From the NCBI GenBank assembly GCA_943736015.1, contig OX031070.1, positions 42,618,173 to 42,682,172 on the forward strand: a stretch of 64,000 nucleotides of DNA. Reading direction: 5' to 3'. Source of the DNA: Tridacna crocea. Taxonomy: Eukaryota > Mollusca > Bivalvia > Cardiida > Cardiidae. This document shows positions 1 through 64,000 of this stretch, piece after piece; the stretch's first letter is position 1; each line of letters begins with the position of its first letter. Under the pieces are notes generated by a model, which was not told the origin of the DNA, did no database searches, and saw only the letters and a program-made list of their open reading frames with translations. A program made the translations under genes and the position numbers.

Positions 1-64
1 TGGTGTGCGTGACTGGGAGCCTGTGAAAATGATGTGATAAGATCTGTACTGTTAAAAAAAATGA

Positions 65-253
65 GGAACATTGCAGCAAAAGAAGAAATAGCTCTTCCAG
101 TATCTTCCAGTTACCATCATTTTCTCCTTTTCCCACAAAGTTTTCTACCCATCACAAAACAAATTTCGAATTTTCAGTCACTTTTATTTTGTTGTTTGCA
201 AATGCTTTCAATTTGGACAAGCCTAAAATTTTGTCGTTTGGTATAGAGTTTAT
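65..253 (+). mobile_element. TTAApal MITE, 5'-truncated, degenerate core
   Basis: The right half is good (tctccttttcccacaaag, tgtttgcaaatgctttcaat, end gtttggtatagagttta). The left palindrome arm is scrambled. Confidence 0.7.
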
Positions 254-486
254 AAATTTTAGTATTATATTTCATTTGTCTATTTCTAGAAATGTTATGG
301 GTAAAGAAATGATGTAATTTAAGCTGGGGGGAAATTATTTCCCCATGAATGTTTTTCTCCTGCCGAAAATCTGAAACTTTTTTTTTAAAAATATTGGTTA
401 TCCGGTTAACTGACTTGAGATCACTAGTTTTAAAAGTGGCATTTGTTGACAAAATAATCAGAGGAAATATAATATATACATGTAAT

Positions 487-629
487 TTATTTCATCAGCT
501 TGTAGTTAATATGGGGAAATATTTGCCGAAAAAGGGAAAGGTCTGCCTTATGGCACTTGTTATTTTCTCATACCTTTCCCTTATTCGGCAAATATTTCCC
601 CCATATTAACCACAAGCTGATGAAATAAA
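487..629. repeat. long inverted repeat (hairpin), about 57-bp arms
   Basis: The arm starting tttatttcatcagcttgt at 487 is mirrored by acaagctgatgaaataaa ending at 629. About 30 bp of loop lies between. The internal arms carry gggaaatatttgccgaa and its complement. Confidence 0.85.
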
Positions 630-707
630 CTCCATATCTCACACACAAACTCATGTCAGATTCCAAATATCATACAATTTGTCACACTGTTGTTTTGCCT
701 TTTACAG

Positions 708-1163
708 ATATACATATCAGCAGGACACAGAGCCACTAAACATCTGTCAAGTGCCAAAATCTCAACCATGACTGAACTTTTTGAACAAAATTTACATTCT
801 GGTGACTTTCAAACAGGTTTATTAGTTGCCATTTCCAACTTAGCAAACAGCTTACGTATTGCACTGAGAGCTACCACTATAGCACATGCTTTGATAATAT
901 CAAATTTGGTTGTGGTATTCCTCTTCGGTGCCTTGTTCTTCTATTACCTGTTTATCAGAAAGCTGGAAACTAATGTTTGGGGTCAGGAGAAACCATTTCA
1001 ATTTCTAGAATGGATTGTTCAAGCAATAACAGGAATTTGGTTTATAAAAAGTATTTTAATAGCACTTACTGCAGTTTCAAATTCGAAAACCGGACTATTC
1101 TATTCTCTTATTGGGGCAGGTTTTGCTTTTATTTTGTGTTTTGTAATGTATGGTATTAGTTAA
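708..1163 (+). CDS. 3'-terminal coding exon of an unrecognised multi-pass membrane protein
   Basis: The exon opens after a good acceptor (ttgccttttacag, ending at 707) in phase 0 and runs 151 codons to a TAA. The peptide starts IYISAGHRATKHLSSAK. It has an amphipathic N-terminal part, then three hydrophobic stretches at about exon residues 55-82 (HALIISNLVVVFLFGALFFY), 101-121 (WIVQAITGIWFIKSILIAL) and 128-150 (the C-terminus). It is therefore an integral membrane protein ending almost inside its last helix. The gene starts upstream of the window and converges on OXSM. An AATAAA at 1434-1439 is a plausible polyadenylation signal. I do not recognise the family. Confidence 0.6.
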   Translation: MYISAGHRATKHLSSAKISTMTELFEQNLHSGDFQTGLLVAISNLANSLRIALRATTIAHALIISNLVVVFLFGALFFYYLFIRKLETNVWGQEKPFQFLEWIVQAITGIWFIKSILIALTAVSNSKTGLFYSLIGAGFAFILCFVMYGIS

Positions 1164-1197
1164 AGACTCTAACTTGGCTAGGGGAAACAGTATGTTA

Positions 1198-1330
1198 ACC
1201 CTTGAAGCCTGTCACAACTATAGTTGCAACTGTGGCCAAAGTAGATTGAGATCAGACTACATAAAACATGCAGCCTGACCTTTGCTCTACACTGTCTGAT
1301 TTACAGAAACCATCCAGACATAAGTAACCT
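1198..1330. repeat. dispersed GATCAGACT-type repeat fragment
   Basis: The segment gtagattgagatcagacta and the following tctacactgtctgattta resemble stretches at 51900-51970, 57765-58035 and 62720-62790, all built on gatcagact and tctgatc motifs. Class unknown. Confidence 0.4.
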
Positions 1331-1433
1331 TTGAATTGTGGTTGTTTGGGTCTTATTTCGAGTCTGAAAATGTAAGCTGAGTTTAAACCAGAGGCTTAAA
1401 GGTGGGTATTTAGATTTTTCACATCTTACCTTG

Positions 1434-1439
1434 AATAAA
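1434..1439 (+). promoter_or_regulatory. candidate polyadenylation signal AATAAA
   Basis: Canonical hexamer 271 bp downstream of the membrane-protein stop codon. Position is the only other support. Confidence 0.4.
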
Positions 1440-1555
1440 TAGAAATATAGATCACTGAAATTTATATGAAACAACAATACAAATCATCAATAATTAAGAA
1501 TCATAAACTTACAAAAAAATTTTGATAGTGTTCCCTTAAAAGGCTACATAGCCTC

Positions 1556-1783
1556 TTAACCTGTTACCTCACTGCAAAAGTTTAGACTTTTCCAAATTGA
1601 ATGCATTTGCAGACAACAATTTCAAAGTGGCTCAAATGGTGCAATTTTAATTTGATTGGGTAGAAAACTTTGTGGGAAATGGAGCAAATGCTAGTTACCA
1701 GCATTTTCTCCTTTACCAACAATGTTTTCAAAAAGTTTCTTTCTAAGGGCCATTAAAGTCCTTATTGTGTGGTAAAGGGTTAA
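1556..1783 (-). mobile_element. TTAApal MITE, full length, type A
   Basis: Long arm on the left (aattgaatgcatttgcagac), palindrome around ctagttaccag, right end tgtgtggtaaagggttaa. It lies between the two convergent 3' ends. Confidence 0.85.
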
Positions 1784-1921
1784 GCTTTGTACTGGTGAGA
1801 CCCTTGACACACATGGATTTGTGAACTGTTTGCATGATATGGCTGAAGAAATGTTGAAAACACCATTCAATCAATCAAACATCTGAATACATTATCATAC
1901 ATAATTTATGACCATATTTGA

Positions 1922-2719
1922 CTAACTGAAACTGGCTATACATAAACTACCATTTGTTCCTCCAAACCCAAAAGAATTAGTTAACCCAACCCGTCTGCCA
2001 TTACTCTCAGTTTTACTCCAGTCACAGGCAGCCCCCGACACAATGTCTAAATCACATTTTATGTCAGACTCATTTAAATTTACGGTTGGTGGAATTTTTC
2101 CAGAATAACAGGAGAGTATCAAGAAAACTGATTCTACAGATCCCGCAGCCCCTAAAAGATGACCCACTGCCCCTTTTGTAGATGAGACTTTGACATCAGT
2201 GCATCCCTTGAACAAGTCATTCATAGCTGCGCATTCAACCTCGTCCCCTATTGGTGTAGATGTTGCATGGGCGTTGACATAACCAATCTGGTTTGGAGTT
2301 AAACTTGAGTGTCTTAAAGCACTTGTCATACAAAGTTTAGCACCTACACTAGTATTACTGGGCGCTGTTATATGAAAAGCATCCCCTGACACCCCGTAGC
2401 CCAATACCTCAGCATAAATTTTTGCACCTCTTTTAACAGCATGAGAGAGTTCTTCAAGAACGACAACTCCTGCACCTTCTGACATCACAAAACCATCCCT
2501 GTCTTTATCAAAAGGTCTTGAAGCTTGTTCTGGTTTATCATTAAAGTTTGTGCTTAGCGCTCTCATCCTAGCAAAACCAGCGATTGAGAGAGGATCAACG
2601 CTGGCCTCTGTTCCGCCTGCAACCATGACGTCAGCGTCCCCATTTTGTATGAACCTTGTGGCATCTCCGATTGCATGCAGTCCAGTCGTACATGCCGTTG
2701 ATACTGCATGGTTCGGGCC
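1922..2719 (-). CDS. OXSM: OXSM coding exon 4 (catalytic, C-terminal)
   Basis: Acceptor gtacatcag|GGCCCG. The exon holds 265 codons and TAG. It encodes the Cys active site (AVSTACTTG), both catalytic His motifs, and the terminal [13 protein letters not shown] TTAApal copy begins only 20 bp upstream of the acceptor. Confidence 0.93.
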
Positions 2720-5700
2720 CTGATGTACAAAATTGTCCATTAATCCTTTCCCAAACAAACCCTGGTTTTTACGGGTCTGGAATAGTAGCCTTTTGAAAAC
2801 ATTGTGGGAAAAGGAGAAAATGCTGGTAACCAGCATTTTCTCCTTTTCCCACAATGTTTTCTACCCTATCATAGACAGAAATCATCTTTTCAGCAAGAGT
2901 TGAATTGCCGTCTGCAAATGCTTTCAATTTGGTCTAGTCCAAAAGTTTGTCGTTTGGGAAAGGGCTAATCCTTTAACTAACGTTTCCTCGTTCTAACCCT
3001 TTACTAAACAGTCGCTGGGTTTACAACACAGAGGAAAAAGCCTTCTGAAATCATTGTGGGAAAAGGAGAAATGCTGGTAACCAGCATTTTCTCCTTTATC
3101 CACATTGTTTTCTACCCTTCTTGAGTCAATTTCAACTTTTGAGTCATGTTTATTTTTTAAAATGCAAATATTTTTTATTTTGGACAAGTCTTAAAATTGT
3201 CGTTTGGTAAAGAGTTAAATCTTCACCAAAAATTCTTGACAACATAATGGATATAGTAGACTTGTCCAAATCCAAAGCGCGTTCCGAGGACAAATTAAAT
3301 GTGGCTCAATCCGTTGGATTTGTCGGTGCAGATAATAATTTGGGGAAAAAAATAGCAAATCTAATGCTGGTTACCAGTATTTTCTCCTTCTCCCAACAGC
3401 CCTCTCTGTGAAGAGTCCCTAAATTCTGGATTGTGTGGTAAAGGACTATGGCATCCTGTATAAGGTTGCCCATAAGTCATTGTTTTTAAAAAAAAAAAGA
3501 AAATTCTGGTAAACAGCATTTTCTCCTCTTCTCCCAATGTTATCATTCACAAGCCCAGCCAGGTAGCTCGTGGGTTAGTGTATCCGACATGTGACCTGGT
3601 GGATGTGGGTTTGATATTCAGTTGTGGCAAACTTTCTTTCATGTGATTTTGCACCTCTCATGTCTCGTGCATGTGAGAATAGTAGTCTGTGGCTTTAAGG
3701 AAGAAAGCCAGGGAAACACACGGGTGCGCATTCACTACCATGATTTGACCTAAGCAGTTAAAATGGGGGTTACACTCCAATACCGCTAGAGCTGTCACTG
3801 AATGTGACTTAACCCTTTCCCATACAAGCCCTTGTTTTTACATGTCTACAGTACAAGTCTTTTGAAAACACTGTGGGAAAAGGAGAAATTGCTCATAATG
3901 AGCAATTTCTCCTTTTCCCACAGTGTTTTCTACCCATTTGGAGAACTTTCTGCCATTTTTATCAAATTTGAAATTGTAGTCTGCAAACTCTGAGAGTTTA
4001 GAAGAGTCTAAAATTTCTCAAATTTGTCGTTTGGGAAAGGGTTAATACCCCCACCAGCACTCTGGGAGAAACAGGCAATTATTTGCTCACAGACAGACGA
4101 ACACACGATTGGACACATGGATGGACACAGAGACAGACGGACACACATGCAGACAGGCTGATTCCAGTATACCTCCGAAAACATTCATTTTGCAGGGGTA
4201 TAACTATGACATATATCTTTGTGATAGAGTCCATCAAAATGGCCAACAGCTAAATCATTGCAAAAGAGAGTTTTCATAGACTTGATAATGAAAATTCCTA
4301 CCTGAAGTCCATATCGCAGACTAATATGTCCGGCAGCCATATTGACGAGTGTCATTGTAATAAAATGTGGTGAAACTCGTTTATACCCTCTCTCTCGCAG
4401 AACATGTCCCACATCTGCTATATGCTGCATACCAACCATTCCCATACCTACCGCAACACCTGCAAGTACAAGTAAAGTGAGTTTGTCAGACAGGTGAATG
4501 ATACATTATTAAAGGTCTCCTCCTGAGTTGACGTAAGCTGACTTTTTACCACACAATTGCAAAATTTAACAACCATGATATAAAAGGCATTTGAAAACAT
4601 TGGGGGGAAAGGAAAAAATTCTGGTAATCAGCATTTTCTCCTTTTCCCACAATGTTTTCTACCCTTTCTTATACAAATTCTCATCACATGAGTATCACTT
4701 TATTTGTCGTCTGCAAATGCTTTGAATTTAGACAAGTCTCAAATTTTCTTGTTTGGTAATCATTTAACCCTTTCCCAAACAATCCCAGGTTTTTACGGGT
4801 CTGGAATAGCAGCCTTTTGAAAACATTGTGGAAAAAGGAGAAAATGCTGGTAACCAGCATTTTCTCCTTTTTCCACGATGTTTTCTACCCTATTACAGAC
4901 AGAAATCATCTTTTCAGCAAGAGTTGAATTGTTGTCTGCAAATGCTTTCAATTTGGTCTGGTCCAAAAGTTTGTCGTTTGGGAAAGGGTTAAGAGGCGAT
5001 GCCCCATGCTACCCAGTTACCAGGGCTTGGAATATACCACTATAAAACAGGGTGTTCAAATCTGGTTCTAGCCCTAAGCTTGATCAATTTCTTTCTTAGG
5101 ACTGATGACAGCCAACAGGGCACAATTCACCCCTATTACTAACACACCTTTCTTTTCAAACCACTGACTGCTTGTCTCACATGCATTTGGGATGAGGTGC
5201 AAAAGATTGCCAAAATGAAGAAAATATTGCTAAAAACAGCCTTTAACCCATTACCACACAATCCCTACTTTTGACGCCCCTGAGGAAGAAGCCTTTTGAA
5301 AACTCTGTGGGAAAAGGAGAAAATGCTGGTAACCAGCATTTTCTCCTTTTCCCACAGTGTTTTCTACACTTCCCAGAACAAATTTAAATTTTTCAGTCAC
5401 CTTTATTTTGTCGTCTGCAAATGCTTTGAATTTGGACCAGTCTAAAATTTTCTCGTGTGAAAAAGAGTTAACAACATAAAACAATTTAATCTTGAGCCAA
5501 GGGAGACAATCTTTCATTTAGCAGTGTCAACCTTATTGCACCTATTTGATTTGCCTCCCCTTCCTACTGGTGATAACTTTTTTTGTTTTGTTTTACAGAA
5601 GACAACATTTTGAAAATATTACTGTGAAAGTAGAAATGATTTTTACATGAAATTTTTCCATCTGTAATGATTTTTCAACATTTATATCTCTTGATTATCC

Positions 5701-8700
5701 GCATGCTATGGAAATGTTGAATTTACAACTAGTTTCAGTTTAACATGGAAAAAACCCTTTACCGCAAAATGCCAACTTTTAATGATCTTGAGAAAGAAGC
5801 CATTTTCCAACAAAATCTTCTGTCCCTACAAGGACAAATCACATCATTAAAACCTTTTTCCCACAATCCGCAGTTTTAACATTTTCGATAAAATAAAGCT
5901 TTCAAAAATATCATGGGAATACGAGAAAATGCTGATAAGCAGCATTTTCTCCTTTTCTCACAAAGTTTTCTATTCTATCAGCAACTTCGCGCCCCTCTAT
6001 TCCATATTCAAATTTCTTGTATGCAAACGTTTTGTTATCGGGAGAGGCTAAAATTTGTCATCTGGGAAAGGGTGATGCCACATTCAATTTGTCGTCTGCA
6101 AATGCTTTGAATCTAGATTTTCAACCATACATAAGGTTAACCTTTTCCCAAACAAGCCCTGGTTTTTGCGTGTCTGCAGTAAAAGTCTTTTGAAAACACT
6201 GTGGGAAAAGGAGAAATTGCTCATAATGAGCAATTTCTCCTTTTCCCACAGCGTTTTCTACCCTTTTTGAGAACTTTTGGCATTTTCTCCAAATCTAAAA
6301 TTGTCGGCTGCATACATGTACTCTTTTGGTTTGGAAGAGTCCAAAATCTGTCGTTTGGGAAAAGGTTAAACAATTACTGATAAAATGTAACATTGATCTA
6401 TATTTAGAATACTTATCAAGATGGTATTTATACTTTAGAGCCAACATAATCTGGTATGCTTGACAAAAAAAAGAGATAAATTTAGTATTTTCAAACTCTT
6501 TCCATCGAATATTCAAACACTTTCTCATAAAATATTTTGCAATGTATATCAAAGATGACACTACATATCATGCGCAAACTGATCTTGACCTACACTTTCA
6601 AAGTTATCTATCAAACAATAACTGGGTAAAACTATGCCAGACATTTCCACATTTAATTCTTTACCAAATGACAGAATTTTTAAATTCTGGAAAATACTGA
6701 ATTGAAAGCTTTTCCAGACAACAAATTCAATGTAAATTAATTAGTGATTTTTGTATTTGACAGGGTAGAAAACACTGTGGGAAAAGGAAAAAAAATGCTG
6801 TTTACCAGGAATGAATGCTGTCACAATACCTATCATTAATCCTCAGAAAGATGACATTGGATGCAAATTTTTTCCATCTACCAAAATGTTCCTACGTATA
6901 ATAATAATGTATAATTAACGAAGTGAACCTTATTTACAAGTAATTAATTTAGTTCAACTCTTTACCACACAATAACAACTTTTAACGACCCTGAAGAAAG
7001 CAAGCTTTTGAAAACATTGTAGGAAAAGGAGTAACCAGCACTTTCTCCTTTTCCTACAATGTTTAAAAAAAAAAAATGTCCATTGAGCTTCATTAAATCG
7101 TTAATTTGTCGTCTGCAAATGCTTTCAATCTGGGCTGATCTAAAGTTTGGTCATTTGGTTCAGAGATAACTCTTTACCAAACAATCCCTGGTTTTTACAA
7201 CCCTGAAATGGAGACCCTTTGAAAACATTGTGGGAAAAAGGAGAAAATGCTGGTAACCAGCATTTTCTCCTTTTCCCACAATGTTTTCTATCCTGCTGGA
7301 AACAAATTTCAATCTTCAAGTTATGTTTAATTTGTCGTCTGCAAATGCTTTTAATTTGGGCAAGTCTAAAATTTTGTTGTTTGGTAAAGAGTTTATTAGG
7401 ATGTCATCAATGTTTTCTATCCTGCTGGAATTAAATTTCAATCTTGAAGTTACAGTATGTTTGATTTGTTGTCTGCAAATGCTTTTAATTTGGGCAAGTC
7501 TAAAATTTTGTCGTCTGGTAAAGAGTTAAGTAGAATGTCATCAGCCAATCACAGCAGGGGGGTGAAAAAAAAAAGGGCATGAAACAGTCAAAAAGTTCAA
7601 TTGGAAATAAATGATACCATCCCCCTCCAAACACAAAAGAATAACTTTGAACTCGGCTGAACTTTTTTGAATACAGAACACTGAAGTCAATCAATCAATT
7701 TATCTTATTATACCTTTTTTACCTTACAATCCGGAGTTTTCATGATTCCAAGACAGAAGCCTTTTGAAAACAAAGTGTGAAAAGGAGAAAATGCTGGTAA
7801 CCAGCATTTTCTCCTTTTCACACATTGTTTTCTACTTTATCAAAGATAATCTTCTATCATTGGAACAAAATTTTAAATTTCGCCAGCTAATTCTTTCAAT
7901 TTGGTGAGCGTATATTTCTTACATGTGTGGTAAACAGTTAACCCTTTACCACACAAAAACATTTTAGACTTCTCCAAATTAAAAGCATTTGCAAGTGACA
8001 AAATAAAGGTAACTCAAAAATTGAAATTGTTTCCAGCAGGGTAGAAAACAGTGTGGGAAAAGGAGAAAATGCTGGCTACCAGCATTTTCTCCTTTTTCCA
8101 CAATGTTTTCAAAAGGCCTCTATCTCAGGGTCGTGAAAACCAGGGATTGTTTGGTAAAGGGTTAACAAGCAACTAACCACTCTGAATGAGAAACGCTTTT
8201 AAAAACATTGTGAAAAAAGAGAGAAAATGCTGGTAGCCAGCATTTTTTTCCTTTTTGCACAATGTTTTTCACCTTTTTGAAAGACAAAATCCTATCATCT
8301 GAGCTTAAAGAGTTATGAGTTACCCCTTTACCAAATGACAAAATTTTAGTCTGGTCCATATTGAAAGCACTTGCAGCCGACAAAATAAATGTAACTCAAA
8401 AATACATGTAGAACTTAATTTCCAGCAGGCTAGAAAACATAGAGGGAAAAGGAAAAAATGCTGATTACCAAAGGAAAAAAATGCTGATTACCAGTATTTT
8501 TTCCTTTCCCCACAATGTTTTCAAAGGGCTTCTTCCTTAGGGTTGTAAAAGGATTGTTTGGTAAAGGGTTAAACTGATGTTCCCATCCATGCATTTGCAT
8601 TAATTTCAACCCTTGTCTATGTGAAGCATTGCCTTGGGAAAAGAACGTTTACAGCACCTGCATAAAAGTATCGACCTAGGTCACCCTTCGTGTTATTGGT

Positions 8701-11700
8701 CAATTTTTTGTATATAAAAGGATTAGATTGATCGAATGGTGTTTTATGCCGCTTTCAACATTATTTCAATCCTATCACAGCAACAGCTCACATATTCATG
8801 TTTTCCTGGGTTTTACCAGCACTAGTCTAGGACTCAGAGGTGACTTGCCTAAGGATACTTTCACAAAGGACCTGGTGGAGCCAGTGCGGCTTGAGCCCAG
8901 GGCCTCCAGCTTATGAGTCCCACACTTTACCATCGAGCCATGCAGGACCCTGCATGTCAAAGGACCAGAATACCTCATGATTAAGTCAGTTGTTTGACGA
9001 AATGGACTTTATTGAAACCCTAATTGTGTATCATCTTCGCGAGCCAAGTTTACGATCACTACTTGGATCTTACCTTGGCTGTGTGAAGCCGATTTTGAGA
9101 TTCCTGCGATGCGCCCTCTATTGGATGCTGGTTATTACCCCCTTTTACATCATATTTCTAAAAACAAATGAAATATTGTTTTAAAAACCGCTTACGAATA
9201 CACATGAAGCGATAAGCAGACATCCATGTGGGATTCCATGTTTTACCTTCTATTCGAAAGGTAGCGACCTTGTTCTATTTTTATCAAAGATGAAATGCTA
9301 CGAGCGATTTCATTTCTTTGCAGTTAGAGCTGGCTGCATCCAATGAAAAAGCGTATCGGAGGAATGTAAAAATCAAGCTCGATCCGCCAAGGGCAGAGTA
9401 AGGTAGTGAATCGTCAGCCTTGGCTTGCAAAGATGATTGTATATTGGTTTGCTTTGTATCATGCATAAAGCCTCCTTTTACCAGAATGTGACTCATTTTT
9501 TTTTTAATGTATTTTTCTTATCAATCTTCAAAGTACAATTCTACTCCTCGATTCATTTGCTGATTAACCCTTCACTCCACAGATACTCATTTTGACGTAT
9601 CAACAACAGGCAGCTTTTGAAAACATTGTGGGAAAAGGAGAAATTGCTCTTAACGAGCAATTTCTCCTTTTCCCACAATGTTTTCCACTCAATCAGATAT
9701 TTGTATCCTCATTTGTCCATATTTTTGACGACATATCTTTATTTGGTGCTGAAATGGAAGAACCTCATATTGGTATATCAGGTAAAGGGTTAACTCATTA
9801 CCAAACGACAATATTTCAGGCTTTTCCAAATTGAAAGCACTTGCAGACGACAAAATAAAAGAGACTGGATATCTGAAATTTGTTTTGTGTAGAAAGCATT
9901 GTGGGAAAAGGAGAAACATTGTGGGAAAAGGAGAAAATGCTGATTACCAGCATTTTCTCCAATAATATTGGAAGACACCAAAAGAGTTAAACACATTAAT
10001 ATTGGAAGGCACCCATAGCTCAGTTAATAGAGTTGCACTGGTTTTAAAGGTCGCAGGTTTGAGTACTACTAGAGGCAGTTATCTCCTTTTGTTATAATAT
10101 TTTCTGGACTTTTTTGTTTCAATTGGAAAAAACTGTGTAAATTTGCTGAAGGGATAAACAGTGTATTATACAAACTGTTACCTGGTGCGAGGGAAAGAAA
10201 AATGTTTGCATTTAGTAAAGCGTTAAAACAAAGACAATATGTAACTAAATATTTACAAAAATAATACCATCTTGCACTGACGTCAATAGGTAAAATAAGA
10301 AAAAAATCAAACAACCTTAAACTCTTAACCACACAATCCCGACTTTTAAAGACCCTGTGAAGGAAACCTTTTGAAAACATCGTGGGAAAAGGAGAAAATG
10401 CTGCATAGCAGAAAGAAAAGGTTAACTCTTTAACACAGGACAAAATTTTAGACTGGTCCAAATTGAAAGCATTTGCAGACGACAAAATAAAGGTGACTGA
10501 AAAATTGAAATTTGATCGGAGAAGGGTAGAAAACACTGTGGGAAAAGGAGAAAATGCTGGTTACCAGCATTTTCTCTTTTTCCTACAGTGTTTTCAAAAG
10601 GCTTCTTTCTCAGGGGCATCAAAAGTAGGCATTGTGTGGTAATGGGTTAAAAAACTATTGTGAAAAATCAGAAACTGCTAATGACGATTTTTTAAAACCC
10701 TTTATCAAAAGACAAAATTTTAGACTGGTCCAAATTGAAGGCATGTGCAGACGACAAAATAAATGTGACTCAAAAATTGAAATTTGTTTATAGCAGGGAA
10801 GAAAACTTTGTGGGAAAAGAAGAAAATGCCGGTAACCAGTATTTTCTCCTTTTCCCAAAATGTTTTCAATCCCTTCAAGGTCAGAGAGAAATAGCCCAGT
10901 CAGTATAATTACTTTTACTCTACTTTTAAAAATGCTAACACAACATTGAAAAATAAAGATTAACTCCTCAGCTTTTCACCAAACAACGAAATTCTAGATT
11001 TTACCGCATTGAGAGTATCTGCAGACATCAAATTTAGCTTGGCTCATATTATGGTTTTTGTCTATGTATAGATAGAAAACATTGTGAGAAAGGTAGAAAT
11101 GCTAGTTAGCAGCATCTTCTCCTTTTTGCACAATGTTCTCAAAAGCCATCTCCATCAGGGTCATTAATTAACCCTTTACCAGAAAATTCCCAGTTTTTAA
11201 GAGCCTGAGATACAAGCCTTTTGAAAACATTGCAGCATTTTCTCCTTTTCCCACAATGTTTTCTACCCTTTCCAAATCAAATTTCAAATTTTGATACACA
11301 TTTATTTTGTCGTCTGCAAATGCTTTCAATTTGGAGAGGCCTAAGATTTGTTGTTTGGTAAAGAGTTAAAACTCAGGATTGTTCATCAGTTAGGGGTTAA
11401 CAGATGAGGAGACAAAATTAAGTATTTGTGGACAAAATAGCGAAATTTGTTTTGTCATGTCTACAACAAGGTTAAAAACATTGCCAGAAAGGAAGAAAAT
11501 GCTGGTGACCTGCATTCTCTCCTTTTGCTACAATATTTTCAAAAGCCCTCTTTCTACAGGTCACTAAAACGGTTGGAATTTTGAGGTAAAGGGATAGAAG
11601 ATTACCATTCCCCAGTATTTGAAAAGGATTTTACAATGTCACAATTGTGGAGTACAAATTCTATTGAGGTAATTGATTTTTTTATATCCATTTTTTGCAG

Positions 11701-14700
11701 CTTTTTTATTCACACTATTAAACTGAAATTTTAGAAACAAAACGTTTTTTAATTTTATAATTTACACACCATATCAGGACAAAAATTAAACTTGCTTGAT
11801 TTTAGCTATTTATTCTTTAGCTACAAGGCTTACCCAAGAAAAGATCGTGATATAATTAAATTCCTAAAAGCCATTGCAAAATTCTGGCACGAAATCTTAA
11901 AAATAGTTTTATCTTCTACCATTACCAAATAACAAAATGTATGATTGGTCCAAATTGAAAGAATTTGCAGATGACATCTAATATGTGTCTAAAATGATTG
12001 AATTTGTCTTTGATAGGGTAGGAAACTTTGTTGGAAAAGGAGAAAATGCTGTTTATCAGTATTTTCTCCTTTTCCTACAATGTTTTCAAAAGGCTTCTTC
12101 CTCAGGTTGTTAAAACTTGGGATTGTGTGATAAAGGGTTAATCCTTTACCACACAATGACGACTAAACGACCCTCAGAATTTGAGAAAGAAGCCTTTTGA
12201 AAACATTGTGGGAAAAAGAGAAAATGCTGGTTACTGGTATTTTTTGCTTTTCTCAAGGTTTTCTACTCTATCAAAGCAATATTGCACCATTTGAGCCACT
12301 TTGAAATTATCGTCTGCAAATGCTTTCAATTTGCATAGATCTAAAATTTTGCTGTGTGGTAACGGGTTAAGGAAACACCAGGGCACATAGCAATCAGCGC
12401 AGGCTAATCCGAGACAGCACTTTACGACTACATTTGATTATGTCCTACAGTAGACTTGTGCAAAACAGAAAGTTACTGAAGAATGGAAAGTGTTGTTTGG
12501 AAAAAGTCTGTGGGGACTGCTGCAGATTTTGAAATGCCCCTTTTTTGTACGTTTCAGGCCCATCAGCACTCAAAATCAGCCTTGCTCTTGAGCTAGGTTT
12601 GACAGCAATATGGTTTTGTGTATTTCTCTTTATATATATCTTTATATGCTATGCATAGTCTTATGCCTAGCACCTGGATGGGTGACCAGGGCCTGTATTC
12701 AGCAACCATTCTTGAGATCATTCTTAGTCTTATTCTCAAAGATTTTCTAAATTTGTAAGTAACACAACTTCTGATTGGCTAAACCAAATGGTTTAGCCAA
12801 TCAGAAGTTGTTTTACTTTCAAATACATGTATAGAAAATTCTGAAGAATAAGACAAAGAACGCTCTTAAGAATGGTTGGTAAATACCAGCCCTAGCCATT
12901 GCACGCAACATTTGGTGGCAGTGGTGGTATTACGACAACTGCTAGACGGAGTTGCCTTAACCCTTTACTCTATAGATACTCATTTCTACGCATTGCTTGT
13001 AGGAGCCTTTGGAAAAAATTGTGGCAAAAGGTGAAATTGCTCGTGACGAGCAATTTCACCTTTTGCCACAATGTTTTCTATGCTATCAAAAGGTGTCATA
13101 TACACATAAGAAACTGCTTCATCCTTGCTGTTATATAGGATCAAATAGAGATACCATAAAAATGCCTTATGGGGTAAAGGGTTAACCTCTTATGTTCCCC
13201 CTGTTTATTTGTGTATGAGTCTTTGCATCAACATTTCTCGAAGTGGAAAGTAAAGACATAGAGAGTGATTATATAGATACCGTAAGCGCCCAAAACCAGC
13301 CTTGCTGTTAAGCTACACATGATGTAGGTTTTACAGCGATGTTGACTGGTGTATTTTTCTAGTTAACCCATTTATACCAAACAACAATATTTTAGACTGA
13401 TCCAAATTGAAAGCATTTGCAGACGACAAAATAAAAAGTGACTAAAAATTTGAATTTTGTTTTTTGAAGGGTAGAAAACATTATGGGAAAAGGAGAAAAT
13501 GCTGGTCACCAGCATTTTCTCCTTTTCCCACAATGTTTTCTAAAGCCTTCTTTCTCAGGGGCGTCAAAAGTAGGGATTGTGTGGTAATGGGTTAAGTAGC
13601 TGCATTATGCTCAGTGTTTGAACAGGTGACCAGGCCATTGCACCTTACAGCATGTTTACTATACATTAGATGAAAAAAAAATCTAACTATTCAAAGTGGA
13701 AGGCATTTGCAGATTAGGAATCAAATAGGGCTAGAAAAAAAAAAGAACTTTCTTTTCTTTATTTCTTTACAACACAATCCCAACTTTTAATGACCCGAGG
13801 CAGATGGCTTTCAAAAACATTGTGGGAAGAGGAGAAAATGGCAATAAGCAGCATTTTTTCCTTTTCCCACAATGTTTTCTAGCCTATCAGGTCAAGTTTT
13901 GTCATTTGTGCCACCTTTAATTTATTGTCTGCAAATGCTTTCAATTTGGACCAGCCTAAATTGCTGTTGTTTGGTAAAGAATATAACTATATTTTCCAAA
14001 CAACAAAATTTAAGACACAATTGTTCCATTTGAAGCATTTGCAGACAAAAAAAATAAAAAAATATTTTTTTCCGGGAAGAAAATTGTAAAGAAATAAATG
14101 CTGGTTACCAGTATTTGCCCCCGTCACCAAAAAAATTTCCAAAGCCTCCTCGATCAGGACCACTTATACTCAGGACAATGTGGTAAAAGGTAGATTTCTA
14201 ATAAAACAGGAAGAAGGTAGTGAGGTACATGACGAGAATGCTGGTTAGGAGCATTCTCCTCCTAGTCTGTTTTCTACAGCCATTATCTTCAAGACTGGTA
14301 ACTCTTTACTCCATAGAACCTCATTTTGATGCATCAACAGCAGACAGTTTTTGAAAACATTGTGGAAAAAAGAGAAATTGCTCGTAATGAGCAATTTCTC
14401 CTTTTCCCACAATGTTTTCCACTCAATCAGATATTTGTATCCTCGTTTGTCCATATTTTTGACATCATATCTTTATTTGCTGCTGAAATGGAAGAGCCAC
14501 AAATTGGCATAACAGGTAAAGGGTTAAAAAAAGGACTGTTGCATGTTCTGTAAGGCCTAAAGAAAAAATATCTGTGATTAGGGTCTCCTGACCCTTAGCA
14601 CAATAAAATGCTGCCAGCCATAAACTTTTTACACGAAGATTGATAAAAAATCTCGCTGGTGTGATTTCCAAATATGGTCCATCTAAAAAGTTTCTGAAAG

Positions 14701-15944
14701 GAAAAAAGAAATCCATACCAACCCTACATACAGCATCTCGGACTGAAAACTTAACCCTTTACCAAACAATCCCTGCTTTTCACAACCCTGAGATAGAAGC
14801 CTATTGAAAACACTGTGGAAAAGGGAGAAAATGCACTTTCTCCTTTTCCCACAATGTTTTCTACCCTGCTGGAAACAAATTTCACTTTTATAGTTACTTT
14901 TAATTTTGTCATTCTGCAAATGCTTTCAATTTGGACCAGTCTACAATTTTGCTGTTTGGTAAAGAGTTGAATACAGATATTTCCAATGAAAAATCACTGA
15001 TATTGCACTAACCTGTTCTTTGTTTGTCCTGCTCTGTTTTAGGAACCCATCCAGCATCGTTAATTGCTTCGTGAGCAGCCACTAAAGCATACTGTGTAGC
15101 AAGGGCCATAACTCTCTGATCAGACGGAGATATATACTTGTCTACATTTAGACATCCAGAATTGTCTCCCTTCGGAACTAATCCAGCAACTTTACATGGA
15201 ATGCTGTCATATTCTGCAGATATGATGGAAACAGAGGAGGTAATCAAAAGGATATGAGAGGACAAATGTGTTTTTAGAACATTGCGGAAGAAAATTTATT
15301 ACCAGTTTTAAACTTGTCCATTTACTGAAATAATGACATGTGACAGAGGAACAATCCCTGTAGGGATAACTGGTAGTGTCAATGTCGCATGGTCTGGGTA
15401 GCTCAGTGGTGAGAGCACTCACCCTGTAAGCAAGGGGTTCAAGGTTTGATTCCCAACACCTGCTGCCTTTTTTTCTCTCACAATTTTACATTTGTGGTGT
15501 CAGAAGTGCTCTTTTACAGACCAAAAGAGATCCTAATGACTGGTGGAGTAGGATAGCTCCAAAAAGTAAGCTGGGGAAGAAGTGTAATGATAATTGGCAA
15601 CATGTTGAGTGCCAGAGTGGCAAATAAAACTTGTAGCACATTGGTTTGAGCACTCGCTCATTAAATAATTGGGCCATGATTAAAGTTCCGCACTATCCAC
15701 ATTTTTTTCCCTTTGGATTTAATCTCAATGGGTAAGATTCTAAAGTAGGCTACACTTCATCTCAAAGAAAGCATAATGGAGCATTAATACCTTTTGAAGC
15801 AAGTTTTGTAATCCCACAATCTCCTTTGAGAAGTCTTTCCCAAACAACATTTGTACCGGTACCAAGACAAGTAACAAGCCCTAAGCCTGTTACAACAACT
15901 CTTCTTACTCCTGAAGTACCACTGACAGGTCTTATAAAATGCAT
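1922..15944 (-). CDS. OXSM: mitochondrial 3-oxoacyl-ACP synthase (beta-ketoacyl synthase), 4 exons
   Basis: The coding exons in order are 15944-15791, 15213-15013, 4459-4302 and 2719-1922. Lengths 154+201+158+798 sum to 1311 nt, giving 436 codons and TAG, close to the usual length of about 460. The family condenses malonyl-ACP with acyl-ACP in mitochondrial type II fatty-acid synthesis, which feeds lipoate production. Catalytic residues visible are Cys181 in STACTTG, His322 in NAHATSTP, Lys353 and His358 in [13 protein letters not shown], and the C-terminal SFGFGGTN motif. The N-terminus is short ([15 protein letters not shown] before VVVTGLG) but basic, which would fit mitochondrial import; an in-frame TAA lies upstream with no earlier ATG. 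Intron 3 is about 9.8 kb and is packed with TTAApal copies. The gene is divergent from the WD40 gene. Confidence 0.93.
2740..2968 (+). mobile_element. TTAApal MITE, type B, next to OXSM exon 4
   Basis: Ends are ttaatcctttcccaaacaa and gtttgggaaagggctaa; the core is gctggtaaccagc. In gene orientation its last bases lie 20 nt before the exon 4 acceptor. Confidence 0.9.
2993..3218 (+). mobile_element. TTAApal MITE, type A
   Basis: Left end ctaaccctttactaaacag, core gctggtaaccagc, right end gtttggtaaagagttaa. The long arm is partly diverged (aaaatgcaaatatttttta). Confidence 0.85.
3262..3545 (-). mobile_element. degenerate TTAApal copy plus a short second fragment
   Basis: 3262-3447 keeps gacttgtccaaatcc, gctggttaccag and the right end gtgtggtaaagga, with a corrupted palindrome. 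3478-3545 is a leftover core arm with a poly-A run. Confidence 0.6.
3551..3760 (+). mobile_element. possible tRNA-derived SINE
   Basis: Pol III-like A box (ggtagctcgtgggttag, from 3562) and B box (gggtttgatattc, about 3608) are spaced as in tRNA-derived SINEs. I see no further copy of this body in the window, so the class is uncertain. Confidence 0.4.
3763..4203 (-). repeat. dispersed TATACCCC repeat, split by a TTAApal insertion
   Basis: This is the reverse of the repeat at 38617-38728 and 56413-56731. It has gagctgtcactgaatgtgac up to 3808, then the MITE, then ttaatacccccaccagcac, then cagtatacctccgaaaacat and the end gcaggggtataa. Confidence 0.75.
3809..4045 (+). mobile_element. TTAApal MITE, type C, with demonstrable TTAA duplication
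   Basis: Ends ttaaccctttcccatacaa and tttgggaaagggttaa; core gctcataatgagc. It sits exactly on the TTAA of the host repeat; empty versions are at 38690-38722 and 56693-56720. Confidence 0.92.
4302..4459 (-). CDS. OXSM: OXSM coding exon 3
   Basis: Acceptor tgtacttgcag|GTGTTG, donor CTTCAG|gtagga. It encodes [12 protein letters not shown] and ends [17 protein letters not shown], the stretch just before the active-site segment. It enters in phase 1 and leaves in phase 0. Confidence 0.9.
4543..4992 (+). mobile_element. two TTAApal MITEs sharing one TTAA (4764-4767)
   Basis: 4543-4767 is a diverged type A copy (core ctggtaatcag). 4764-4992 is a clean type B copy. The right TTAA of the first is the left TTAA of the second. 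Both lie in OXSM intron 3. Confidence 0.88.
5243..5471 (+). mobile_element. TTAApal MITE, type A
   Basis: Ends ttaacccattaccacacaat and gaaaaagagttaa; perfect palindrome around gctggtaaccagc with the cacagtgttttc variant on the right. Confidence 0.9.
5752..6074 (+). mobile_element. TTAApal fragment and a degenerate copy
   Basis: 5752-5820 is only a left end and short arm (ccctttaccgcaaaatg, gagaaagaagcc). 5850-6074 is a full but diverged copy with core gctgataagcagc and right end tctgggaaagggt. Confidence 0.65.
6137..6369 (+). mobile_element. TTAApal MITE, type C
   Basis: Ends ttaaccttttcccaaacaag and gtttgggaaaaggttaa; core gctcataatgagc. Confidence 0.9.
6654..6807 (-). mobile_element. TTAApal half copy
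   Basis: Left end and long arm are intact (ttaattctttaccaaatgac, gggtagaaaacactgtggg). The copy stops at the palindrome centre. Confidence 0.7.
6953..7529 (+). mobile_element. two TTAApal MITEs, the second with a duplicated long arm
   Basis: 6953-7168 is a copy missing part of the left palindrome arm. 7165-7393 is a full type A copy. 7394-7529 repeats its right part (atgttttctatcctgctgga to the end ggtaaagagttaa) as a direct duplication. Confidence 0.85.
7709..8165. mobile_element. two TTAApal MITEs in inverted orientation sharing TTAA 7938-7941
   Basis: 7709-7941 (+) has core gctggtaaccagc. 7938-8165 (-) has core gctggctaccagc. They are joined at gtaaacagttaaccctttac. Confidence 0.85.
8165..8572. 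mobile_element. TTAApal fragment (+) and copy (-) with stuttered palindrome arm
   Basis: 8165-8322 is a truncated copy with core gctggtagccagc. 8319-8572 (-) has a duplicated half core (ggaaaaaatgctgattacca repeated), which suggests slippage at the hairpin. Confidence 0.75.
8776..8956 (-). mobile_element. tRNA-derived SINE fragment, family 2
   Basis: On the minus strand, tggctcgatggtaaagtg (A box), about 30 bp, then gggctcaagccgc (B box) read like a tRNA head. The A-box/B-box layout is shared with 58106-58275 and 58722-58876. Confidence 0.55.
9032..9435 (+). mobile_element. 404-bp TIR element, copy 1
   Basis: Left end catcttcgcgagccaagttt; the right end reversed is catctttgcaagccaaggct. The imperfect TIRs extend about 55 bp. 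A reverse-oriented copy at 60398-60797 matches along its length (acatgaagcgataagcagac, ctttgcagttagagctggct). It has no coding capacity. Confidence 0.85.
9564..9990. mobile_element. TTAApal type D (+) and truncated type A (-) sharing TTAA 9790-9793
   Basis: 9564-9793 has left end ttaacccttcactccacag and core gctcttaacgagc, with a distinct long arm (caatcagatatttgtatcct). 9790-9990 is a reversed copy with a repeated half core (gggaaaaggagaaacattg) and no short arm. Confidence 0.82.
10010..10080 (+). repeat. tRNA-like SINE head fragment
   Basis: catagctcagttaatagag resembles an A box and gcaggtttgagtact a B box. There is no body downstream. Confidence 0.35.
10326..10650. mobile_element. TTAApal half copy (+) abutting full copy (-) at TTAA 10422
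   Basis: 10326-10425 ends at the palindrome. 10422-10650 is a full type A copy with core gctggttaccagc and right end gtgtggtaatgggttaa. Confidence 0.82.
10694..10878 (-). mobile_element. TTAApal MITE lacking the short arm
   Basis: Long arm clean (gactggtccaaattgaaggc), core gccggtaaccag; sequence departs after atgttttcaatccc. Confidence 0.75.
10961..11369. mobile_element. TTAApal degenerate (-) and half-palindrome copy (+)
   Basis: 10961-11170 is a diverged copy. 11167-11369 has good ends and long arm but has lost one whole palindrome arm (gaaaacattg joined to cagcattttctcc). Confidence 0.75.
11397..11598 (-). mobile_element. degenerate TTAApal copy
   Basis: Recognisable by aggaagaaaatgctggtgac and the end gaggtaaaggga; the arms are eroded. 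Confidence 0.55.
11912..12370. mobile_element. two TTAApal MITEs sharing TTAA 12138-12141
   Basis: 11912-12141 (-) has core gctgtttatcagt. 12138-12370 (+) has core gctggttactggt and ends tgtggtaacgggttaa. Confidence 0.8.
12385..12535. repeat. fragment of the CTGCGCAG/CCGAGAC MITE
   Basis: gcgcaggctaatccgagaca followed by ttacgactaca and tagacttgtgcaaaac matches the interior of the element at 26117-26382. Confidence 0.65.
12688..12893. mobile_element. palindromic MITE (CATTCTTAAGAA family), copy 1
   Basis: Near-symmetrical element running from gggcctgtattcagcaacc to aagaatggttggtaaatac. Its centre is ggctaaaccaaatggtttag. Confidence 0.8.
12957..13185 (+). mobile_element. TTAApal MITE, type E
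   Basis: Ends ttaaccctttactctatag and atggggtaaagggttaa. The palindrome at 13019-13073 keeps perfect pairing although its sequence differs from types A-D (ggtgaaat / atttcacc; core gctcgtgacgagc). Confidence 0.88.
13363..13595 (-). mobile_element. TTAApal MITE, type A
   Basis: Core gctggtcaccagc; ends ttaacccatttataccaaac and gtgtggtaatgggttaa. Confidence 0.88.
13761..14193. mobile_element. TTAApal copy (+) adjoining degenerate copy (-)
   Basis: 13761-13985 keeps both arms with one core mismatch (ggcaataagcagc). 13985-14193 keeps gctggttaccagt and an A-rich long arm. Confidence 0.7.
14298..14527 (+). mobile_element. TTAApal MITE, type D
   Basis: Second type D copy; core gctcgtaatgagc; the long arm matches 9564-9793 (atttgtatcctcgtttgtcc). 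Confidence 0.85.
14751..14970 (+). mobile_element. TTAApal MITE with collapsed palindrome tip
   Basis: Good ends (ttaaccctttaccaaacaat, gtttggtaaagagttg). The hairpin tip is deleted (gagaaaatgcactttctcc). Confidence 0.85.
15013..15213 (-). CDS. OXSM: OXSM coding exon 2
   Basis: Acceptor catatctgcag|AATATG, donor AGAACAG|gttagt, 201 nt, phase 1 at both ends. It encodes [16 protein letters not shown] through [16 protein letters not shown], which is standard KAS N-domain sequence. Confidence 0.9.
15391..15460 (+). repeat. tRNA-like sequence, probably SINE head, in OXSM intron 1
   Basis: gggtagctcagtggtgagag is a strong A box and ggtttgattcc a near-consensus B box. The acceptor-stem ends (ggtctgg / ccaacacc) do not pair well and no convincing anticodon stem forms, so it is probably not a functional tRNA. 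Confidence 0.4.
15791..15944 (-). CDS. OXSM: OXSM coding exon 1
   Basis: Encodes the start and the KAS N-terminal strand ([17 protein letters not shown]), then [11 protein letters not shown]. It ends TCAAAAG|gtatta in phase 1. The codon completed by exon 2 is Glu, giving ASKEYDSIPC, which matches the family. Confidence 0.9.
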
Positions 15945-16476
15945 AATGTCTTTATAAGCGTAGCATTCAGTTGTATCCGCTTACTGTACTGATCCGAATA
16001 CCACTTCACACAACTCAGTACAATAGTTAAGACTAAATACAGATTGTCAGCATTAAGTTTAACTTCATAAACACTTTTTTTAAGTTAGGTTAAAATGATA
16101 CATTCAATTCCTGTCGTAGTTTCCTCCGATAAGGGCTTTTTTTACTATAATTATTTTAGAATATTCGGTCGGCGTTTGACAGTTTTACCAGGGCGCTGAC
16201 ATGACACTGCCTCGCGCTGAATTAATATGTAAAGTAAAATTCTTTGATCCAGTCTTGTTTTAAATCCTCATTCATACAAGATTTATCGAAAGATAGAGTA
16301 AAGTAGCCAGACTCCAAGAAAAAAAACAATACTTTGTAAAATTAATATTTTTCAATTTGATTAAGGTTGACATTAACTGCGGGACAGTTTTATTTACATA
16401 GGATACAGTGCGAGTAAAAATTCTTTACTCATTTCATAAACTTTTTTAATTAAAAAGTAAGGATCAAGAACTGAAG
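15945..16476. promoter_or_regulatory. shared intergenic region between divergent OXSM and WD40 starts
   Basis: 532 bp separate the two start codons. The stretch is free of TTAApal copies, unlike its surroundings, and includes a CG-containing patch (ctgcctcgcgctgaat near 16208). I see no TATA box at a sensible position. Both 5' UTRs and a bidirectional promoter must fit here unless upstream non-coding exons exist. Confidence 0.5.
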
Positions 16477-16670
16477 ATGTTTGCATTACAGCATACTCAG
16501 AGAATGAGCGGTATTTTTGCCCAGGGTACAGAGATGGGTCTTACAGCCAGAAGTCACACCACTTCGGTATCGAGTGTGAGCGATTTATCAGACGTCGAGT
16601 CGGTGAAGCAGCATCATCACCATCATGTTGGGCCCTACATGGAGGGAAATATGAAACTTTTGGCTACTAT
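16477..16670 (+). CDS. WD40 gene exon 1
   Basis: Starts at ATG 16477 (MFALQHTQRMSGIFAQG), contains HHHHH, and ends ACTAT|gtaagtac in phase 2. This is a non-propeller N-terminal tail. Confidence 0.82.
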
Positions 16671-19600
16671 GTAAGTACTTGTACGGGTAGAATGTGCCTT
16701 ATTGGACACACATTCCCTGTTTTGTTATTTTGCAAATAAAATCCGCGCATTAATTGTTACCAATTCGATTTGGTATCGGATTTTTGACCTGAAATAGCCT
16801 AGAAAGAAAGGGGGAGGGGGGGGGGGGAAGAAAAAAAGGGGGGGGCTACATCCATCAGGTTGTAGAATGTGGGTAGAGTGTGCCTTATCGGACACACTTC
16901 ACGTTTTGTCATTTTGTAAATAAAATCTGTGCATTATTTGTTACCAATTCGATTTAATATCGGGCTTTTGACCTGAAAATAACCAAGACGGAAAGTGGGG
17001 GAAGGGGAGGGGCCCTACAGCCATCAGGTTGTAATCAAGCAGCAGTGAGTGTCCATATTCACTGATAATAAGGAAACAGTATGACAAAACTGAGAATATA
17101 GACTAGGACATGAACTGGAAAGTACACTTGCCTTCATGAAGAAATCATTTAATTATGACCTTATACCTGAAATATTAATGGTAGTGGCATGGTAGCCTTG
17201 TGGTTCATTAGTTCACGTTAGTTACGGTCTGATCAGAAATCAAGATTTTAACAGAGTATAGAATAAATCAACAAATAATTTTCTCATTTCATCTTTTACT
17301 TAGCGTCATAGAAAACATTCAGTAACATCCAAACATGTGAAAGAAAATCCACCTGGAACATATTAACCAATGTTTAGCTGCCAGTCTGAAATTGATTCAC
17401 GTTACTTCAGTGGTTTTTGTAAAGAAATCATTCCAACTTTTTTTTCTTTGGTGCCAATTTGCAGTCACATGATTTGAAAATGTTGTCACATTAGCTATAG
17501 TAAATGATCTAAACACGTAATCATGTACATAGTTTTTAGGTAAAATTGCATATAATGATAAGATTTTAGAGGTAGGGATAAATGATGTTAATTACGCATG
17601 TAGGTGTGGAAGACATTGTTTTCATAAATTCTGGTGTATTTTTCTTCCACTCTAAACTTTAATTTTGGAAAATTCATGTCGACTGAGGTAAAGAAATGTC
17701 CGAGTCAAGGTATTTACTATAAAAATTGGGACCAGACAAGCTGCTGCAGCTAGAGGGCGTCTGTTTTTTGTTTTGATGGAAAAATACCAATTACCTCGAA
17801 GCAACATATATGGTGAATCTACATGTGGTAGCTATACATATAGAAATATGATGCTGTCGGCCCTCTCAAGCACTTTTACCCCCCTTTTCATAGAGCATGG
17901 ATCATATCTATTTCGTTAAATAATATTGTTAGTGTCTAGGGTATTTTCTTCCTTTCCTGCAGGGCAGAATTTCAAAGCTTCGGAAAATACTCTGGGAAAA
18001 GGAGAAATTGACTATTAACAACTTGTTCCTCTTCCGACCATTTTTTCTAGACTATTTTTCTTTCCTTCAAGTGCTTTTCCCATTATTAATCTGAGGTATA
18101 TTTTGTTACAACAGAAAGTTCAGAAAGGTTTACAGAGTTACAAGCTTGAAAGACTTTCAAGGTTTTTGACCTACTAGTAATACAGTCTGTAGAATGATTG
18201 CCAAAATTATGTGATAATGAACTTATCATAAAGCAGGGAATATAAACCCTTAATTCTTTCCTGAATAAGAGAGTGCTTATAAAATCTAGTCATACTCAGC
18301 TGAATTTGTTCTCAACTATTGGTTTCGTTATTGCTTCATACAGTTCTCACAGTGAGAACATGTGAAAAAAAAAAGATATTTAGCTCTATCCAAGATGAAG
18401 GAAGGAAATGTCAAGATGTTGGTAAAGCACTTTTGCCAACTTAACCCTTTCCCAAACAATCCCTGGTTTTTACGGGTTTAACCCTTTCCCAAACAATCCC
18501 TGGTTTTTACGGGTCTGCAATAGTAGCCTTTGGAAAACATTTTGGGAAAAGGAGAAAATGCTGGTAACCAGCATTTTCTCCTTTTCCCACAATGTTTGCT
18601 ACCCTATCATAGACAGAAATCATATTATCAGGAAGAGTTGAATTGTCGTCTGCAAATGCTTTCAATTTGGTCTAGTCCAAAAGTTTGTTGTTTGGGAAAG
18701 GGTTAATTATCAAGCTGAGCCACAGGTGGCCCGCATTTACCAACCATTCTTATCCCCTTACAACACAATGATGACTTTTAACGCCCCCCAGAAAGAAACC
18801 TTTTGAAAGCATTTTAGGAAAAGGAGAAAATGCTGGTAAACAGCATTTTGTCCTTTTTCCATAATGTTTTCTTCCATATCATAGAAAAATTGCACTATTT
18901 GACCCACATTAAAATTGTTGTCTTCAAACGCTTTCAGTTTGGACAAGAGTAATTGTTTTTGTCCCGTAAAGGGTTAAGAACAGAATTGGCCCAATTCTTC
19001 AAATTTTCTAAATTTGAAAGTAACACAACTTTTGATTGGCTTAACCATTTGGTTTAGCAAATCAGACATTGTTTTACTTTCAGATTTAGCAAATCTTGGA
19101 GAATAAGACGAGGAACATTCTTAAGAATGGTTGGTGAATACGGGCCCCGATGGCGCATTTGGTAGCTTACAGAACAGGCATTTGCTAGTTTGAATCCGAA
19201 GCTGGGCTAATATTCTTCCGAGGGTTGATGGTAGTCATTGCAACAGAATTTGTTTAACTTTTACTGCTGATCTTTTTTTGACAATGGTTATGTGGGAAAG
19301 CAGCAAATGGCTTTAGAAAAATATTGTTCAAAGCAATGTGAATAGAAACTCCAGGAATTAAAGCATAGATATGTGCATTGGCTGCCATAATACAACAGGA
19401 ATAATGTTGAAAGTGGTGTTAAACACCATACAACCTATCAATCATTCATCAACATACAAACATATTGCCTTTTCCTGCTGTTTCTGTGTTTACTGGAGAA
19501 GATAATTGTCGAGTGAAAAGGAAGGGCTATATTTTCATGAGTGGTGAAAGCACAAGTGAAAATGTTGTCTTTGCTTTTCAAGCGACGTAAGAATTTCAGT

Positions 19601-22600
19601 CATTCATACACCGAAACAGATAATTGTCCTTTTTCTTTTAGGCTTTTCACTTTAATCTTTTTTATGTCTATTTTTGCTCTCCATTAAAAAATATGTGCAC
19701 ATTTCAAGCAAACTAGATACATGTAATTTGATGTAATCAGATTATGCATTAGCTGTAACAATGACGTCAGGAGTGATCTTGACTATGTCATAAAACATGA
19801 CTAAAAATTCATTCATGTTCTACATTTGTGTTATGTCAAGAAAAAACTTCTATTTTTTTCTACGCTAAATAATGATATTCACTGGTGAATTATCAGGATA
19901 TATTTCAATGTTAGATTTCTGTTAAACCACTGAAAATCATAAAAGAACAGATATTTACTTTAACCCCAGGCTAATTATATGCTCGTCTGCACATGAGTTG
20001 AATTTCAGGTAATGTTACACACACAATTCGCTACTTTTTCTTTTGACAGAGAGTGTTCAACTGATGTGATGTGCTGTAGATTTAGCGAGGATGGATCCAT
20101 ATTAGCAGTCGGCTTGATTGATGGAACTATAAGGGTAGGTTTGTTTTCCTACTAAAGAAACAGTCCTGTAGTTTAGTGACCCAGAAGAAGAAACTTTCTG
20201 AAAATATCATGTGAAAAGGAGAAAATGCTGGTAACCAGCATAAGTTATTATCTTTTTCTCATTTTGTTTTCTTTCCTTTCAAAGTCGAATTCCATTGTTT
20301 GAGTCATACATATTTCTTGTCTGCAAATGTTTTCTATTTGGATAAAGTTTGAATTATGTGTTGTTGTAAAAGATTGAAGACTCTTAATTTTTTACCAATG
20401 GCCGAAATAGCTTTGACTTAAAGATTGAAACAATGTGGTGTCATGCGGTAAACAAGATCTATAGTTAGATCATTGACTCAAATGATAATCATGGGGAGAC
20501 CCCACTCGTCACAACTCGGCCGATTCCGTACCTACATCTAGCCTCCTCTCTGTCACGGTCCATTTCAAATGAGAATCATGTGATTCTATATATAGCGCGC
20601 CACTGACAGTCATCTAGCAATGACATAAACATCCTAGATGAAGTCTGTCTATTTATCAGTGAAAACTTCAATTGGAATTGATAACCCATGTTAGAAAATG
20701 AATGTATGAATCCTTTTTCAACTGAAATATAGTTAGAAAGATTTCAATAGAAAATTGAAACTCGCGTTTTCTTTTGTAAGAGGAGCCTTACAATTTTCAG
20801 AACTGTAAACTGGCGTATTTCCGGGCGATGAATGTATCGATCTGCTACATATGCATCTTGCATGTCCCCTGCCAGTAATAATAACTGCAATAATAAACAG
20901 AGCCAAAGATTAACAGCGAACCCCATTTACAAGAGAATGATATTGAGTAATTTTTATATTGTTACCGCCTTGACTCAGGCTAGTCAATTATCTGCATGTC
21001 CAAGGATCATTCTACCCTTGGCTTCTGTCAGTCATTGAACAAATTGGATTTTCGTCTCAGTAGTGTCCAGCTGAATAAATAAACTGTTTATAAAATAAAA
21101 GTAAATTTCATTTGTACCATGTAAAATAAAGCCATTATTATGACTTTCATGGTATGTAAAGGTGCAGTTCACAACAGTTCCAATCAGTGGCAGCAAGAAG
21201 AATTTGGAAACTAGAACAGATCTGACCATGCCGCATTATCAGTTTGTTTACATCGATGATTGCCGACGATTAGCTGACTTTTCGTTGTAAATGTCCATAG
21301 CGACGTAAATGGCATGTGATCATTCAAAGCATCGAAACAAATCCTTCATTCACTTGATCATTTTATCCCTGTTCTAGGCTTGAAAAACGTAAGTTTATCA
21401 ACATCGAAACAATGACACAGGCTGATCACGGCTTATTCATTTATCATCAATACAGGAAGAGTCAGTAAATCTAAATAAGAAAACAGGTTCAGAAAGAGAA
21501 ATCTTACTCTTCGATGTCGGAATTGTTAATAGCAGTCCTGTCATAGCTAATGAGATGTCATGTGACGTACCTTCTCAAAGACCTAGTTCGAATATACACG
21601 AATGATAACAAAGGTTGTCTCCATCAGTTGCATCTGTGAAATCGACGGGCTTCTCTATGCATTTTTGCTCACTAATATTATGGCAACCAATGCAGTAATT
21701 GACATGTTTGAGATTTTTCCTATCTTATATATGTGTGTGTTGTGATGGGATATCTAATATACTTTTGAGTTATGAACAGTGAAAATTACCTATTTATTGG
21801 TTTTACTATGGCCCTGAGAAAGAAGCCTTTTGAAAACACGGTGGGAAAAGAAGAAAATGCTGGTAACCAGCATTTTCTCCTTTTCCCACAGTGTTTTCTA
21901 CCCTTTCCAGAACAAATTTCAATTTTTCAGTCACCTTTATTCTGTCGTCTGCAAATGCTTTCAGTTTGGACCAGTCTAAATTTTTCTTGTGTGGTAAAGA
22001 GTTAAGGATCCATAATTGTCTGATGATTTGCTATGTATAACATAATAGATGCACTGAAGCCCCCTTTTGCCAGAGCATAACATATATGTATATGGAGCAA
22101 ATTAACACTTTAACCCTTTATGAAATAATCCCCAGTTTTTACGACCAAGAGGAAGAAACCTGATGAAAACATTGTGGTAACCAGCATTTTCTCCATTTTG
22201 TTCAGTGTTTTCAAATGGATTTTCTTCCGGGGTTGTTAAAAGGCAGAATTGTGTGGTAAGGAATTAAGAGTTGAAGACGCATAAAATATTGGCACAGTTC
22301 TAAAATGATTACTCTATAATTATTGACCTGTTTCCTTCATAGTTGGTTTCTAGAATATTTTTGCAAAGAGCACTGAATTGAACCTGTACAATCCATTGCC
22401 CCCAAGCTGTGATAAATCTGCGAAAAAAGGCTTATGAAAACAGTATGGGAAGAGCAGAAAATGCTGCTTGAAAGCATTTTCTTCTTTTTTCAAAATGTTT
22501 CTTGTAAAAAAAAAATTTTGTATGGCATTAACTCTTTACCACACAATCCCGAGTTTTAACGACCTGAGACAGAGGGCTTTTGAAAATATTGTGGGAAAAG

Positions 22601-25600
22601 GAGAAAATGCTGGTAACCAGCATTTTCTCCTTTTCCCACAATGTTTTCTACTCTTGCCAAACCAAATTTCAATTTTTCATTCACATTTATTAAGTCGTTT
22701 GCAAATGCTTTCCATTTGGACCAGTCTAAAATATTGTCGTTTGGTAATGAGTTAAACCTTGAATTGTATAAATTCACATGACATGTGACTTCCAAATATA
22801 ACTGTGACATGAGAGATCAGTTCTTTGTTAAAAATCATGTCAAATGTTGATAAATATCAATTAAAATCAATAAGAATTCTTATCATTCAAGTGTCTTAGC
22901 CTTACCAAGTTGAACTCTTGTTAGCTAAGCCGATAGTGTGCAGGACTTGAGAACAGAAGGTCGTGAGTTCAATCCCTGGCTTGGACAGTTTTTTTCTTGG
23001 GATTGATGATAGTCAGTGCAACTGGATTCATTCCTCTCCCACTGCTGACCATCTTCTCGACAAAGATTATGTGGAAAAGCAGCCAGTGTCTTGGAAAGAA
23101 AATGCCAAGTACTGGTAATAGAGACTCCAGGAAAGCATGGATAGGTGCACTGGCAGTAGTGATATAACTGAAATAATGTTGATAATGGCGTTAAACACCA
23201 TACAATCTATGGTACACTTAATATATTAACCAAACAATCAGAGAGCTTTACCCTTTTCCACACAATCACAAGTTTTAACTATTCTTACAGAGAAAGCTTT
23301 TGAAAACTTTGTGGGAACAGGTGAAAATGCGGGTAACCAGCATTTTTTCCTTTTTTGGAGTGATTTCAATCCTTTTAAAGAAAAACCTCATCAATTTAGC
23401 CACATTGCACTCTTTACCAAGTGACAAAATCTTACACCAGTCTAAATTGAAAGTATTTGCAGATGACAAAATTAACATTGCTGAAGTGAAGGTTTCTGCT
23501 CATGATAGGGTAGAAAACACTGTATTAAAAGGAGAAAATGCTGGTTTTCATGAGCATTCTTCTGTGGGGTCACAAAAACTTGAGATTGTGTGGTAAAGGA
23601 TTTATATATCGGCTGCTTTGAATTAGTCATTTTTGAGTCTTTGCAATCACTGATCGGATATCTGCATTTTTGTTGGCCCTTTGCACTACCCCTTTAAGTT
23701 CTGTGACCAGGGCTAACTAAAGGAGACTCGGTTGTCAAATGCAGTTCTTTTATTCCGTGCATAATATATAAATGTTATTATATAATAATAAACAGCCTGA
23801 AAAATGGAAAGAAAAGTAATGGTTAGGCTAAAGAAAATACAGCTTATATACATATAAGACAAAAGGAGGAGTAGGACTTTCCAATGAGGAAGGAAAAATA
23901 TAGAGCTAGAGGCATTTTATGCTGCATGATACATTTGTCCCTGAGGGAAGAAGGCAGGGGAATGCGGTAGAAAGAAAAGAATATAGTAATGTGCATGCAT
24001 ACAGTGGTCATAAAATGTACAGGTAGATTTAATTAACTGGCAACTGTTGGTAATTTCTGCAACTGTCTCTGTTAAATGAAATACGGTGCACAGCATACGA
24101 AAAGTAATCTGCTTTACAGTTCTTTTGCACCCAACCATGGATGATGCCTCCTCATGAGTGTACAGGTATCTACACTCCCAAATACAGGATAAAATGACAT
24201 TTAGATAAGTCATATAGACAATGCATTACACCTCAAAAAATTAATATTCAACTCTTAACGCTTTCCCAAACAAGCCCTGGTTTTTACGTTTCTGCAATAA
24301 AAGTCTTTTGAAAACACTGTGGGAAAAGGAGAAATTGCTCGTAATGAGCAATTTCTCCTTTTCCCACAGTGTTTTCTACCCTTTTTGAGAACTTTCTGCC
24401 ATTTTCTCAAAATCTAAAATTGTCGTCTGCAAACTCTTTCAGTTTGGAAGAGTCCAAAATTTGTCATTTGGGAAAGGGTTAATATATATTTATACATTTC
24501 TGGCTCAAAAATTATACTTTATTGTCCCTTAACTCTTTACCAAACATTCCCTTGTTTTAACAAACCTAAGACAGAATTGTGAGTTATGAGGCACAATGAA
24601 TTAACCACTTGGGCTATTGTCCTCATGGATTATTTTTTGTGCCTCATAACTCAAAACTGTGGTTTATTTAAGAAATAATCTTCTTTCTATCGTGGTATAT
24701 CGTTCAATAAACCACAGTTGTGAGTTATGAGGCACAATAAATAATCCACGAGGGCGATAGCCGGAGTGGGTTATTCATTGCGCCTCATAACTCACAACAT
24801 GGTTTATTGAACGATATACCACGATAGAAAGAAGATTATTTCGATTCTAACATGGCCAATTCTTAATGAAAGGAAATCAAGTTCAAACTGAGAGTAAAAA
24901 CACGGATGAAAATTATGTTCCATTGAATAACTCACTCATTGAATGACGTCACTCGCTATTGGATGACGTCACTCTACATGGATTGTCGCAGATTTTACTA
25001 CGTTTTCCATACACTGTGTTTATAGAGCCAAAGTCGCGTGTCATGTTAGAATGAATGATAAACCACAATAGAAAGAAGAATAAGATTAATTCTTCAATAA
25101 AAACTTCTTACTTGTGTTTTAATGCACCAACCCTTTACTAAACAATCTCAACTTTTGACGACTATGAAGGAGAATTAAGATTTTTGGAAACAATACAATT
25201 GGTAGCCAGCATTTTCTCCTTTTCCAATAATGTTTTCTTCCCTTTCAAAAACAATTAATTCATCATTTGTAGAAGCTTTCAATTTATAACAAGGTAGAAA
25301 ACATTGTAGAAAAAAGGAGAAAATGCTGATGACCAGCATTTTCTACTTTTCCAATAATGTTTTCAAAAGTCGTCTTCCTCAGGGTCGTAAAAATTTCAGC
25401 CTGTGCGTGGACTGCACAGGCTGGCAGTGGTCTATACTTTTTTGCAGATTGATTAAGTCCCTATTTCACAGAGCATGGCTTAACCCATTACCACACAATC
25501 CCTACTTTTGACACCCCTGAGAAAGAAGTCTTCAGAAAACATTGTGGGAAAAGGAAAAAATGCTGGTAACCAGCATTTTCTCCTTTTCCCACAATGTTTT

Positions 25601-28600
25601 CTACCATTCACAAAACAAATTTCAATTTTTCAGTCACTTTTGTTTTGTCGTCTGCAAATGCTTTCAGTTTGGACCCGTCTAAAATATTGTCGTTTGGTAA
25701 TGGGTTAATTCATTATACTGTCTTCATAAATCAAAGAAAGTGAGTTGGATATTTAGTAATTTCTGGAGAAATTCCTAACAGTGAAATACTGCAATTTCTC
25801 AGTGAATAAATAGGTAACACTGCTAGTGATGATAAATATGGTTATGGATGATATGCTTTCATCAGCAGTGATGATATAGTTTTAGAAGGTTTGCCTGAAC
25901 TACTTTTTTCCTATATTGCTCATACTGTAACATTCTTGATAATTATTTCTATAAAAAAGAGTGACTTAGGAACATAATGATAAGTATAATCAACTAGTTG
26001 TGTTAGATATTAAAAACATGTCATTCTGATGATGATTGATAAGGTTGAAAAACTCGTCCTTGGGACTCGGTTTTTCAATGGCATAACACCCCCATTCTAG
26101 CGATACATCTATAATATGGGTTGCAACACACGAAAAGGGACGTTTGGACATTTGCGTAAAGTGTTGTCTCGGATCAGCCTGCGCAGTCTGCGCAGGCTAA
26201 TCCGAGACGGCAATTTACGACTACAATAGATTTTTTTCCTTTGGTAGACTTGTGCAAAATAGAAAATTACATAAAAACTGAGAGTGAAAATTTGGATTAG
26301 ATTGCGCAAACTGCGCAGGCTGATCCGAGACGACTGTTTACGCAAATATCCGAATGCCCCTTTTCGCGTGTTGCAAGCCATATCACACCCAACCAGTTGA
26401 TTATTCTTTATTTATGAAATAAAGCAATGGTAGGCAAATTAACAGCTGAAGAAAAAAGGACAAATTTGCAATATTGAAAAAAATACTTTTGAGTTGTATT
26501 TTCTTTATGGACTATAATTATCTAGCCTCTTCAGGTATTTTTAGATTTTCTTGGCAGAGTTTGGCAAGATTTGTTGTTACATCACATGATCAGTTGCATG
26601 CGTCGATTTCCAGGCTTTGTATTCATATCAGTAAGACGATGTAATATTTAACTCTCTACCACACGAGAAAATTTGTTCTTGGAAGGGTAGAAAACACTGT
26701 GGGAAAAGGAGAAAATGCTGGTTACCAGCATTTTCTCCTTTTCCCTCAGTGTTTTCATAAGGCTTCTTTCTCAGGGGTGTCAAAAGTAGGGATTGTGTTG
26801 TAATGGGTTAATGCAATAAAAACAGACAGTGTTACTTCTGCAAATGATGTAATATCTAATGTAATAAAATATAGACAGTGCTACCATTTGCAAAACAATT
26901 ATACCTTTCACTGAATAATTATATGTTTTCCCACAATATGGTCCACCCTTTTAGAGACCCTTTCCTCACTTGACCATGTTTCTATTTTTCATCTGTAAAT
27001 ACTTTCAATTCTGACTAGTCGAAAACTTTGTCACATAGAAATGTGTAGACTACCAGCCTAGTGAGTATATCAGTCAGGCTCAGTAGCGGACTTGGTAGTG
27101 CACAGAACTCACGAACATGAAGTCTCTGGTTTGATCTCCGACTTGGCCAATTTCTTCCCGAAGATTGATGACAGTCATCGCAACAGGATTCATTCCTCTG
27201 CAAATGGTTTGAATTTAGACAAGTCTATAATCTTGTGGTGGGGTAAAGAATTAAGCATTGAGAATTAAGGGCACCAGGTATGCAACAGAATAAATTATTT
27301 GTCCAATCAAAAAACCCACAAAGAAAAGAGTATCTGCACTTGAAGCAATCTTTTTCCATGTTGCTTCTTCACGCTTTACTTCTTGAATCCCAGCACATGT
27401 CACAAGGTTGTAAGCAGCCGAAAGTGCTGATGGTATTTTATCTTCTTCGCGTTTGTCGTGGATTCGAATGGTAATAATTGTCGCCAGTGCCATTCCTGCA
27501 CTGAAAATCATCATGGCAAAGGTATAAAAGGTTAAGTAGGATATTGGGGCAGAGGAGGAAGGTAAAAATTCCATTATCATACCCAGAAATACTACATAGG
27601 CCAAAAAACAGGTCATAGCAAAGCCGATTCTCTCTCCTGATTCTGTCGGTAGAATAAACACAAAGACATTTAAGGTCCCAAGTAGAATGATTGGTGCCAA
27701 CAAGTTGATGACATAATATACTGGCCTTCTTGTTAACTTGATCGTGTATTCTACAATAGATATGTTGTCCTCTATCAGAGGTGTTGATGAAGATTCTGTT
27801 ATTTCCCATTCTCCATTTTCTTCGTAGAAGTCAAATGATACCGCAGAGTTAGATGGTGTCAAGACCAATTCTGTATCATCATAAACAGATGCTGCAAGTT
27901 TGAATGAACAAGACTGTTTATCAAACGGGTAGAATTTCACATCTGCTGTGCAGGCGCTTCGAATTACAAGCCAGGGTCTCCAAGAGCATTGTTTAGTTGC
28001 AAAGTTATATCGCACTTTCACACTTTCATCTGTACCAATTTCTTCTGCCTTTTTAGTAGCGCTTACAAGTACAACCTGTGGTTTCCAAAACAAAGAGTTG
28101 AAGACAAGATCTTCAAACTCTGTTTTAGTGGGATATGCATCGGCAGTCCATTCCATGTTTAAATATCCGCTAATTTCTATAAAACCATTTTGTTCGTCAA
28201 AGTCAATGATGGCCACAATGTTGAGATCCATGTTCACTGTTAGAGTTGTATTTACTGTAGAAACAGGTCGCAAACTTGCCAACCGGGCTAGATGGTCATA
28301 GACTAGGTCTGTTACAGCCGTCTTTCTGGCTTGAAAATCTTGCATATCAACTCTGCCCATCACTGATAGTAAGACCACAACAGTTACTGTTAAATTTACA
28401 AACTTGCTAGGTCCAGACATTTTCTTAACTTTTAGATTAAATTGCATCTCACTTTTTTTTTTAAAGACTTGTTTGCACCTAGTTCCATATAAATTGTTTC
28501 TTCATCTGACTGAATTGAAAGAATGATTGAGTATCTGTGTCACATGTTAAAAATAACTCTTTACCAAATGACAAAATTTCGACTTGTCCAAATTGAAACT

Positions 28601-31600
28601 ATTTACAGATGAGAGATTAAATGTGACTCAAATGTTGAGACTTGTTACTAAAAGGGTAAAAAAAACAGTGTTGGGAAAGGAGAAATGCTGGTTACCAGCA
28701 TTTTGTCCTTTTCCTACAATGTTTTTAAAAAGCCCCGCTCTCGGGGTCATTAAAACAGTCTGTAGTGTGGTAAAGCTTTAGCCCATTACCACACAATCCC
28801 TACTTTTGATGCCCCTGAGAAAGAGGCCTTTTGAAAACATTGTGGGAAAAGGAGAAAATGCTGGTAACCAGCATTTTCTCCTTTTCCCACAATGTTTTCT
28901 ACCCTTCACAAAACAAATTAAATTTCAAATTTTCAGTCCCTTTTATTTTGTCGTCTGCAACTGCTTTCAATTTGGACCTGTCTAAAGTATTGTCTTTTGG
29001 TAAAGAGTTAAATATTGAACTGAAATCGTGTGATTAAATCTCGACTTGAATATCCCATTGTTTCAAAAAAATGCCAATTGTTTATACAACTACCCTTTGC
29101 AAAGTAATACTGAGTTTGATAGCCTAAGAGGGCAACTGCATTTGAAAAACATTTTAGGAACAGGAGAAAATGCGGGTAGCTAGCCTGTATCTTTACTGTC
29201 TTTTTCCATAATGTTTTCTACCATTTCAAAGACGAGTCAAACCATTTATCTTGTCGTCTGCAAAGATTTAACCCTTTGTCATACAATCCTGACTTGTAAT
29301 GACCATGTTTAAAAAGGCTTCTTCCCTTCCTAAAACAGTTTCAGATTTTTTAGGCATGTTTATTTTGTCGTCTGCAAATGCTCTCGATTTGGACCAGTCT
29401 AAAATTTTGTCATTTGGTATAGAGTAAATGCTTTCAATTTATACAAGTCACTTCATCTTCCAGTAAGGCACAAATGTTTCTTAATCTGCTTTTAAGTAGT
29501 GTTTAGAAATCTTAACCCATTACCACACAATCCCTACTTTTGATGCCCCCGAGAAAGAAGCCTTTAAAAAACATTGTGGGAAAAGGAGAAAATGCTGGTA
29601 ACCAGCATTTTCTCCTTTTCCCACAATGTTTTCTACCCTTCACAAAACAAATTTCAAATTTTCAGACACTTTTATTTTGTTGTCTGCAAATGCTTTCAAT
29701 TTGAATCAGTCTAAAATATTGTCGTTTGGTAATAGGTTAAAGCATTGTACTTCTTTCTTATGGGATGATTTTTATCTCGTAACAGTTGAAATATCATGTA
29801 ATTATTATTAATGGCTATTATATTATAAAACAATTGAAATATCGTATAACTATTATAATGGCTATATATAATTATGATACCGGTATATAAATGTTTTGAT
29901 ATAGGTAACTTTATTAATTTTTACCCCTTCCCAAACATTAATCTTTGAACTCATTCAAATTTGAAACATCAGCTGATGAAAAATTCAAAATTGGTATATT
30001 TGGGCTTAAGTTCTATGGTAGGATAGAAAACAAACCAAACAACAAAATTTTAGACTGATCCAAATGTAAAGCATTTGCAGATGACAAAAAAAAGCCTAAC
30101 TGAAAATTTGAAATTTGTTTTCTGCAGGGTTGAAAACCATATACAGAAGGTTTCTAAAAACATTATGGGAAAAGGAGAAAATGCTGGTTACCAAAACTGG
30201 TGCTGGTTGCAAAACCCTGACATGCGCGGATCCAGATATCTTTCTCGGGGGTGGGGGGGTGGCCCACCGAAAACGCACTTGTTTGTCTTATATGATACTT
30301 TGATTTCCGGATTTCAGTGGATGTAAGCCGTTTACAAGAAAAGCCAACGTTTCAAGTTCTAACCATGAGGGGGTCTTCACATTTAGAACCTTTCTTTTTA
30401 AATTTATGACTGTATTTTACATAAATGCTATGCAATATCAAACCAGTACTATTTCACGAATCTGATAACCACATTTTTGCCAAAATTCCAGGGGGGACCG
30501 GGGGTGGATCCGCCCATGCCTGACAACATGCGATAGGTCACACAATGAGAAACATTCTGTGGAATTTTTATTCCAATCTGTCAAGAAATATGGGAGGAGT
30601 TGCATTCACACGAAATGGACACACAGACAGACGGACGAAGAAATGGAAATATTGCTCAAATAACAGAATCTGTCTTTGTAAGGAAAAGAAAACGCTATGG
30701 GAAAAGAAGAAAATGCTGTTTACCAGCATTTTCTTCTTTTCACATAATGTTTTCAAAACCCTATATCCTCTCAGGGCCGTTTAAAACTCAGGATTTTTCC
30801 AATTTACCGATTAATTTATTTAGCAGTTTATGGTCTAACTTCTCACAATTGATTAAAATTTTATCAGCAATGCAGGGTCTATGTTTGTTGACATAATCTT
30901 AGACAAAATTTGTTTAGTATAAGCCAAGTATGTTTAATCGCTTATTATTAATGACTTGAGTACATACAAATTCATGTTTGCAAATTTTTCCTTGTACATG
31001 TTTTTATGTTTAAAATTAGTCCATTTACCATTGTGACCTGAATTAACTCTTTAACACACAACCCAAGTTTTAACGAACCTTAGGGAGAAGCCATTTAAAA
31101 TTTTTGGGAAAAAATGAAAATGTTCATAACCAGCATTTTTTTCCTCTTCAGACATTGTTTTCTATCCTATCAAAGGCATATTACATCATTTGAGGCACAT
31201 TTAATTATTGTCGTCTGCAAGTGCCTTCAATTTAGACAAGTCTAAATTTTTGTTGTTGATTGATTGATTGTGATAATGGTGTTTAACTCATTACCACACA
31301 AGCCTGACTTTTAACGACCTTGAATAAGAAGCCTTTTTGAAAAAAACATTGCAGGGAAAGGAGAAAATGCAGGTAACCAGCATTTTATCCTTTTCCCATA
31401 ATGTTTTATACCCTTCCCAAAACAAATTTCAATTTTCGTACATATTCTGTTGTCTGCAAATGCTTTCAATATGGACCAGTCGAATAATTTGTCGTTTGGT
31501 AATGAGTTATCACCAGTTTCAAAATTATTTCATTTATATCTTGGTGGCGAGTGCACCTATCTATGCTTTCCCGAAGTTTCTGTTACCAGTACTACCTTCC

Positions 31601-34600
31601 CACATAACCATTGTCGAAACAATGATCGGCAGTGAGAGAGGAATGAATCCTGTCGTAATGACTATCATCAATCCTTGGAAAGAAATTGGCCAAACCAGGT
31701 ATCAAAATCATGACCCCCCCCAGATTTTTGTTGTGTAGTTTAAATTAACTCTTTAGAACACAGTCCCTACTTTTAACATCCCTGAGGAAGAGGCCGTTTG
31801 AAAACATTGTGGGAAAAGGAGAAAATGCTGGTGACCAGCATTTTCTCCTTTTCCCACAATGTTTTCTACCCTTCCCAAACCAAATTTCAATTTTTCAGTC
31901 ACATTTATTTTGATGTCTGCAAATGCTTTCAATTTGGACCAGTCTAGAATTTTGTAGTTTAACCCTTTCCTAAACGACAAATTTTGGGCTCTTTCAAACT
32001 GAAAGAGTTTGCAGACAACAATTTTAAATTTGATGAAAATGGTAGAAAGTTCTCTTAAAGGGTAGAAAACACTGTGGGAAAAGGAGAAATTGCTTGTTAC
32101 AAGCAATTTCTCCTTTTCCCATGGTGTTTTCAAGAGACTTGTACTGCAGACAAGTGAAAACCAGGGCTTGTTTGGGAAAGGGTTAAGGAAATGGACCTTT
32201 CAATTTGGGCAGAGCCCTGGCAGCTGTGTCAGTAGTGCACAGGACTGGAGAACAGAACCTCGGCTCTGCCAATATCTCTTCCGAGGATTGATGATAGTCA
32301 TTGCTACAAGAATTGTTCTTCTTTCACCGGTAACCATTGTTTCAACTACATATATGTTTATGTGGGAAAGTGGACGGTGGCTTTGAAAGATGATTATTAT
32401 ATTGTGTGGACTACTGGTAAAAGATACTAGTACTATGGGAAAGCGTGGATAGGTATAGGTGCACTGGTCACTAAAATATGTCTGAAATAATGTTGAAATA
32501 ACACCATACAGTCAGTCTGTTAACCCATTACCACACAATCCCTACTTTTGACGACCCTGAGAAAGAAGCCTTTTGAAAACATCGTGGGAAAAGGAGAAAA
32601 TGCTGAACCAGCATTTTCTTCTTTTCCCACAAGGTTTTCTGCTCTTCACAAAATAAATTTCAAAATTTTTCAGGCACTTTTATTTTGTCATATACAAATG
32701 CTTTTGATTTGGACAGACTAAAATATTGTTGTTTGGTAATGAGTTAATTTAACTCTCTACCAAAATGACAAAATCATAGACTGGTCCAAATCGAAATCAT
32801 TAGCAGACGACAACATAAATGTGACTGAAAAAATGAAATCTGGATTGGGACAGGTGGAAAACATAGTGGTAAAAGGAAAAAAATGCTGGTTACCAGCATT
32901 TTTTCCTTTTCCCACAATGTTTTCAAAAGGCTTCTTTTGTAGGGTTGTTAAAAGTCGGGATTGTGTGGTAAAGAGTTAAGAAAAGGTTGTTCCTTGTAAT
33001 TGTTGTAGGGAAAGAAGACGGAAGGTCACGCACGATATCAAAATTTTCCTTACGCTGCGAGAAGTTGTTACAAGCACCAGTAAAATCAGTAAAATATAAT
33101 GTCCCTTTTATATCTGCAGCTTTCAACTTCCAACATTAATGACATTTTATTAAAAAACAGTAAGCAAAATTAGAAAATTGTGGGGAATGTAGAAACTCCG
33201 TTTTTGTGAATGGCGGATTAATATTACAGCATAACATTTTGACTAATCAAATTGCAAATGAATGCATGCTTTGTCCATGCATGAGATCCGTCATCATTCG
33301 GCATACCTTGGGTGATTGGTGCCATCAAATCCCTTGGCTGTATCTTGTGGATTGATATGCTTCGGATCGGTACATTTTACGTCTGCAGGTTTACCATTCT
33401 GAAGATTGAAAGTCTCCTCTTAAAACAGAAAAATTGAGTTTCAATTTTCTTTGGAAATATTCTAACTACATTTAAGTTGACAAATAGTTCGTACATTCAC
33501 TTTTTAATGTGGTTTATCAGTTCCGATTGAAGTTTTCACCGTTAGATAGACCGTTGTGAATAACATCATCAAGGGTGTTTATTCCGTTGCTTAACGACTA
33601 ACAGTAGTGTGCCATGTGTAAGATCACATGATTCGCAGTTCAAATGGAAACGACTGTTATATAGTGACAAGGTAAGAATGATGTTGGTACGGAATCGGCG
33701 AATTTGTGACGAGTGATACATCATCTCAACATATTTCGAACTGTATTTCACATTGTGTAGATAACAGATTTTTTTCTGTCTTGTATGTCATTCTACCTGG
33801 GCCGGTATTCACCAACCGTTCTTGAGAACATTCTTAGTCTTATTCTCCAAGAGTTTCTAAATTTGAAAGAAAGGCAACTTATGATTGGCTAAACCAAATG
33901 GTTTAGCCAATCAGAAGTTGTGTTACTTTCAAATTTGTAAAACTCTGGAGACTGAGACCAAGAAGGTTCTTAAGAATGGTTGGTGAATACGGGCCCTGAT
34001 TGCAACACATGCATTCAAATTGGAAAATTTACTGCTATATAATAAGGAGTAAATGCTTTCTTTGTATTTTACAACTTATTTGGGGCTGTATACATGTAGT
34101 TAAAGATCAGATTTAACTCCTTACCAAACAACAAAATCTTAGACTAGTCCAAATTGAAAGCATTTGCAGACAACAAAATTAGTGTGACTAAAAGAATGAA
34201 ATTTGTTCAGGGAAGGGAAGAAAAGATTGTGGGAAAAGGAGAAAATGCTGGTTACCAGCATTTTCTTCTTTTCCTACAATCTTTTCGGAAGGTTTCATTC
34301 TCAGAGACGTAAAAACCAGGGCTTGTTTGGGAAAGGGTTAAAGGATTTTGCAGTCTGATCTTTAATCTACAACATTTTCTTCTTCAATTTAATCTGATCA
34401 GAATTATCACCAAGGGCCATGGAATTATGTTTTGGGCCTTTGAAAAATTAAGCTGTCACTTAAAAAAAATTTATTGTGAAAGTATGTGTAATTCATATTA
34501 GATATTAAATAACCTTGACATGTTTAAACCTTTACTACATAATTCTGAGTTTAAAGATACTTATTTTTTCTTTTAAAACAATGTGAAATATCAAGAAAAT

Positions 34601-37600
34601 GCTGGTTATGCTGGTAACCAGCATTTTCTCCTTTTTCCCACAATGCTTTCTACCCTTTCAAAAAAAAATTACTATCAATATGAATAATGTCCTCTGCAAA
34701 CACTTTGATTTGAAAGTCTAAATTAATAAAGGATTAAATAATCTACATGTTTTACGCTATACCACACAATCCCAAGTTTTGATAAAACTGAGGAAGAATA
34801 GCCGTTTGAAAACATTGTGGGAAAAGAAGAAAATGCTGGTAAGCAGCATTTTCTCCTTTTTCCACAGTTTTTTCTACCCCATTGAAAACAAATCTCATAA
34901 TTTCAGCCAGCTTTGATTTTTCTACTGAAAATATTTGCAGGTTGGACAAGTCTTCTTTTTTTTGTAATGTGGTAAAGAGTTAAAAATTTAAGCAGGTTGA
35001 ATGCACTTTTGATCCATTCTTATTCTTTTCACATGACTTATTTTTTTCCCCCCCATTTTGAAATTTGACACCAGATAACATTACATGTATAAGTTTTTGT
35101 ATATATCTTTTAGTCTACAGGGTCAATTTTGCTATTCAAATGTCATTCAAACTTTAGAGAAATGAATAAAGCAAATTTATGGTAGAATTACTAATTTTTA
35201 CGACTAATTGGATCGTACCAAATCACTTGAGGTATTTTGCTCAAGCTATTACACATAATATCAGAGCTCCACTGATAAGAGGGAGTGATGGTATTCTAAA
35301 TCTGTTATTTCTCTTCTAAACCCTATGTTGTGGGTACTCATCAGAATCGTCTCATCTAGACACCAACTCATATCATATCATATAACTGTTTATTTTATCT
35401 CTTCATGTGTCTATGTATTTATTCACAGATGTACGAAGTTGAACCCATGACGTGTCACTGTCTTCACAGCCTACAGGATGAAGATACGATGCATGGTATT
35501 AAAGGTCGCAGAGTACCAGTCACCCAAATACGCTTCAAAATGTTTGAGCTTGGCGATAAACCTGAACACAAGAAAATCCTCATAGCATCATGTAAGGCTT
35601 TCATTTTGCTTTCATACGCAGAAATGACATTATTAAACTCCATCTCTCTTGCTAAAAAAGATGGGTTGGGAAGTTATATACGTGTATATTATATATTCCC
35701 ATGGCCATTAGTCTGTAGATGCAGTGTTGTGTACCCTTTTCTTAGACACAAGTAACTTTGTTATACCTCTTCCTCCCCTTCTCAATATAACTGAAATAAT
35801 GTTGAAAATGGTGTTAAACACCATTCAGTCAATCAATCAGTTCTGAGGATTTATGGCATTGTGACAGGATTCATTTTTCTCTCACCCCTTACAGTTGTTT
35901 CGAAGATGGTTATGTGGGAAAGCAGCCAGTGGCTTGGAAAGAATGTTGTGCAGAGTACTGGGAAAGGAGTAAAGGAGACTCCAGGAAAGAATGGCTTAGT
36001 GAACTGGCTGGGATGATATAGCTGAAATAATGTTAACAAACAGCATTAATGCTTTCCCAAACAACAAAAAAAATTTTGGACTAGTCCAAGTTAAAAGCAT
36101 TTGCAGACGATGCAATAAATCTGAATCAAAAAATGAAATTTGATTTGGAAATGGTAGAAAACATTGTGGGAAAAGGAGAAAATACTGGTTACCAGCATTT
36201 TCTCCATTTCCCACAATGTTTTCAAAGGCTTTCTTTCTCAGGGTTATCAAAATTCGGGATTTTGTGGAAATGGGTTAAACAGTATTCAATCAATCAATCA
36301 ATCTTTTCCAGATGCCTCTGGGATGATCAAGTTTTGGCACTACACCACAGGTAAATGTTTGAACACTATTAATGAAGCAGACAACCCACAGATCCTTACG
36401 CTGGCAGTGAACCCAGAAAACACCTTATTTTGTACGACAGGCGATAATCCTAGTATTAATTTATACGATATGAACACGCTGAGAAAAGTGTCAACACTAG
36501 AACCAAGGTGGGTTTACCCTGTTACCAAACAACAAAATTTTAGACTGTTCAAAATTGAATGTGCAGACGACAAAATTAACATGGCTGAAAAAATTGTAAC
36601 ATGTTCTGGATGGGTAGAAAACATTTTGGGAAAAGGAGAAAATGCTGGTAATCAGCATTTTCTTCTATTCCCACGTTGTTTTCAAAAGGCTTCTTTCTCA
36701 ATGTCGTGAAAACCCGGGATTGTTTGCAATTGGTAAAGAGTTAACTCATTACCAAACGACAATATTTTAGGCTTGTCCAAACCAAAAGCATGTGCAGATG
36801 ACAAAATAAAAGTGACTGGAAATTTAAAATTTGTTTTGTGAAGGTTATAAAACATTGTGGGAAAAGGAGAAAATGCTGGTTACCAGCATTTTCTCCTTTT
36901 CCCACAATGTTTTCAAAAGGCCTCTACCTCAGGGTCGTTAAAAGTCTCCATATTGTGGTAAAGGGTGTTAAAGTCATAGCCAAAGGGTTCAAGTCAGAAT
37001 GATAGATCCATACCATCCATTTTGTTTAACTAACAATCTAGAGATAGAACGGGCCTTCAACATGTATTCAGAAACTTTACAAATTATAACAAAAATCTTT
37101 GACTCATGTTAGTCTATGCTATCTGCAGGGTGATGCTCTTTTTGCCGATGCATGAAGCTCCTTTTTGACGGAGCAAGGCTTAATTTTGTATTGCATGCAT
37201 TTGATTATATTATTTTCAGCAAATAATAATCACTTTTTTATACGCCCGTCGAAGACAGGACGTATTATGGGATCACCGGTGGCGTCCGGGCAGCGTCCAC
37301 TTCTTTGTCCGGAGCATATCTCCAAAACTATAACTAGCTACGGTTATGATATTTCATGGGTGGATAGATCTCACCGAAGGGGAGTGCAGTGCACAGGAAT
37401 CATAACTCTTGCTTGCTTAATTTTTGAGTTATTACCCTTTGTCGTTTTTCATACTTGAATTTTGTCCAGAGCATATCTCCAAAACTATACTAGCTACGAT
37501 TATGAAATTTCATGGGTAGATAGATCTCATCGAGGGGGAGTGCAGTGCACAGGAATCATAACTCTTGCTTGCTTAATTTTTGAGTTATTGCCCTTTGTCA

Positions 37601-40600
37601 TTTTTCATACTTGAATTTTGTCCGGTGCATGCCCCAGCTTTACAACTTCGGGTAAGATGGGCGTATCTTGCGACAATTTGCCGCTCTTGTTTTCTGATGA
37701 CAAGAAATAATGCAGCAGCATTTCCGATAGCTCACATAATTATTAACATAAGAAAATTAATGTTACTTTAACCCTTTACCAAACAATCTCACATTTTTAG
37801 ACCATGGGAAGAAAGCCCTTTGAAAACATTTTTCGAAAAAGAGAAAATCCTGGTAAACAGCATCTTCTTCTTTTCCCACAATGTTTTAAAGGCTTTCACA
37901 GGCAAATCCCAGTATTTCTGTCACATTTGTCATCTGTACATTGCTTTTAATTGAAACAGTCTAAAATTCTGTAGTTTGATAAAGAGTTACAATTTTTTTT
38001 CATGCTTTTCAGTAGGTTATCGAGAAATAACAGTGAAGTGTTTTCGATATTTCGTGAAGTGTTTTTCAATATTTCATGGTTACATCCAGTGAAAAATACC
38101 GATGTTTACATTCTAACTCTTCAATTAACCCTTTACCACACGATGAAATTTAAGCCTTGTCCAAATTGAAAGCATTTGCAGACGACAATTTCAATGTGGC
38201 TCAAACAGTACAATCACTTTTTGATGGAGTAGAAAACATTTTGGGAAAAGGAGAAAATGCTGGTTACCAGCATTTTCTCCTTTTTCCCAAAATGATTTTT
38301 AAAAAGCCTGTTTCCCAGGGTCGTTAAAAGTTGTCATTGTATGGTAAAGGGTTAAAGGCGGAAACAGTTGTTTCCCCCGCACTAGTTACCTAGGTCAGTG
38401 CATGTGCCACTCAACCAGATGGAAATGTGATGTAATTTCTCCTAAATTTCTTGTTCTTGAAGTAATATTATAATGCAGAAGGAGGTATGCCACAGGGAAT
38501 AAGGAAAAAGAACTATACTGGATTTTGATATACCTGGTAATGTCCTCCCAAAAAGTGTTAAAACACGAAATAAATGGAATATGTGTTTTTTTTTTTAATG
38601 AAAGATTCAAAATTATTATACCCCTGCAAATCAAATGTTTTGGGGGGTATACCAGAATCAGCCTGTCTGTCTGTGTACATTAAAAAGTGCTGGCGGGGGT
38701 GTTAAGTCACATTCAGTGACAGCTCGTTTCATCTTGTATCATCGTCAGTAATATTCTTACTCATGGCTGCACCACTCATGAAAATGATGTTCACTTAATG
38801 AAATAAATTTCAATCTTTCTCTGTAAAAACAAATATCCTCTATATCTCTCCATCTTGCTCTTTTTCAAATTTTCAGTGATGGAAGAGACATCATGGATGG
38901 CCATAAGTGTCGAGTATTTGCTTTGATGTACCACCCTGATATACCACATGTGTTTCTATCCGGAGGGTGGGATGACACCGTTCAGGTACATAATATTTCT
39001 TTAGTTACTTACAGATTTGAAATTCCAGCATTATAAACAGTCTGACTCAGGGCCCATATTTACCAACTATTCTTAAGGATGTTCTTTGTCTCATTCTTCT
39101 AGATTTTCAAAACTTTAAAGTAACACAACTTCTGGTTGGCTAAACCAAATCCAATAAGAAGGAGTATTACTTTCTAATTTAAACCATTTGATTTAGCCAA
39201 TCAGAAGTTGTTTTACTTTCAAATTTAGGAAATCTTGGAGAACAAGACTAAGAGTGTTCTTAAGAATGATTGGTGAATAAGAACCCTTATCTAGAATATC
39301 CTGTACCCTTAGCGCTGAACAGTGAACCCTCTTTAACCCTATACTAAACAGTCCCTGAGTTTCAACAACTCGGGTACAGAAGGCCTCTGAAAACATGGTG
39401 GAACAAAGACAAAATGTGTTTTCTCATGAAAGCGAGTCAACTTTTTTATCACCACAAGTAGTTCAAACTACTCTAATAATTCAATCCTTTACCAAGGAAT
39501 CCTGAAATTTAATGACCGAGGAAGAAATTTCTTGAAAGCATTATGGGAAAAAAGGAGAATGCGATGGCATTTCATTGTGAGCTGTTCGAGACTGACTGTA
39601 CTAGGTATTCTTAATGGTGCCAGCTTCAAATTCAAAAAGCTCTTATGACTGTTAAATCTGGCTTCTAATTGGTTGGAAGTATGGTACTACAGGAAATAAA
39701 ATAATGGATGAATCACAAATTTTCTGCAGTAGAAAATGAGATATGACAGTAGACTTATGCTTTAGAAATGCATTACAGTATTGGGACGACAGAATGAAAC
39801 ATTCTCAAAAGTAAGTATTGGTTCTATAAACCTTTTGTATTATAAGTTGTACCTCTACCAGTCCTTTTTTGTTCTTCATCATGGTAAATGCATTTGTATC
39901 CAACTCATAGGTACAGTTAACACTTCACTATGCTTACAGTTTACACTTCACTATGCTTACAGTTAACACTTCACTATGCTTATTGTGTAGTGCTAACTGT
40001 ACATGTCTATTTTGGTGCTGCAAGTTTTCAACAGTACAGAACTGAACTTTATTGACTACATGATTCAAAAGAAAATCAAATTAACCATCATGTGAAATTA
40101 TGAAAAATTTAGGTATAGATAAAAGATTTACCATAAATGTTCACATTATATAAATTGCATTGATGTTTTGCCTCAACTGAAACAGAGAAAATGACATGAA
40201 TTAAGCCTGAGCATTTGCATTTGCTATGATGTTAATGAACTGATTAACATTTTTCAGCTCATTTGAGCACAAAGTGCTCTAAATGAGCTTTTGTGATTGT
40301 TCTGTTTCAGTTGTGTGTCACTCTTTGTGTATTGCCATGCGGTCATCACCAATTATTACTTTGTTTGAACTCTAGAGGCCATAGCTTTGGTCTGATACTC
40401 ATGAAACTTGGTAAGAATATTTGTTTAGATAAAGTCTTGGATAAGTTTTATAACTGGGTCTTATAAGGTCACAAAGTAGGTAATTGGGCTAAAATTTGGA
40501 AAAAGACTTATGTGAACTCTACACTTTCAATTTGATACTCATGAAACTTAGTCAGAAAGTTTTTGTTGACGATATCTCTGGCTAGTGCGAAATTTGGCAA

Positions 40601-43600
40601 TACCTGGTCAAAAAGTCAGTAGGACAAATGTTTGAAAAACTTTCTGTGCACTCTAGAGGATATGTTCAGCCCCATACTCATAAAACATGGTCAGAATGTT
40701 TGTCTTGATGATACCTTGGACAAGTTTGGGTCATGTTTGGTCTGAAAGTAGGTCACCGGGGCAAAACTGAAAAAGTAAAAAGAAAATACTGTTGTAAGCA
40801 CTTGACAGGCCATATTTTCAGTCTGACAGTCATAAAAAGTTGTCAGAATGTTTGTTTAGTGATACCTTGGACTAGTTTGAAACTTAGTTACGTCGGTGAA
40901 AAAGTCAGTCACTGGGATAAATCTTAGCATAGCCATGTATGCTGTCCATAGACCACAAAATCAATGAAAAATGTTCAGAATGTTTGTCTTGATGGCATCT
41001 CTGATGAGACAAATATTTGGTCACATCAGGTCAAAAATAAGGCCACATTGTTGTTTGTTGGCATTCTAAAAGCCACAATTTTAGTCCCATGGGCATTAAA
41101 CTTGGTCAAAATGTTTGTCTTGATGATTTATTTTAGAAGTTTGAAATTGGGTCATGTCAGGTCAAAAAAGTAGGTCATTAAAACTGGTGTGTTTTATATC
41201 AACACACTCGAGATCTTGACAGCGTTATTAACCCTCAGATGACTTTACTCAGGTGAGCACTTTAGGGTAAGTGACCCTCTTGTTTTATTCATTCATTGCA
41301 CATGCAGTTTATTGTATACTAATCCTTTTTTGTACCCATAGTGTCCTCTTTTAATCACCAGTATTATATACATAGTTTTGTGCATGTGTATTTGTAGACA
41401 GTTTTTTTTCTCCTTTGAAACATTTCTCTTTTTTTTCCTCAACGTTTTTTCATTTAACTCTTTACCACACAAGAAAATTTTAGACTGGTCCAAATTGAAA
41501 GCATTTGCAGATGACAAAAAAAAGATGACTGAAAATTAGAAATTTGTTCTGGGAAGGGTACAAAACACTGTGGAAATAGGAGAAAATGCTGGTTACCAGC
41601 ATTTTCTCCTTTTCCCATAGTGTTTTCAAAAGGCTTCTTTATCAGGGGCGTCAAAAGTAGGGATTGTGTGGTAATGGGTTAATAGTAAGCAACTTTAACC
41701 CTTAACCACACATTGGCGACTTTTAATGCCTCTGAGAATTTAGCCTCCTGAAAACATTGTGAGAAAAGGAGAAAATGCTGGTAACCAGCATTTTCTCCTT
41801 TTCCCACAATGTTTTTTACTCTATAAAAGAAAAGTTACATCTTTTGAGCCACACTGCAATAATTATAATTATTGTCTGCAAATGCTTTCATTTTAGATTA
41901 GATCAAAATTTTGTCATGTGGTAAAGGGTTAATATTTATATTCCTTTCCATAGAACTTTTCATCAAAGTATCAGAATGGTAAAATAACTGGTGTTGATTT
42001 AGATGAAAGTAAGAAGGAGTTGGCAATATTTATTGAGTAAACAAGAAGAGGCATTTATAATAAAGGAAGATGTTGCATGATAAACACTGAAAATTAATTG
42101 TTTTTATTTCATACTTTCGGGTAGGTTATCAAGAAATATCTGTGAAATATTTTTCTATATTCATGGTTATGATCTGTGAAAATACTTAAAGGTTATTACA
42201 CGACTGATGAGAGCTGGAGAGTAATATTGGCCTGCCACCTTGATATCTGCCCCGAGGGCTTTAGCCCGAGGGCAGATTTCGAGGTGGAGGGCAGATATCA
42301 CTCTCCGGCCCTCATCAGCCATGTAATAACCCCTTTATTACATTCATGGATTAATTGCTCAATTTTTTGGTTTTCTAGCATGTTTAGATACTCAAAACAA
42401 AGATTGAAATTTATTTGATGTTGTGAACATCATCAGTAATATTTTCACAAGTGGCTGAGCCATTTATGAAAATGTTACCGATGATGTTAACTCCATGAAA
42501 TAAATGTCTGTCTTTCACTTAAAAGGCAAATATCCCCTATTTATATCTTGAAATATTGAAAAGTTATATTTCATGATAACTAAATTATTATAACCATGTA
42601 TTATGTTAACCCATTACCACACAACCCCTACTTTTGACGCCCCTGAGAAAGAAGCCTTTAGAAAGCATTGTGGGAAAAAGGAGAAAATGCTGGTAACCAG
42701 CATTTTCTCCTTTTCCCACAATGTTTTCTAACCTTCACAAAACAAATTTCAAATTTTCAGTCACTTTTGTTTTGTCGTCTGCAAATGCTTTCAATTTGGA
42801 CCAGTCTAAAATATTGTCGTTTGGTAACGGGTTAAAGGAAAGAAAAATATTTACTTTTTGAGAAACATGCTTAGAACCTTTATCTTGTTTGAAAAATTTC
42901 CCATGTTTTCCATCTAAAATGCTTTTAATTTCTTTCACCCTTTCACTAGCCCTAACCCTTTACTACAGAATCCTGAGTTTTAACGATCCTGTGAAAGAGG
43001 CCTTTTAGAAACATTGTGTGAAACGCATTTGAAACATATTAATTGTGATCTGTAAATTTTTTCAGTGTGCAAAGATGTAAAATTTTGCTATTTGATAAAG
43101 GATTAATTTTCAGTCTTTTATATTGTCATCTGCAAATGCCTTTAAGTTACAAAAGTCTTAGATTTTATGGTGCGGTAAAGATTAAAGTAATATTTATCAT
43201 ATTTCTTGTACGTTGAAAGCTAATTGTAAGCTAAATACAATTCTTTACCATAGAATTGATGTGAAGTGTAAGTTACAAATGTGCTATATGGGATTTCTCA
43301 GTATTTGAGGATTTTGGTAGAAGGTTAAATTAGATAAAACTAATTTATAGTTGTATAGAATTTAGATAAATTTTTACTAATCCCTTGCAGGTATATTTTT
43401 AGTATAGTTGTTTAGAATTTAGATAGATTGTTACTAATAACATGTTTGTACATGTATATTTTTAGTATTGGGATGACAGGAAACGCCATTCCTTTAAGTA
43501 AGTCACCAATCGGCCAGCTTGGAGTCTCATTAGCAGAGTCCAGATAAGAGCGAGTGATGGTATGGTAAAGTCATTATTACTCTTCAAAACCCTATGTTAC

Positions 43601-46600
43601 TGGTACTCATTAGAATCGTCTCGTTGAGACGATTCTAATGAGTACCCACAACATAGGGTTTAGTGGAGAATGATTTATACTTTCATTTTTGAAATCAGCA
43701 TCACTCCCTCTATCTGGAGCTCTCTATTAGCGTGCTGCTTGCTAATTTCAGAGGTGTTTTGGGATATTCATTATGAACATTTACGATATTAAATACATAA
43801 ACACTCATGTTAGATCCTCTGTTTATCACATAAAACCTTCTCCAGCTTTGATACTCTATTTATCACATAAAAATTTCCAGCTCTGTATTGAATAAATGAA
43901 TTACTTTTGATGATATACCAGTGTATTGTCACCTTTTTTTCTGACACAACTCAGCAAAATAGTTGACTTAACCCTTTACCAAACAATCCCTGGTTTTTAC
44001 GACCCTGAGAGAGGAACCTTTTGAAAACATTGTAGGAAAAGGAGAAAATGCTGGTACCCAGCATTTTCTCCTTTTACCACCATGTTTTCTACCTTGCTGG
44101 AAACAAATTTCAATTTTTGAATTACATTTAATTTGTTGTCTGCAAGTGCTTTCAATTTGGACCAGACTAAAGTTTTGTCATTTGGTAAAGAGTTAAAGTT
44201 TATTACCTGACTTAAAAATCTGTTTATTTTGCTTAGGTGCTTTCTAAGCCTTTGTCATAAAACTCAGGATTTTATGAAATGTCACCAAAGTCTGTAAATG
44301 TTACAAAAGTGCGTCTCAAGGAAACAACTCACCTAAAGTCTGAAAATGACTCTATTAATAGATTTTAGCAAAGCAAAAGACCTAGATTTTTTCGTCAAAC
44401 CAAGCTGTGTTGAGCTAAAGATTAGGCTTTACAAGGGATATAGCAAGTCCAATATCTACAATTTGGCTTCTTTAAAAAAGAAGTTGGGAGAGGTCAACAT
44501 CAGTGTTTTCAGATAGTTTATTGGCTTTCAATTTCAATATATTTTGGTACATGTAAACAAATGAGTAAAAATGTTCCCGCTTTAGAAACTTCATATGCTT
44601 TACATGATGGTAATTTGACCTTCTTGTCGCATTTTCAAGTTGCATGTTCTTGTCCAGCAGTCTTCTTTCTCTTTTTTAACGAAATTCTTCTTATTTTTTC
44701 TTCTGCTTGGAATATTTGCTTAATAAAAAAAGCTACAATTACTAGAGAGGCTATTTGCAACGATTGCAAATTACTAAATTAAATCTTTTCTGAAATTCGT
44801 CATTTTTAAAAATAAACCATGTCTCTTTTCTGTTTCTTTTTTTTATTTCGCTTTATTTACAAAACCATGAAGAAACAGACTGTGTATCAGAACAATCAAT
44901 GTACGCTAGAAGAAATAGAATTAGACGGCAAATTCTGTGGCAGTCTGCCTTTTGAACTCACCACTGTTGTAGAGGTCTGTTGACCTCTCCAATGAGGAAT
45001 CTTAATATTTCTAGAAGTGCAAAAGGGTATTTCCTCCTCTCATACATAGCGAGAGGCTTGTTAACTAACTTCCACACAAAAATATTTTGAACTAGTCCAG
45101 ATTGAAAGCATTTGCAGTCAACAACATAAATGTGAATCAAAACTTGACTTGGGAAGGGTTGAAAACATTGTGGAAAAAGGGGAAAGTGCCGGTTACCAGC
45201 ATTTTCTCTCTTTTGCACAATGTTTACATTTTCAGTTTGGGCTTGCTTATTCCATTACCACATGATCCCTACTTTTGATGACCCTGAGAAAGAAGCTTCG
45301 AAAAACATTGTGGGAACAGGAGAAAATGCTGGTAACCAGCATTTTCTCCTTTTCCCACAATGTCTTGTACCCTTCACTAAACAAATTTCAAATTTTCAGT
45401 CACTTTTATTTTGTCGTCTGCAAATGCTTTTGATTTAGAGAAACCTAAAACTTTGACGTTTGGTAATGAGTTAACTTTTTTCATGTGGTAAAAAGTTTAA
45501 CCGTTTCCCAAACAAGCCCTTATCTTTACGTGTCTGCAGTACAAGTCCTTTGAAAACACTGTGGGAAAAGGAGAAATTGCTCGTAACGAGCAATTTCTCC
45601 TTTTCCAACAGTGTTTTCTACCCATTTGGAGAACTTTCCGCCTTTTTTTATCAAATTTGAAATTGTCGTCTGCAGTTTGGAAGAGTCTAAAATTTGTCTT
45701 TTGGGAAAGGGTTAAAATGGTGGTGCATGACGGTATGTTTGGAGTGCTCTGATGTGGATTACTTTGCTCTGGAAATTAAGAGTTGAAGGAGATTTTTTTT
45801 TTCTTATTTGCTTAGAATCAGGCTGACTCGGCCATTTATCCTACTTTATGGGCAATGCCGTGTTCTGTGAAAAGTGGCTATTTGTGAAAAGTTTCTACTC
45901 CTATCAGTCGGGGTATATTGCAGTTGGTCAGTAGACCTTACCTCTTATGGATGATAATTAGACACAGAATTGACCTAGGTTCTACAAATTTTAAAAGGAC
46001 ATTTGTCTTGGAGTTTGGATGATTCCTTCTGATTTTGAGGTCAATCAGTTGAAGGTCAGGGTCACAGTGCCCGTCATCATGTTGGTATATAGACCAAAAC
46101 TTGTCCGGATGACACTTGACACAGAATTGACCTAGGTTTGTCAAATTTGGCACAGACATTTGTCTTGGATTGTAGATGATCCCTTACAATTTTGAGGTCT
46201 ATCAGTCAAAGGTCAAGGTCACAGTGACCGTCAGCATGTAGATATATATACCAAACCTTTTCTGGATGATAACTAGACACAGAATTGACCTAGGTTTTCA
46301 AATTTGGCACAGATATTTGTCTCAGAGTGTAAATGATCCTTTCAATTTTGAGATTAATCCATCAGAGGTCAAGGTCGCAGTGGGCTTCAACTTAATCATA
46401 ATTATATAGACCAAATCTTGTCCAGATGATAATTACACGCAGAATTGACCTAAGTCCTTCAAATTCTGAACATAAATATATTTCTTGGAGTGTAAATGAT
46501 CCCTATCAATTTTAATGTTAATCCGTGAGAGGTCAAGGTCTCAGTGACCACCAGATGATTCTGGTGTTCACCACTTGAGCCAATTGCTAAAGAAAATTAA

Positions 46601-49600
46601 AGTGTCTCAAAAATCATCATATGTAGATCAGCTTGTGGCTCCAATGTTTTACTTGTGTATTATTGGGGACATAGTAAGCATTGAAGTCGACTGGGAAAAA
46701 GCGGAAGTCAAATGCATGTTTTGATATCAGTTAATTCTTTTCCACACGAGAAAATTTTAGACTGGTCCAAATTGAAAGCATTTGCAGATGACAAAATAAA
46801 GGTGACTAAGAAATAGAAATTTGTTCTGGGAAGGGTAGAAAACACTGTGAGAAAAGGAGAAAATGCTGGTTACCAGCATTTTCTCCTTTTCCCATAGTGT
46901 TTTCAAAAGGCTTCTTTCTTAGGGTGTCAAAAGTAGGGATTGTGTGGTAATGGGTTAATGACGTGTGCCACTTCCTGTATCATTGTGGCAGTAACAGGGC
47001 ATGACTGTTTTACAGACAGACATTTTGTTGTCATTGCTTCCATACATAAACTAGGCGAGAGAGAATTGTTGAAAATTATGGTAGGTACAAACTAGATCAT
47101 TTTCCATGCCAAGTGCATCTGTTTTGTCCCCACTCCCCACTTGGTCTATTGGCTTGGCTGTTTTTTGAAGGAAACCGCTTGAAAATAAGTTACTGTCATA
47201 GACCTTGCATTGTTGTTGTTGTCATTTGCTGATTTCAAAGAGCACATTGCAAATTATTTATAAAGTCTTTTATTTCATTACTTAAAGATTTACAAAGCAA
47301 CGAAAATTTAGATACAACCATATTAAAGCCATTAATTTTGTAGAAGACTGATTAGATGTGTCACAGATGGTGGGATTTGCCTATGAAACAATAGAAAACA
47401 TTGAGGGAAAAGGAGAAAATGCTGCTTATCAGCATTTATTTCTTATTGTTTTGTTTTTATAAGTTTTATTGGTGTAAGGCCGTAAAATCGGAATGTGTGG
47501 TAAAGCATGATATCCTCGACTTGAAAAATGTAAATTTTAGTTATAATAATCAAATTTTCTTTACAGGAGCTCTTGGCGGTACAACCACCTTCCTCAGGTG
47601 TGATCTTGCGATCACACTTGAGGAAGGCAGTTGTACCACTGAAAGCTCATGTAAACAAGTTTGATTATTATAATGAAAATGTGTGGTAAAGGATTAATTG
47701 TTTTGGTCTGGTTTTTTTTCATCAGACACTTCAGTGGACCTCACATATGTGGTGACGCCCTTGACATAGATCCCAAACATAACCACATACTGACTGGTTC
47801 CTGGTGTCCTGGAATTGCTTTACAGGTAAGTTAATGGAGTAACTAACACATGCTGACTGGTTCCTGGTGTCCTGGAATCACTTTACAGGTAGATTGTTGG
47901 AGTAAGTAACACACACTGACTGGTTCCTGATGTCCTTGAATCAATTTGCAGGTAAATTGTTGGAGTAAGTAACACATACTGACTGGTTTCTGGTGTCCTG
48001 GAATAGCTTTACAGGAAAGTTGTTAGAGTAAGTGACACATACTGACTGGTTCCTGGTGTCCTGGAATTGCTTTACAGGTAAGTTGTTGGAGTAAGTAACA
48101 CATGCTGTCTGGTCCCTGGTGTCCTAAAGTTGCTTTACAGGTAAGTTGTTAGAGTAAGTAACACATACTGACCTGTTCCTTCTGTCCTGGAATTGCTTTA
48201 CAGTTAAGTTGTTAGAGTAAGTAACACATACTGATTGGTTCCAGGTGTCCTGGAATTGCTTTACAGGTAAATTGTTAGTGTAAGTAACACATACTGACTG
48301 ATTCCTGGTGACCAGCATTTTCTCCTTTTCCCACAATGTTTTCAAAAGGCTTCTTCCTCAGGGGTGGTAAAAGTCGTCAATGTGTGGTAAAGGGTTAGAT
48401 GACCTGGAGGAAAAAACACTAAACGTATTGGAAGAGGAGAAAATGCTAGTTACCGGCATTTTCTCTTTTTGACAGTATGTTTCCAAAAGCCTTCTTTCTT
48501 AGCTTTGTGAAACAGGAATTGTTTGATAAAGGGACCATCAGTTAATTATTACTGTTTCAGCAAAAACATTATTTAACTTGGTACAATTATTCTGCTCAGC
48601 CCTGGGAGAGCTGTCGATACATATAGGACGGAAGAATAGGGGGGTTGCTGATTTTATATCTTGCTTGGCTTATACCTTTCCGAGGATTAATGATGCTATT
48701 GTGACAGGTTTCATCACTGCTGATCATTGTTTTGACCATGGTTATGTGGGAAAGCAGCCAGTGGCTTGGAAAGAATATTGTGAGGAGAAATAGTAAAAGA
48801 AACTCCAGTAAAGCATGGATAGGTGCACTGGCTGCTGCGATAAAACTAAAGAAAATGTTGAAAATGGCTTCAAGGAGTTAACCCATTATCACACAATCCC
48901 TACATTTGACGCCCCTGAAAAAGAAGCTTTTAGAAAACATTGTGGGAAAAGGAGAAAATGCTGGTAACCAGCATTTTCTCCTTTTCCCACAATGTTTTCT
49001 ACCCTTCACAAAACAAATTTCTAATTTCCCGGTGATCGTTGTCAAGGCATTTTTATTTTGTCGTCTGCAAATGCTTTCAATTTGGACCAGTCTAACATAT
49101 TGTCGTTTGGTAATGGGTTCAGGTGTTAAACACTACACTATCAATTAGTTTAATAATTATTCCAGATCTGGGATTTCAACTCCGCCCAGAAGATTAAGGA
49201 TGTCCCGCCAGAGCCCCTAAACAACACCATGGTATACTGCTGTCAGTGGTTGGGAAGCGAGAGCATCATTTGTGGTGGGCACAACCATAACATGGCCAGA
49301 ATTATTGACAGAGGAACACTGAACGTATGTACATTATTAGTTGTGCGGTCAGGTGGCAGGGCACTTGGAAACTTGTTCATGGCTGTGGTTAATCATGTCG
49401 CCCCAAGCCGAAGTGGCGACATGATTCACCACAGCCGTGAACAAGTTTCCAAGTCCCCTGCCACCTGACCGTACAACGAATTTATTATACTGCAAAGTTT
49501 TACCCTTTCAAAGGGCGTTAAGCGAAATCTTCCTGTTTTATAATTTCACAAATCGAGTATGCTGACGAAATAGAAATTCCCTTCTGTGTGTCCCAATTCA

Positions 49601-52600
49601 ATGAAAACTGACGTCACTGTAAACTGATGTCACTAAAACGTGCAGTTTGGTGAATAAATGTGCAGTCTGATGATCGATTGATGCCGCCATTTTGGATGAT
49701 GTATTGCACGTGTAGTGATGTTTACGGGGCACGCAAAAGGGAAACTGGTTTTACGTGTTTTTTGGCAGGGAACATGATATTATGTTCCCGCCATGTTAAC
49801 CAATCAGATCACGAGAAATTTCTTTGCAGTATAATAATATAGTTTTACCTATAACTCTTTACCAAACGACAAAATTGTGGACTAGTCCAAATTGAATGCA
49901 GCCGCAGACGACAAAATAATTGTGAATCAAACATTGAAATTCGATTTGGGAAGGGTAGAAAACATTGTGGGAAAAGTAGAAAATGTTGCTAACCACCATT
50001 TTCTCCTTTTCCCACAATGTTTTTTATTGGCTTCTTTCTCAGGGTCATTCAAAGTCGGGATTGTGTGGTAAAGGGTTAAAAAGACATTTTTACATCCAGA
50101 GAGTCATAAACGCTGTTAGAACTTGGTGGTATTATAATCTAGTCAGCTATGTAAACATAGATTAACCCATTACCACTCAATCCCTACTTTTGACGCCCCT
50201 AAGAAAGAAGCCTTTTGAAAACACTGTGTGGAAAAAGGAGAAAATGCTGGTAACCAGCATTTCTCCTTTTCCCACAGTATTTTCTACCTTTCCCAGAACA
50301 AATTTCAATTTTTCAGTCACCTTTATTTTGTCGTCTGCAAATGCTTTCAATTTGGACCAGTCTAAAATTTTCTTATGTGGTATAGAGTTAAAAATCAGTA
50401 CAAGGTGTATGGGGTAAATAAAGTGTAGGGATTTGTCTTTGATTTAACCCATTACCACACAGTCCCTACTTTTGACGCCCCTGAGGAAGAAGCCTTTTGA
50501 AAACACTTTGGGAAAAGGAGAAAATGCTGGTAACCAGCATTTTCTCCTTTTCCCACAGTGTTTTCTACCCTTCCCAGAACAAATTTCAAGTTTTCAGTCA
50601 TCTTTTTTTTGTCGTCTGCAAATGCTTTCAATTTGGACCAGTCTAGAATTTTCTTGTGTGGTAAAGAGTTAAAAATCGATATAAAGTGTATGGGGTAAAG
50701 AAACTGTTGGGATTTGTCTTTGATTTAAACTGAAAACTGTAGTTGTTGTGTCTAGGGCTAGCTGCAATAGAATGAAATGCATTTTCTGTCTACAGTAATC
50801 TGTGCAACCTTGCAAATATCAGGGACAACAGTTGGCAGAAAGATACATAGAGGATATTTGGTTTTTTTCGGTGAAAGACCAAAATTTGTTTCATCGAGTG
50901 GACACCATTGGTAATATTTTCACGAGTGGCACAGCGATGAGTGAAAATATTACTGATGGTGTTCACGAGATGAAATAAATTTCGATCTTTCATGGGAAAA
51001 AACAAATATTGTATTTATTCTATGCTTTTAACCCTTTCTGGGAGGAGCTTTATCAAAATTCAGTACAGTTCTTTTCCCTCATTCCCCGTGGCGTACCCCT
51101 CGCGCATAGCAACGTTACGTCAAGTGCGAGAAATGTAAGGTATATGACCTCATATTTCCCATCTGGTTGTTAGGCACGCGCAATTTACCTAGGCAACAAG
51201 AACATGAAAATCGGTATTTTCACTGGTGGTACCAGTGTAAGATTAAAAAATATTTTCACTGCTATTTCTCGATATCCTACAGGAAAGCATGAAATAAAAG
51301 ATAATTATATACCAGGACGAAAAAGAAACGCAGGGTACCATACAAGATATTGAACAAGCTTTGAGTCTCCATATGCAGGCAGTCACTACTTTTTTTCACT
51401 GAGGACGGGTACTGTCAATAAGAAGCCGTTTTCTCATTTCCTTTTGGCTACACTGAAATGAAATTTTGTCAAAATATTCAAAACTTGTCAGTAGTAAACA
51501 TAAAATCATAATTTAGAATTCTCAATCAAGTTATACACCTCTACCTTGAAAGGTTACCCTGCAATTCTTTTTCTTCCTGGTATAGTTTCATCAAATAAAG
51601 GAAAAAAAAAACAGTTAAAAAAATGGATGAAAACTTGTAAAGATGTTTGTTTAATCCTTTCCCACATGAAAAATATCAGAGTCCTCTGAATTTGAAACAT
51701 CTGCAGACAATAAATTAAGATGTGATACAAATAAGTGTAAGTTCTGTGAAAGATTGGACAACATTTGGGAAAAGGAGAAAATGCTGGTTACCAGTATTTT
51801 ATCCTGTTCCTTCCATGTTTTTAAAAGCCTTTCTGCTCAGGTTTGTTAAAAATAGGGTGGTAAAGGGTTAAAGTACCTATCACAATTACAGTTGCTGTTA
51901 CAGCGAGTTTAGATCAGGATCAGACTGCACAAAACAAATTGCATTCTGATCTTTGGTCAACACTCTCAGCTTTGCAGAGACATTTCGGACAATTAGTCAT
52001 ATTGAATTTTGCTGATAAGATGTTCAAAATGCTTTGAAGATTATGTATTCACAAAAGTAGTGGTGAAGAAACTAAGTGTACCATCTGCCACAATGTAACT
52101 GAAATCATGAATCAAAGTGTTGAGAATGCTGAAGTTGTATTTGTTAGGAAAGCCATTGTGTGGAATTAATAATTTGAAAGAAAAAGAGAAATATTATTCA
52201 AACATTGCTTTGAAAGTCAACAACGATGCATGATTTATGAATACTTATTTAGTGGAAGCGAGAATACTCTTGACAAAGTTAAGATTATTTGTGTATGGGT
52301 AGTCCCACTTTGATCATTAAGAGCCAGGAGTAATGCCCCTTGACAGTAGAATGAATGATGGATAGAGAGAGAAACCGTGTGAAAATATCAATAAAATTAA
52401 GTTTGCATTTGAAAACCATAATGTTAACATTTCCAACATTACAATCAGTTATTTTCATATATAAAAACATGTATTCATGCCTAATCAAATGGAGTAGTGC
52501 GCAATCATTGGATGAACAAGCCATGGGACAAACTAGTTTTGGAAGGAAAAAACCCAGGACTGAGTAACCGGTAGACAAATTTTGTATCATTGTGCCAACA

Positions 52601-53328
52601 GAAAGCTATGAGTGAGTGAAGCTATTTTTAATCAAAATAAGTATTTCCATGATCGATGGCCTCAGCCTGTGTAACATGCCATTTACAGTTGCATAATCTT
52701 AGTGGTACCTAGCTATAAACTCATTTGCCTGAGAAAAAATGAGTTCGATTAGGTTTATATCCTTTGGCTTTGCACATAATACAATACATTGTCTTCAAAA
52801 TTCAATTTTGAACTCATAGTGGTATTGTCTTCTACAAATACCAAAAAAATGGAGAAAAAATCACACAACTGTTGGAATATGTTTTAAGATTGTGGGCTGA
52901 GTTGAGCACACATGCATTAAACTCTTCACCCATGACAACATGGTAGACTTTCATCATTGGAAGCATTTGTAGACAGCTAATAAAATGGGGTCTACATAAT
53001 TGGATTTGTCTGTAAAGGGAAGAAAACATTGTGGGAAATGGAGAAAATGCTGGTGACCAGCATTTTCTCCTTTGACCACAATGTTTTAAAATTGCCTCTC
53101 TGTCTTGAGTTGTTTAAAATGTGGGATAGTTTTTAAAAGGGTAAAATATAAGATAAGAGTCAAAAGATAATCACATCATAAATTTTGGTTTTGCAGACCA
53201 CAGGCCAATTGTTAGAGCTACAACAGAGTGTGTATTGCCTTGACAACGATCACCGGGGAAACCATCCAAAAGTTGCCATAGGAAGCAAGAACTTCATGTA
53301 CATTGTACGAGAAGAGAAGAAGTCCTGA
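16477..53328 (+). CDS. WD40-repeat protein, 9 coding exons (389 aa)
   Basis: The exons are 16477-16670, 20050-20134, 35429-35591, 36312-36507, 38877-38985, 39779-39810 or 43466-43497, 47726-47825, 49166-49324 and 53197-53328. Lengths sum to 1170 nt and every junction phase closes. The N-terminal 60 or so residues are low complexity with a run of five His. After them come WD-type blades: DGTIR+MYEVEP, GMIKFWHYTTGKCL, SINLYDMNTLRK, GGWDDTVQ+YWDD and LTGSWCPGIALQ+IWDF. A GPHICGDALDID segment is typical of one invertebrate and protist WD40 family. It presumably forms a beta-propeller scaffold; partners and pathway cannot be told. Introns reach 15 kb and hold a nested antisense gene. Confidence 0.88.
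16683..17035 (+). repeat. tandem duplication (about 180 bp) with G-rich spacer, WD40 intron 1
   Basis: Two units start at about 16683 and 16868. Both have gtgccttat-ggacacac, tgttaccaattcgattt, cttttgacctgaaa or similar, a G-run, and ccatcaggttgta. The G/A tract at 16811-16849 is a long purine run. Confidence 0.8.
17036..18440. other. intron sequence without recognisable features
   Basis: Unique-looking AT-rich WD40 intron 1 sequence. The only relic is at about 17975-18050, a decayed TTAApal core (tctgggaaaaggagaaattg). Confidence 0.5.
18441..18706 (+). mobile_element. TTAApal MITE, type B, with duplicated left end
   Basis: The first 38 bp (ttaaccctttcccaaacaat to tttttacggg) are repeated in tandem before the rest of a normal copy. 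Confidence 0.88.
18727..19147. mobile_element. palindromic MITE (CATTCTTAAGAA family), copy 2, interrupted
   Basis: The left part ggcccgcatttaccaaccat stops at 18750 and resumes at 18977 (gaaca...). A TTAApal copy fills the gap. The right end is aagaatggttggtgaatacg. Confidence 0.82.
18750..18976 (+). mobile_element. TTAApal MITE nested inside the palindromic MITE
   Basis: Flanks read ccattc-TTAT-[element]-TTAA-gaaca, whereas uninterrupted copies of the host read ccattcttaagaac. The target is therefore the host TTAA. Core gctggtaaacagc. Confidence 0.9.
19150..19445 (+). mobile_element. tRNA-derived SINE, family 1
   Basis: B box agtttgaatccg, body ggttgatggtagtcattgca and tatgtgggaaagcagc, tail gtggtgttaaacaccatac followed by caatcattcatcaa. 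Copies also occur at 22922, 32208, 35786, 48595 and, partially, 27071 and 31545. Confidence 0.78.
20050..20134 (+). CDS. WD40 gene exon 2
   Basis: Acceptor tttcttttgacag, donor AAGG|gtaggt, 85 nt, phases 2 to 0. It encodes ECSTDVMCCRFSEDGSILAV, then GLIDGTIR, which is a complete WD-blade strand set. Confidence 0.85.
20165..20379 (+). mobile_element. degenerate TTAApal copy 30 bp after exon 2
   Basis: Keeps aaaggagaaaatgctggtaa, tcttgtctgcaaatgtttt and a worn right end. Confidence 0.6.
20505..20690 (+). repeat. dispersed repeat, inverted partner at 33505-33715
   Basis: cactcgtcacaactcggccg, gattccgtacc, aatcatgtgat and gaaaacttcaattggaa recur reverse-complemented at 33505-33715 in the same order. 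Class unknown. Confidence 0.65.
20691..21807. other. intron sequence, nothing recognised
   Basis: WD40 intron 2. I see no exon-like frame, SINE or TTAApal copy until about 21808. Confidence 0.45.
21808..22005 (+). mobile_element. TTAApal MITE lacking its left end
   Basis: Starts in the short arm (ggccctgagaaagaagcc). Core gctggtaaccagc; end gtgtggtaaagagttaa. Confidence 0.85.
22111..22268. mobile_element. TTAApal copy with two short arms
   Basis: Left ttaaccctttatgaaataat to gaggaagaaacc; right gattttcttccggggttgtt to gtgtggtaaggaattaa. Both flanks are the short arm, so this copy is palindromic over its whole length. Confidence 0.7.
22385..22505 (+). mobile_element. TTAApal core fragment
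   Basis: Worn palindrome gcagaaaatgctgcttgaaa / gcattttcttc with part of a left arm. Confidence 0.5.
22528..22755 (+). mobile_element. TTAApal MITE, type A
   Basis: Ends ttaactctttaccacacaat and gtttggtaatgagttaa; perfect palindrome. Confidence 0.9.
22922..23212 (+). mobile_element. tRNA-derived SINE, family 1
   Basis: Head gtcgtgagttcaatccctgg (B box), body ttgatgatagtcagtgcaac, tail aatggcgttaaacaccatac. Confidence 0.78.
23250..23602. mobile_element. two truncated TTAApal copies
   Basis: 23250-23408 (+) ends before the long-arm terminus. 23409-23602 (-) has ctctttaccaagtgacaaaa, long arm and an incomplete palindrome (gctggttttcatgagc). Confidence 0.65.
23603..24254. other. intron sequence, nothing recognised
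   Basis: AT-rich. No supported gene; the 98-codon frame on the minus strand lacks family resemblance. Confidence 0.4.
24255..24482 (+). mobile_element. TTAApal MITE, type C
   Basis: Ends ttaacgctttcccaaacaag and atttgggaaagggttaa; core gctcgtaatgagc. Confidence 0.9.
24529..25098. repeat. nested palindrome cluster inserted in a TTAApal stub
   Basis: A TTAApal left end (24529-24573) is cut by gtgagttatgaggcacaat palindromes at 24574-24657 and 24718-24802. The second is bracketed by larger inverted arms (aataatcttctttctatcgt at 24676; mirrored at 24822-24841). A related end (accacaatagaaagaagaat) occurs at 25063. There are at least three levels of inverted repeat. Confidence 0.7.
25128..25400. 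mobile_element. two fused TTAApal remnants
   Basis: Left remnant: ccctttactaaacaatctc plus a half core. Right remnant (-): ggtagaaaacattgtag, core gctgatgaccagc, short arm. Confidence 0.65.
25480..25708 (+). mobile_element. TTAApal MITE, type A
   Basis: Ends ttaacccattaccacacaat and gtttggtaatgggttaa. Confidence 0.9.
25709..26116. other. intron sequence, nothing recognised
   Basis: AT-rich WD40 intron 2 without recognisable elements. Confidence 0.4.
26117..26382. mobile_element. 266-bp TIR MITE with CTGCGCAG sub-palindromes
   Basis: Left end gggttgcaacacacgaaaag; the right end reversed is ggcttgcaacacgcgaaaag. TIRs run about 75 bp and include tctcggatcagcctgcgcag. The left TIR carries an extra internal palindrome (gcctgcgcagtctgcgcagg). 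Fragments lie at 12385-12535. Confidence 0.85.
26648..26811 (-). mobile_element. TTAApal MITE with internally deleted long arm
   Basis: Both ends and a full palindrome remain (gctggttaccagc). About 65 bp of long arm is missing between the left end and the core. Confidence 0.82.
26922..27038 (+). mobile_element. TTAApal right-half fragment
   Basis: gttttcccacaatatggtc, then tcatctgtaaatactttcaa and a worn end. Confidence 0.55.
27071..27200 (+). mobile_element. 5' part of SINE family 1
   Basis: ggtagtgcacagaactcac, B box ctggtttgatctccg, gattgatgacagtcatcgca. It is cut off at a TTAApal remnant. Confidence 0.65.
27197..27254 (+). mobile_element. TTAApal right end whose TTAA contains the receptor stop codon
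   Basis: ctgcaaatggtttgaattta to ggggtaaagaattaa. The terminal TTAA at 27251-27254 overlaps the minus-strand TAA at 27253-27251. Confidence 0.7.
27251..28447 (-). CDS. nicotinic-like Cys-loop receptor subunit, intronless, nested in the WD40 gene
   Basis: 398 aa in one exon. Order: hydrophobic leader at residues 17-30; extracellular domain; Cys-loop C166-C180 (CTADVKFYPFDKQSC); TM1 244-266; TM2 274-296; TM3 302-328; a short cytoplasmic loop of about 45 residues; TM4 372-396. The TM2 entry GERIG puts Glu at -1' with Thr 6' and Leu 9', as in cation channels. The loop-C vicinal Cys pair is absent, and the loop-B Trp position after the Cys-loop reads AASV, so classical acetylcholine binding as an alpha subunit is unlikely. 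The loop-D Trp (NMEWTA, W100) is kept. It may be a beta-type partner or respond to another ligand. Met10 is an alternative start. The gene lies antisense in WD40 intron 2. Confidence 0.92.
   Translation of the reverse strand: MQFNLKVKKMSGPSKFVNLTVTVVVLLSVMGRVDMQDFQARKTAVTDLVYDHLARLASLRPVSTVNTTLTVNMDLNIVAIIDFDEQNGFIEISGYLNMEWTADAYPTKTEFEDLVFNSLFWKPQVVLVSATKKAEEIGTDESVKVRYNFATKQCSWRPWLVIRSACTADVKFYPFDKQSCSFKLAASVYDDTELVLTPSNSAVSFDFYEENGEWEITESSSTPLIEDNISIVEYTIKLTRRPVYYVINLLAPIILLGTLNVFVFILPTESGERIGFAMTCFLAYVVFLGMIMEFLPSSSAPISYLTFYTFAMMIFSAGMALATIITIRIHDKREEDKIPSALSAAYNLVTCAGIQEVKREEATWKKIASSADTLFFVGFLIGQIIYSVAYLVPLILNA
28551..29011. mobile_element. two TTAApal MITEs joined at 28778-28780, upstream of the receptor gene
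   Basis: 28551-28780 (-) has core gctggttaccagc. 28778-29011 (+) is a clean type A copy. They begin about 100 bp 5' of the receptor start codon, so they may lie in its promoter or 5' UTR. Confidence 0.83.
29090..29428 (+). mobile_element. TTAApal degenerate copy and a copy without palindrome
   Basis: 29090-29265 has a broken core. 29270-29428 has left end ttaaccctttgtcatacaat, short arm, then directly the long arm (gtcgtctgcaaatgctctc). The central palindrome is cleanly missing. Confidence 0.7.
29512..29740 (+). mobile_element. TTAApal MITE, type A
   Basis: Ends ttaacccattaccacacaat and gtttggtaataggttaa; perfect core. Confidence 0.9.
29921..30195 (-). mobile_element. two partial TTAApal copies
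   Basis: 29921-30030 is a B/C-type long arm (accccttcccaaacatt). From 30031 a type A long arm (accaaacaacaaaatttta) runs into a half core ending at gctggttacc, where another element begins. Confidence 0.6.
30219..30522. mobile_element. TIR element with CATGCGCGGATCC ends
   Basis: Left gacatgcgcggatccagata with a G-run; the right end reversed is caggcatgggcggatccacc with a C-run. About 300 bp, no ORF of note. Confidence 0.65.
30683..30803 (-). mobile_element. TTAApal fragment
   Basis: Core gctgtttaccagc with both palindrome arms, then short arm. Confidence 0.6.
31044..31258 (+). mobile_element. TTAApal MITE, degenerate core
   Basis: Left end ttaactctttaacacacaac; long arm attgtcgtctgcaagtgcct; right end lost at about 31258. 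Confidence 0.7.
31283..31510 (+). mobile_element. TTAApal MITE, type A
   Basis: Ends ttaactcattaccacacaag and gtttggtaatgagttat; core gcaggtaaccagc. Confidence 0.87.
31545..31700 (-). mobile_element. reverse SINE family 1 fragment
   Basis: cctatctatgctttcccg, cccacataaccattgtcg and gtcgtaatgactatcatcaa are the complement of the SINE body. Confidence 0.65.
31745..32185. mobile_element. TTAApal type A (+) and type C (-) joined at TTAA 31959-31962
   Basis: 31745-31962 lost its last dozen bases at the junction (ttttgtagtttaaccc). 31959-32185 has core gcttgttacaagc and right end gtttgggaaagggttaa. Confidence 0.85.
32208..32516 (+). mobile_element. tRNA-derived SINE, family 1
   Basis: Body ttgatgatagtcattgctac, tttatgtgggaaagtgg, tail aataacaccatacagtcagt. 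Confidence 0.72.
32520..32979. mobile_element. two TTAApal MITEs separated by one base (TTAA T TTAA)
   Basis: 32520-32747 (+) has a slightly shortened tip (gctgaaccagc). 32749-32979 (-) has core gctggttaccagc and ends tgtgtggtaaagagttaa. Confidence 0.87.
33307..33416 (-). CDS. possible orphan exon, unrecognised
   Basis: Bounded by ctgttttaagag and CCAAG|gtatgcc, open only in one frame: ETFNLQNGKPADVKCTDPKH, then INPQDTAKGFDGTNHPR, phase 2 exit. The composition looks protein-like and it lies in otherwise AT-rich intron. I could not place neighbouring exons: the open stretch at 33000-33126 does not join in frame. It could be a decayed gene fragment. Confidence 0.25.
33505..33715 (-). repeat. 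dispersed repeat, inverted partner of 20505-20690
   Basis: On the minus strand: cactcgtcacaaattcgccg, gattccgtacc, gaatcatgtgatc, gaaaacttcaatcggaac, in the same order as the partner. Confidence 0.65.
33799..33996. mobile_element. palindromic MITE (CATTCTTAAGAA family), copy 3
   Basis: gggccggtattcaccaaccg to ggttggtgaatacgggcc; centre ggctaaaccaaatggtttag. This is the cleanest copy in the window. Confidence 0.88.
34113..34341 (-). mobile_element. TTAApal MITE with mixed ends
   Basis: The left end is type A (ttaactccttaccaaacaac) and the right end type B/C (gcttgtttgggaaagggttaa). It looks like a recombinant. Confidence 0.87.
34523..34983 (+). mobile_element. two TTAApal copies, first degenerate
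   Basis: 34523-34736 has a stuttered core (gctggttatgctggtaac). 34750-34983 has core gctggtaagcagc and end atgtggtaaagagttaa. Confidence 0.75.
35000..35262. other. intron sequence, nothing recognised
   Basis: AT-rich stretch before a half-palindrome repeat. Confidence 0.4.
35263..35371 (+). repeat. half copy of the 43533-43724 palindromic element
   Basis: cagagctccactgataagag and aaccctatgttgtgggtact match one arm of the element downstream of exon 6B. Confidence 0.7.
35429..35591 (+). CDS. WD40 gene exon 3
   Basis: Acceptor atttattcacag|ATGTAC, donor GCATCAT|gtaagg, 163 nt, phase 0 to 1. It encodes MYEVEPMTCHCLHSLQDED, then VPVTQIRFKMFEL and KKILIAS. Confidence 0.86.
35786..36311 (+). mobile_element. 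SINE family 1: tail, then a 5'-truncated copy interrupted by a TTAApal MITE
   Basis: 35786-35842 is a tail (ggtgttaaacaccattcag). 35843-36045 is a body (tatgtgggaaagcagccagt). After the MITE the tail resumes at 36279 (acagtattcaatcaatcaat). It runs up to the exon 4 acceptor at 36311. Confidence 0.72.
36046..36278 (-). mobile_element. TTAApal MITE inserted in the SINE tail
   Basis: Flanks cagca-TTAA and TTAA-acagtattc correspond to the single TTAA in the uninterrupted SINE tail (gtgttaaacaccat). Core ctggttaccag. Confidence 0.85.
36312..36507 (+). CDS. WD40 gene exon 4
   Basis: Acceptor atcttttccag, donor ACCAAG|gtgggt, 196 nt, phase 1 to 2. It encodes ASGMIKFWHYTTGKCLNTI, LTLAVNPENTLFCTTGDNPS and INLYDMNTLRKVSTLEP: nearly one and a half blades. 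Confidence 0.88.
36512..36971 (-). mobile_element. two TTAApal MITEs (tandem, same orientation) sharing TTAA 36741-36744
   Basis: The first begins 4 bp after the exon 4 end (gtttaccctgttaccaaac), has core gctggtaatcagc and an ends-variant gcaattggtaaagagttaa. The second has core gctggttaccagc and end ggtaaagggtgttaa. Confidence 0.83.
37238..37665 (+). repeat. dispersed element with internal tandem duplication, GGGCGTAT ends
   Basis: Starts tatacgcccgtcgaagacag and ends gatgggcgtatctt. Inside, a unit of about 165 bp (agcatatctccaaaactata to tacttgaattttgtcc) occurs twice, at 37314 and 37472. Confidence 0.75.
37768..37990 (+). mobile_element. TTAApal MITE, eroded
   Basis: Left end ttaaccctttaccaaacaat; core cctggtaaacagc; right end gtttgataaagagttac. 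Confidence 0.75.
38125..38355 (-). mobile_element. TTAApal MITE, type A
   Basis: Ends ttaaccctttaccacacgat and gtatggtaaagggttaa; core gctggttaccagc. Confidence 0.88.
38617..38728 (+). repeat. dispersed TATACCCC repeat, empty TTAApal site
   Basis: attatacccctgcaaatcaa, tataccagaatcagcctg, then gtgctggcgggggtgttaag and cacattcagtgacagctc. The ttaa is uninterrupted here. Confidence 0.75.
38730..38830 (+). repeat. dispersed repeat (agtaatattcttactcatgg type)
   Basis: Resembles 42415-42520 and 50866-50998: atcagtaatatt, actcatgaaaatgatgttca, gaaataaatttcaatctttc. Confidence 0.55.
38877..38985 (+). CDS. WD40 gene exon 5
   Basis: Acceptor caaattttcag, donor GTTCAG|gtacat, 109 nt, phase 2 to 0. 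It encodes DGRDIMDGHKCRVFALMYHP, then VFLSGGWDDTVQ, ending just before the WD dipeptide supplied by exon 6. Confidence 0.87.
39050..39286. mobile_element. palindromic MITE (CATTCTTAAGAA family), copy 4
   Basis: gggcccatatttaccaacta to aagaatgattggtgaataag, with extra sequence at the centre. Confidence 0.75.
39332..39575 (+). mobile_element. two TTAApal left-end fragments
   Basis: 39332-39430 (ttaaccctatactaaacag) and 39480-39575 (caatcctttaccaaggaat) both stop in the palindrome. Confidence 0.55.
39779..39810 (+). CDS. WD40 gene exon 6A (32-nt alternative exon)
   Basis: Acceptor tgcattacag, donor CAAAA|gtaagt. It encodes YWDDRMKHSQ plus two bases, phase 0 to 2. It completes the WD blade left open by exon 5 (DTVQ+YWDD). 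Short, but its splice sites and frame fit exactly. It is equivalent to 43466-43497. Confidence 0.72.
39895..39990 (+). repeat. short tandem repeat
   Basis: acagtt(a/t)acacttcactatgctt occurs three times from 39914 with a 24-25 bp period, followed by an inverted trace (gtgctaactgtacatg). Confidence 0.6.
40257..41283 (+). repeat. element with agctcatttgagc end and internal imperfect tandem units
   Basis: Starts with a palindrome (agctcatttgagcacaaagt / gctctaaatgagct) and ends at caggtgagcactttagg. Between them, units of roughly 100-150 bp repeat tcatgaaacttggtcagaat, tgtttgtcttgatgatacct and ggtcaaaaagtagg at about 40400, 40540, 40680, 40835, 40975 and 41105. Non-coding; it lies between exons 6A and 6B. 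Confidence 0.7.
41454..41932. mobile_element. two TTAApal MITEs, 12 bp apart
   Basis: 41454-41682 (-) has core gctggttaccagc. 41695-41932 (+) has core gctggtaaccagc, with a small insertion (aataattataattattg) before the TGCAAATGC block. Confidence 0.88.
42187..42337. mobile_element. palindromic MITE (GGTTATTACACGACTGATGAG)
   Basis: Left ggttattacacgactgatga and right catcagccatgtaataaccc mirror each other over about 70 bp, centred on gagggctttagcccgaggg. Confidence 0.82.
42415..42520 (+). repeat. dispersed repeat (agtaatattttcacaagtgg type)
   Basis: gtgaacatcatcagtaatat, aaaatgttaccgatgatgtt and gaaataaatgtctgtctttc; weakly self-complementary. Related to 50866-50998. Confidence 0.6.
42606..42835 (+). 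mobile_element. TTAApal MITE, type A (good reference copy)
   Basis: Ends ttaacccattaccacacaac and gtttggtaacgggttaa; intact palindrome and long arm (gtcgtctgcaaatgctttc). Confidence 0.92.
42954..43185 (+). mobile_element. TTAApal copy without palindrome plus a long-arm fragment
   Basis: 42954-43107 has both ends but only tgtgtgaaacgc where the hairpin should be. 43110-43185 is a stray long arm (attgtcatctgcaaatgcct). Confidence 0.62.
43466..43497 (+). CDS. WD40 gene exon 6B (32-nt alternative exon)
   Basis: Acceptor tgtatatttttag, donor TTTAA|gtaagt. It encodes YWDDRKRHSF plus two bases, phase 0 to 2. It has the same length and phase as exon 6A and 21 of 32 identical bases. Using both would shift the frame, so one or the other must be chosen. 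Confidence 0.72.
43533..43724. repeat. palindromic element downstream of exon 6B
   Basis: Arms: agagtccagataagagcgag with actcattagaatcgtctcg, and cgagacgattctaatgagta with tatctggagctct. The two sides diverge in the middle of each arm. Confidence 0.75.
43968..44195 (+). mobile_element. TTAApal MITE, type A
   Basis: Ends ttaaccctttaccaaacaat and atttggtaaagagttaa; core gctggtacccagc. Confidence 0.9.
44196..45065. other. intron sequence, nothing recognised
   Basis: WD40 intron. A gagaggtcaacat at 44489 and its mirror tgttgacctctcc at 44978 hint at an old TIR element, but too little matches to call one. Confidence 0.35.
45066..45474. mobile_element. TTAApal truncated copy (-) followed by copy (+)
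   Basis: 45066-45230 has core gccggttaccagc and no short arm. 45249-45474 has core gctggtaaccagc and ends gtttggtaatgagttaa. Confidence 0.8.
45497..45715 (+). mobile_element. TTAApal MITE, type C
   Basis: Ends ttaaccgtttcccaaacaag and ttttgggaaagggttaa; core gctcgtaacgagc. Confidence 0.9.
45925..46590 (+). repeat. 158-bp tandem repeat, about four units
   Basis: acacagaattgacctaggtt recurs at about 45962, 46120, 46277 and 46438, each followed by a caaatttggcacagac-like block and ggtcaaggtcacagtgac. Non-coding. Confidence 0.75.
46731..46958 (-). mobile_element. TTAApal MITE, type A
   Basis: Ends ttaattcttttccacacgag and gtgtggtaatgggttaa; core gctggttaccagc. Confidence 0.9.
47284..47510 (-). 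mobile_element. degenerate TTAApal copy
   Basis: gggaaaaggagaaaatgctg survives on one arm; end gtgtggtaaagcatg. Confidence 0.55.
47541..47673. repeat. perfect-ended hairpin just upstream of exon 7
   Basis: ttataataatcaaattttct is mirrored by tttgattattataa. The inner arms pair over about 60 bp (cttcctcaggtgtgatc / gatcacacttgaggaag). It ends 52 bp before exon 7. Confidence 0.85.
47726..47825 (+). CDS. WD40 gene exon 7
   Basis: Acceptor ttttcatcag, donor TTACAG|gtaagt, 100 nt, phase 2 to 0. It encodes HFSGPHICGDALDIDPKHN and HILTGSWCPGIALQ. The last 36 nt are the first part of a 63-bp tandem repeat. Confidence 0.85.
47790..48310 (+). repeat. 63-bp minisatellite built from the exon 7 end and its splice donor
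   Basis: Unit starts fall exactly every 63 bp (47790, 47853, 47916, 47979, 48042, 48105, 48168, 48231, 48294). Each unit is 36 nt of exon (ctgactggttcctggtgtcc to ttacag) plus 27 nt of intron (gtaagttgttggagtaagta...). Donor-like GT survives in six of the eight complete units; units 4 (cagga) and 7 (cagtt) have lost it. A TTAApal half copy truncates the array. Confidence 0.92.
48311..48534 (-). mobile_element. TTAApal right half and a degenerate copy
   Basis: 48311-48398 begins at the palindrome centre (ccagcattttctcc) and ends ggtaaagggtta. 48400-48534 has core gctagttaccggc. Confidence 0.65.
48595..48877 (+). mobile_element. tRNA-derived SINE, family 1, with MITE in its tail
   Basis: Body tatgtgggaaagcagccagt, aaagcatggataggtgcact. 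The tail (ggtgttaaacactacac) appears only after the TTAApal copy, at 49121-49141. Confidence 0.7.
48878..49121 (+). mobile_element. TTAApal MITE, type A, with long-arm insertion
   Basis: Ends ttaacccattatcacacaat and gtttggtaatgggttc. About 16 extra bases (ggtgatcgttgtcaag) sit in the long arm. It lies 45 bp upstream of exon 8. Confidence 0.87.
49166..49324 (+). CDS. WD40 gene exon 8
   Basis: Acceptor taattattccag|ATCTGG, donor CTGAAC|gtatgt, 159 nt, phase 0 to 0. It encodes IWDFNSAQKIKDVPPEPLNN, YCCQWLGSESIICGGHNHN and MARIIDRGTLN. Confidence 0.88.
49341..49476. repeat. hairpin (about 62-bp arms) 16 bp after exon 8
   Basis: ttgtgcggtcaggtggcagg is mirrored by ctgccacctgaccgtacaa; the central arms are ggttaatcatgtcgcc / ggcgacatgattcacc. 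Confidence 0.88.
49482..49837. mobile_element. TIR element (TTATTATACTGCAAAG), 356 bp
   Basis: ttattatactgcaaag at 49482 is mirrored by ctttgcagtataataa at 49822. The interior has no ORF of interest. It may belong with the hairpin immediately upstream. Confidence 0.6.
49851..50079 (-). mobile_element. TTAApal MITE, type A, core mutated on one side
   Basis: Ends ataactctttaccaaacgac and gtgtggtaaagggttaa; core gttgctaaccacc. Confidence 0.85.
50162..50391 (+). mobile_element. TTAApal MITE, type A
   Basis: Ends ttaacccattaccactcaat and atgtggtatagagttaa; core gctggtaaccagc. Confidence 0.9.
50389..50730 (+). repeat. tandem duplication carrying a TTAApal copy
   Basis: 50389-50447 (caaggtgtatggggtaaata ... 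gatttgtctttgattta) recurs at 50670-50730 (taaagtgtatggggtaaaga ... gatttgtctttgattta). A duplicated segment therefore includes flank plus MITE. Confidence 0.78.
50444..50672 (+). mobile_element. TTAApal MITE, type A
   Basis: Ends ttaacccattaccacacagt and gtgtggtaaagagttaa; very similar to the copy at 50162, as expected from duplication. Confidence 0.9.
50866..50998. repeat. palindromic element (tgaaagaccaaaatttgttt)
   Basis: tgaaagaccaaaatttgttt is mirrored by gaaataaatttcgatctttca; the centre is tattttcacgagtggcac / gagtgaaaatat. Confidence 0.8.
51000..51650. other. intron sequence, nothing recognised
   Basis: WD40 intron 8. Less AT-rich at 51070-51200; no coding frame or element recognised. 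Confidence 0.4.
51651..51871 (-). mobile_element. TTAApal MITE, eroded
   Basis: Left end ttaatcctttcccacatga; core gctggttaccagt; right end gggtggtaaagggttaa. Confidence 0.75.
51872..52916. other. intron sequence, a GATCAGACT-type fragment only
   Basis: 51900-51970 resembles the repeat at 1198-1330 (gatcaggatcagactgcac). The rest looks unique and non-coding. Confidence 0.4.
52917..53146 (-). mobile_element. TTAApal MITE, eroded, 50 bp before exon 9
   Basis: aaactcttcacccatgacaa, core gctggtgaccagc, end tttaaaagggtaaaa. Confidence 0.75.
53197..53328 (+). CDS. WD40 gene exon 9 (terminal)
   Basis: Acceptor ttggttttgcag|ACCACA. It has 43 codons and TGA and encodes TTGQLLELQQSVYCLDNDH, KVAIGSKNFMYIVREEKKS. 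It closes the last blade. Confidence 0.86.
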   Translation, partial: TTGQLLELQQSVYCLDNDHRGNHPKVAIGSKNFMYIVREEKKS

Positions 53329-53514
53329 GAAACAGACAAACAGAATCAAATCAAATCAAAACGGAAGGAGTTATGTCTCGTTGTCGTCCAAAAACACCTT
53401 GTTTTTTGATTGACCATTTTGGTTTTTACCAAAATATATTTATATTTTATTATTTGTAGTTAAAAATCAGTTGTTGTATGTATGAGACACTCAAACAGAT
53501 GATATGATCTGACA

Positions 53515-54131
53515 TACAGGGTGTTCATAATATCTGTCCCCATTCTAAACCATCCTGGTTTTGTCAAAACTGAACAGACAATTAAAGCGAATATGTATCT
53601 GCATAGCAGACAAAACAAATTTTATATTGATATATAATTTGTATTAGTACATTTGAAAGTGTCATTCCTGGCTGGCCTCAATCTTTATATGCTATGTTCA
53701 ATATGACGTCCGTTTTGGGCAATTACGTCAAGTCTGTCTGAAATTATTGATCACGTTCCTACATGTTTCCTGGCTAATGGAGCAGATCTTTCTCTTGATG
53801 GCTCTCTAAGTTCATCTGTATTTGCTGGTGTGGGTCTGTATACGCTGCGTCCTTCAAGTAACCCCACAAGAAAAAGTCAAGGAAAGACATCAATAATTTC
53901 AGACAAAGACTTGACGTCGTAATTGCCCAAAACAGACGTCATATTGAACATAGCCTGTAAAGATTGACGCCAGGCAGGATTGACACTTTCAAAGGTACTA
54001 ATACAAAAAATATATCGGTATAAAATTTGTTTTGTCTGTTATGCAGATACGTATTCCCTTTAGTTGTGTGTTGAGTTTTGACGAAACCATAATGGTTTAG
54101 AATGGGGACAGATATTATGAAACACCCTGTA
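53515..54131 (-). mobile_element. deleted Tc1/mariner-like transposon with long TIRs
   Basis: Bounded by TA-cagggtgtt... and ...aacaccctg-TA. TIRs extend about 250 bp (atctgtccccattctaaacc at 53540; mirrored at 54098-54117). Only the centre is unique. There the minus strand at 53838-53880 reads LDFFLWGYLKDAAY, the C-terminal hallmark of DDE transposases of this superfamily. It is non-autonomous: the rest of the transposase is gone. It starts 187 bp after the WD40 stop. Confidence 0.82.
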
Positions 54132-54180
54132 TAGTGCAGTTACGATTAAATCTTATTGTACAAGTTCATCAAAACATCTT

Positions 54181-54637
54181 ATAAATTCTTCACCAAACAA
54201 CAAAACTTTAGACTTGCCCAAGTTCAAAGCAATTGCAGACAAAAAATTGAATTTGCTCAAATGAAAGAGATTTGCTTTTGATAGGGTAGAAAACATTGTG
54301 GGAAAAAGAGACAATGCTGATCATTAGCAATATCTCCTTTTCTCATTATGTATTTTTGAATACTTCCTATTTTGGGTGGTTGAAACATTGGAATGTTAGG
54401 TAAAGGATTAACTCGTTACCAAACGACAAAATTTTAGACTTGTCCAAATTGAAAGCAGTTGCAGACAACAAATTAAACATTACTCAAAAATTGAAACTTG
54501 ACTTTAGAAGAGTAGAAAACATTGTGGGAAAAGGAGAAAATGCTGTTTACCAGCATTTTCTCCTTTTCCCACAATGTTTTCAAAAGGCTTCTTCCTCTGG
54601 GTCGTTAAATCCAGGAATTGTTTGGTAAAGGGTTAGA
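54181..54637 (-). mobile_element. two TTAApal MITEs (same orientation) sharing TTAA 54408-54411
   Basis: 54181-54411 is eroded (core gctgatcattagc). 54408-54637 is clean (core gctgtttaccagc; end gtttggtaaagggtta). Confidence 0.83.
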
Positions 54638-54682
54638 TCAATAATTTTATGTTGTACAAGACGCTCAAACATATTGAATCTT

Positions 54683-55002
54683 GTGACCAGCATTTTGTCC
54701 TTTTTCAGTATTATTTTTAGGATCCTTCCTCCTTTGGGTATTGAAAAATTGGGCAGTTTGATAAGGGGTTTAACCCTTTCCCAAACGACAAACTCTTGGA
54801 CTAGACCAAATTGAAAGCATTTGTAGATGACAATTCAACTCTTGCTGAAAAGATGATTTCTGTCTATGATAGCTAGGGGAGAAAACACTGTGGGAAAAGG
54901 AGAAAATGCTGGTTACCAGCATTTTCTCCTTTTCCCACAGTGTTTTCAAAGGGCTACTATTCCAGACCCGTAAAAACCAGGGATTGTTTGGGAAAGGGTT
55001 AA
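54683..55002 (-). mobile_element. TTAApal fragment joined to a type B copy at TTAA 54770
   Basis: 54683-54773 is a right-half remnant. 54770-55002 has ends ttaaccctttcccaaacgac and gtttgggaaagggttaa; core gctggttaccagc. Confidence 0.85.
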
Positions 55003-55089
55003 TCAATTGTTTTTATAGTATAAGAAACTCAAACAGACATATTGGATCTCATGAAAACTGACATTTGGGATATATAGGATGAGACGTGA

Positions 55090-55212
55090 GTTGGTTTTTG
55101 AGATAAAAATTTATTAAACAAGTCTACAAAAATGTTATTAAGTGAGCCTTTGGCGAGCTAAATAACATTTTTTTGTGGACGAATTTGATAAATTTTAACC
55201 TAAAAAACGAAC
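55090..55212. repeat. palindromic element, about 58-bp arms
   Basis: gttggtttttgagataaaaa is mirrored by ttttaacctaaaaaacgaac; the inner arms are acaaaaatgttatt / aataacatttttttgt. Confidence 0.8.
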
Positions 55213-55423
55213 AAGTGTAAGATTCTTTTTATCGCATTACAGTATAACAAAAAATATACCGGTAGTCCAAAATGTGTTAGACCAGAGGCATACATGTATC
55301 ATGTGTAGTGAAATTTACATGAAGCCTGTGCACTTAATTACTTTGACAGGTACATTACGAACAAAAATAGTTCCGAAGAAACTTGCCTAAAATTGATTTT
55401 TGTTTGAGTCTAATAGCCTAAAA

Positions 55424-55652
55424 TTAACCCTTTACCCCATAAGGCATTTCTATGGTATCTCTAATTGACCTTAAATAACAGCAAGGATGAAGCCATTTCT
55501 TATGTGTATATGACACCTTTTGATAGCATAGAAAACATTGTGATAAAAGGTGAAATTGCTCGTCATGAGCAATTTCACCTTTTGCCACAATGTTTTCCAA
55601 AGGCTCCTACAAGCAATGCGTAGAAATGAGTATCTATGGACTAAAGGGTTAA
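55424..55652 (-). mobile_element. TTAApal MITE, type E
   Basis: Ends ttaaccctttaccccataag and atggactaaagggttaa; core gctcgtcatgagc inside ggtgaaat / atttcacc. Confidence 0.88.
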
Positions 55653-55864
55653 CAACTTCATCAGGATAAGAACTTTGACCGCTAATGTCCTTCAGAAAGT
55701 GAGGTCAGTAATGTTTAAGAAATGAAGCATATGATTTCAGAGAGTTGACCAAATACAGCACTATTTCCTTATCTCACCCGTGTGTGAGACAGGAAAATTC
55801 ATAATGGCTGTATTACATTGAAAACATGTGATAAAAAACTTTATGGACAAGCCTGGTTAAAATT

Positions 55865-56099
55865 TTAACACTCTTTACCAAAATACAAAATTTTGGACTG
55901 GACCAAAATTATAGCAATTTGAATCAAGAAGTAATAATTATGTAGATTTGATAATGATTTTTGTCTTTGATAGGGAAGAAAACATTGTGGAAAAAGGAGA
56001 AAGTGCTAGTTTCCAGCATTTTCTTGTTCTCCCACAGCATTTTCAAAATATCTCTTTTTCAGAGTTGTTAAAACCCGGGATTGTGTGGTAAAGGCTTAA
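55865..56099 (-). mobile_element. TTAApal MITE, eroded
   Basis: Core gctagtttccagc; right end gtgtggtaaaggcttaa. Confidence 0.72.
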
Positions 56100-56183
56100 A
56101 TTAAGGTTGCCAGGAAGACTTGCACTGCAAAACTTTTCCTTGTCTTTTTTATTGAAATTTTACCTCAAAAGTACACAGATCAT

Positions 56184-56412
56184 TTAACTCTTTACCACAC
56201 AATCCCTACTTTTGACGCCCCTGAGAAAGAAGCCTTTTGAAAACACTGTGGGAAAAGGAGAAAATGCTGGTTACCAGCATTTTCTCCTTTTCCCACAGTG
56301 TTTTCTACCCTTCCCAGAACAAATTTCAATTTTTTAGCCACCTTTATTTTGTCGTCTGCAAATGCTTTCAATTTGGACCATTCTAAAATTTTCTCGTGGG
56401 ATAAAGAGTTAA
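56184..56412 (+). mobile_element. TTAApal MITE, type A
   Basis: Ends ttaactctttaccacacaat and gtgggataaagagttaa; core gctggttaccagc. Confidence 0.9.
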
Positions 56413-56731
56413 TATGCCCCCGCAAAACGAATGTTTGAGGGGGGGTATACTGGAATCAGCCTGACTGTCAATGTGTCTGTCAATGTGTCTGTCTGTGTAC
56501 AAAATGTAATTTTGTGTTGCAACCTCCTCCTACTGTTTTGCTGCTATTGTATTGAAAGTTTGTAGATACATTGATTGTATACTGAAGTTGTGCTAGACGC
56601 AGTTTTCAATTACATTCTCTCTTTGATTACAGGATAATCTCTCCTTGAATTTAGAAAGATTTTTTTGTTAAATTGCCTTTTTCTGTCGAAACCCTAGTGG
56701 GGGTATTAAGTCACATTTAGTTACAGCTATA
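56413..56731 (+). repeat. dispersed TATACCCC repeat, long version, empty TTAApal site
   Basis: tatgcccccgcaaaacgaat, gtatactggaatcagcctg, then gtgggggtattaagtcacat and tagttacagc. It is intact at the ttaa used by the MITE at 3809. Confidence 0.72.
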
Positions 56732-56747
56732 GTTTCTTATTGATGTC

Positions 56748-57099
56748 TTCTTTTCGCACAATGTTTTCTACCTTTTTGGAGTCATGTATTAGCACTTGTG
56801 CCATTCAAGAGGTTGATGTATATGTTTTCATTTTCCAAACAAAGCTAGAATTTTGACAGCTGGAAAGGAGTTAACCCTTTACCCCAAAAGGCATTTCTAT
56901 GGTATCTCTAATTGACCATAAATAACAGCAAGGATGAAGCCGTTTCTTGTGTGTATATGACGCCTTTTGATAGCATAGAAAACCTTGTGACAAAAGGTGA
57001 AATTGCTCGTCGCGAGCAATTTCACCTTTTGCCACAATGTTTTCCAAAGGCTCCTACAAGCAGTGCGTAGAAATGAGCATCTATGGAGTAAAGGGTTAA
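56748..57099. mobile_element. TTAApal right half (+) and type E copy (-) sharing TTAA 56871
   Basis: 56748-56874 is a remnant (cgcacaatgttttctacc). 56871-57099 has core gctcgtcgcgagc and end atggagtaaagggttaa. Confidence 0.85.
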
Positions 57100-57252
57100 A
57101 AAAAACATGAATGGAAAAAAAATGTCACTGAACCCAGCCATAGATGTTGTATTCATTGCGAAATAAACGGTGATTTCTGTTTTTTTTAGAGCCACTTGTG
57201 TGTGTTGGAAAATGAGGATTTATCTTTCGTTTTACACAACTATTTTCACGTT

Positions 57253-57481
57253 TTAACCCTTTCCCAAACGACAAACTTTTGGACTAGACCAAATTGAAAG
57301 CATTTGCAGATGACAATTCAACTCTTGCTGAAAAGATGATTTCTGTCTATGATAGGGTAGAAATCATTGTGGGAAAAGGAGAAAATGCTGGTTACCAGCA
57401 TTTTCTCCTTTTCCCACAATGTTTTCAAAAGGCTGCTATTCTAGACCCATAAAAACCAGGGATTGTTTGGGAAAGGGTTAA
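57253..57481 (-). mobile_element. TTAApal MITE, type B
   Basis: Ends ttaaccctttcccaaacgac and gtttgggaaagggttaa; perfect core gctggttaccagc. Confidence 0.92.
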
Positions 57482-57534
57482 CTTTACCATAATTTGGAGT
57501 TTTTTATGACACTCGGAAAATGCCATTAAGAAAA

Positions 57535-57767
57535 AAATGTTGGAAAAGGAGAAAATGCCGGTAATGAGAATTTTTCTACTTTTCCTACAAAGTTTGTTTC
57601 CATTTTTTGTAACCCATTATCAAACAATCCCTACTTTTGATAACCCTGAGAAAGAAGCCTTTAGAAAACATTGTGAGAAAAGGAGAAAATGGCTGGTATA
57701 AACCAGCATTTTCGCCTTTACCCACAATGTTTTCTACCCATCACAGAACGATTTCAAATTTTATTTT
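57535..57767 (+). mobile_element. TTAApal core fragment and truncated copy
   Basis: 57535-57600 is a worn hairpin. 57610-57767 starts taacccattatcaaacaat and is cut off in the long arm. Confidence 0.7.
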
Positions 57768-58035
57768 GAGTGTACTGTGCAGTCTGGTCTCTGATGAAAC
57801 ATTTTCAACAGCTAAACTGTACAGTCGATCTGCAAGATATACACTTTTTATTTATAATCTAGAATAGAGTTGTGTACACTGTAGATCAGAGGTCAGACTT
57901 CATGTCCTGAGTAGTCTGATCATGATGAACCTGTTCTCAACAGCTACAATTATCCAATTGATCAACAAGATGAGATATTTTATTTATAATCTACAATAGA
58001 GTAGTGTACATTGTAAATCAGAGATCAGACTGTAC
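57768..58035 (+). repeat. two-unit tandem repeat (about 135 bp), GATCAGACT type
   Basis: tttatttataatctagaata ... gatcagaggtcagactt, then tttatttataatctacaata ... atcagagatcagactg. Confidence 0.7.
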
Positions 58036-58105
58036 GTTTTTGATCTTTATTGTTCACAAAAGCTTCTTGTACTGTCTGTGGGATGGTAAGAGTCACTTTC
58101 TAGAT

Positions 58106-58275
58106 AAATTGGCTCAGTGGTAAAGTAAAGAACTCATGGCCTTGAAGTCTTGGGTTCGAGGCTTACAGAAAGCACAGGGTTTTTATTTGTAGTTTCCTTG
58201 CACAAGGTGCTGTAACACCCAAATCTAGTGCTAGTGACACCTAGAGCATCCATGAATATGCGAGCAAAATAGTTA
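58106..58275 (+). mobile_element. tRNA-derived SINE, family 2, copy 1
   Basis: A box ggctcagtggtaaagtaa, B box tgggttcgaggct, body tccttgcacaaggtgctg, tail gcgagcaaaatagttaaaaa. Confidence 0.68.
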
Positions 58276-58410
58276 AAAAAAAAAAAAGCCTTTTACATGT
58301 TGAAGTAGCTATTCATGGAAGGACCAAAAAATATAACAATTGTATAGAATTGTCCAAATTTAAACACAAATTGAATGAACCTGAAACCATGAAAAAGCGA
58401 GCAAAATAGT

Positions 58411-58638
58411 TTAAACCTTTACCACAGGGTAAAATTTTAGGGCTATCCAAATTGAAAGCATTTGCAGTGACATTTTCATAGTGGCTCAAATGACGCAATT
58501 TTTCTTTGATAGGGCAGAAAACTTTGTGGGAAAAGGAGAAAATGCTGGTTACCAGCATTTTCTCCTTTTCCCACAATGTTTTCAAAAGGCCTCTTCCTAA
58601 GGGTTGTTTAAACGCGTCATTGTGTGATAAAGGGTTAA
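58411..58638 (-). mobile_element. TTAApal MITE, type A
   Basis: Ends ttaaacctttaccacaggg and gtgtgataaagggttaa; core gctggttaccagc. It sits right after a gcgagcaaaatag SINE-tail fragment. Confidence 0.88.
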
Positions 58639-58721
58639 GAAAAGCCTCTTACACGTTCAATCAGCTCTTCATGAAAGGACCAAATTAAATATATTCTTTC
58701 TACTGAAACTGTTTGGTTATC

Positions 58722-58876
58722 TCTTTACCTAGCCTTGTAGCCTTGGGTTGGAGCCCCACGGGAAGCTTTTGGGTTTCATTTGGTGTGTCCTTGCACAATG
58801 CACTGCAGAGCTCGAGTCTTGTTCTGGTGATATCCAAAACATATATGAATAAGCGAGCAAAATAGTTGAAAAGAAG
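58722..58876 (+). mobile_element. tRNA-derived SINE, family 2, copy 2
   Basis: B box tgggttggagccc, body tccttgcacaatgcactg, tail gcgagcaaaatagttgaaaa. Confidence 0.62.
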
Positions 58877-58919
58877 CCACATACATGTTCAAACAGCTTT
58901 TTATAGAAGGGCAATTCCA

Positions 58920-59141
58920 GACGTTTTCTGCAATTTTGACTGTTCAAAATCCGAAGTATTTGCAGACAACAAATTAATTGCTGCTCAGATGGTGTAAGTC
59001 ATCTTTTTGACGGTAGAAAAGATTGCGGGAAAAGGAGAAAATGCTTGTAGATGCTGATCACCAGCATTTTCTCCTTTTCCCACACTGTTTTCAAAAGCCC
59101 TCTCCTTCAGGATCATCATGATTGTGTGGTAAAAGGTAAAA
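58920..59141 (-). mobile_element. TTAApal MITE with insertion in the core
   Basis: Hairpin tip reads gcttgtagatgctgatcacc; long arm keeps gtatttgcagacaacaaat; end gtgtggtaaaagg. Confidence 0.72.
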
Positions 59142-59259
59142 GACATGGCACAAACTTGCTGACATATCTTCTTGCCGTGAAGGAGAGCTTATGTCAATCT
59201 AGTGACTGTAAAATGAGACATACAATGAGATAAATAAAAAAAAATCGGCAAAATTCTGC

Positions 59260-60365
59260 TCGAGGTTTGATGAAAGTCATTGCCATAAGATTCCACAGTG
59301 TTATATGTTGATAAAAAACTGAGCCGGTGCCTTTAAAATGATTGTTGTATATCGAAATGGTAAAAACCATCAAAAACTTGTCAATAGTGAGATTTTTACA
59401 TAACATGAGCTATGCTCTAGCAAAAGGGGGCTTAATGCGTCCCCGTGGTGTTTTGCTACAAACATGTCATCGCATTATAATGAAATCTAAAGATTCCACA
59501 AAGTTTTAAAAATGATGAAAAAAGAAGCAGTTCCTTTAAAAAGATTGCTGTTAATCAAAATGATAAAAATCATCAGGAACTTGTCAAAAGTGAGATTTCA
59601 TACATAATATGAGCAGGGAGACCCCGGGGTATCCGAGGATGAAAATCGCCAGGAGTTTGCCAATAGCGTGATTTCTTAGATAATATGAGCTATACTCTGG
59701 CAAAAAGGGGCTTAACGCATCTCCGGAGTGTTTTGTTACAAACGTCATCGCATCATTATGAAACCCAAAGATTCCACAAAGTTTTAAATATAATGAAAAA
59801 AGAAGCAGTCCTTTTAAAAAATTTGCTGTTAATCGAAATGCTAAAAATCACCAGGAGTTTGCCAATAGCGCGATTTCTTAGATAATATGATCTATACTCT
59901 GTCAAAAAGGGGGATTAACGCATCTCTGGAGTGTTTTGTCACAAATATGTCATGTAGCATTATCATGGAACCTAAATATTCCACAAAATTCGAAAAATTA
60001 TGAAAAAAGAGCAGGTGCCTTCAAAAAGTTTGCTGTTTATCGAAATGATAAAAATCATCAGGAACTTGTCAAAAGTGAGTTTTCATACATAATATGAGCA
60101 ATGATCTGGTAAGAGGGAACTTAATGTATCACCGGGTGTTTTGTTACAAACATGTGAAGTCATAATCATGGAACCTAAATATTCCACAAAATTTTAGAAA
60201 TGATGAAAAAAGAGCCGGTGCCTTTAAAAAGATTGCTGTTTATCGAAATGATAAAAATCATCAAGAACTTGTGAATACTGAGATTCCTTAGATAATATAA
60301 GCCATGCTCTGGCAAAAGGGGACTCAATTTATCTCCGTGGTGCTTTATGGAACACCATAAATCCA
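59260..60365 (+). repeat. satellite of about 205 bp, five units
   Basis: attccaca anchors recur near 59290, 59493, 59771, 59978 and 60181 (spacing 203, 278, 207, 203). Units hold gatgaaaaaagaagcag, cgaaatgataaaaatcatc and tagataatatgagct-like blocks. The long spacing contains an extra 75-bp partial unit. Confidence 0.85.
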
Positions 60366-60397
60366 TTTACGTTTATCAACCCAATGAGTCATCAGAT

Positions 60398-60797
60398 CAT
60401 CTTCGCAAGCAAAGGCCGACGATTCACTACGCTACTCTACCCTTGGCAGATCGAGCTTAATTTTTATGTTCACCCGATACGCTTTTTTCATTGGATGCAG
60501 CCAGCTCTAGCTGCAACGAATGAAATCGCTAGTAGCATTTCATCTTTGATAAAAATAGAACAAGGTCTCTACCTTTCGAATAGAAGGTAAAACATGGAAA
60601 TCCACGTGGATGTCTGCTTATCGCTTCATGTGTATTCGTAAGCGGTTTGTAAAACGATATTTTATTTGCTTTTAGAAATATGATTTAAAGGGGGATAATA
60701 ACCAGCATCCAATAGTAGGGCGCATCGCAGGAATCTCGGGGTTCAATCAGCCAAGGTAAGATCCACGTAGAGATCGTAAACTTGGCTCGCGAAGATG
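60398..60797 (-). mobile_element. TIR element, copy 2 (400 bp)
   Basis: Reverse complement of 9032-9435 along its full length. Ends catcttcgcaagcaaaggcc and (reversed) catcttcgcgagccaagttt. It follows the satellite array directly. Confidence 0.85.
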
Positions 60798-60839
60798 CAT
60801 CAGCTAGACTGCTTCTTTGACATGCAGACAATTTTAAAG

Positions 60840-60915
60840 AGAGCAAAAAGTTTCGGTTCATGTCAGCCTGCGCGGACTGCGCAGGCTGTCATGAATCAAA
60901 ACTTTTTGTAAATGC
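60840..60915. repeat. CTGCGCAG hairpin
   Basis: gcaaaaagtttcggttcatg and catgaatcaaaactttttg pair around gcctgcgcggactgcgcagg. Confidence 0.75.
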
Positions 60916-60997
60916 TTTGAGCCTCCCTTTTACAGATCATGGCTTTACTGTATTTGTAAATGTTTTCCGCATATTTGTATACATCTATCGCTCGAAG

Positions 60998-62350
60998 TTA
61001 ACGTATTTTCATTTCAACACGCTTTAGAGACTCTCCATAGCCTTTCCAGGAGTACCAGATGATACCTTCCGACACTCTGATATTTTTTTTGTGGCTGTAC
61101 GGTCCGTTTAAATTGGCCTGAAAGCATAAGTTATACCACCAGCTACTTCTGTAAAACATTGCACAATTCAACTCTTCCCATTCGTCGTTATCAGAATCAA
61201 ACGTACTAAACTGCATTCCTGCATGCTTGTACAGCGAACGACGTGCATCTATAAGGGAGTCCCCAGCAGTTCCACTGTACCCACTCACATGTAGTCTATA
61301 TTTATCTTCCTCAGCCCCGATTTTAAATTCGTCATATAATGCAAACGCTGTATTTCCGTCAAAGTCCTCCATATCTATTCTCAGTTGTAATGGTCTTTCT
61401 TTTGTCAACTTGTGTAACAACTCGTTCCCCGCCCAAAATTCGCCATCGGGACTCCCAAATCCGTGTTTGTAGTCCACCCAAGGACGAGTGAAGTTGACGG
61501 AACCATCTTGACGTCTCATAAACACAGTCCATCCACCGCCATCCGTGTCCTGGTCACAATAAACAGTTACGTTTGACATAATTAACTCTAGATAAAATGT
61601 GTAGGTCCCGCTCTCTGGCACAGTCGTACAATTTGTGTTGATAATAGAAACCGTTGTTATTTCGGGTGTTACTGATGTTACTTCTGGTTTTACTGTTGTT
61701 ATTGCGGTTTTTACTGATGTTTTGGAATGAAGTAAATACTCGTTTATTCTATCACTGATCGTTCTCATAAAGGCAGTAATGTTGTTGTGAAGGTCCTCTA
61801 TCGATTCCTTCATTGATTGTATCTGATCCTCTACCTGTCGATCTCTCTCAGTCGCAACTCTGTTGCTCTCCGATATAGCGTTTTCCATTGAGCGCAGCTG
61901 ATCCTGTACCTGTCGATCTCTGTCGTTAGCCACCTTGTTGCTCTCCGAGATAGCGTTTTCCATAGATCGAAGCTGATCCTGTACCTGTCGATCTCTCTCA
62001 TCTTTGATGTTTTTTTCAGTAGCAAATGCTTTCACCAATGTTTGATATTTTACAAACACCTTGTTGTCGTTCATCTTTGGCCTACCCTGCCTTTCGTCAT
62101 GGTCCATCACCGGTAGGCAGCTTGGTTTATTATCCGATATACATAGACCAAAGTCTTTTACCACCGATATATTAAGTTGATCAGTCTTGTCAAAAAGTGC
62201 AGAAATATCCTTCCTTATTGAATAGATGGCGTCCCTGACAGCCTCAAATTCGTCCCTTATTTGCTTCGGTCCATATTCAGAAGTCTCGCAGAATGGGATC
62301 GATATACATGTAACTGCGATGAACGAAACAAAACATTTCACGATTTCCAT
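60998..62350 (-). CDS. secreted fibrinogen-related (ficolin-like) protein, intronless
   Basis: 450 aa. Residues 1-23 are a signal peptide (MEIVKCFVSFIAVTCISIPF). Residues 24-117 are helical. Residues 119-193 are three 25-residue repeats (RDRQVQDQLRSMENAISES type) predicting a coiled-coil stalk. Then comes a Thr/Val-rich linker at 210-240 (TVKPEVTSVTPEITTV). The fibrinogen C-terminal domain spans 241-450, with C241/C265 and C396/C409 as likely disulphides, GGGWTVFMRR, and a Ca-site DSDND at 385-389. The family acts as pattern-recognition lectins in haemolymph. The conserved domain cysteines and calcium loop are intact, so it looks functional. Intronless members are common in molluscs. An AATAAA on the minus strand at 60666-60661 could end the transcript inside the TIR element. 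Confidence 0.93.
   Translation of the reverse strand: MEIVKCFVSFIAVTCISIPFCETSEYGPKQIRDEFEAVRDAIYSIRKDISALFDKTDQLNISVVKDFGLCISDNKPSCLPVMDHDERQGRPKMNDNKVFVKYQTLVKAFATEKNIKDERDRQVQDQLRSMENAISESNKVANDRDRQVQDQLRSMENAISESNRVATERDRQVEDQIQSMKESIEDLHNNITAFMRTISDRINEYLLHSKTSVKTAITTVKPEVTSVTPEITTVSIINTNCTTVPESGTYTFYLELIMSNVTVYCDQDTDGGGWTVFMRRQDGSVNFTRPWVDYKHGFGSPDGEFWAGNELLHKLTKERPLQLRIDMEDFDGNTAFALYDEFKIGAEEDKYRLHVSGYSGTAGDSLIDARRSLYKHAGMQFSTFDSDNDEWEELNCAMFYRSSWWYNLCFQANLNGPYSHKKNIRVSEGIIWYSWKGYGESLKRVEMKIR
61772..61998 (-). repeat. 75-bp coding tandem repeat, three units
   Basis: Encodes three coiled-coil repeats of the fibrinogen-related protein. Units 1 and 2 are nearly identical at DNA level; unit 3 is diverged (EDQIQSMKESIEDLHNN). 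Confidence 0.88.
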
Positions 62351-62497
62351 ACTGAAATAGAACGTGTATGTAAATACTAATATCCTCTACTCTGTACAAC
62401 GTCAGATTAAATTCTACAGCGCCAACCTGTCGGTCGGGAAACTATGAGAAAGAACTAGAACAAGAGATTTGATAGTTGATACACGCTCACCTGGCTT

Positions 62498-62660
62498 TGT
62501 ATTACCAACCATTCTCAAAAACATTCTGAGTCTTATGATTCAAAATTTCTTTAATTCGAAAGTAGCACAACTTCTGATTGGCTAAACCATTCTGTTTTGC
62601 CAAAAAGGTTAAGCCAATTAGAAGTTGTGTAACTTTCAAATTTAGAAAACCTCGAAGAAA
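62498..62660. mobile_element. palindromic MITE (CATTCTTAAGAA family), copy 5, truncated
   Basis: attaccaaccattctcaaaa, centre ggctaaaccattctgttttg, right arm aagttgtgtaactttcaaat; the right end is missing. It lies about 150 bp upstream of the fibrinogen-related gene start. Confidence 0.75.
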
Positions 62661-62795
62661 ATAAAGGACATACTGAACCCTGAACCTACCGAATAAGTTA
62701 AAGCTTTTTTTTGCAAAAATATCAGACAGTGTAGATCCAAGATCAGACAGCACTTTGTGTGCTGTATGATCTTAATCTACAATTAATGTCCACTA

Positions 62796-63030
62796 GCGGT
62801 TAATGCGCCGTCTTTAAGGTTGATACCGAGCGAGGTAAAAGGGCGGTTAATGTGCCGTCTTTAAGGTTGATACCGAGCGAGGTAAAAGGGCGGTTAATGC
62901 GCCGTCGTTATGGTTGATACCGAGCCAGGTAAAAGGGCGGTTAATGTGCCGTCGTTATGGTTGATACCGAGCGAGGTAAAAGGGCGGTTAATGCGCCGCC
63001 GTTATGATTGATACCAAGGGAGGCAAAACA
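62796..63030 (+). repeat. 47-bp minisatellite, five units
   Basis: Unit gcggttaatgygccgtcktt followed by aaggttgataccgagcgagg and taaaagg. Successive units differ by few bases; the last is the most diverged. GC-rich against its surroundings. Confidence 0.9.
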
Positions 63031-63236
63031 TCATTATAGATCCATAAAATTTATTTTGTCTCACAACCTATTGAATCATAAGGTAGACGGTCCTAAGACA
63101 TGCACAACATTGACAAATAGCAAAAAAGTGAAGCACTGATATGAGTGGCGACAATAAAATAAACGGAAAAATGGTCAAACATTGTGGAACGTAGCCTTGG
63201 TTGCAGTCCTTTCATCTGATCCTACTCTATCAGGAC

Positions 63237-63530
63237 GTGCACGACGACGACGGGGATGATAACGACGACGACGAGGACGACGACAACGACGGGGATGATG
63301 ACGACGACGGTGATGACGAGGATGACGACGACGGTGATGGTGACGAGGACTACGACGACGGGGACGAAGACGACGACAACGACGGGGATGACGACGACGA
63401 CGGTGATGACGAGGATGACGACGACGGTGATGGTGACGAGGACTACGACGACAGAGACGAAGACGACGGCGGTGATGATGACGACGACAACGACGGTAAC
63501 GAGGACGATGATGACGACGAGCATCTTACG
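63237..63530 (+). repeat. GAC/GAT-rich minisatellite with 93-bp higher-order unit
   Basis: Trinucleotide-like (gacgacgacgaggacgac). A 93-bp block is duplicated (second copy starts about 63367). It happens to leave an Asp/Glu/Gly frame of about 110 codons open, but any frame of such DNA does. Confidence 0.85.
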
Positions 63531-63636
63531 TAGCATTCTTATGATTATTTTCATCATCATTATCATTGCTGTTGTTGTATATTGGCCATGATATACAAAT
63601 GATGAACATTTTAAACGCTGTCTAGTTGAGCTTGAT

Positions 63637-63864
63637 GTAACCCTTTCCCAAACAATCCCTGGTTTTTACGGGTCTGGAATAGTAGTCTTTTGAAAACATC
63701 GTGGGAAAAGGAGAAAATGCTGGTAACCAGCATTTTCTCTTTTTCCCACAATGTTTTTTATCCTATCATAGACAGAAATCTTCTTTTCAGCAAGAATTGA
63801 ATTATCGTCTGCAAATACTTTCAATTTGGTCTAGTCCAAAAGTTTGTCTTTTGGGAAAGGGGTA
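63637..63864 (+). mobile_element. TTAApal MITE, type B
   Basis: Ends gtaaccctttcccaaacaat and ttttgggaaaggggtaac; core gctggtaaccagc. The outer TTAA has decayed to GTAA/GTAAC. Confidence 0.88.
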
Positions 63865-64000
63865 ACAGAACTTGCAGACTTGAGTATAGAACAAACAGGT
63901 TAGGTAACGCCAAAAATGTTCGATAAGGAAATTAACTGTGGCATCAAAAAGGGGATATAAAATACGTTGAGCTAGATATCTCTTCGCCAAACGAAATAAT

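Follow-up and report, generated by a model that had tools for sequence, protein, structure and literature searches.

The 64,000-nucleotide stretch of the Tridacna crocea genome analyzed here (the window) is saturated by one MITE family with several bodies, and the central palindrome of the element is its most conserved part, with changes that are paired, a feature that the initial annotation had not described. The repeats are very probably non-autonomous, cut-and-paste MITEs of the piggyBac type, 229 bp long, inserted at and duplicating TTAA and bearing CCC-type inverted tips, an assignment that relies on a target duplication supported by empty sites and presumes a piggyBac-type transposase. 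Judged from the sequence, the case that the palindrome is a cis-acting site needed for mobilization, most likely a dyad-symmetric transposase-binding site, rather than a relic, is evenly balanced. Taken whole, a piggyBac-type MITE with its palindrome as a cis-acting mobilization site is the explanation that we slightly favor.

A profile search identifies 117 copies or fragments in the window, 70 of them near full length (spanning 201 or more of the 229 profile positions), covering 21,690 of 64,000 bases (33.9%), and the same profile finds no match in the reversed window used as control. This bears out the initial annotation, which had one palindromic TTAA MITE family saturating the stretch in both orientations (68 matches on the plus strand, 49 on the minus). 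The search returned 218 raw rows, merged to 117 matches, because the palindrome matches the profile on both strands. At up to two mismatches, CCCTTTACCAAAC occurs 111 times in the window versus 2.46 expected. Each element measures 229 bp with both TTAAs counted, and its center holds the near-perfect palindrome noted earlier, at 67 nt (33 pairs and a single central base) instead of 64 bp. Like other MITEs, the repeats are short (below about 600 bp) and non-coding, with TIRs, a target duplication and many copies of uniform length, 66 of 84 TIR-bounded elements measuring 220-239 bp. Spacing averages 547 bp per match; given that the longest copy-free stretches measure 4,499 and 2,997 bp, the earlier wording that copies lie in every intron and intergenic gap was too strong. 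Five subfamily consensuses represent the family (the main subfamily, cl11, cl12, cl2 and cl14). The following partial table gives window coordinates and strand, every row being based on a profile match and the remainder of the 117 copies or fragments being unlisted.

2740..2968, +, MITE copy, cl12 type, profile 1-229
2794..2862, +, 67-bp palindrome of copy 2740..2968 plus one flanking base per side; profile and palindrome comparisons
2994..3218, +, MITE copy
3809..4045, +, MITE copy, cl11 (TTGCTC palindrome); one TTAA in 3/3 unfilled relatives
4541..4759, +, MITE copy
4764..4992, +, MITE copy, query for genome search
5243..5471, +, MITE copy
6137..6369, +, MITE copy, cl11
6956..7168, +, MITE copy, abuts copy 7167..7393
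7167..7393, +, MITE copy
7718..7941, +, MITE copy, TTAA 7938-7941 in common with copy 7938..8165
7938..8165, -, MITE copy
9564..9792, +, MITE copy, divergent body, TTGCTC palindrome
10422..10650, -, MITE copy
11168..11369, +, MITE copy
11919..12141, -, MITE copy, TTAA 12138-12141 in common with copy 12138..12370
12138..12370, +, MITE copy
12957..13090, +, MITE copy, cl2 type, matched over profile 1-134 alone; complementarity to 55424-55652 and 56865-57099 is 92-94%
13363..13595, -, MITE copy
14299..14527, +, MITE copy, divergent body, TTGCTC palindrome
14751..14968, +, MITE copy
18478..18706, +, MITE copy
18751..18977, +, MITE copy; TTAA in 3/6 unfilled relatives
22528..22755, +, MITE copy
24255..24482, +, MITE copy, cl11
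25480..25708, +, MITE copy
28779..29011, +, MITE copy
29512..29740, +, MITE copy
31283..31509, +, MITE copy; TTAA in 3/5 unfilled relatives
31959..32186, -, MITE copy, cl11
32520..32747, +, MITE copy
32749..32979, -, MITE copy
34113..34341, -, MITE copy
36047..36278, -, MITE copy; TTAA in 3/5 unfilled relatives
36514..36744, -, MITE copy, TTAA 36741-36744 in common with copy 36741..36966
36741..36966, -, MITE copy
38125..38355, -, MITE copy
41454..41682, -, MITE copy
42606..42835, +, MITE copy
43968..44196, +, MITE copy
45497..45715, +, MITE copy, cl11
46731..46958, -, MITE copy
48878..49119, +, MITE copy
50162..50391, +, MITE copy
50444..50672, +, MITE copy
54187..54411, -, MITE copy, TTAA 54408-54411 in common with copy 54408..54635
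54408..54635, -, MITE copy
54770..55002, -, MITE copy
55425..55652, -, MITE copy, cl2 (very different body, conserved palindrome)
56184..56412, +, MITE copy
57253..57481, -, MITE copy
58411..58638, -, MITE copy
63638..63865, +, MITE copy

Of the element ends reached by the profile, at least 80 are five-prime, 56 of them with TTAA, and at least 70 are three-prime, 53 of them with TTAA, as counted from the 12 commonest tetranucleotides per end. Adjacent copies have one TTAA in common at four places in the window. Among 141 joined flanks tested, 11 were informative, meaning that a non-MITE relative spans the junction. At five of these 11, unfilled relatives carry a single in-register TTAA (3/3, 3/5, 3/5, 3/6 and 2/3 relatives per site), and these empty sites back the duplication of the TTAA target proposed earlier; at the remaining six, none of the relatives has an in-register TTAA. 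A CCC start is typical of piggyBac-type ends. The MITE tips start CCC or CTC, within the piggyBac pattern (CCC or CYC), and their form, TTAACCCTTTACCA, is what a matching gene would share. In this genome, the ends of piggyBac elements read TTAACCCTTTATATACGAG, TTAACCCTTTCAGTGCGGG, TTAACCCTAGTCATGCGGG, TTAACCCATTTATGCCT and TTAACCCTCTAGAGCCCGG, and five piggyBac families here begin TTAACCC, a likeness that upholds the initial assignment to CCC-starting piggyBac-type ends. Sola3 also duplicates TTAA. Membership of the family in Sola3 or in Kolobok, which has the TTAA duplication in common with it (PMC6004289), is highly improbable, since Kolobok elements end with an AG or RR motif (PMC6004289) that the CCC/CTC tips lack, and the five TTAACCC families of this genome point to piggyBac.

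In a sample of 20 stretches, each 10 kb long, from the 1.05-Gb genome, coverage averages 14.9%, which extrapolates to about 0.67-1.20 million copies or fragments; by this sampling, the MITE family makes up roughly one seventh of the genome, and the earlier description of a very successful non-autonomous family applies genome-wide. Copies are present in 19 of the 20 stretches, and this breadth, together with the empty reversed control, rules out a chance repeat or local satellite. Human Alu elements reach a comparable copy number. With about one million copies or fragments in a seventh of a 1-Gb genome, the family thus attains an Alu-range number, yet it is a DNA transposon. The claim that almost all short ORFs in the window translate the repeat finds no support: among the 67 ORFs that begin with ATG and encode 60-130 aa, MITE sequence makes up over half of 26, and rotating the positions gives an expectation of 23.8. 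Among public predicted proteins, 5,631 of 6,160 candidates match a MITE-derived ORF at E <= 0.01 (120 listed, 12 sequences inspected, the source species possibly being this animal). MITE translations are therefore common among public protein predictions, which is relevant to annotation. Viral contigs searched with a 31-base core gave no exact match.

Between the five consensuses, the palindrome differs by 0-15%, compared with 17-61% for bodies and 3-41% for tips, and over 161 copies its divergence is 9.6% versus 21-23% for bodies and 14-18% for tips. The cl12 and main-subfamily consensuses have identical 67 palindrome bases and bodies 26% apart. When elements are recognized by tips alone, the palindrome is found in 84 of 84, a count that applies to elements with this family's tips, from which the search was made and to which types with quite other tips are invisible. 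Palindrome, tips and body have decayed about equally in cl12 (n = 11; 0.020, 0.016 and 0.025) and in cl2 (n = 5; 0.038, 0.029 and 0.038), which suggests that constraint acted before insertion. Within three subfamilies, divergence is lower in the palindrome than elsewhere in the element: 0.047 versus 0.105 and 0.113 in the main subfamily, 0.070 versus 0.095 and 0.135 in cl14, and 0.006 versus 0.045 and 0.061 in cl11. Mixed sub-lineages could explain this difference; alternatively, dead palindromes may decay more slowly. Seven of 257 palindromes examined have neither MITE arm in a profile match, and of these six resemble decayed copies or chance and one lies in a piggyBac element, L035.

Comparison with the main subfamily shows that seven of eight changed pairs were altered complementarily on both sides: three in cl11 and four in cl2, with no one-sided change in either, none in cl12, and a single one-sided change in cl14. 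In 44 window copies, 39 cells changed on both sides, where shuffling leaves 9.1 and the slid controls give 2-9. Among 161 copies, 103 double changes are complementary, compared with an expectation of 26.4, and 42 are not; slid controls yield 54-72 doubles, complementary or otherwise. Unclean clusters gave 10 one-sided and one paired change in cl5 (n = 3), two one-sided in cl23 (n = 3) and one one-sided in cl22 (n = 2). With pairs 8, 26 and 31 excluded, all 170 copies retain 57 complementary doubles versus 15.1 expected and 33 other doubles versus 18.6; part of this complementary excess is pairs 14 and 21 of cl2. Within the main subfamily, pair 8 excluded, complementary and other doubles are equal (8 and 8, 2.9 and 2.9 expected); ongoing arm correction was sought in its dead copies and not seen.

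Inverted repeats can be corrected by arm-to-arm copying. A palindrome without function, in which one arm was copied from the other by template switching or gene conversion in a few source copies, is compatible with the paired changes, and the complementary doubles exceed the others in the 170 copies. We regard this as rather improbable, because such copying would preserve symmetry without slowing the pace at which the sequence changes, whereas between subfamilies the body has changed much more than the palindrome, and the equal doubles of the main subfamily indicate no ongoing correction there. Folded as DNA, all three palindrome types give an uninterrupted 32-pair hairpin, at -37 to -38 kcal/mol and with z between -14 and -17, and the paired changes preserve this hairpin. 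A hairpin or a cruciform extruded, say, on the lagging strand might aid excision, re-insertion or copying. That the palindrome acts as such a structure is unlikely, since structure would permit paired drift, yet the cl12 and main-subfamily palindromes are the same despite their diverged bodies, and one of two related repeats inside L035 lacks most of one arm. The same hairpin could form in RNA, and human mir-548 genes derive from the MITE Made1 (PMC1784062), so an intron-transcribed palindrome might serve as double-stranded RNA or a small-RNA precursor; we hold this very unlikely, as nothing suggests why every mobile lineage should need an RNA role.

For a transposase-binding site, the proposed mechanism is that a piggyBac-type transposase dimer, or its C-terminal domains, would dock on the palindrome and bring both tips together. 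Both half-sites would meet the same protein surface, so a change would be kept in active lineages only if both halves change, which may be why the palindrome outlasts body and tips. A short element with a strong site and a borrowed transposase could then reach very high copy number. Such a site is consistent with the low palindrome divergence, the paired changes and the palindrome's presence in every tip-recognized element, as well as with published palindrome binding in MER85, piggyBat and piggyBac. Against the overall explanation stand the length of 67 bp versus 14-19 bp in the piggyBac palindromes of the literature, the failure to find a transposase gene with CCCTTTACCA tips of its own at the 21 loci read among the 118 listed matches, the presence of a related palindrome in a repeat with different ends, the lower within-subfamily palindrome divergence in the main subfamily, cl14 and cl11, and the unclean clusters cl5, cl23 and cl22.

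The repeat with different, non-CCC ends, unit 2, is about 300 bp long, dispersed and clustered near contig ends, and carries a related palindrome. It is present twice inside L035, as inverted copies around the gene, one of them being the copy with the reduced arm. The long inverted repeats of L035 that contain the related palindrome are thus copies of a separate repeat; these belong to unit 2, and L035's own tip is TTAACCCTCTAGAGCCCGG, both of which weaken L035 as a candidate parent. Conceivably, though doubtfully, the 67-bp palindrome behaves as a portable and selfish module that has moved from one mobile element to another, unrelated one and causes its carriers to amplify, these being TTAA MITEs with very different bodies, the roughly 300-bp repeat and a piggyBac element with two inverted repeat copies. 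Highly conserved domains common to different SINEs offer a likeness.

The initial annotation had suggested that the family may have a transposase source of its own elsewhere and proposed looking for a piggyBac gene with the family's ends. piggyBac genes are present, with at least 118 genome matches to PF13843 (a lower bound, 116 of 196 candidates having been scored), and 26 of the listed matches cover 345 or more of the 349 positions with no stop; own CCCTTTACCA ends were found at none of the 21 loci read among the 118 listed. A 492-aa piggyBac-like gene family (L031, L036, L037, L042 and a 70% relative, L043) has MITE copies upstream of and beside its main exon that at first resembled ends. 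Its near-identical copies belong to a larger unit with an upstream boundary at L047:2740 (five copies on five contigs, 100%), and since this boundary is not a TTAA end, the family was rejected as parent for now.

One survey reports that MITEs occupy a considerable part of the genome in bivalves and that every mollusc it analyzed has piggyBac elements (PMC10294476); the passages available from that survey leave its MITEs unclassified further and describe no family with this core. A literature search covering titles, abstract beginnings and passages, with Repbase and Dfam outside its scope, found no description of the family. Xenopus T2-MITE/Xmix is likewise a TTAA-targeting, long-lived MITE group with many subfamilies, but has an AGGRR terminal motif and Kolobok transposases (PMC6004289). 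Human MER85, related to PGBD3, is also a short, internally deleted piggyBac element with TTAA, a short TIR and an internal 16-bp palindrome, known in its case to be essential for transposase binding, the TIR alone being insufficient; it differs in measuring 140 bp, numbering 889 copies and having an imperfect palindrome near one end (PMC3459987). The Tridacna MITE, by contrast, is 229 bp long, is estimated at a million copies or fragments and has a central, near-perfect 67-bp palindrome. Made1 belongs to another superfamily, and its palindrome spans the whole element. Its likeness lies in being a hairpin-giving MITE, as the mir-548 work describes (PMC1784062). The piggyBat and piggyBac transposases, which have the TTAA target in common with this family, bind palindromes as C-terminal-domain dimers, and palindromes lie in the element ends, in piggyBat as far as about 120 bp inward of the tip; they are 14 bp long in piggyBat, whose left end has three, and 19 bp long in piggyBac, compared with one of 67 bp here (PMC11707139). 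Dead copies preserve the record of a natural mutagenesis, from which symmetric and compensated changes can be read off directly, so the cis needs of a piggyBac MITE beyond its tips, a question arising from MER85 and piggyBat, become testable. The reading we favor is a putative dyad-symmetric transposase-binding site like those of MER85 and piggyBat, but far longer.

Self-comparison of the window reveals one dominant interspersed repeat, present in either orientation, and CCCTTTACCAAAC, with up to two mismatches allowed, occurs 111 times against 2.46 expected. A profile seeded with 15 hand-picked copies of this TTAA-ended MITE (cut-off E <= 1e-3) returned 218 rows in the window and none in the reversed window used as control. 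After removal of the second-strand echo of the palindrome, 117 copies or fragments remain, 68 on the plus strand and 49 on the minus strand. Seventy of them are near full length, and profile matches make up 33.9% of the window. The consensus measures 229 bp with both TTAAs counted and carries a 67-nt palindrome at positions 56-122. The initial annotation was right that one family dominates in both orientations. Its statement that the repeat accounts for almost every short ORF is not supported: 26 of 67 ORFs are of this kind against 23.8 expected.

Translations of the MITE nonetheless give rise to false gene models: they are matched by 5,631 proteins predicted in public data (P0001-P0120 among those listed), and cluster P0002 bears the Pfam label PF01776, a ribosomal protein family. 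Other features of the window, whose host appears to be a mollusc, are as follows.

Other features of the window (window coordinates)
1922-2730, beta-ketoacyl synthase exon
27251-28447, ligand-gated channel-like frame, 398 aa
45949-46549, tandem array of 157-bp units
47784-48310, tandem array of 63-bp units
59638-60324, tandem array of 203-bp units
60998-62350, fibrinogen-domain frame
62796-63028, 47-bp tandem array
63243-63520, GAC/GAT repeat array rich in aspartate codons, near the 47-bp array

The family is not local to the window but spread across the genome. The eukaryotic assembly comprises 1,048,827,098 bases in 31 contigs, of which contigs 1-18 are each 40-77 Mb long; the window occupies G000:C15:42618173-42682172. 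Profile searches of 20 arbitrarily placed 10-kb stretches found 176 copies or fragments, of which 87 are near full length, with a mean coverage of 14.9% (range 0 to 34.9%; one stretch had no copy). Bootstrapping over these stretches puts the genome-wide number of copies or fragments at 0.67-1.20 million, 0.32-0.60 million of them near full length. With 33.9% coverage against the sampled mean, the window is richer than average and near the top of the sample. A separate genome search listed 3,284 candidates and scored 40, so it does not serve as a copy count.

Insertion at TTAA with duplication of the target, as initially annotated, is supported by unfilled relatives. Where the profile reaches an end, TTAA stands at 56 of at least 80 on the five-prime side and at 53 of at least 70 on the three-prime side; no duplication extends beyond it (identical outer 4-mer in 0 of 48 copies), and 4 of 15 abutting pairs share exactly one TTAA. 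When the flanks of 141 copies were joined around one tetranucleotide and searched against 355 kb, 11 had a non-MITE relative spanning the junction. Five of these 11 informative junctions show a single in-register TTAA in unfilled relatives (three such relatives for the window copy at 3809-4045), and at the other six every relative lacks it. Two window copies, at 31283-31510 and 36046-36278, lie inside relatives of what seems to be a single host repeat, itself palindromic (TGGTGTTTAACACCA), which hints that the MITE prefers targets within other palindromes. Separately, two 370-bp TTAA-bounded, palindrome-free elements whose 12-nt inverted tips resemble each other (GTAGTAGACCC / GTAGTGGACCC), at L006:7451-7820 and L014:2141-2510, possibly represent another TTAA MITE family.

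The palindrome is the best-conserved part of the MITE. Across 161 copies, divergence from the consensus is 9.6% in the palindrome, 14-18% in the tips and 21-23% in the two body parts. Clustering 170 copies on non-palindrome sequence yields five subfamilies with four or more members each (82, 11, 9, 7 and 5), with the other 56 copies in smaller clusters. The five consensuses differ by 0-15% in the palindrome, 3-41% in the tips and 17-61% in the bodies; cl12 and the main subfamily have identical palindromes and bodies 26% apart. In three subfamilies (the main one, cl14 and cl11) the palindrome has diverged less than the remainder of the element, as it might if dead palindromes decay more slowly, which is possible; within cl12 and cl2, all parts have decayed equally (sites outside CpG, TpG and CpA). 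We read constraint as having acted on active copies before insertion, with the larger groups holding mixed sub-lineages. All 84 elements recognised by their two tips alone contain the palindrome (reversed control 0; set without duplicate loci L036, L037 and L042). Relaxing the search to admit any TTAA element whose inverted tips span 12 nt gave 38, of which 33 bear the palindrome, and the five without it carry little meaning because the control alone yields 23.

Changes between subfamilies largely preserve pairing. Four of the five consensuses have 33 of 33 complementary pairs and the fifth has 32. Relative to the main subfamily, pairs 8, 26 and 31 in cl11 and pairs 14, 21, 26 and 31 in cl2 have changed on both sides; four of these five distinct pairs are double-transversion swaps (G-C to C-G or A-T to T-A), and the only one-sided change at a paired position among the five subfamilies is in cl14. 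Smaller clusters are less tidy, with two paired changes in cl1, two one-sided changes in cl23 and one in cl22, while cl5 has ten one-sided changes besides one that is paired and one that is unmatched. Among 44 of the 117 window matches, picked for a gap-free palindrome (43 distinct), both sides changed in 39 cells against 9.1 when shuffled and 2-9 in slid controls; counted by pairs involved, the signal is weaker, at 8 against 4.4. Of the double changes in the 161 copies, 103 are complementary (26.4 expected) and 42 are not, but copy-level counts include related copies repeatedly, making the subfamily comparison the safer measure. Arm copying in source copies may keep the palindrome symmetric; once pair 8 is set aside in the main subfamily, its double changes divide evenly into complementary and other (8 and 8) and thus give no pointer to ongoing arm correction.

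Among piggyBac-family (PF13843) matches, at least 118 are listed in the genome (116 of 196 candidates scored), and 26 of those listed cover 345 or more of the 349 positions with no stop. Twenty-one loci were read, mostly 3.5 kb each, which took in the far end at some but not all of them. Common boundaries or paired tips fix five end types: TTAACCCTTTATATACGAG, TTAACCCTTTCAGTGCGGG, TTAACCCTAGTCATGCGGG, TTAACCCATTTATGCCT and TTAACCCTCTAGAGCCCGG. The MITE shares TTAACCC with all five and TTAACCCTTT with two; its CCCTTTACCA occurs in none of the five, the ends of the remaining families at these 21 loci not being fixed. No parent transposase was found at the 21 loci read of the 118 matches listed. 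One piggyBac-like gene, with a 492-aa main frame and apparently an additional upstream exon, has five near-identical copies on five contigs (L031/L036/L037/L042 and L046-L047). Its larger enclosing unit stops sharply at L047:2740, a boundary that is not TTAA, and MITEs lie between the exons of this gene and next to it.

A related palindrome has a second carrier.

G000:C8:24820197-24823670, L035, piggyBac element with a ~300-bp repeat on each side of its gene, the two copies inverted

The open transposase frame of L035 is about 500 aa (473 from the first ATG; 591 by another count). Its inverted repeats, about 250-310 bp and 82-86% alike over aligned parts, each hold the MITE-related palindrome, one lacking most of one arm; compared with cl11, this palindrome has additional paired as well as unpaired changes. 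With 40 of 145 candidates scored, a genome search found several L035 copies, five with an internal deletion readable from coordinates; most of the copies end at the TTAACCCTCTAGAGCCC tip. It also found the inverted repeat alone (71-80% identity), both at dispersed sites and at several places in the first 50 kb of contigs C1, C2, C3 and C8. Palindrome echoes in these copies are 85-93% alike against mostly 73-77% for whole copies, although short local alignments favour high identity. Exchange or nested insertion could each have led the L035 repeat and the MITE to share the palindrome.

The element is short, non-coding, TTAA-duplicating and CCC-tipped, with an estimated million copies or fragments, and its palindrome is kept symmetric and little changed between amplified lineages. 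A piggyBac transposase most likely moves it, and the palindrome would serve as the symmetric docking site of that transposase; action as a hairpin is also possible. A literature search found no comparably large family in which one long palindrome at the centre has outlived the tips and the body and carries paired substitutions. As kinds, MITEs, piggyBac MITEs and palindromes bound by transposases are already known. Support for a docking site comes from MER85, whose internal palindrome is essential for PGBD3 transposase binding while the TIR alone is insufficient, as stated in PMC3459987, and from the C-terminal domains of piggyBat and piggyBac, which bind palindromes as dimers according to PMC11707139.
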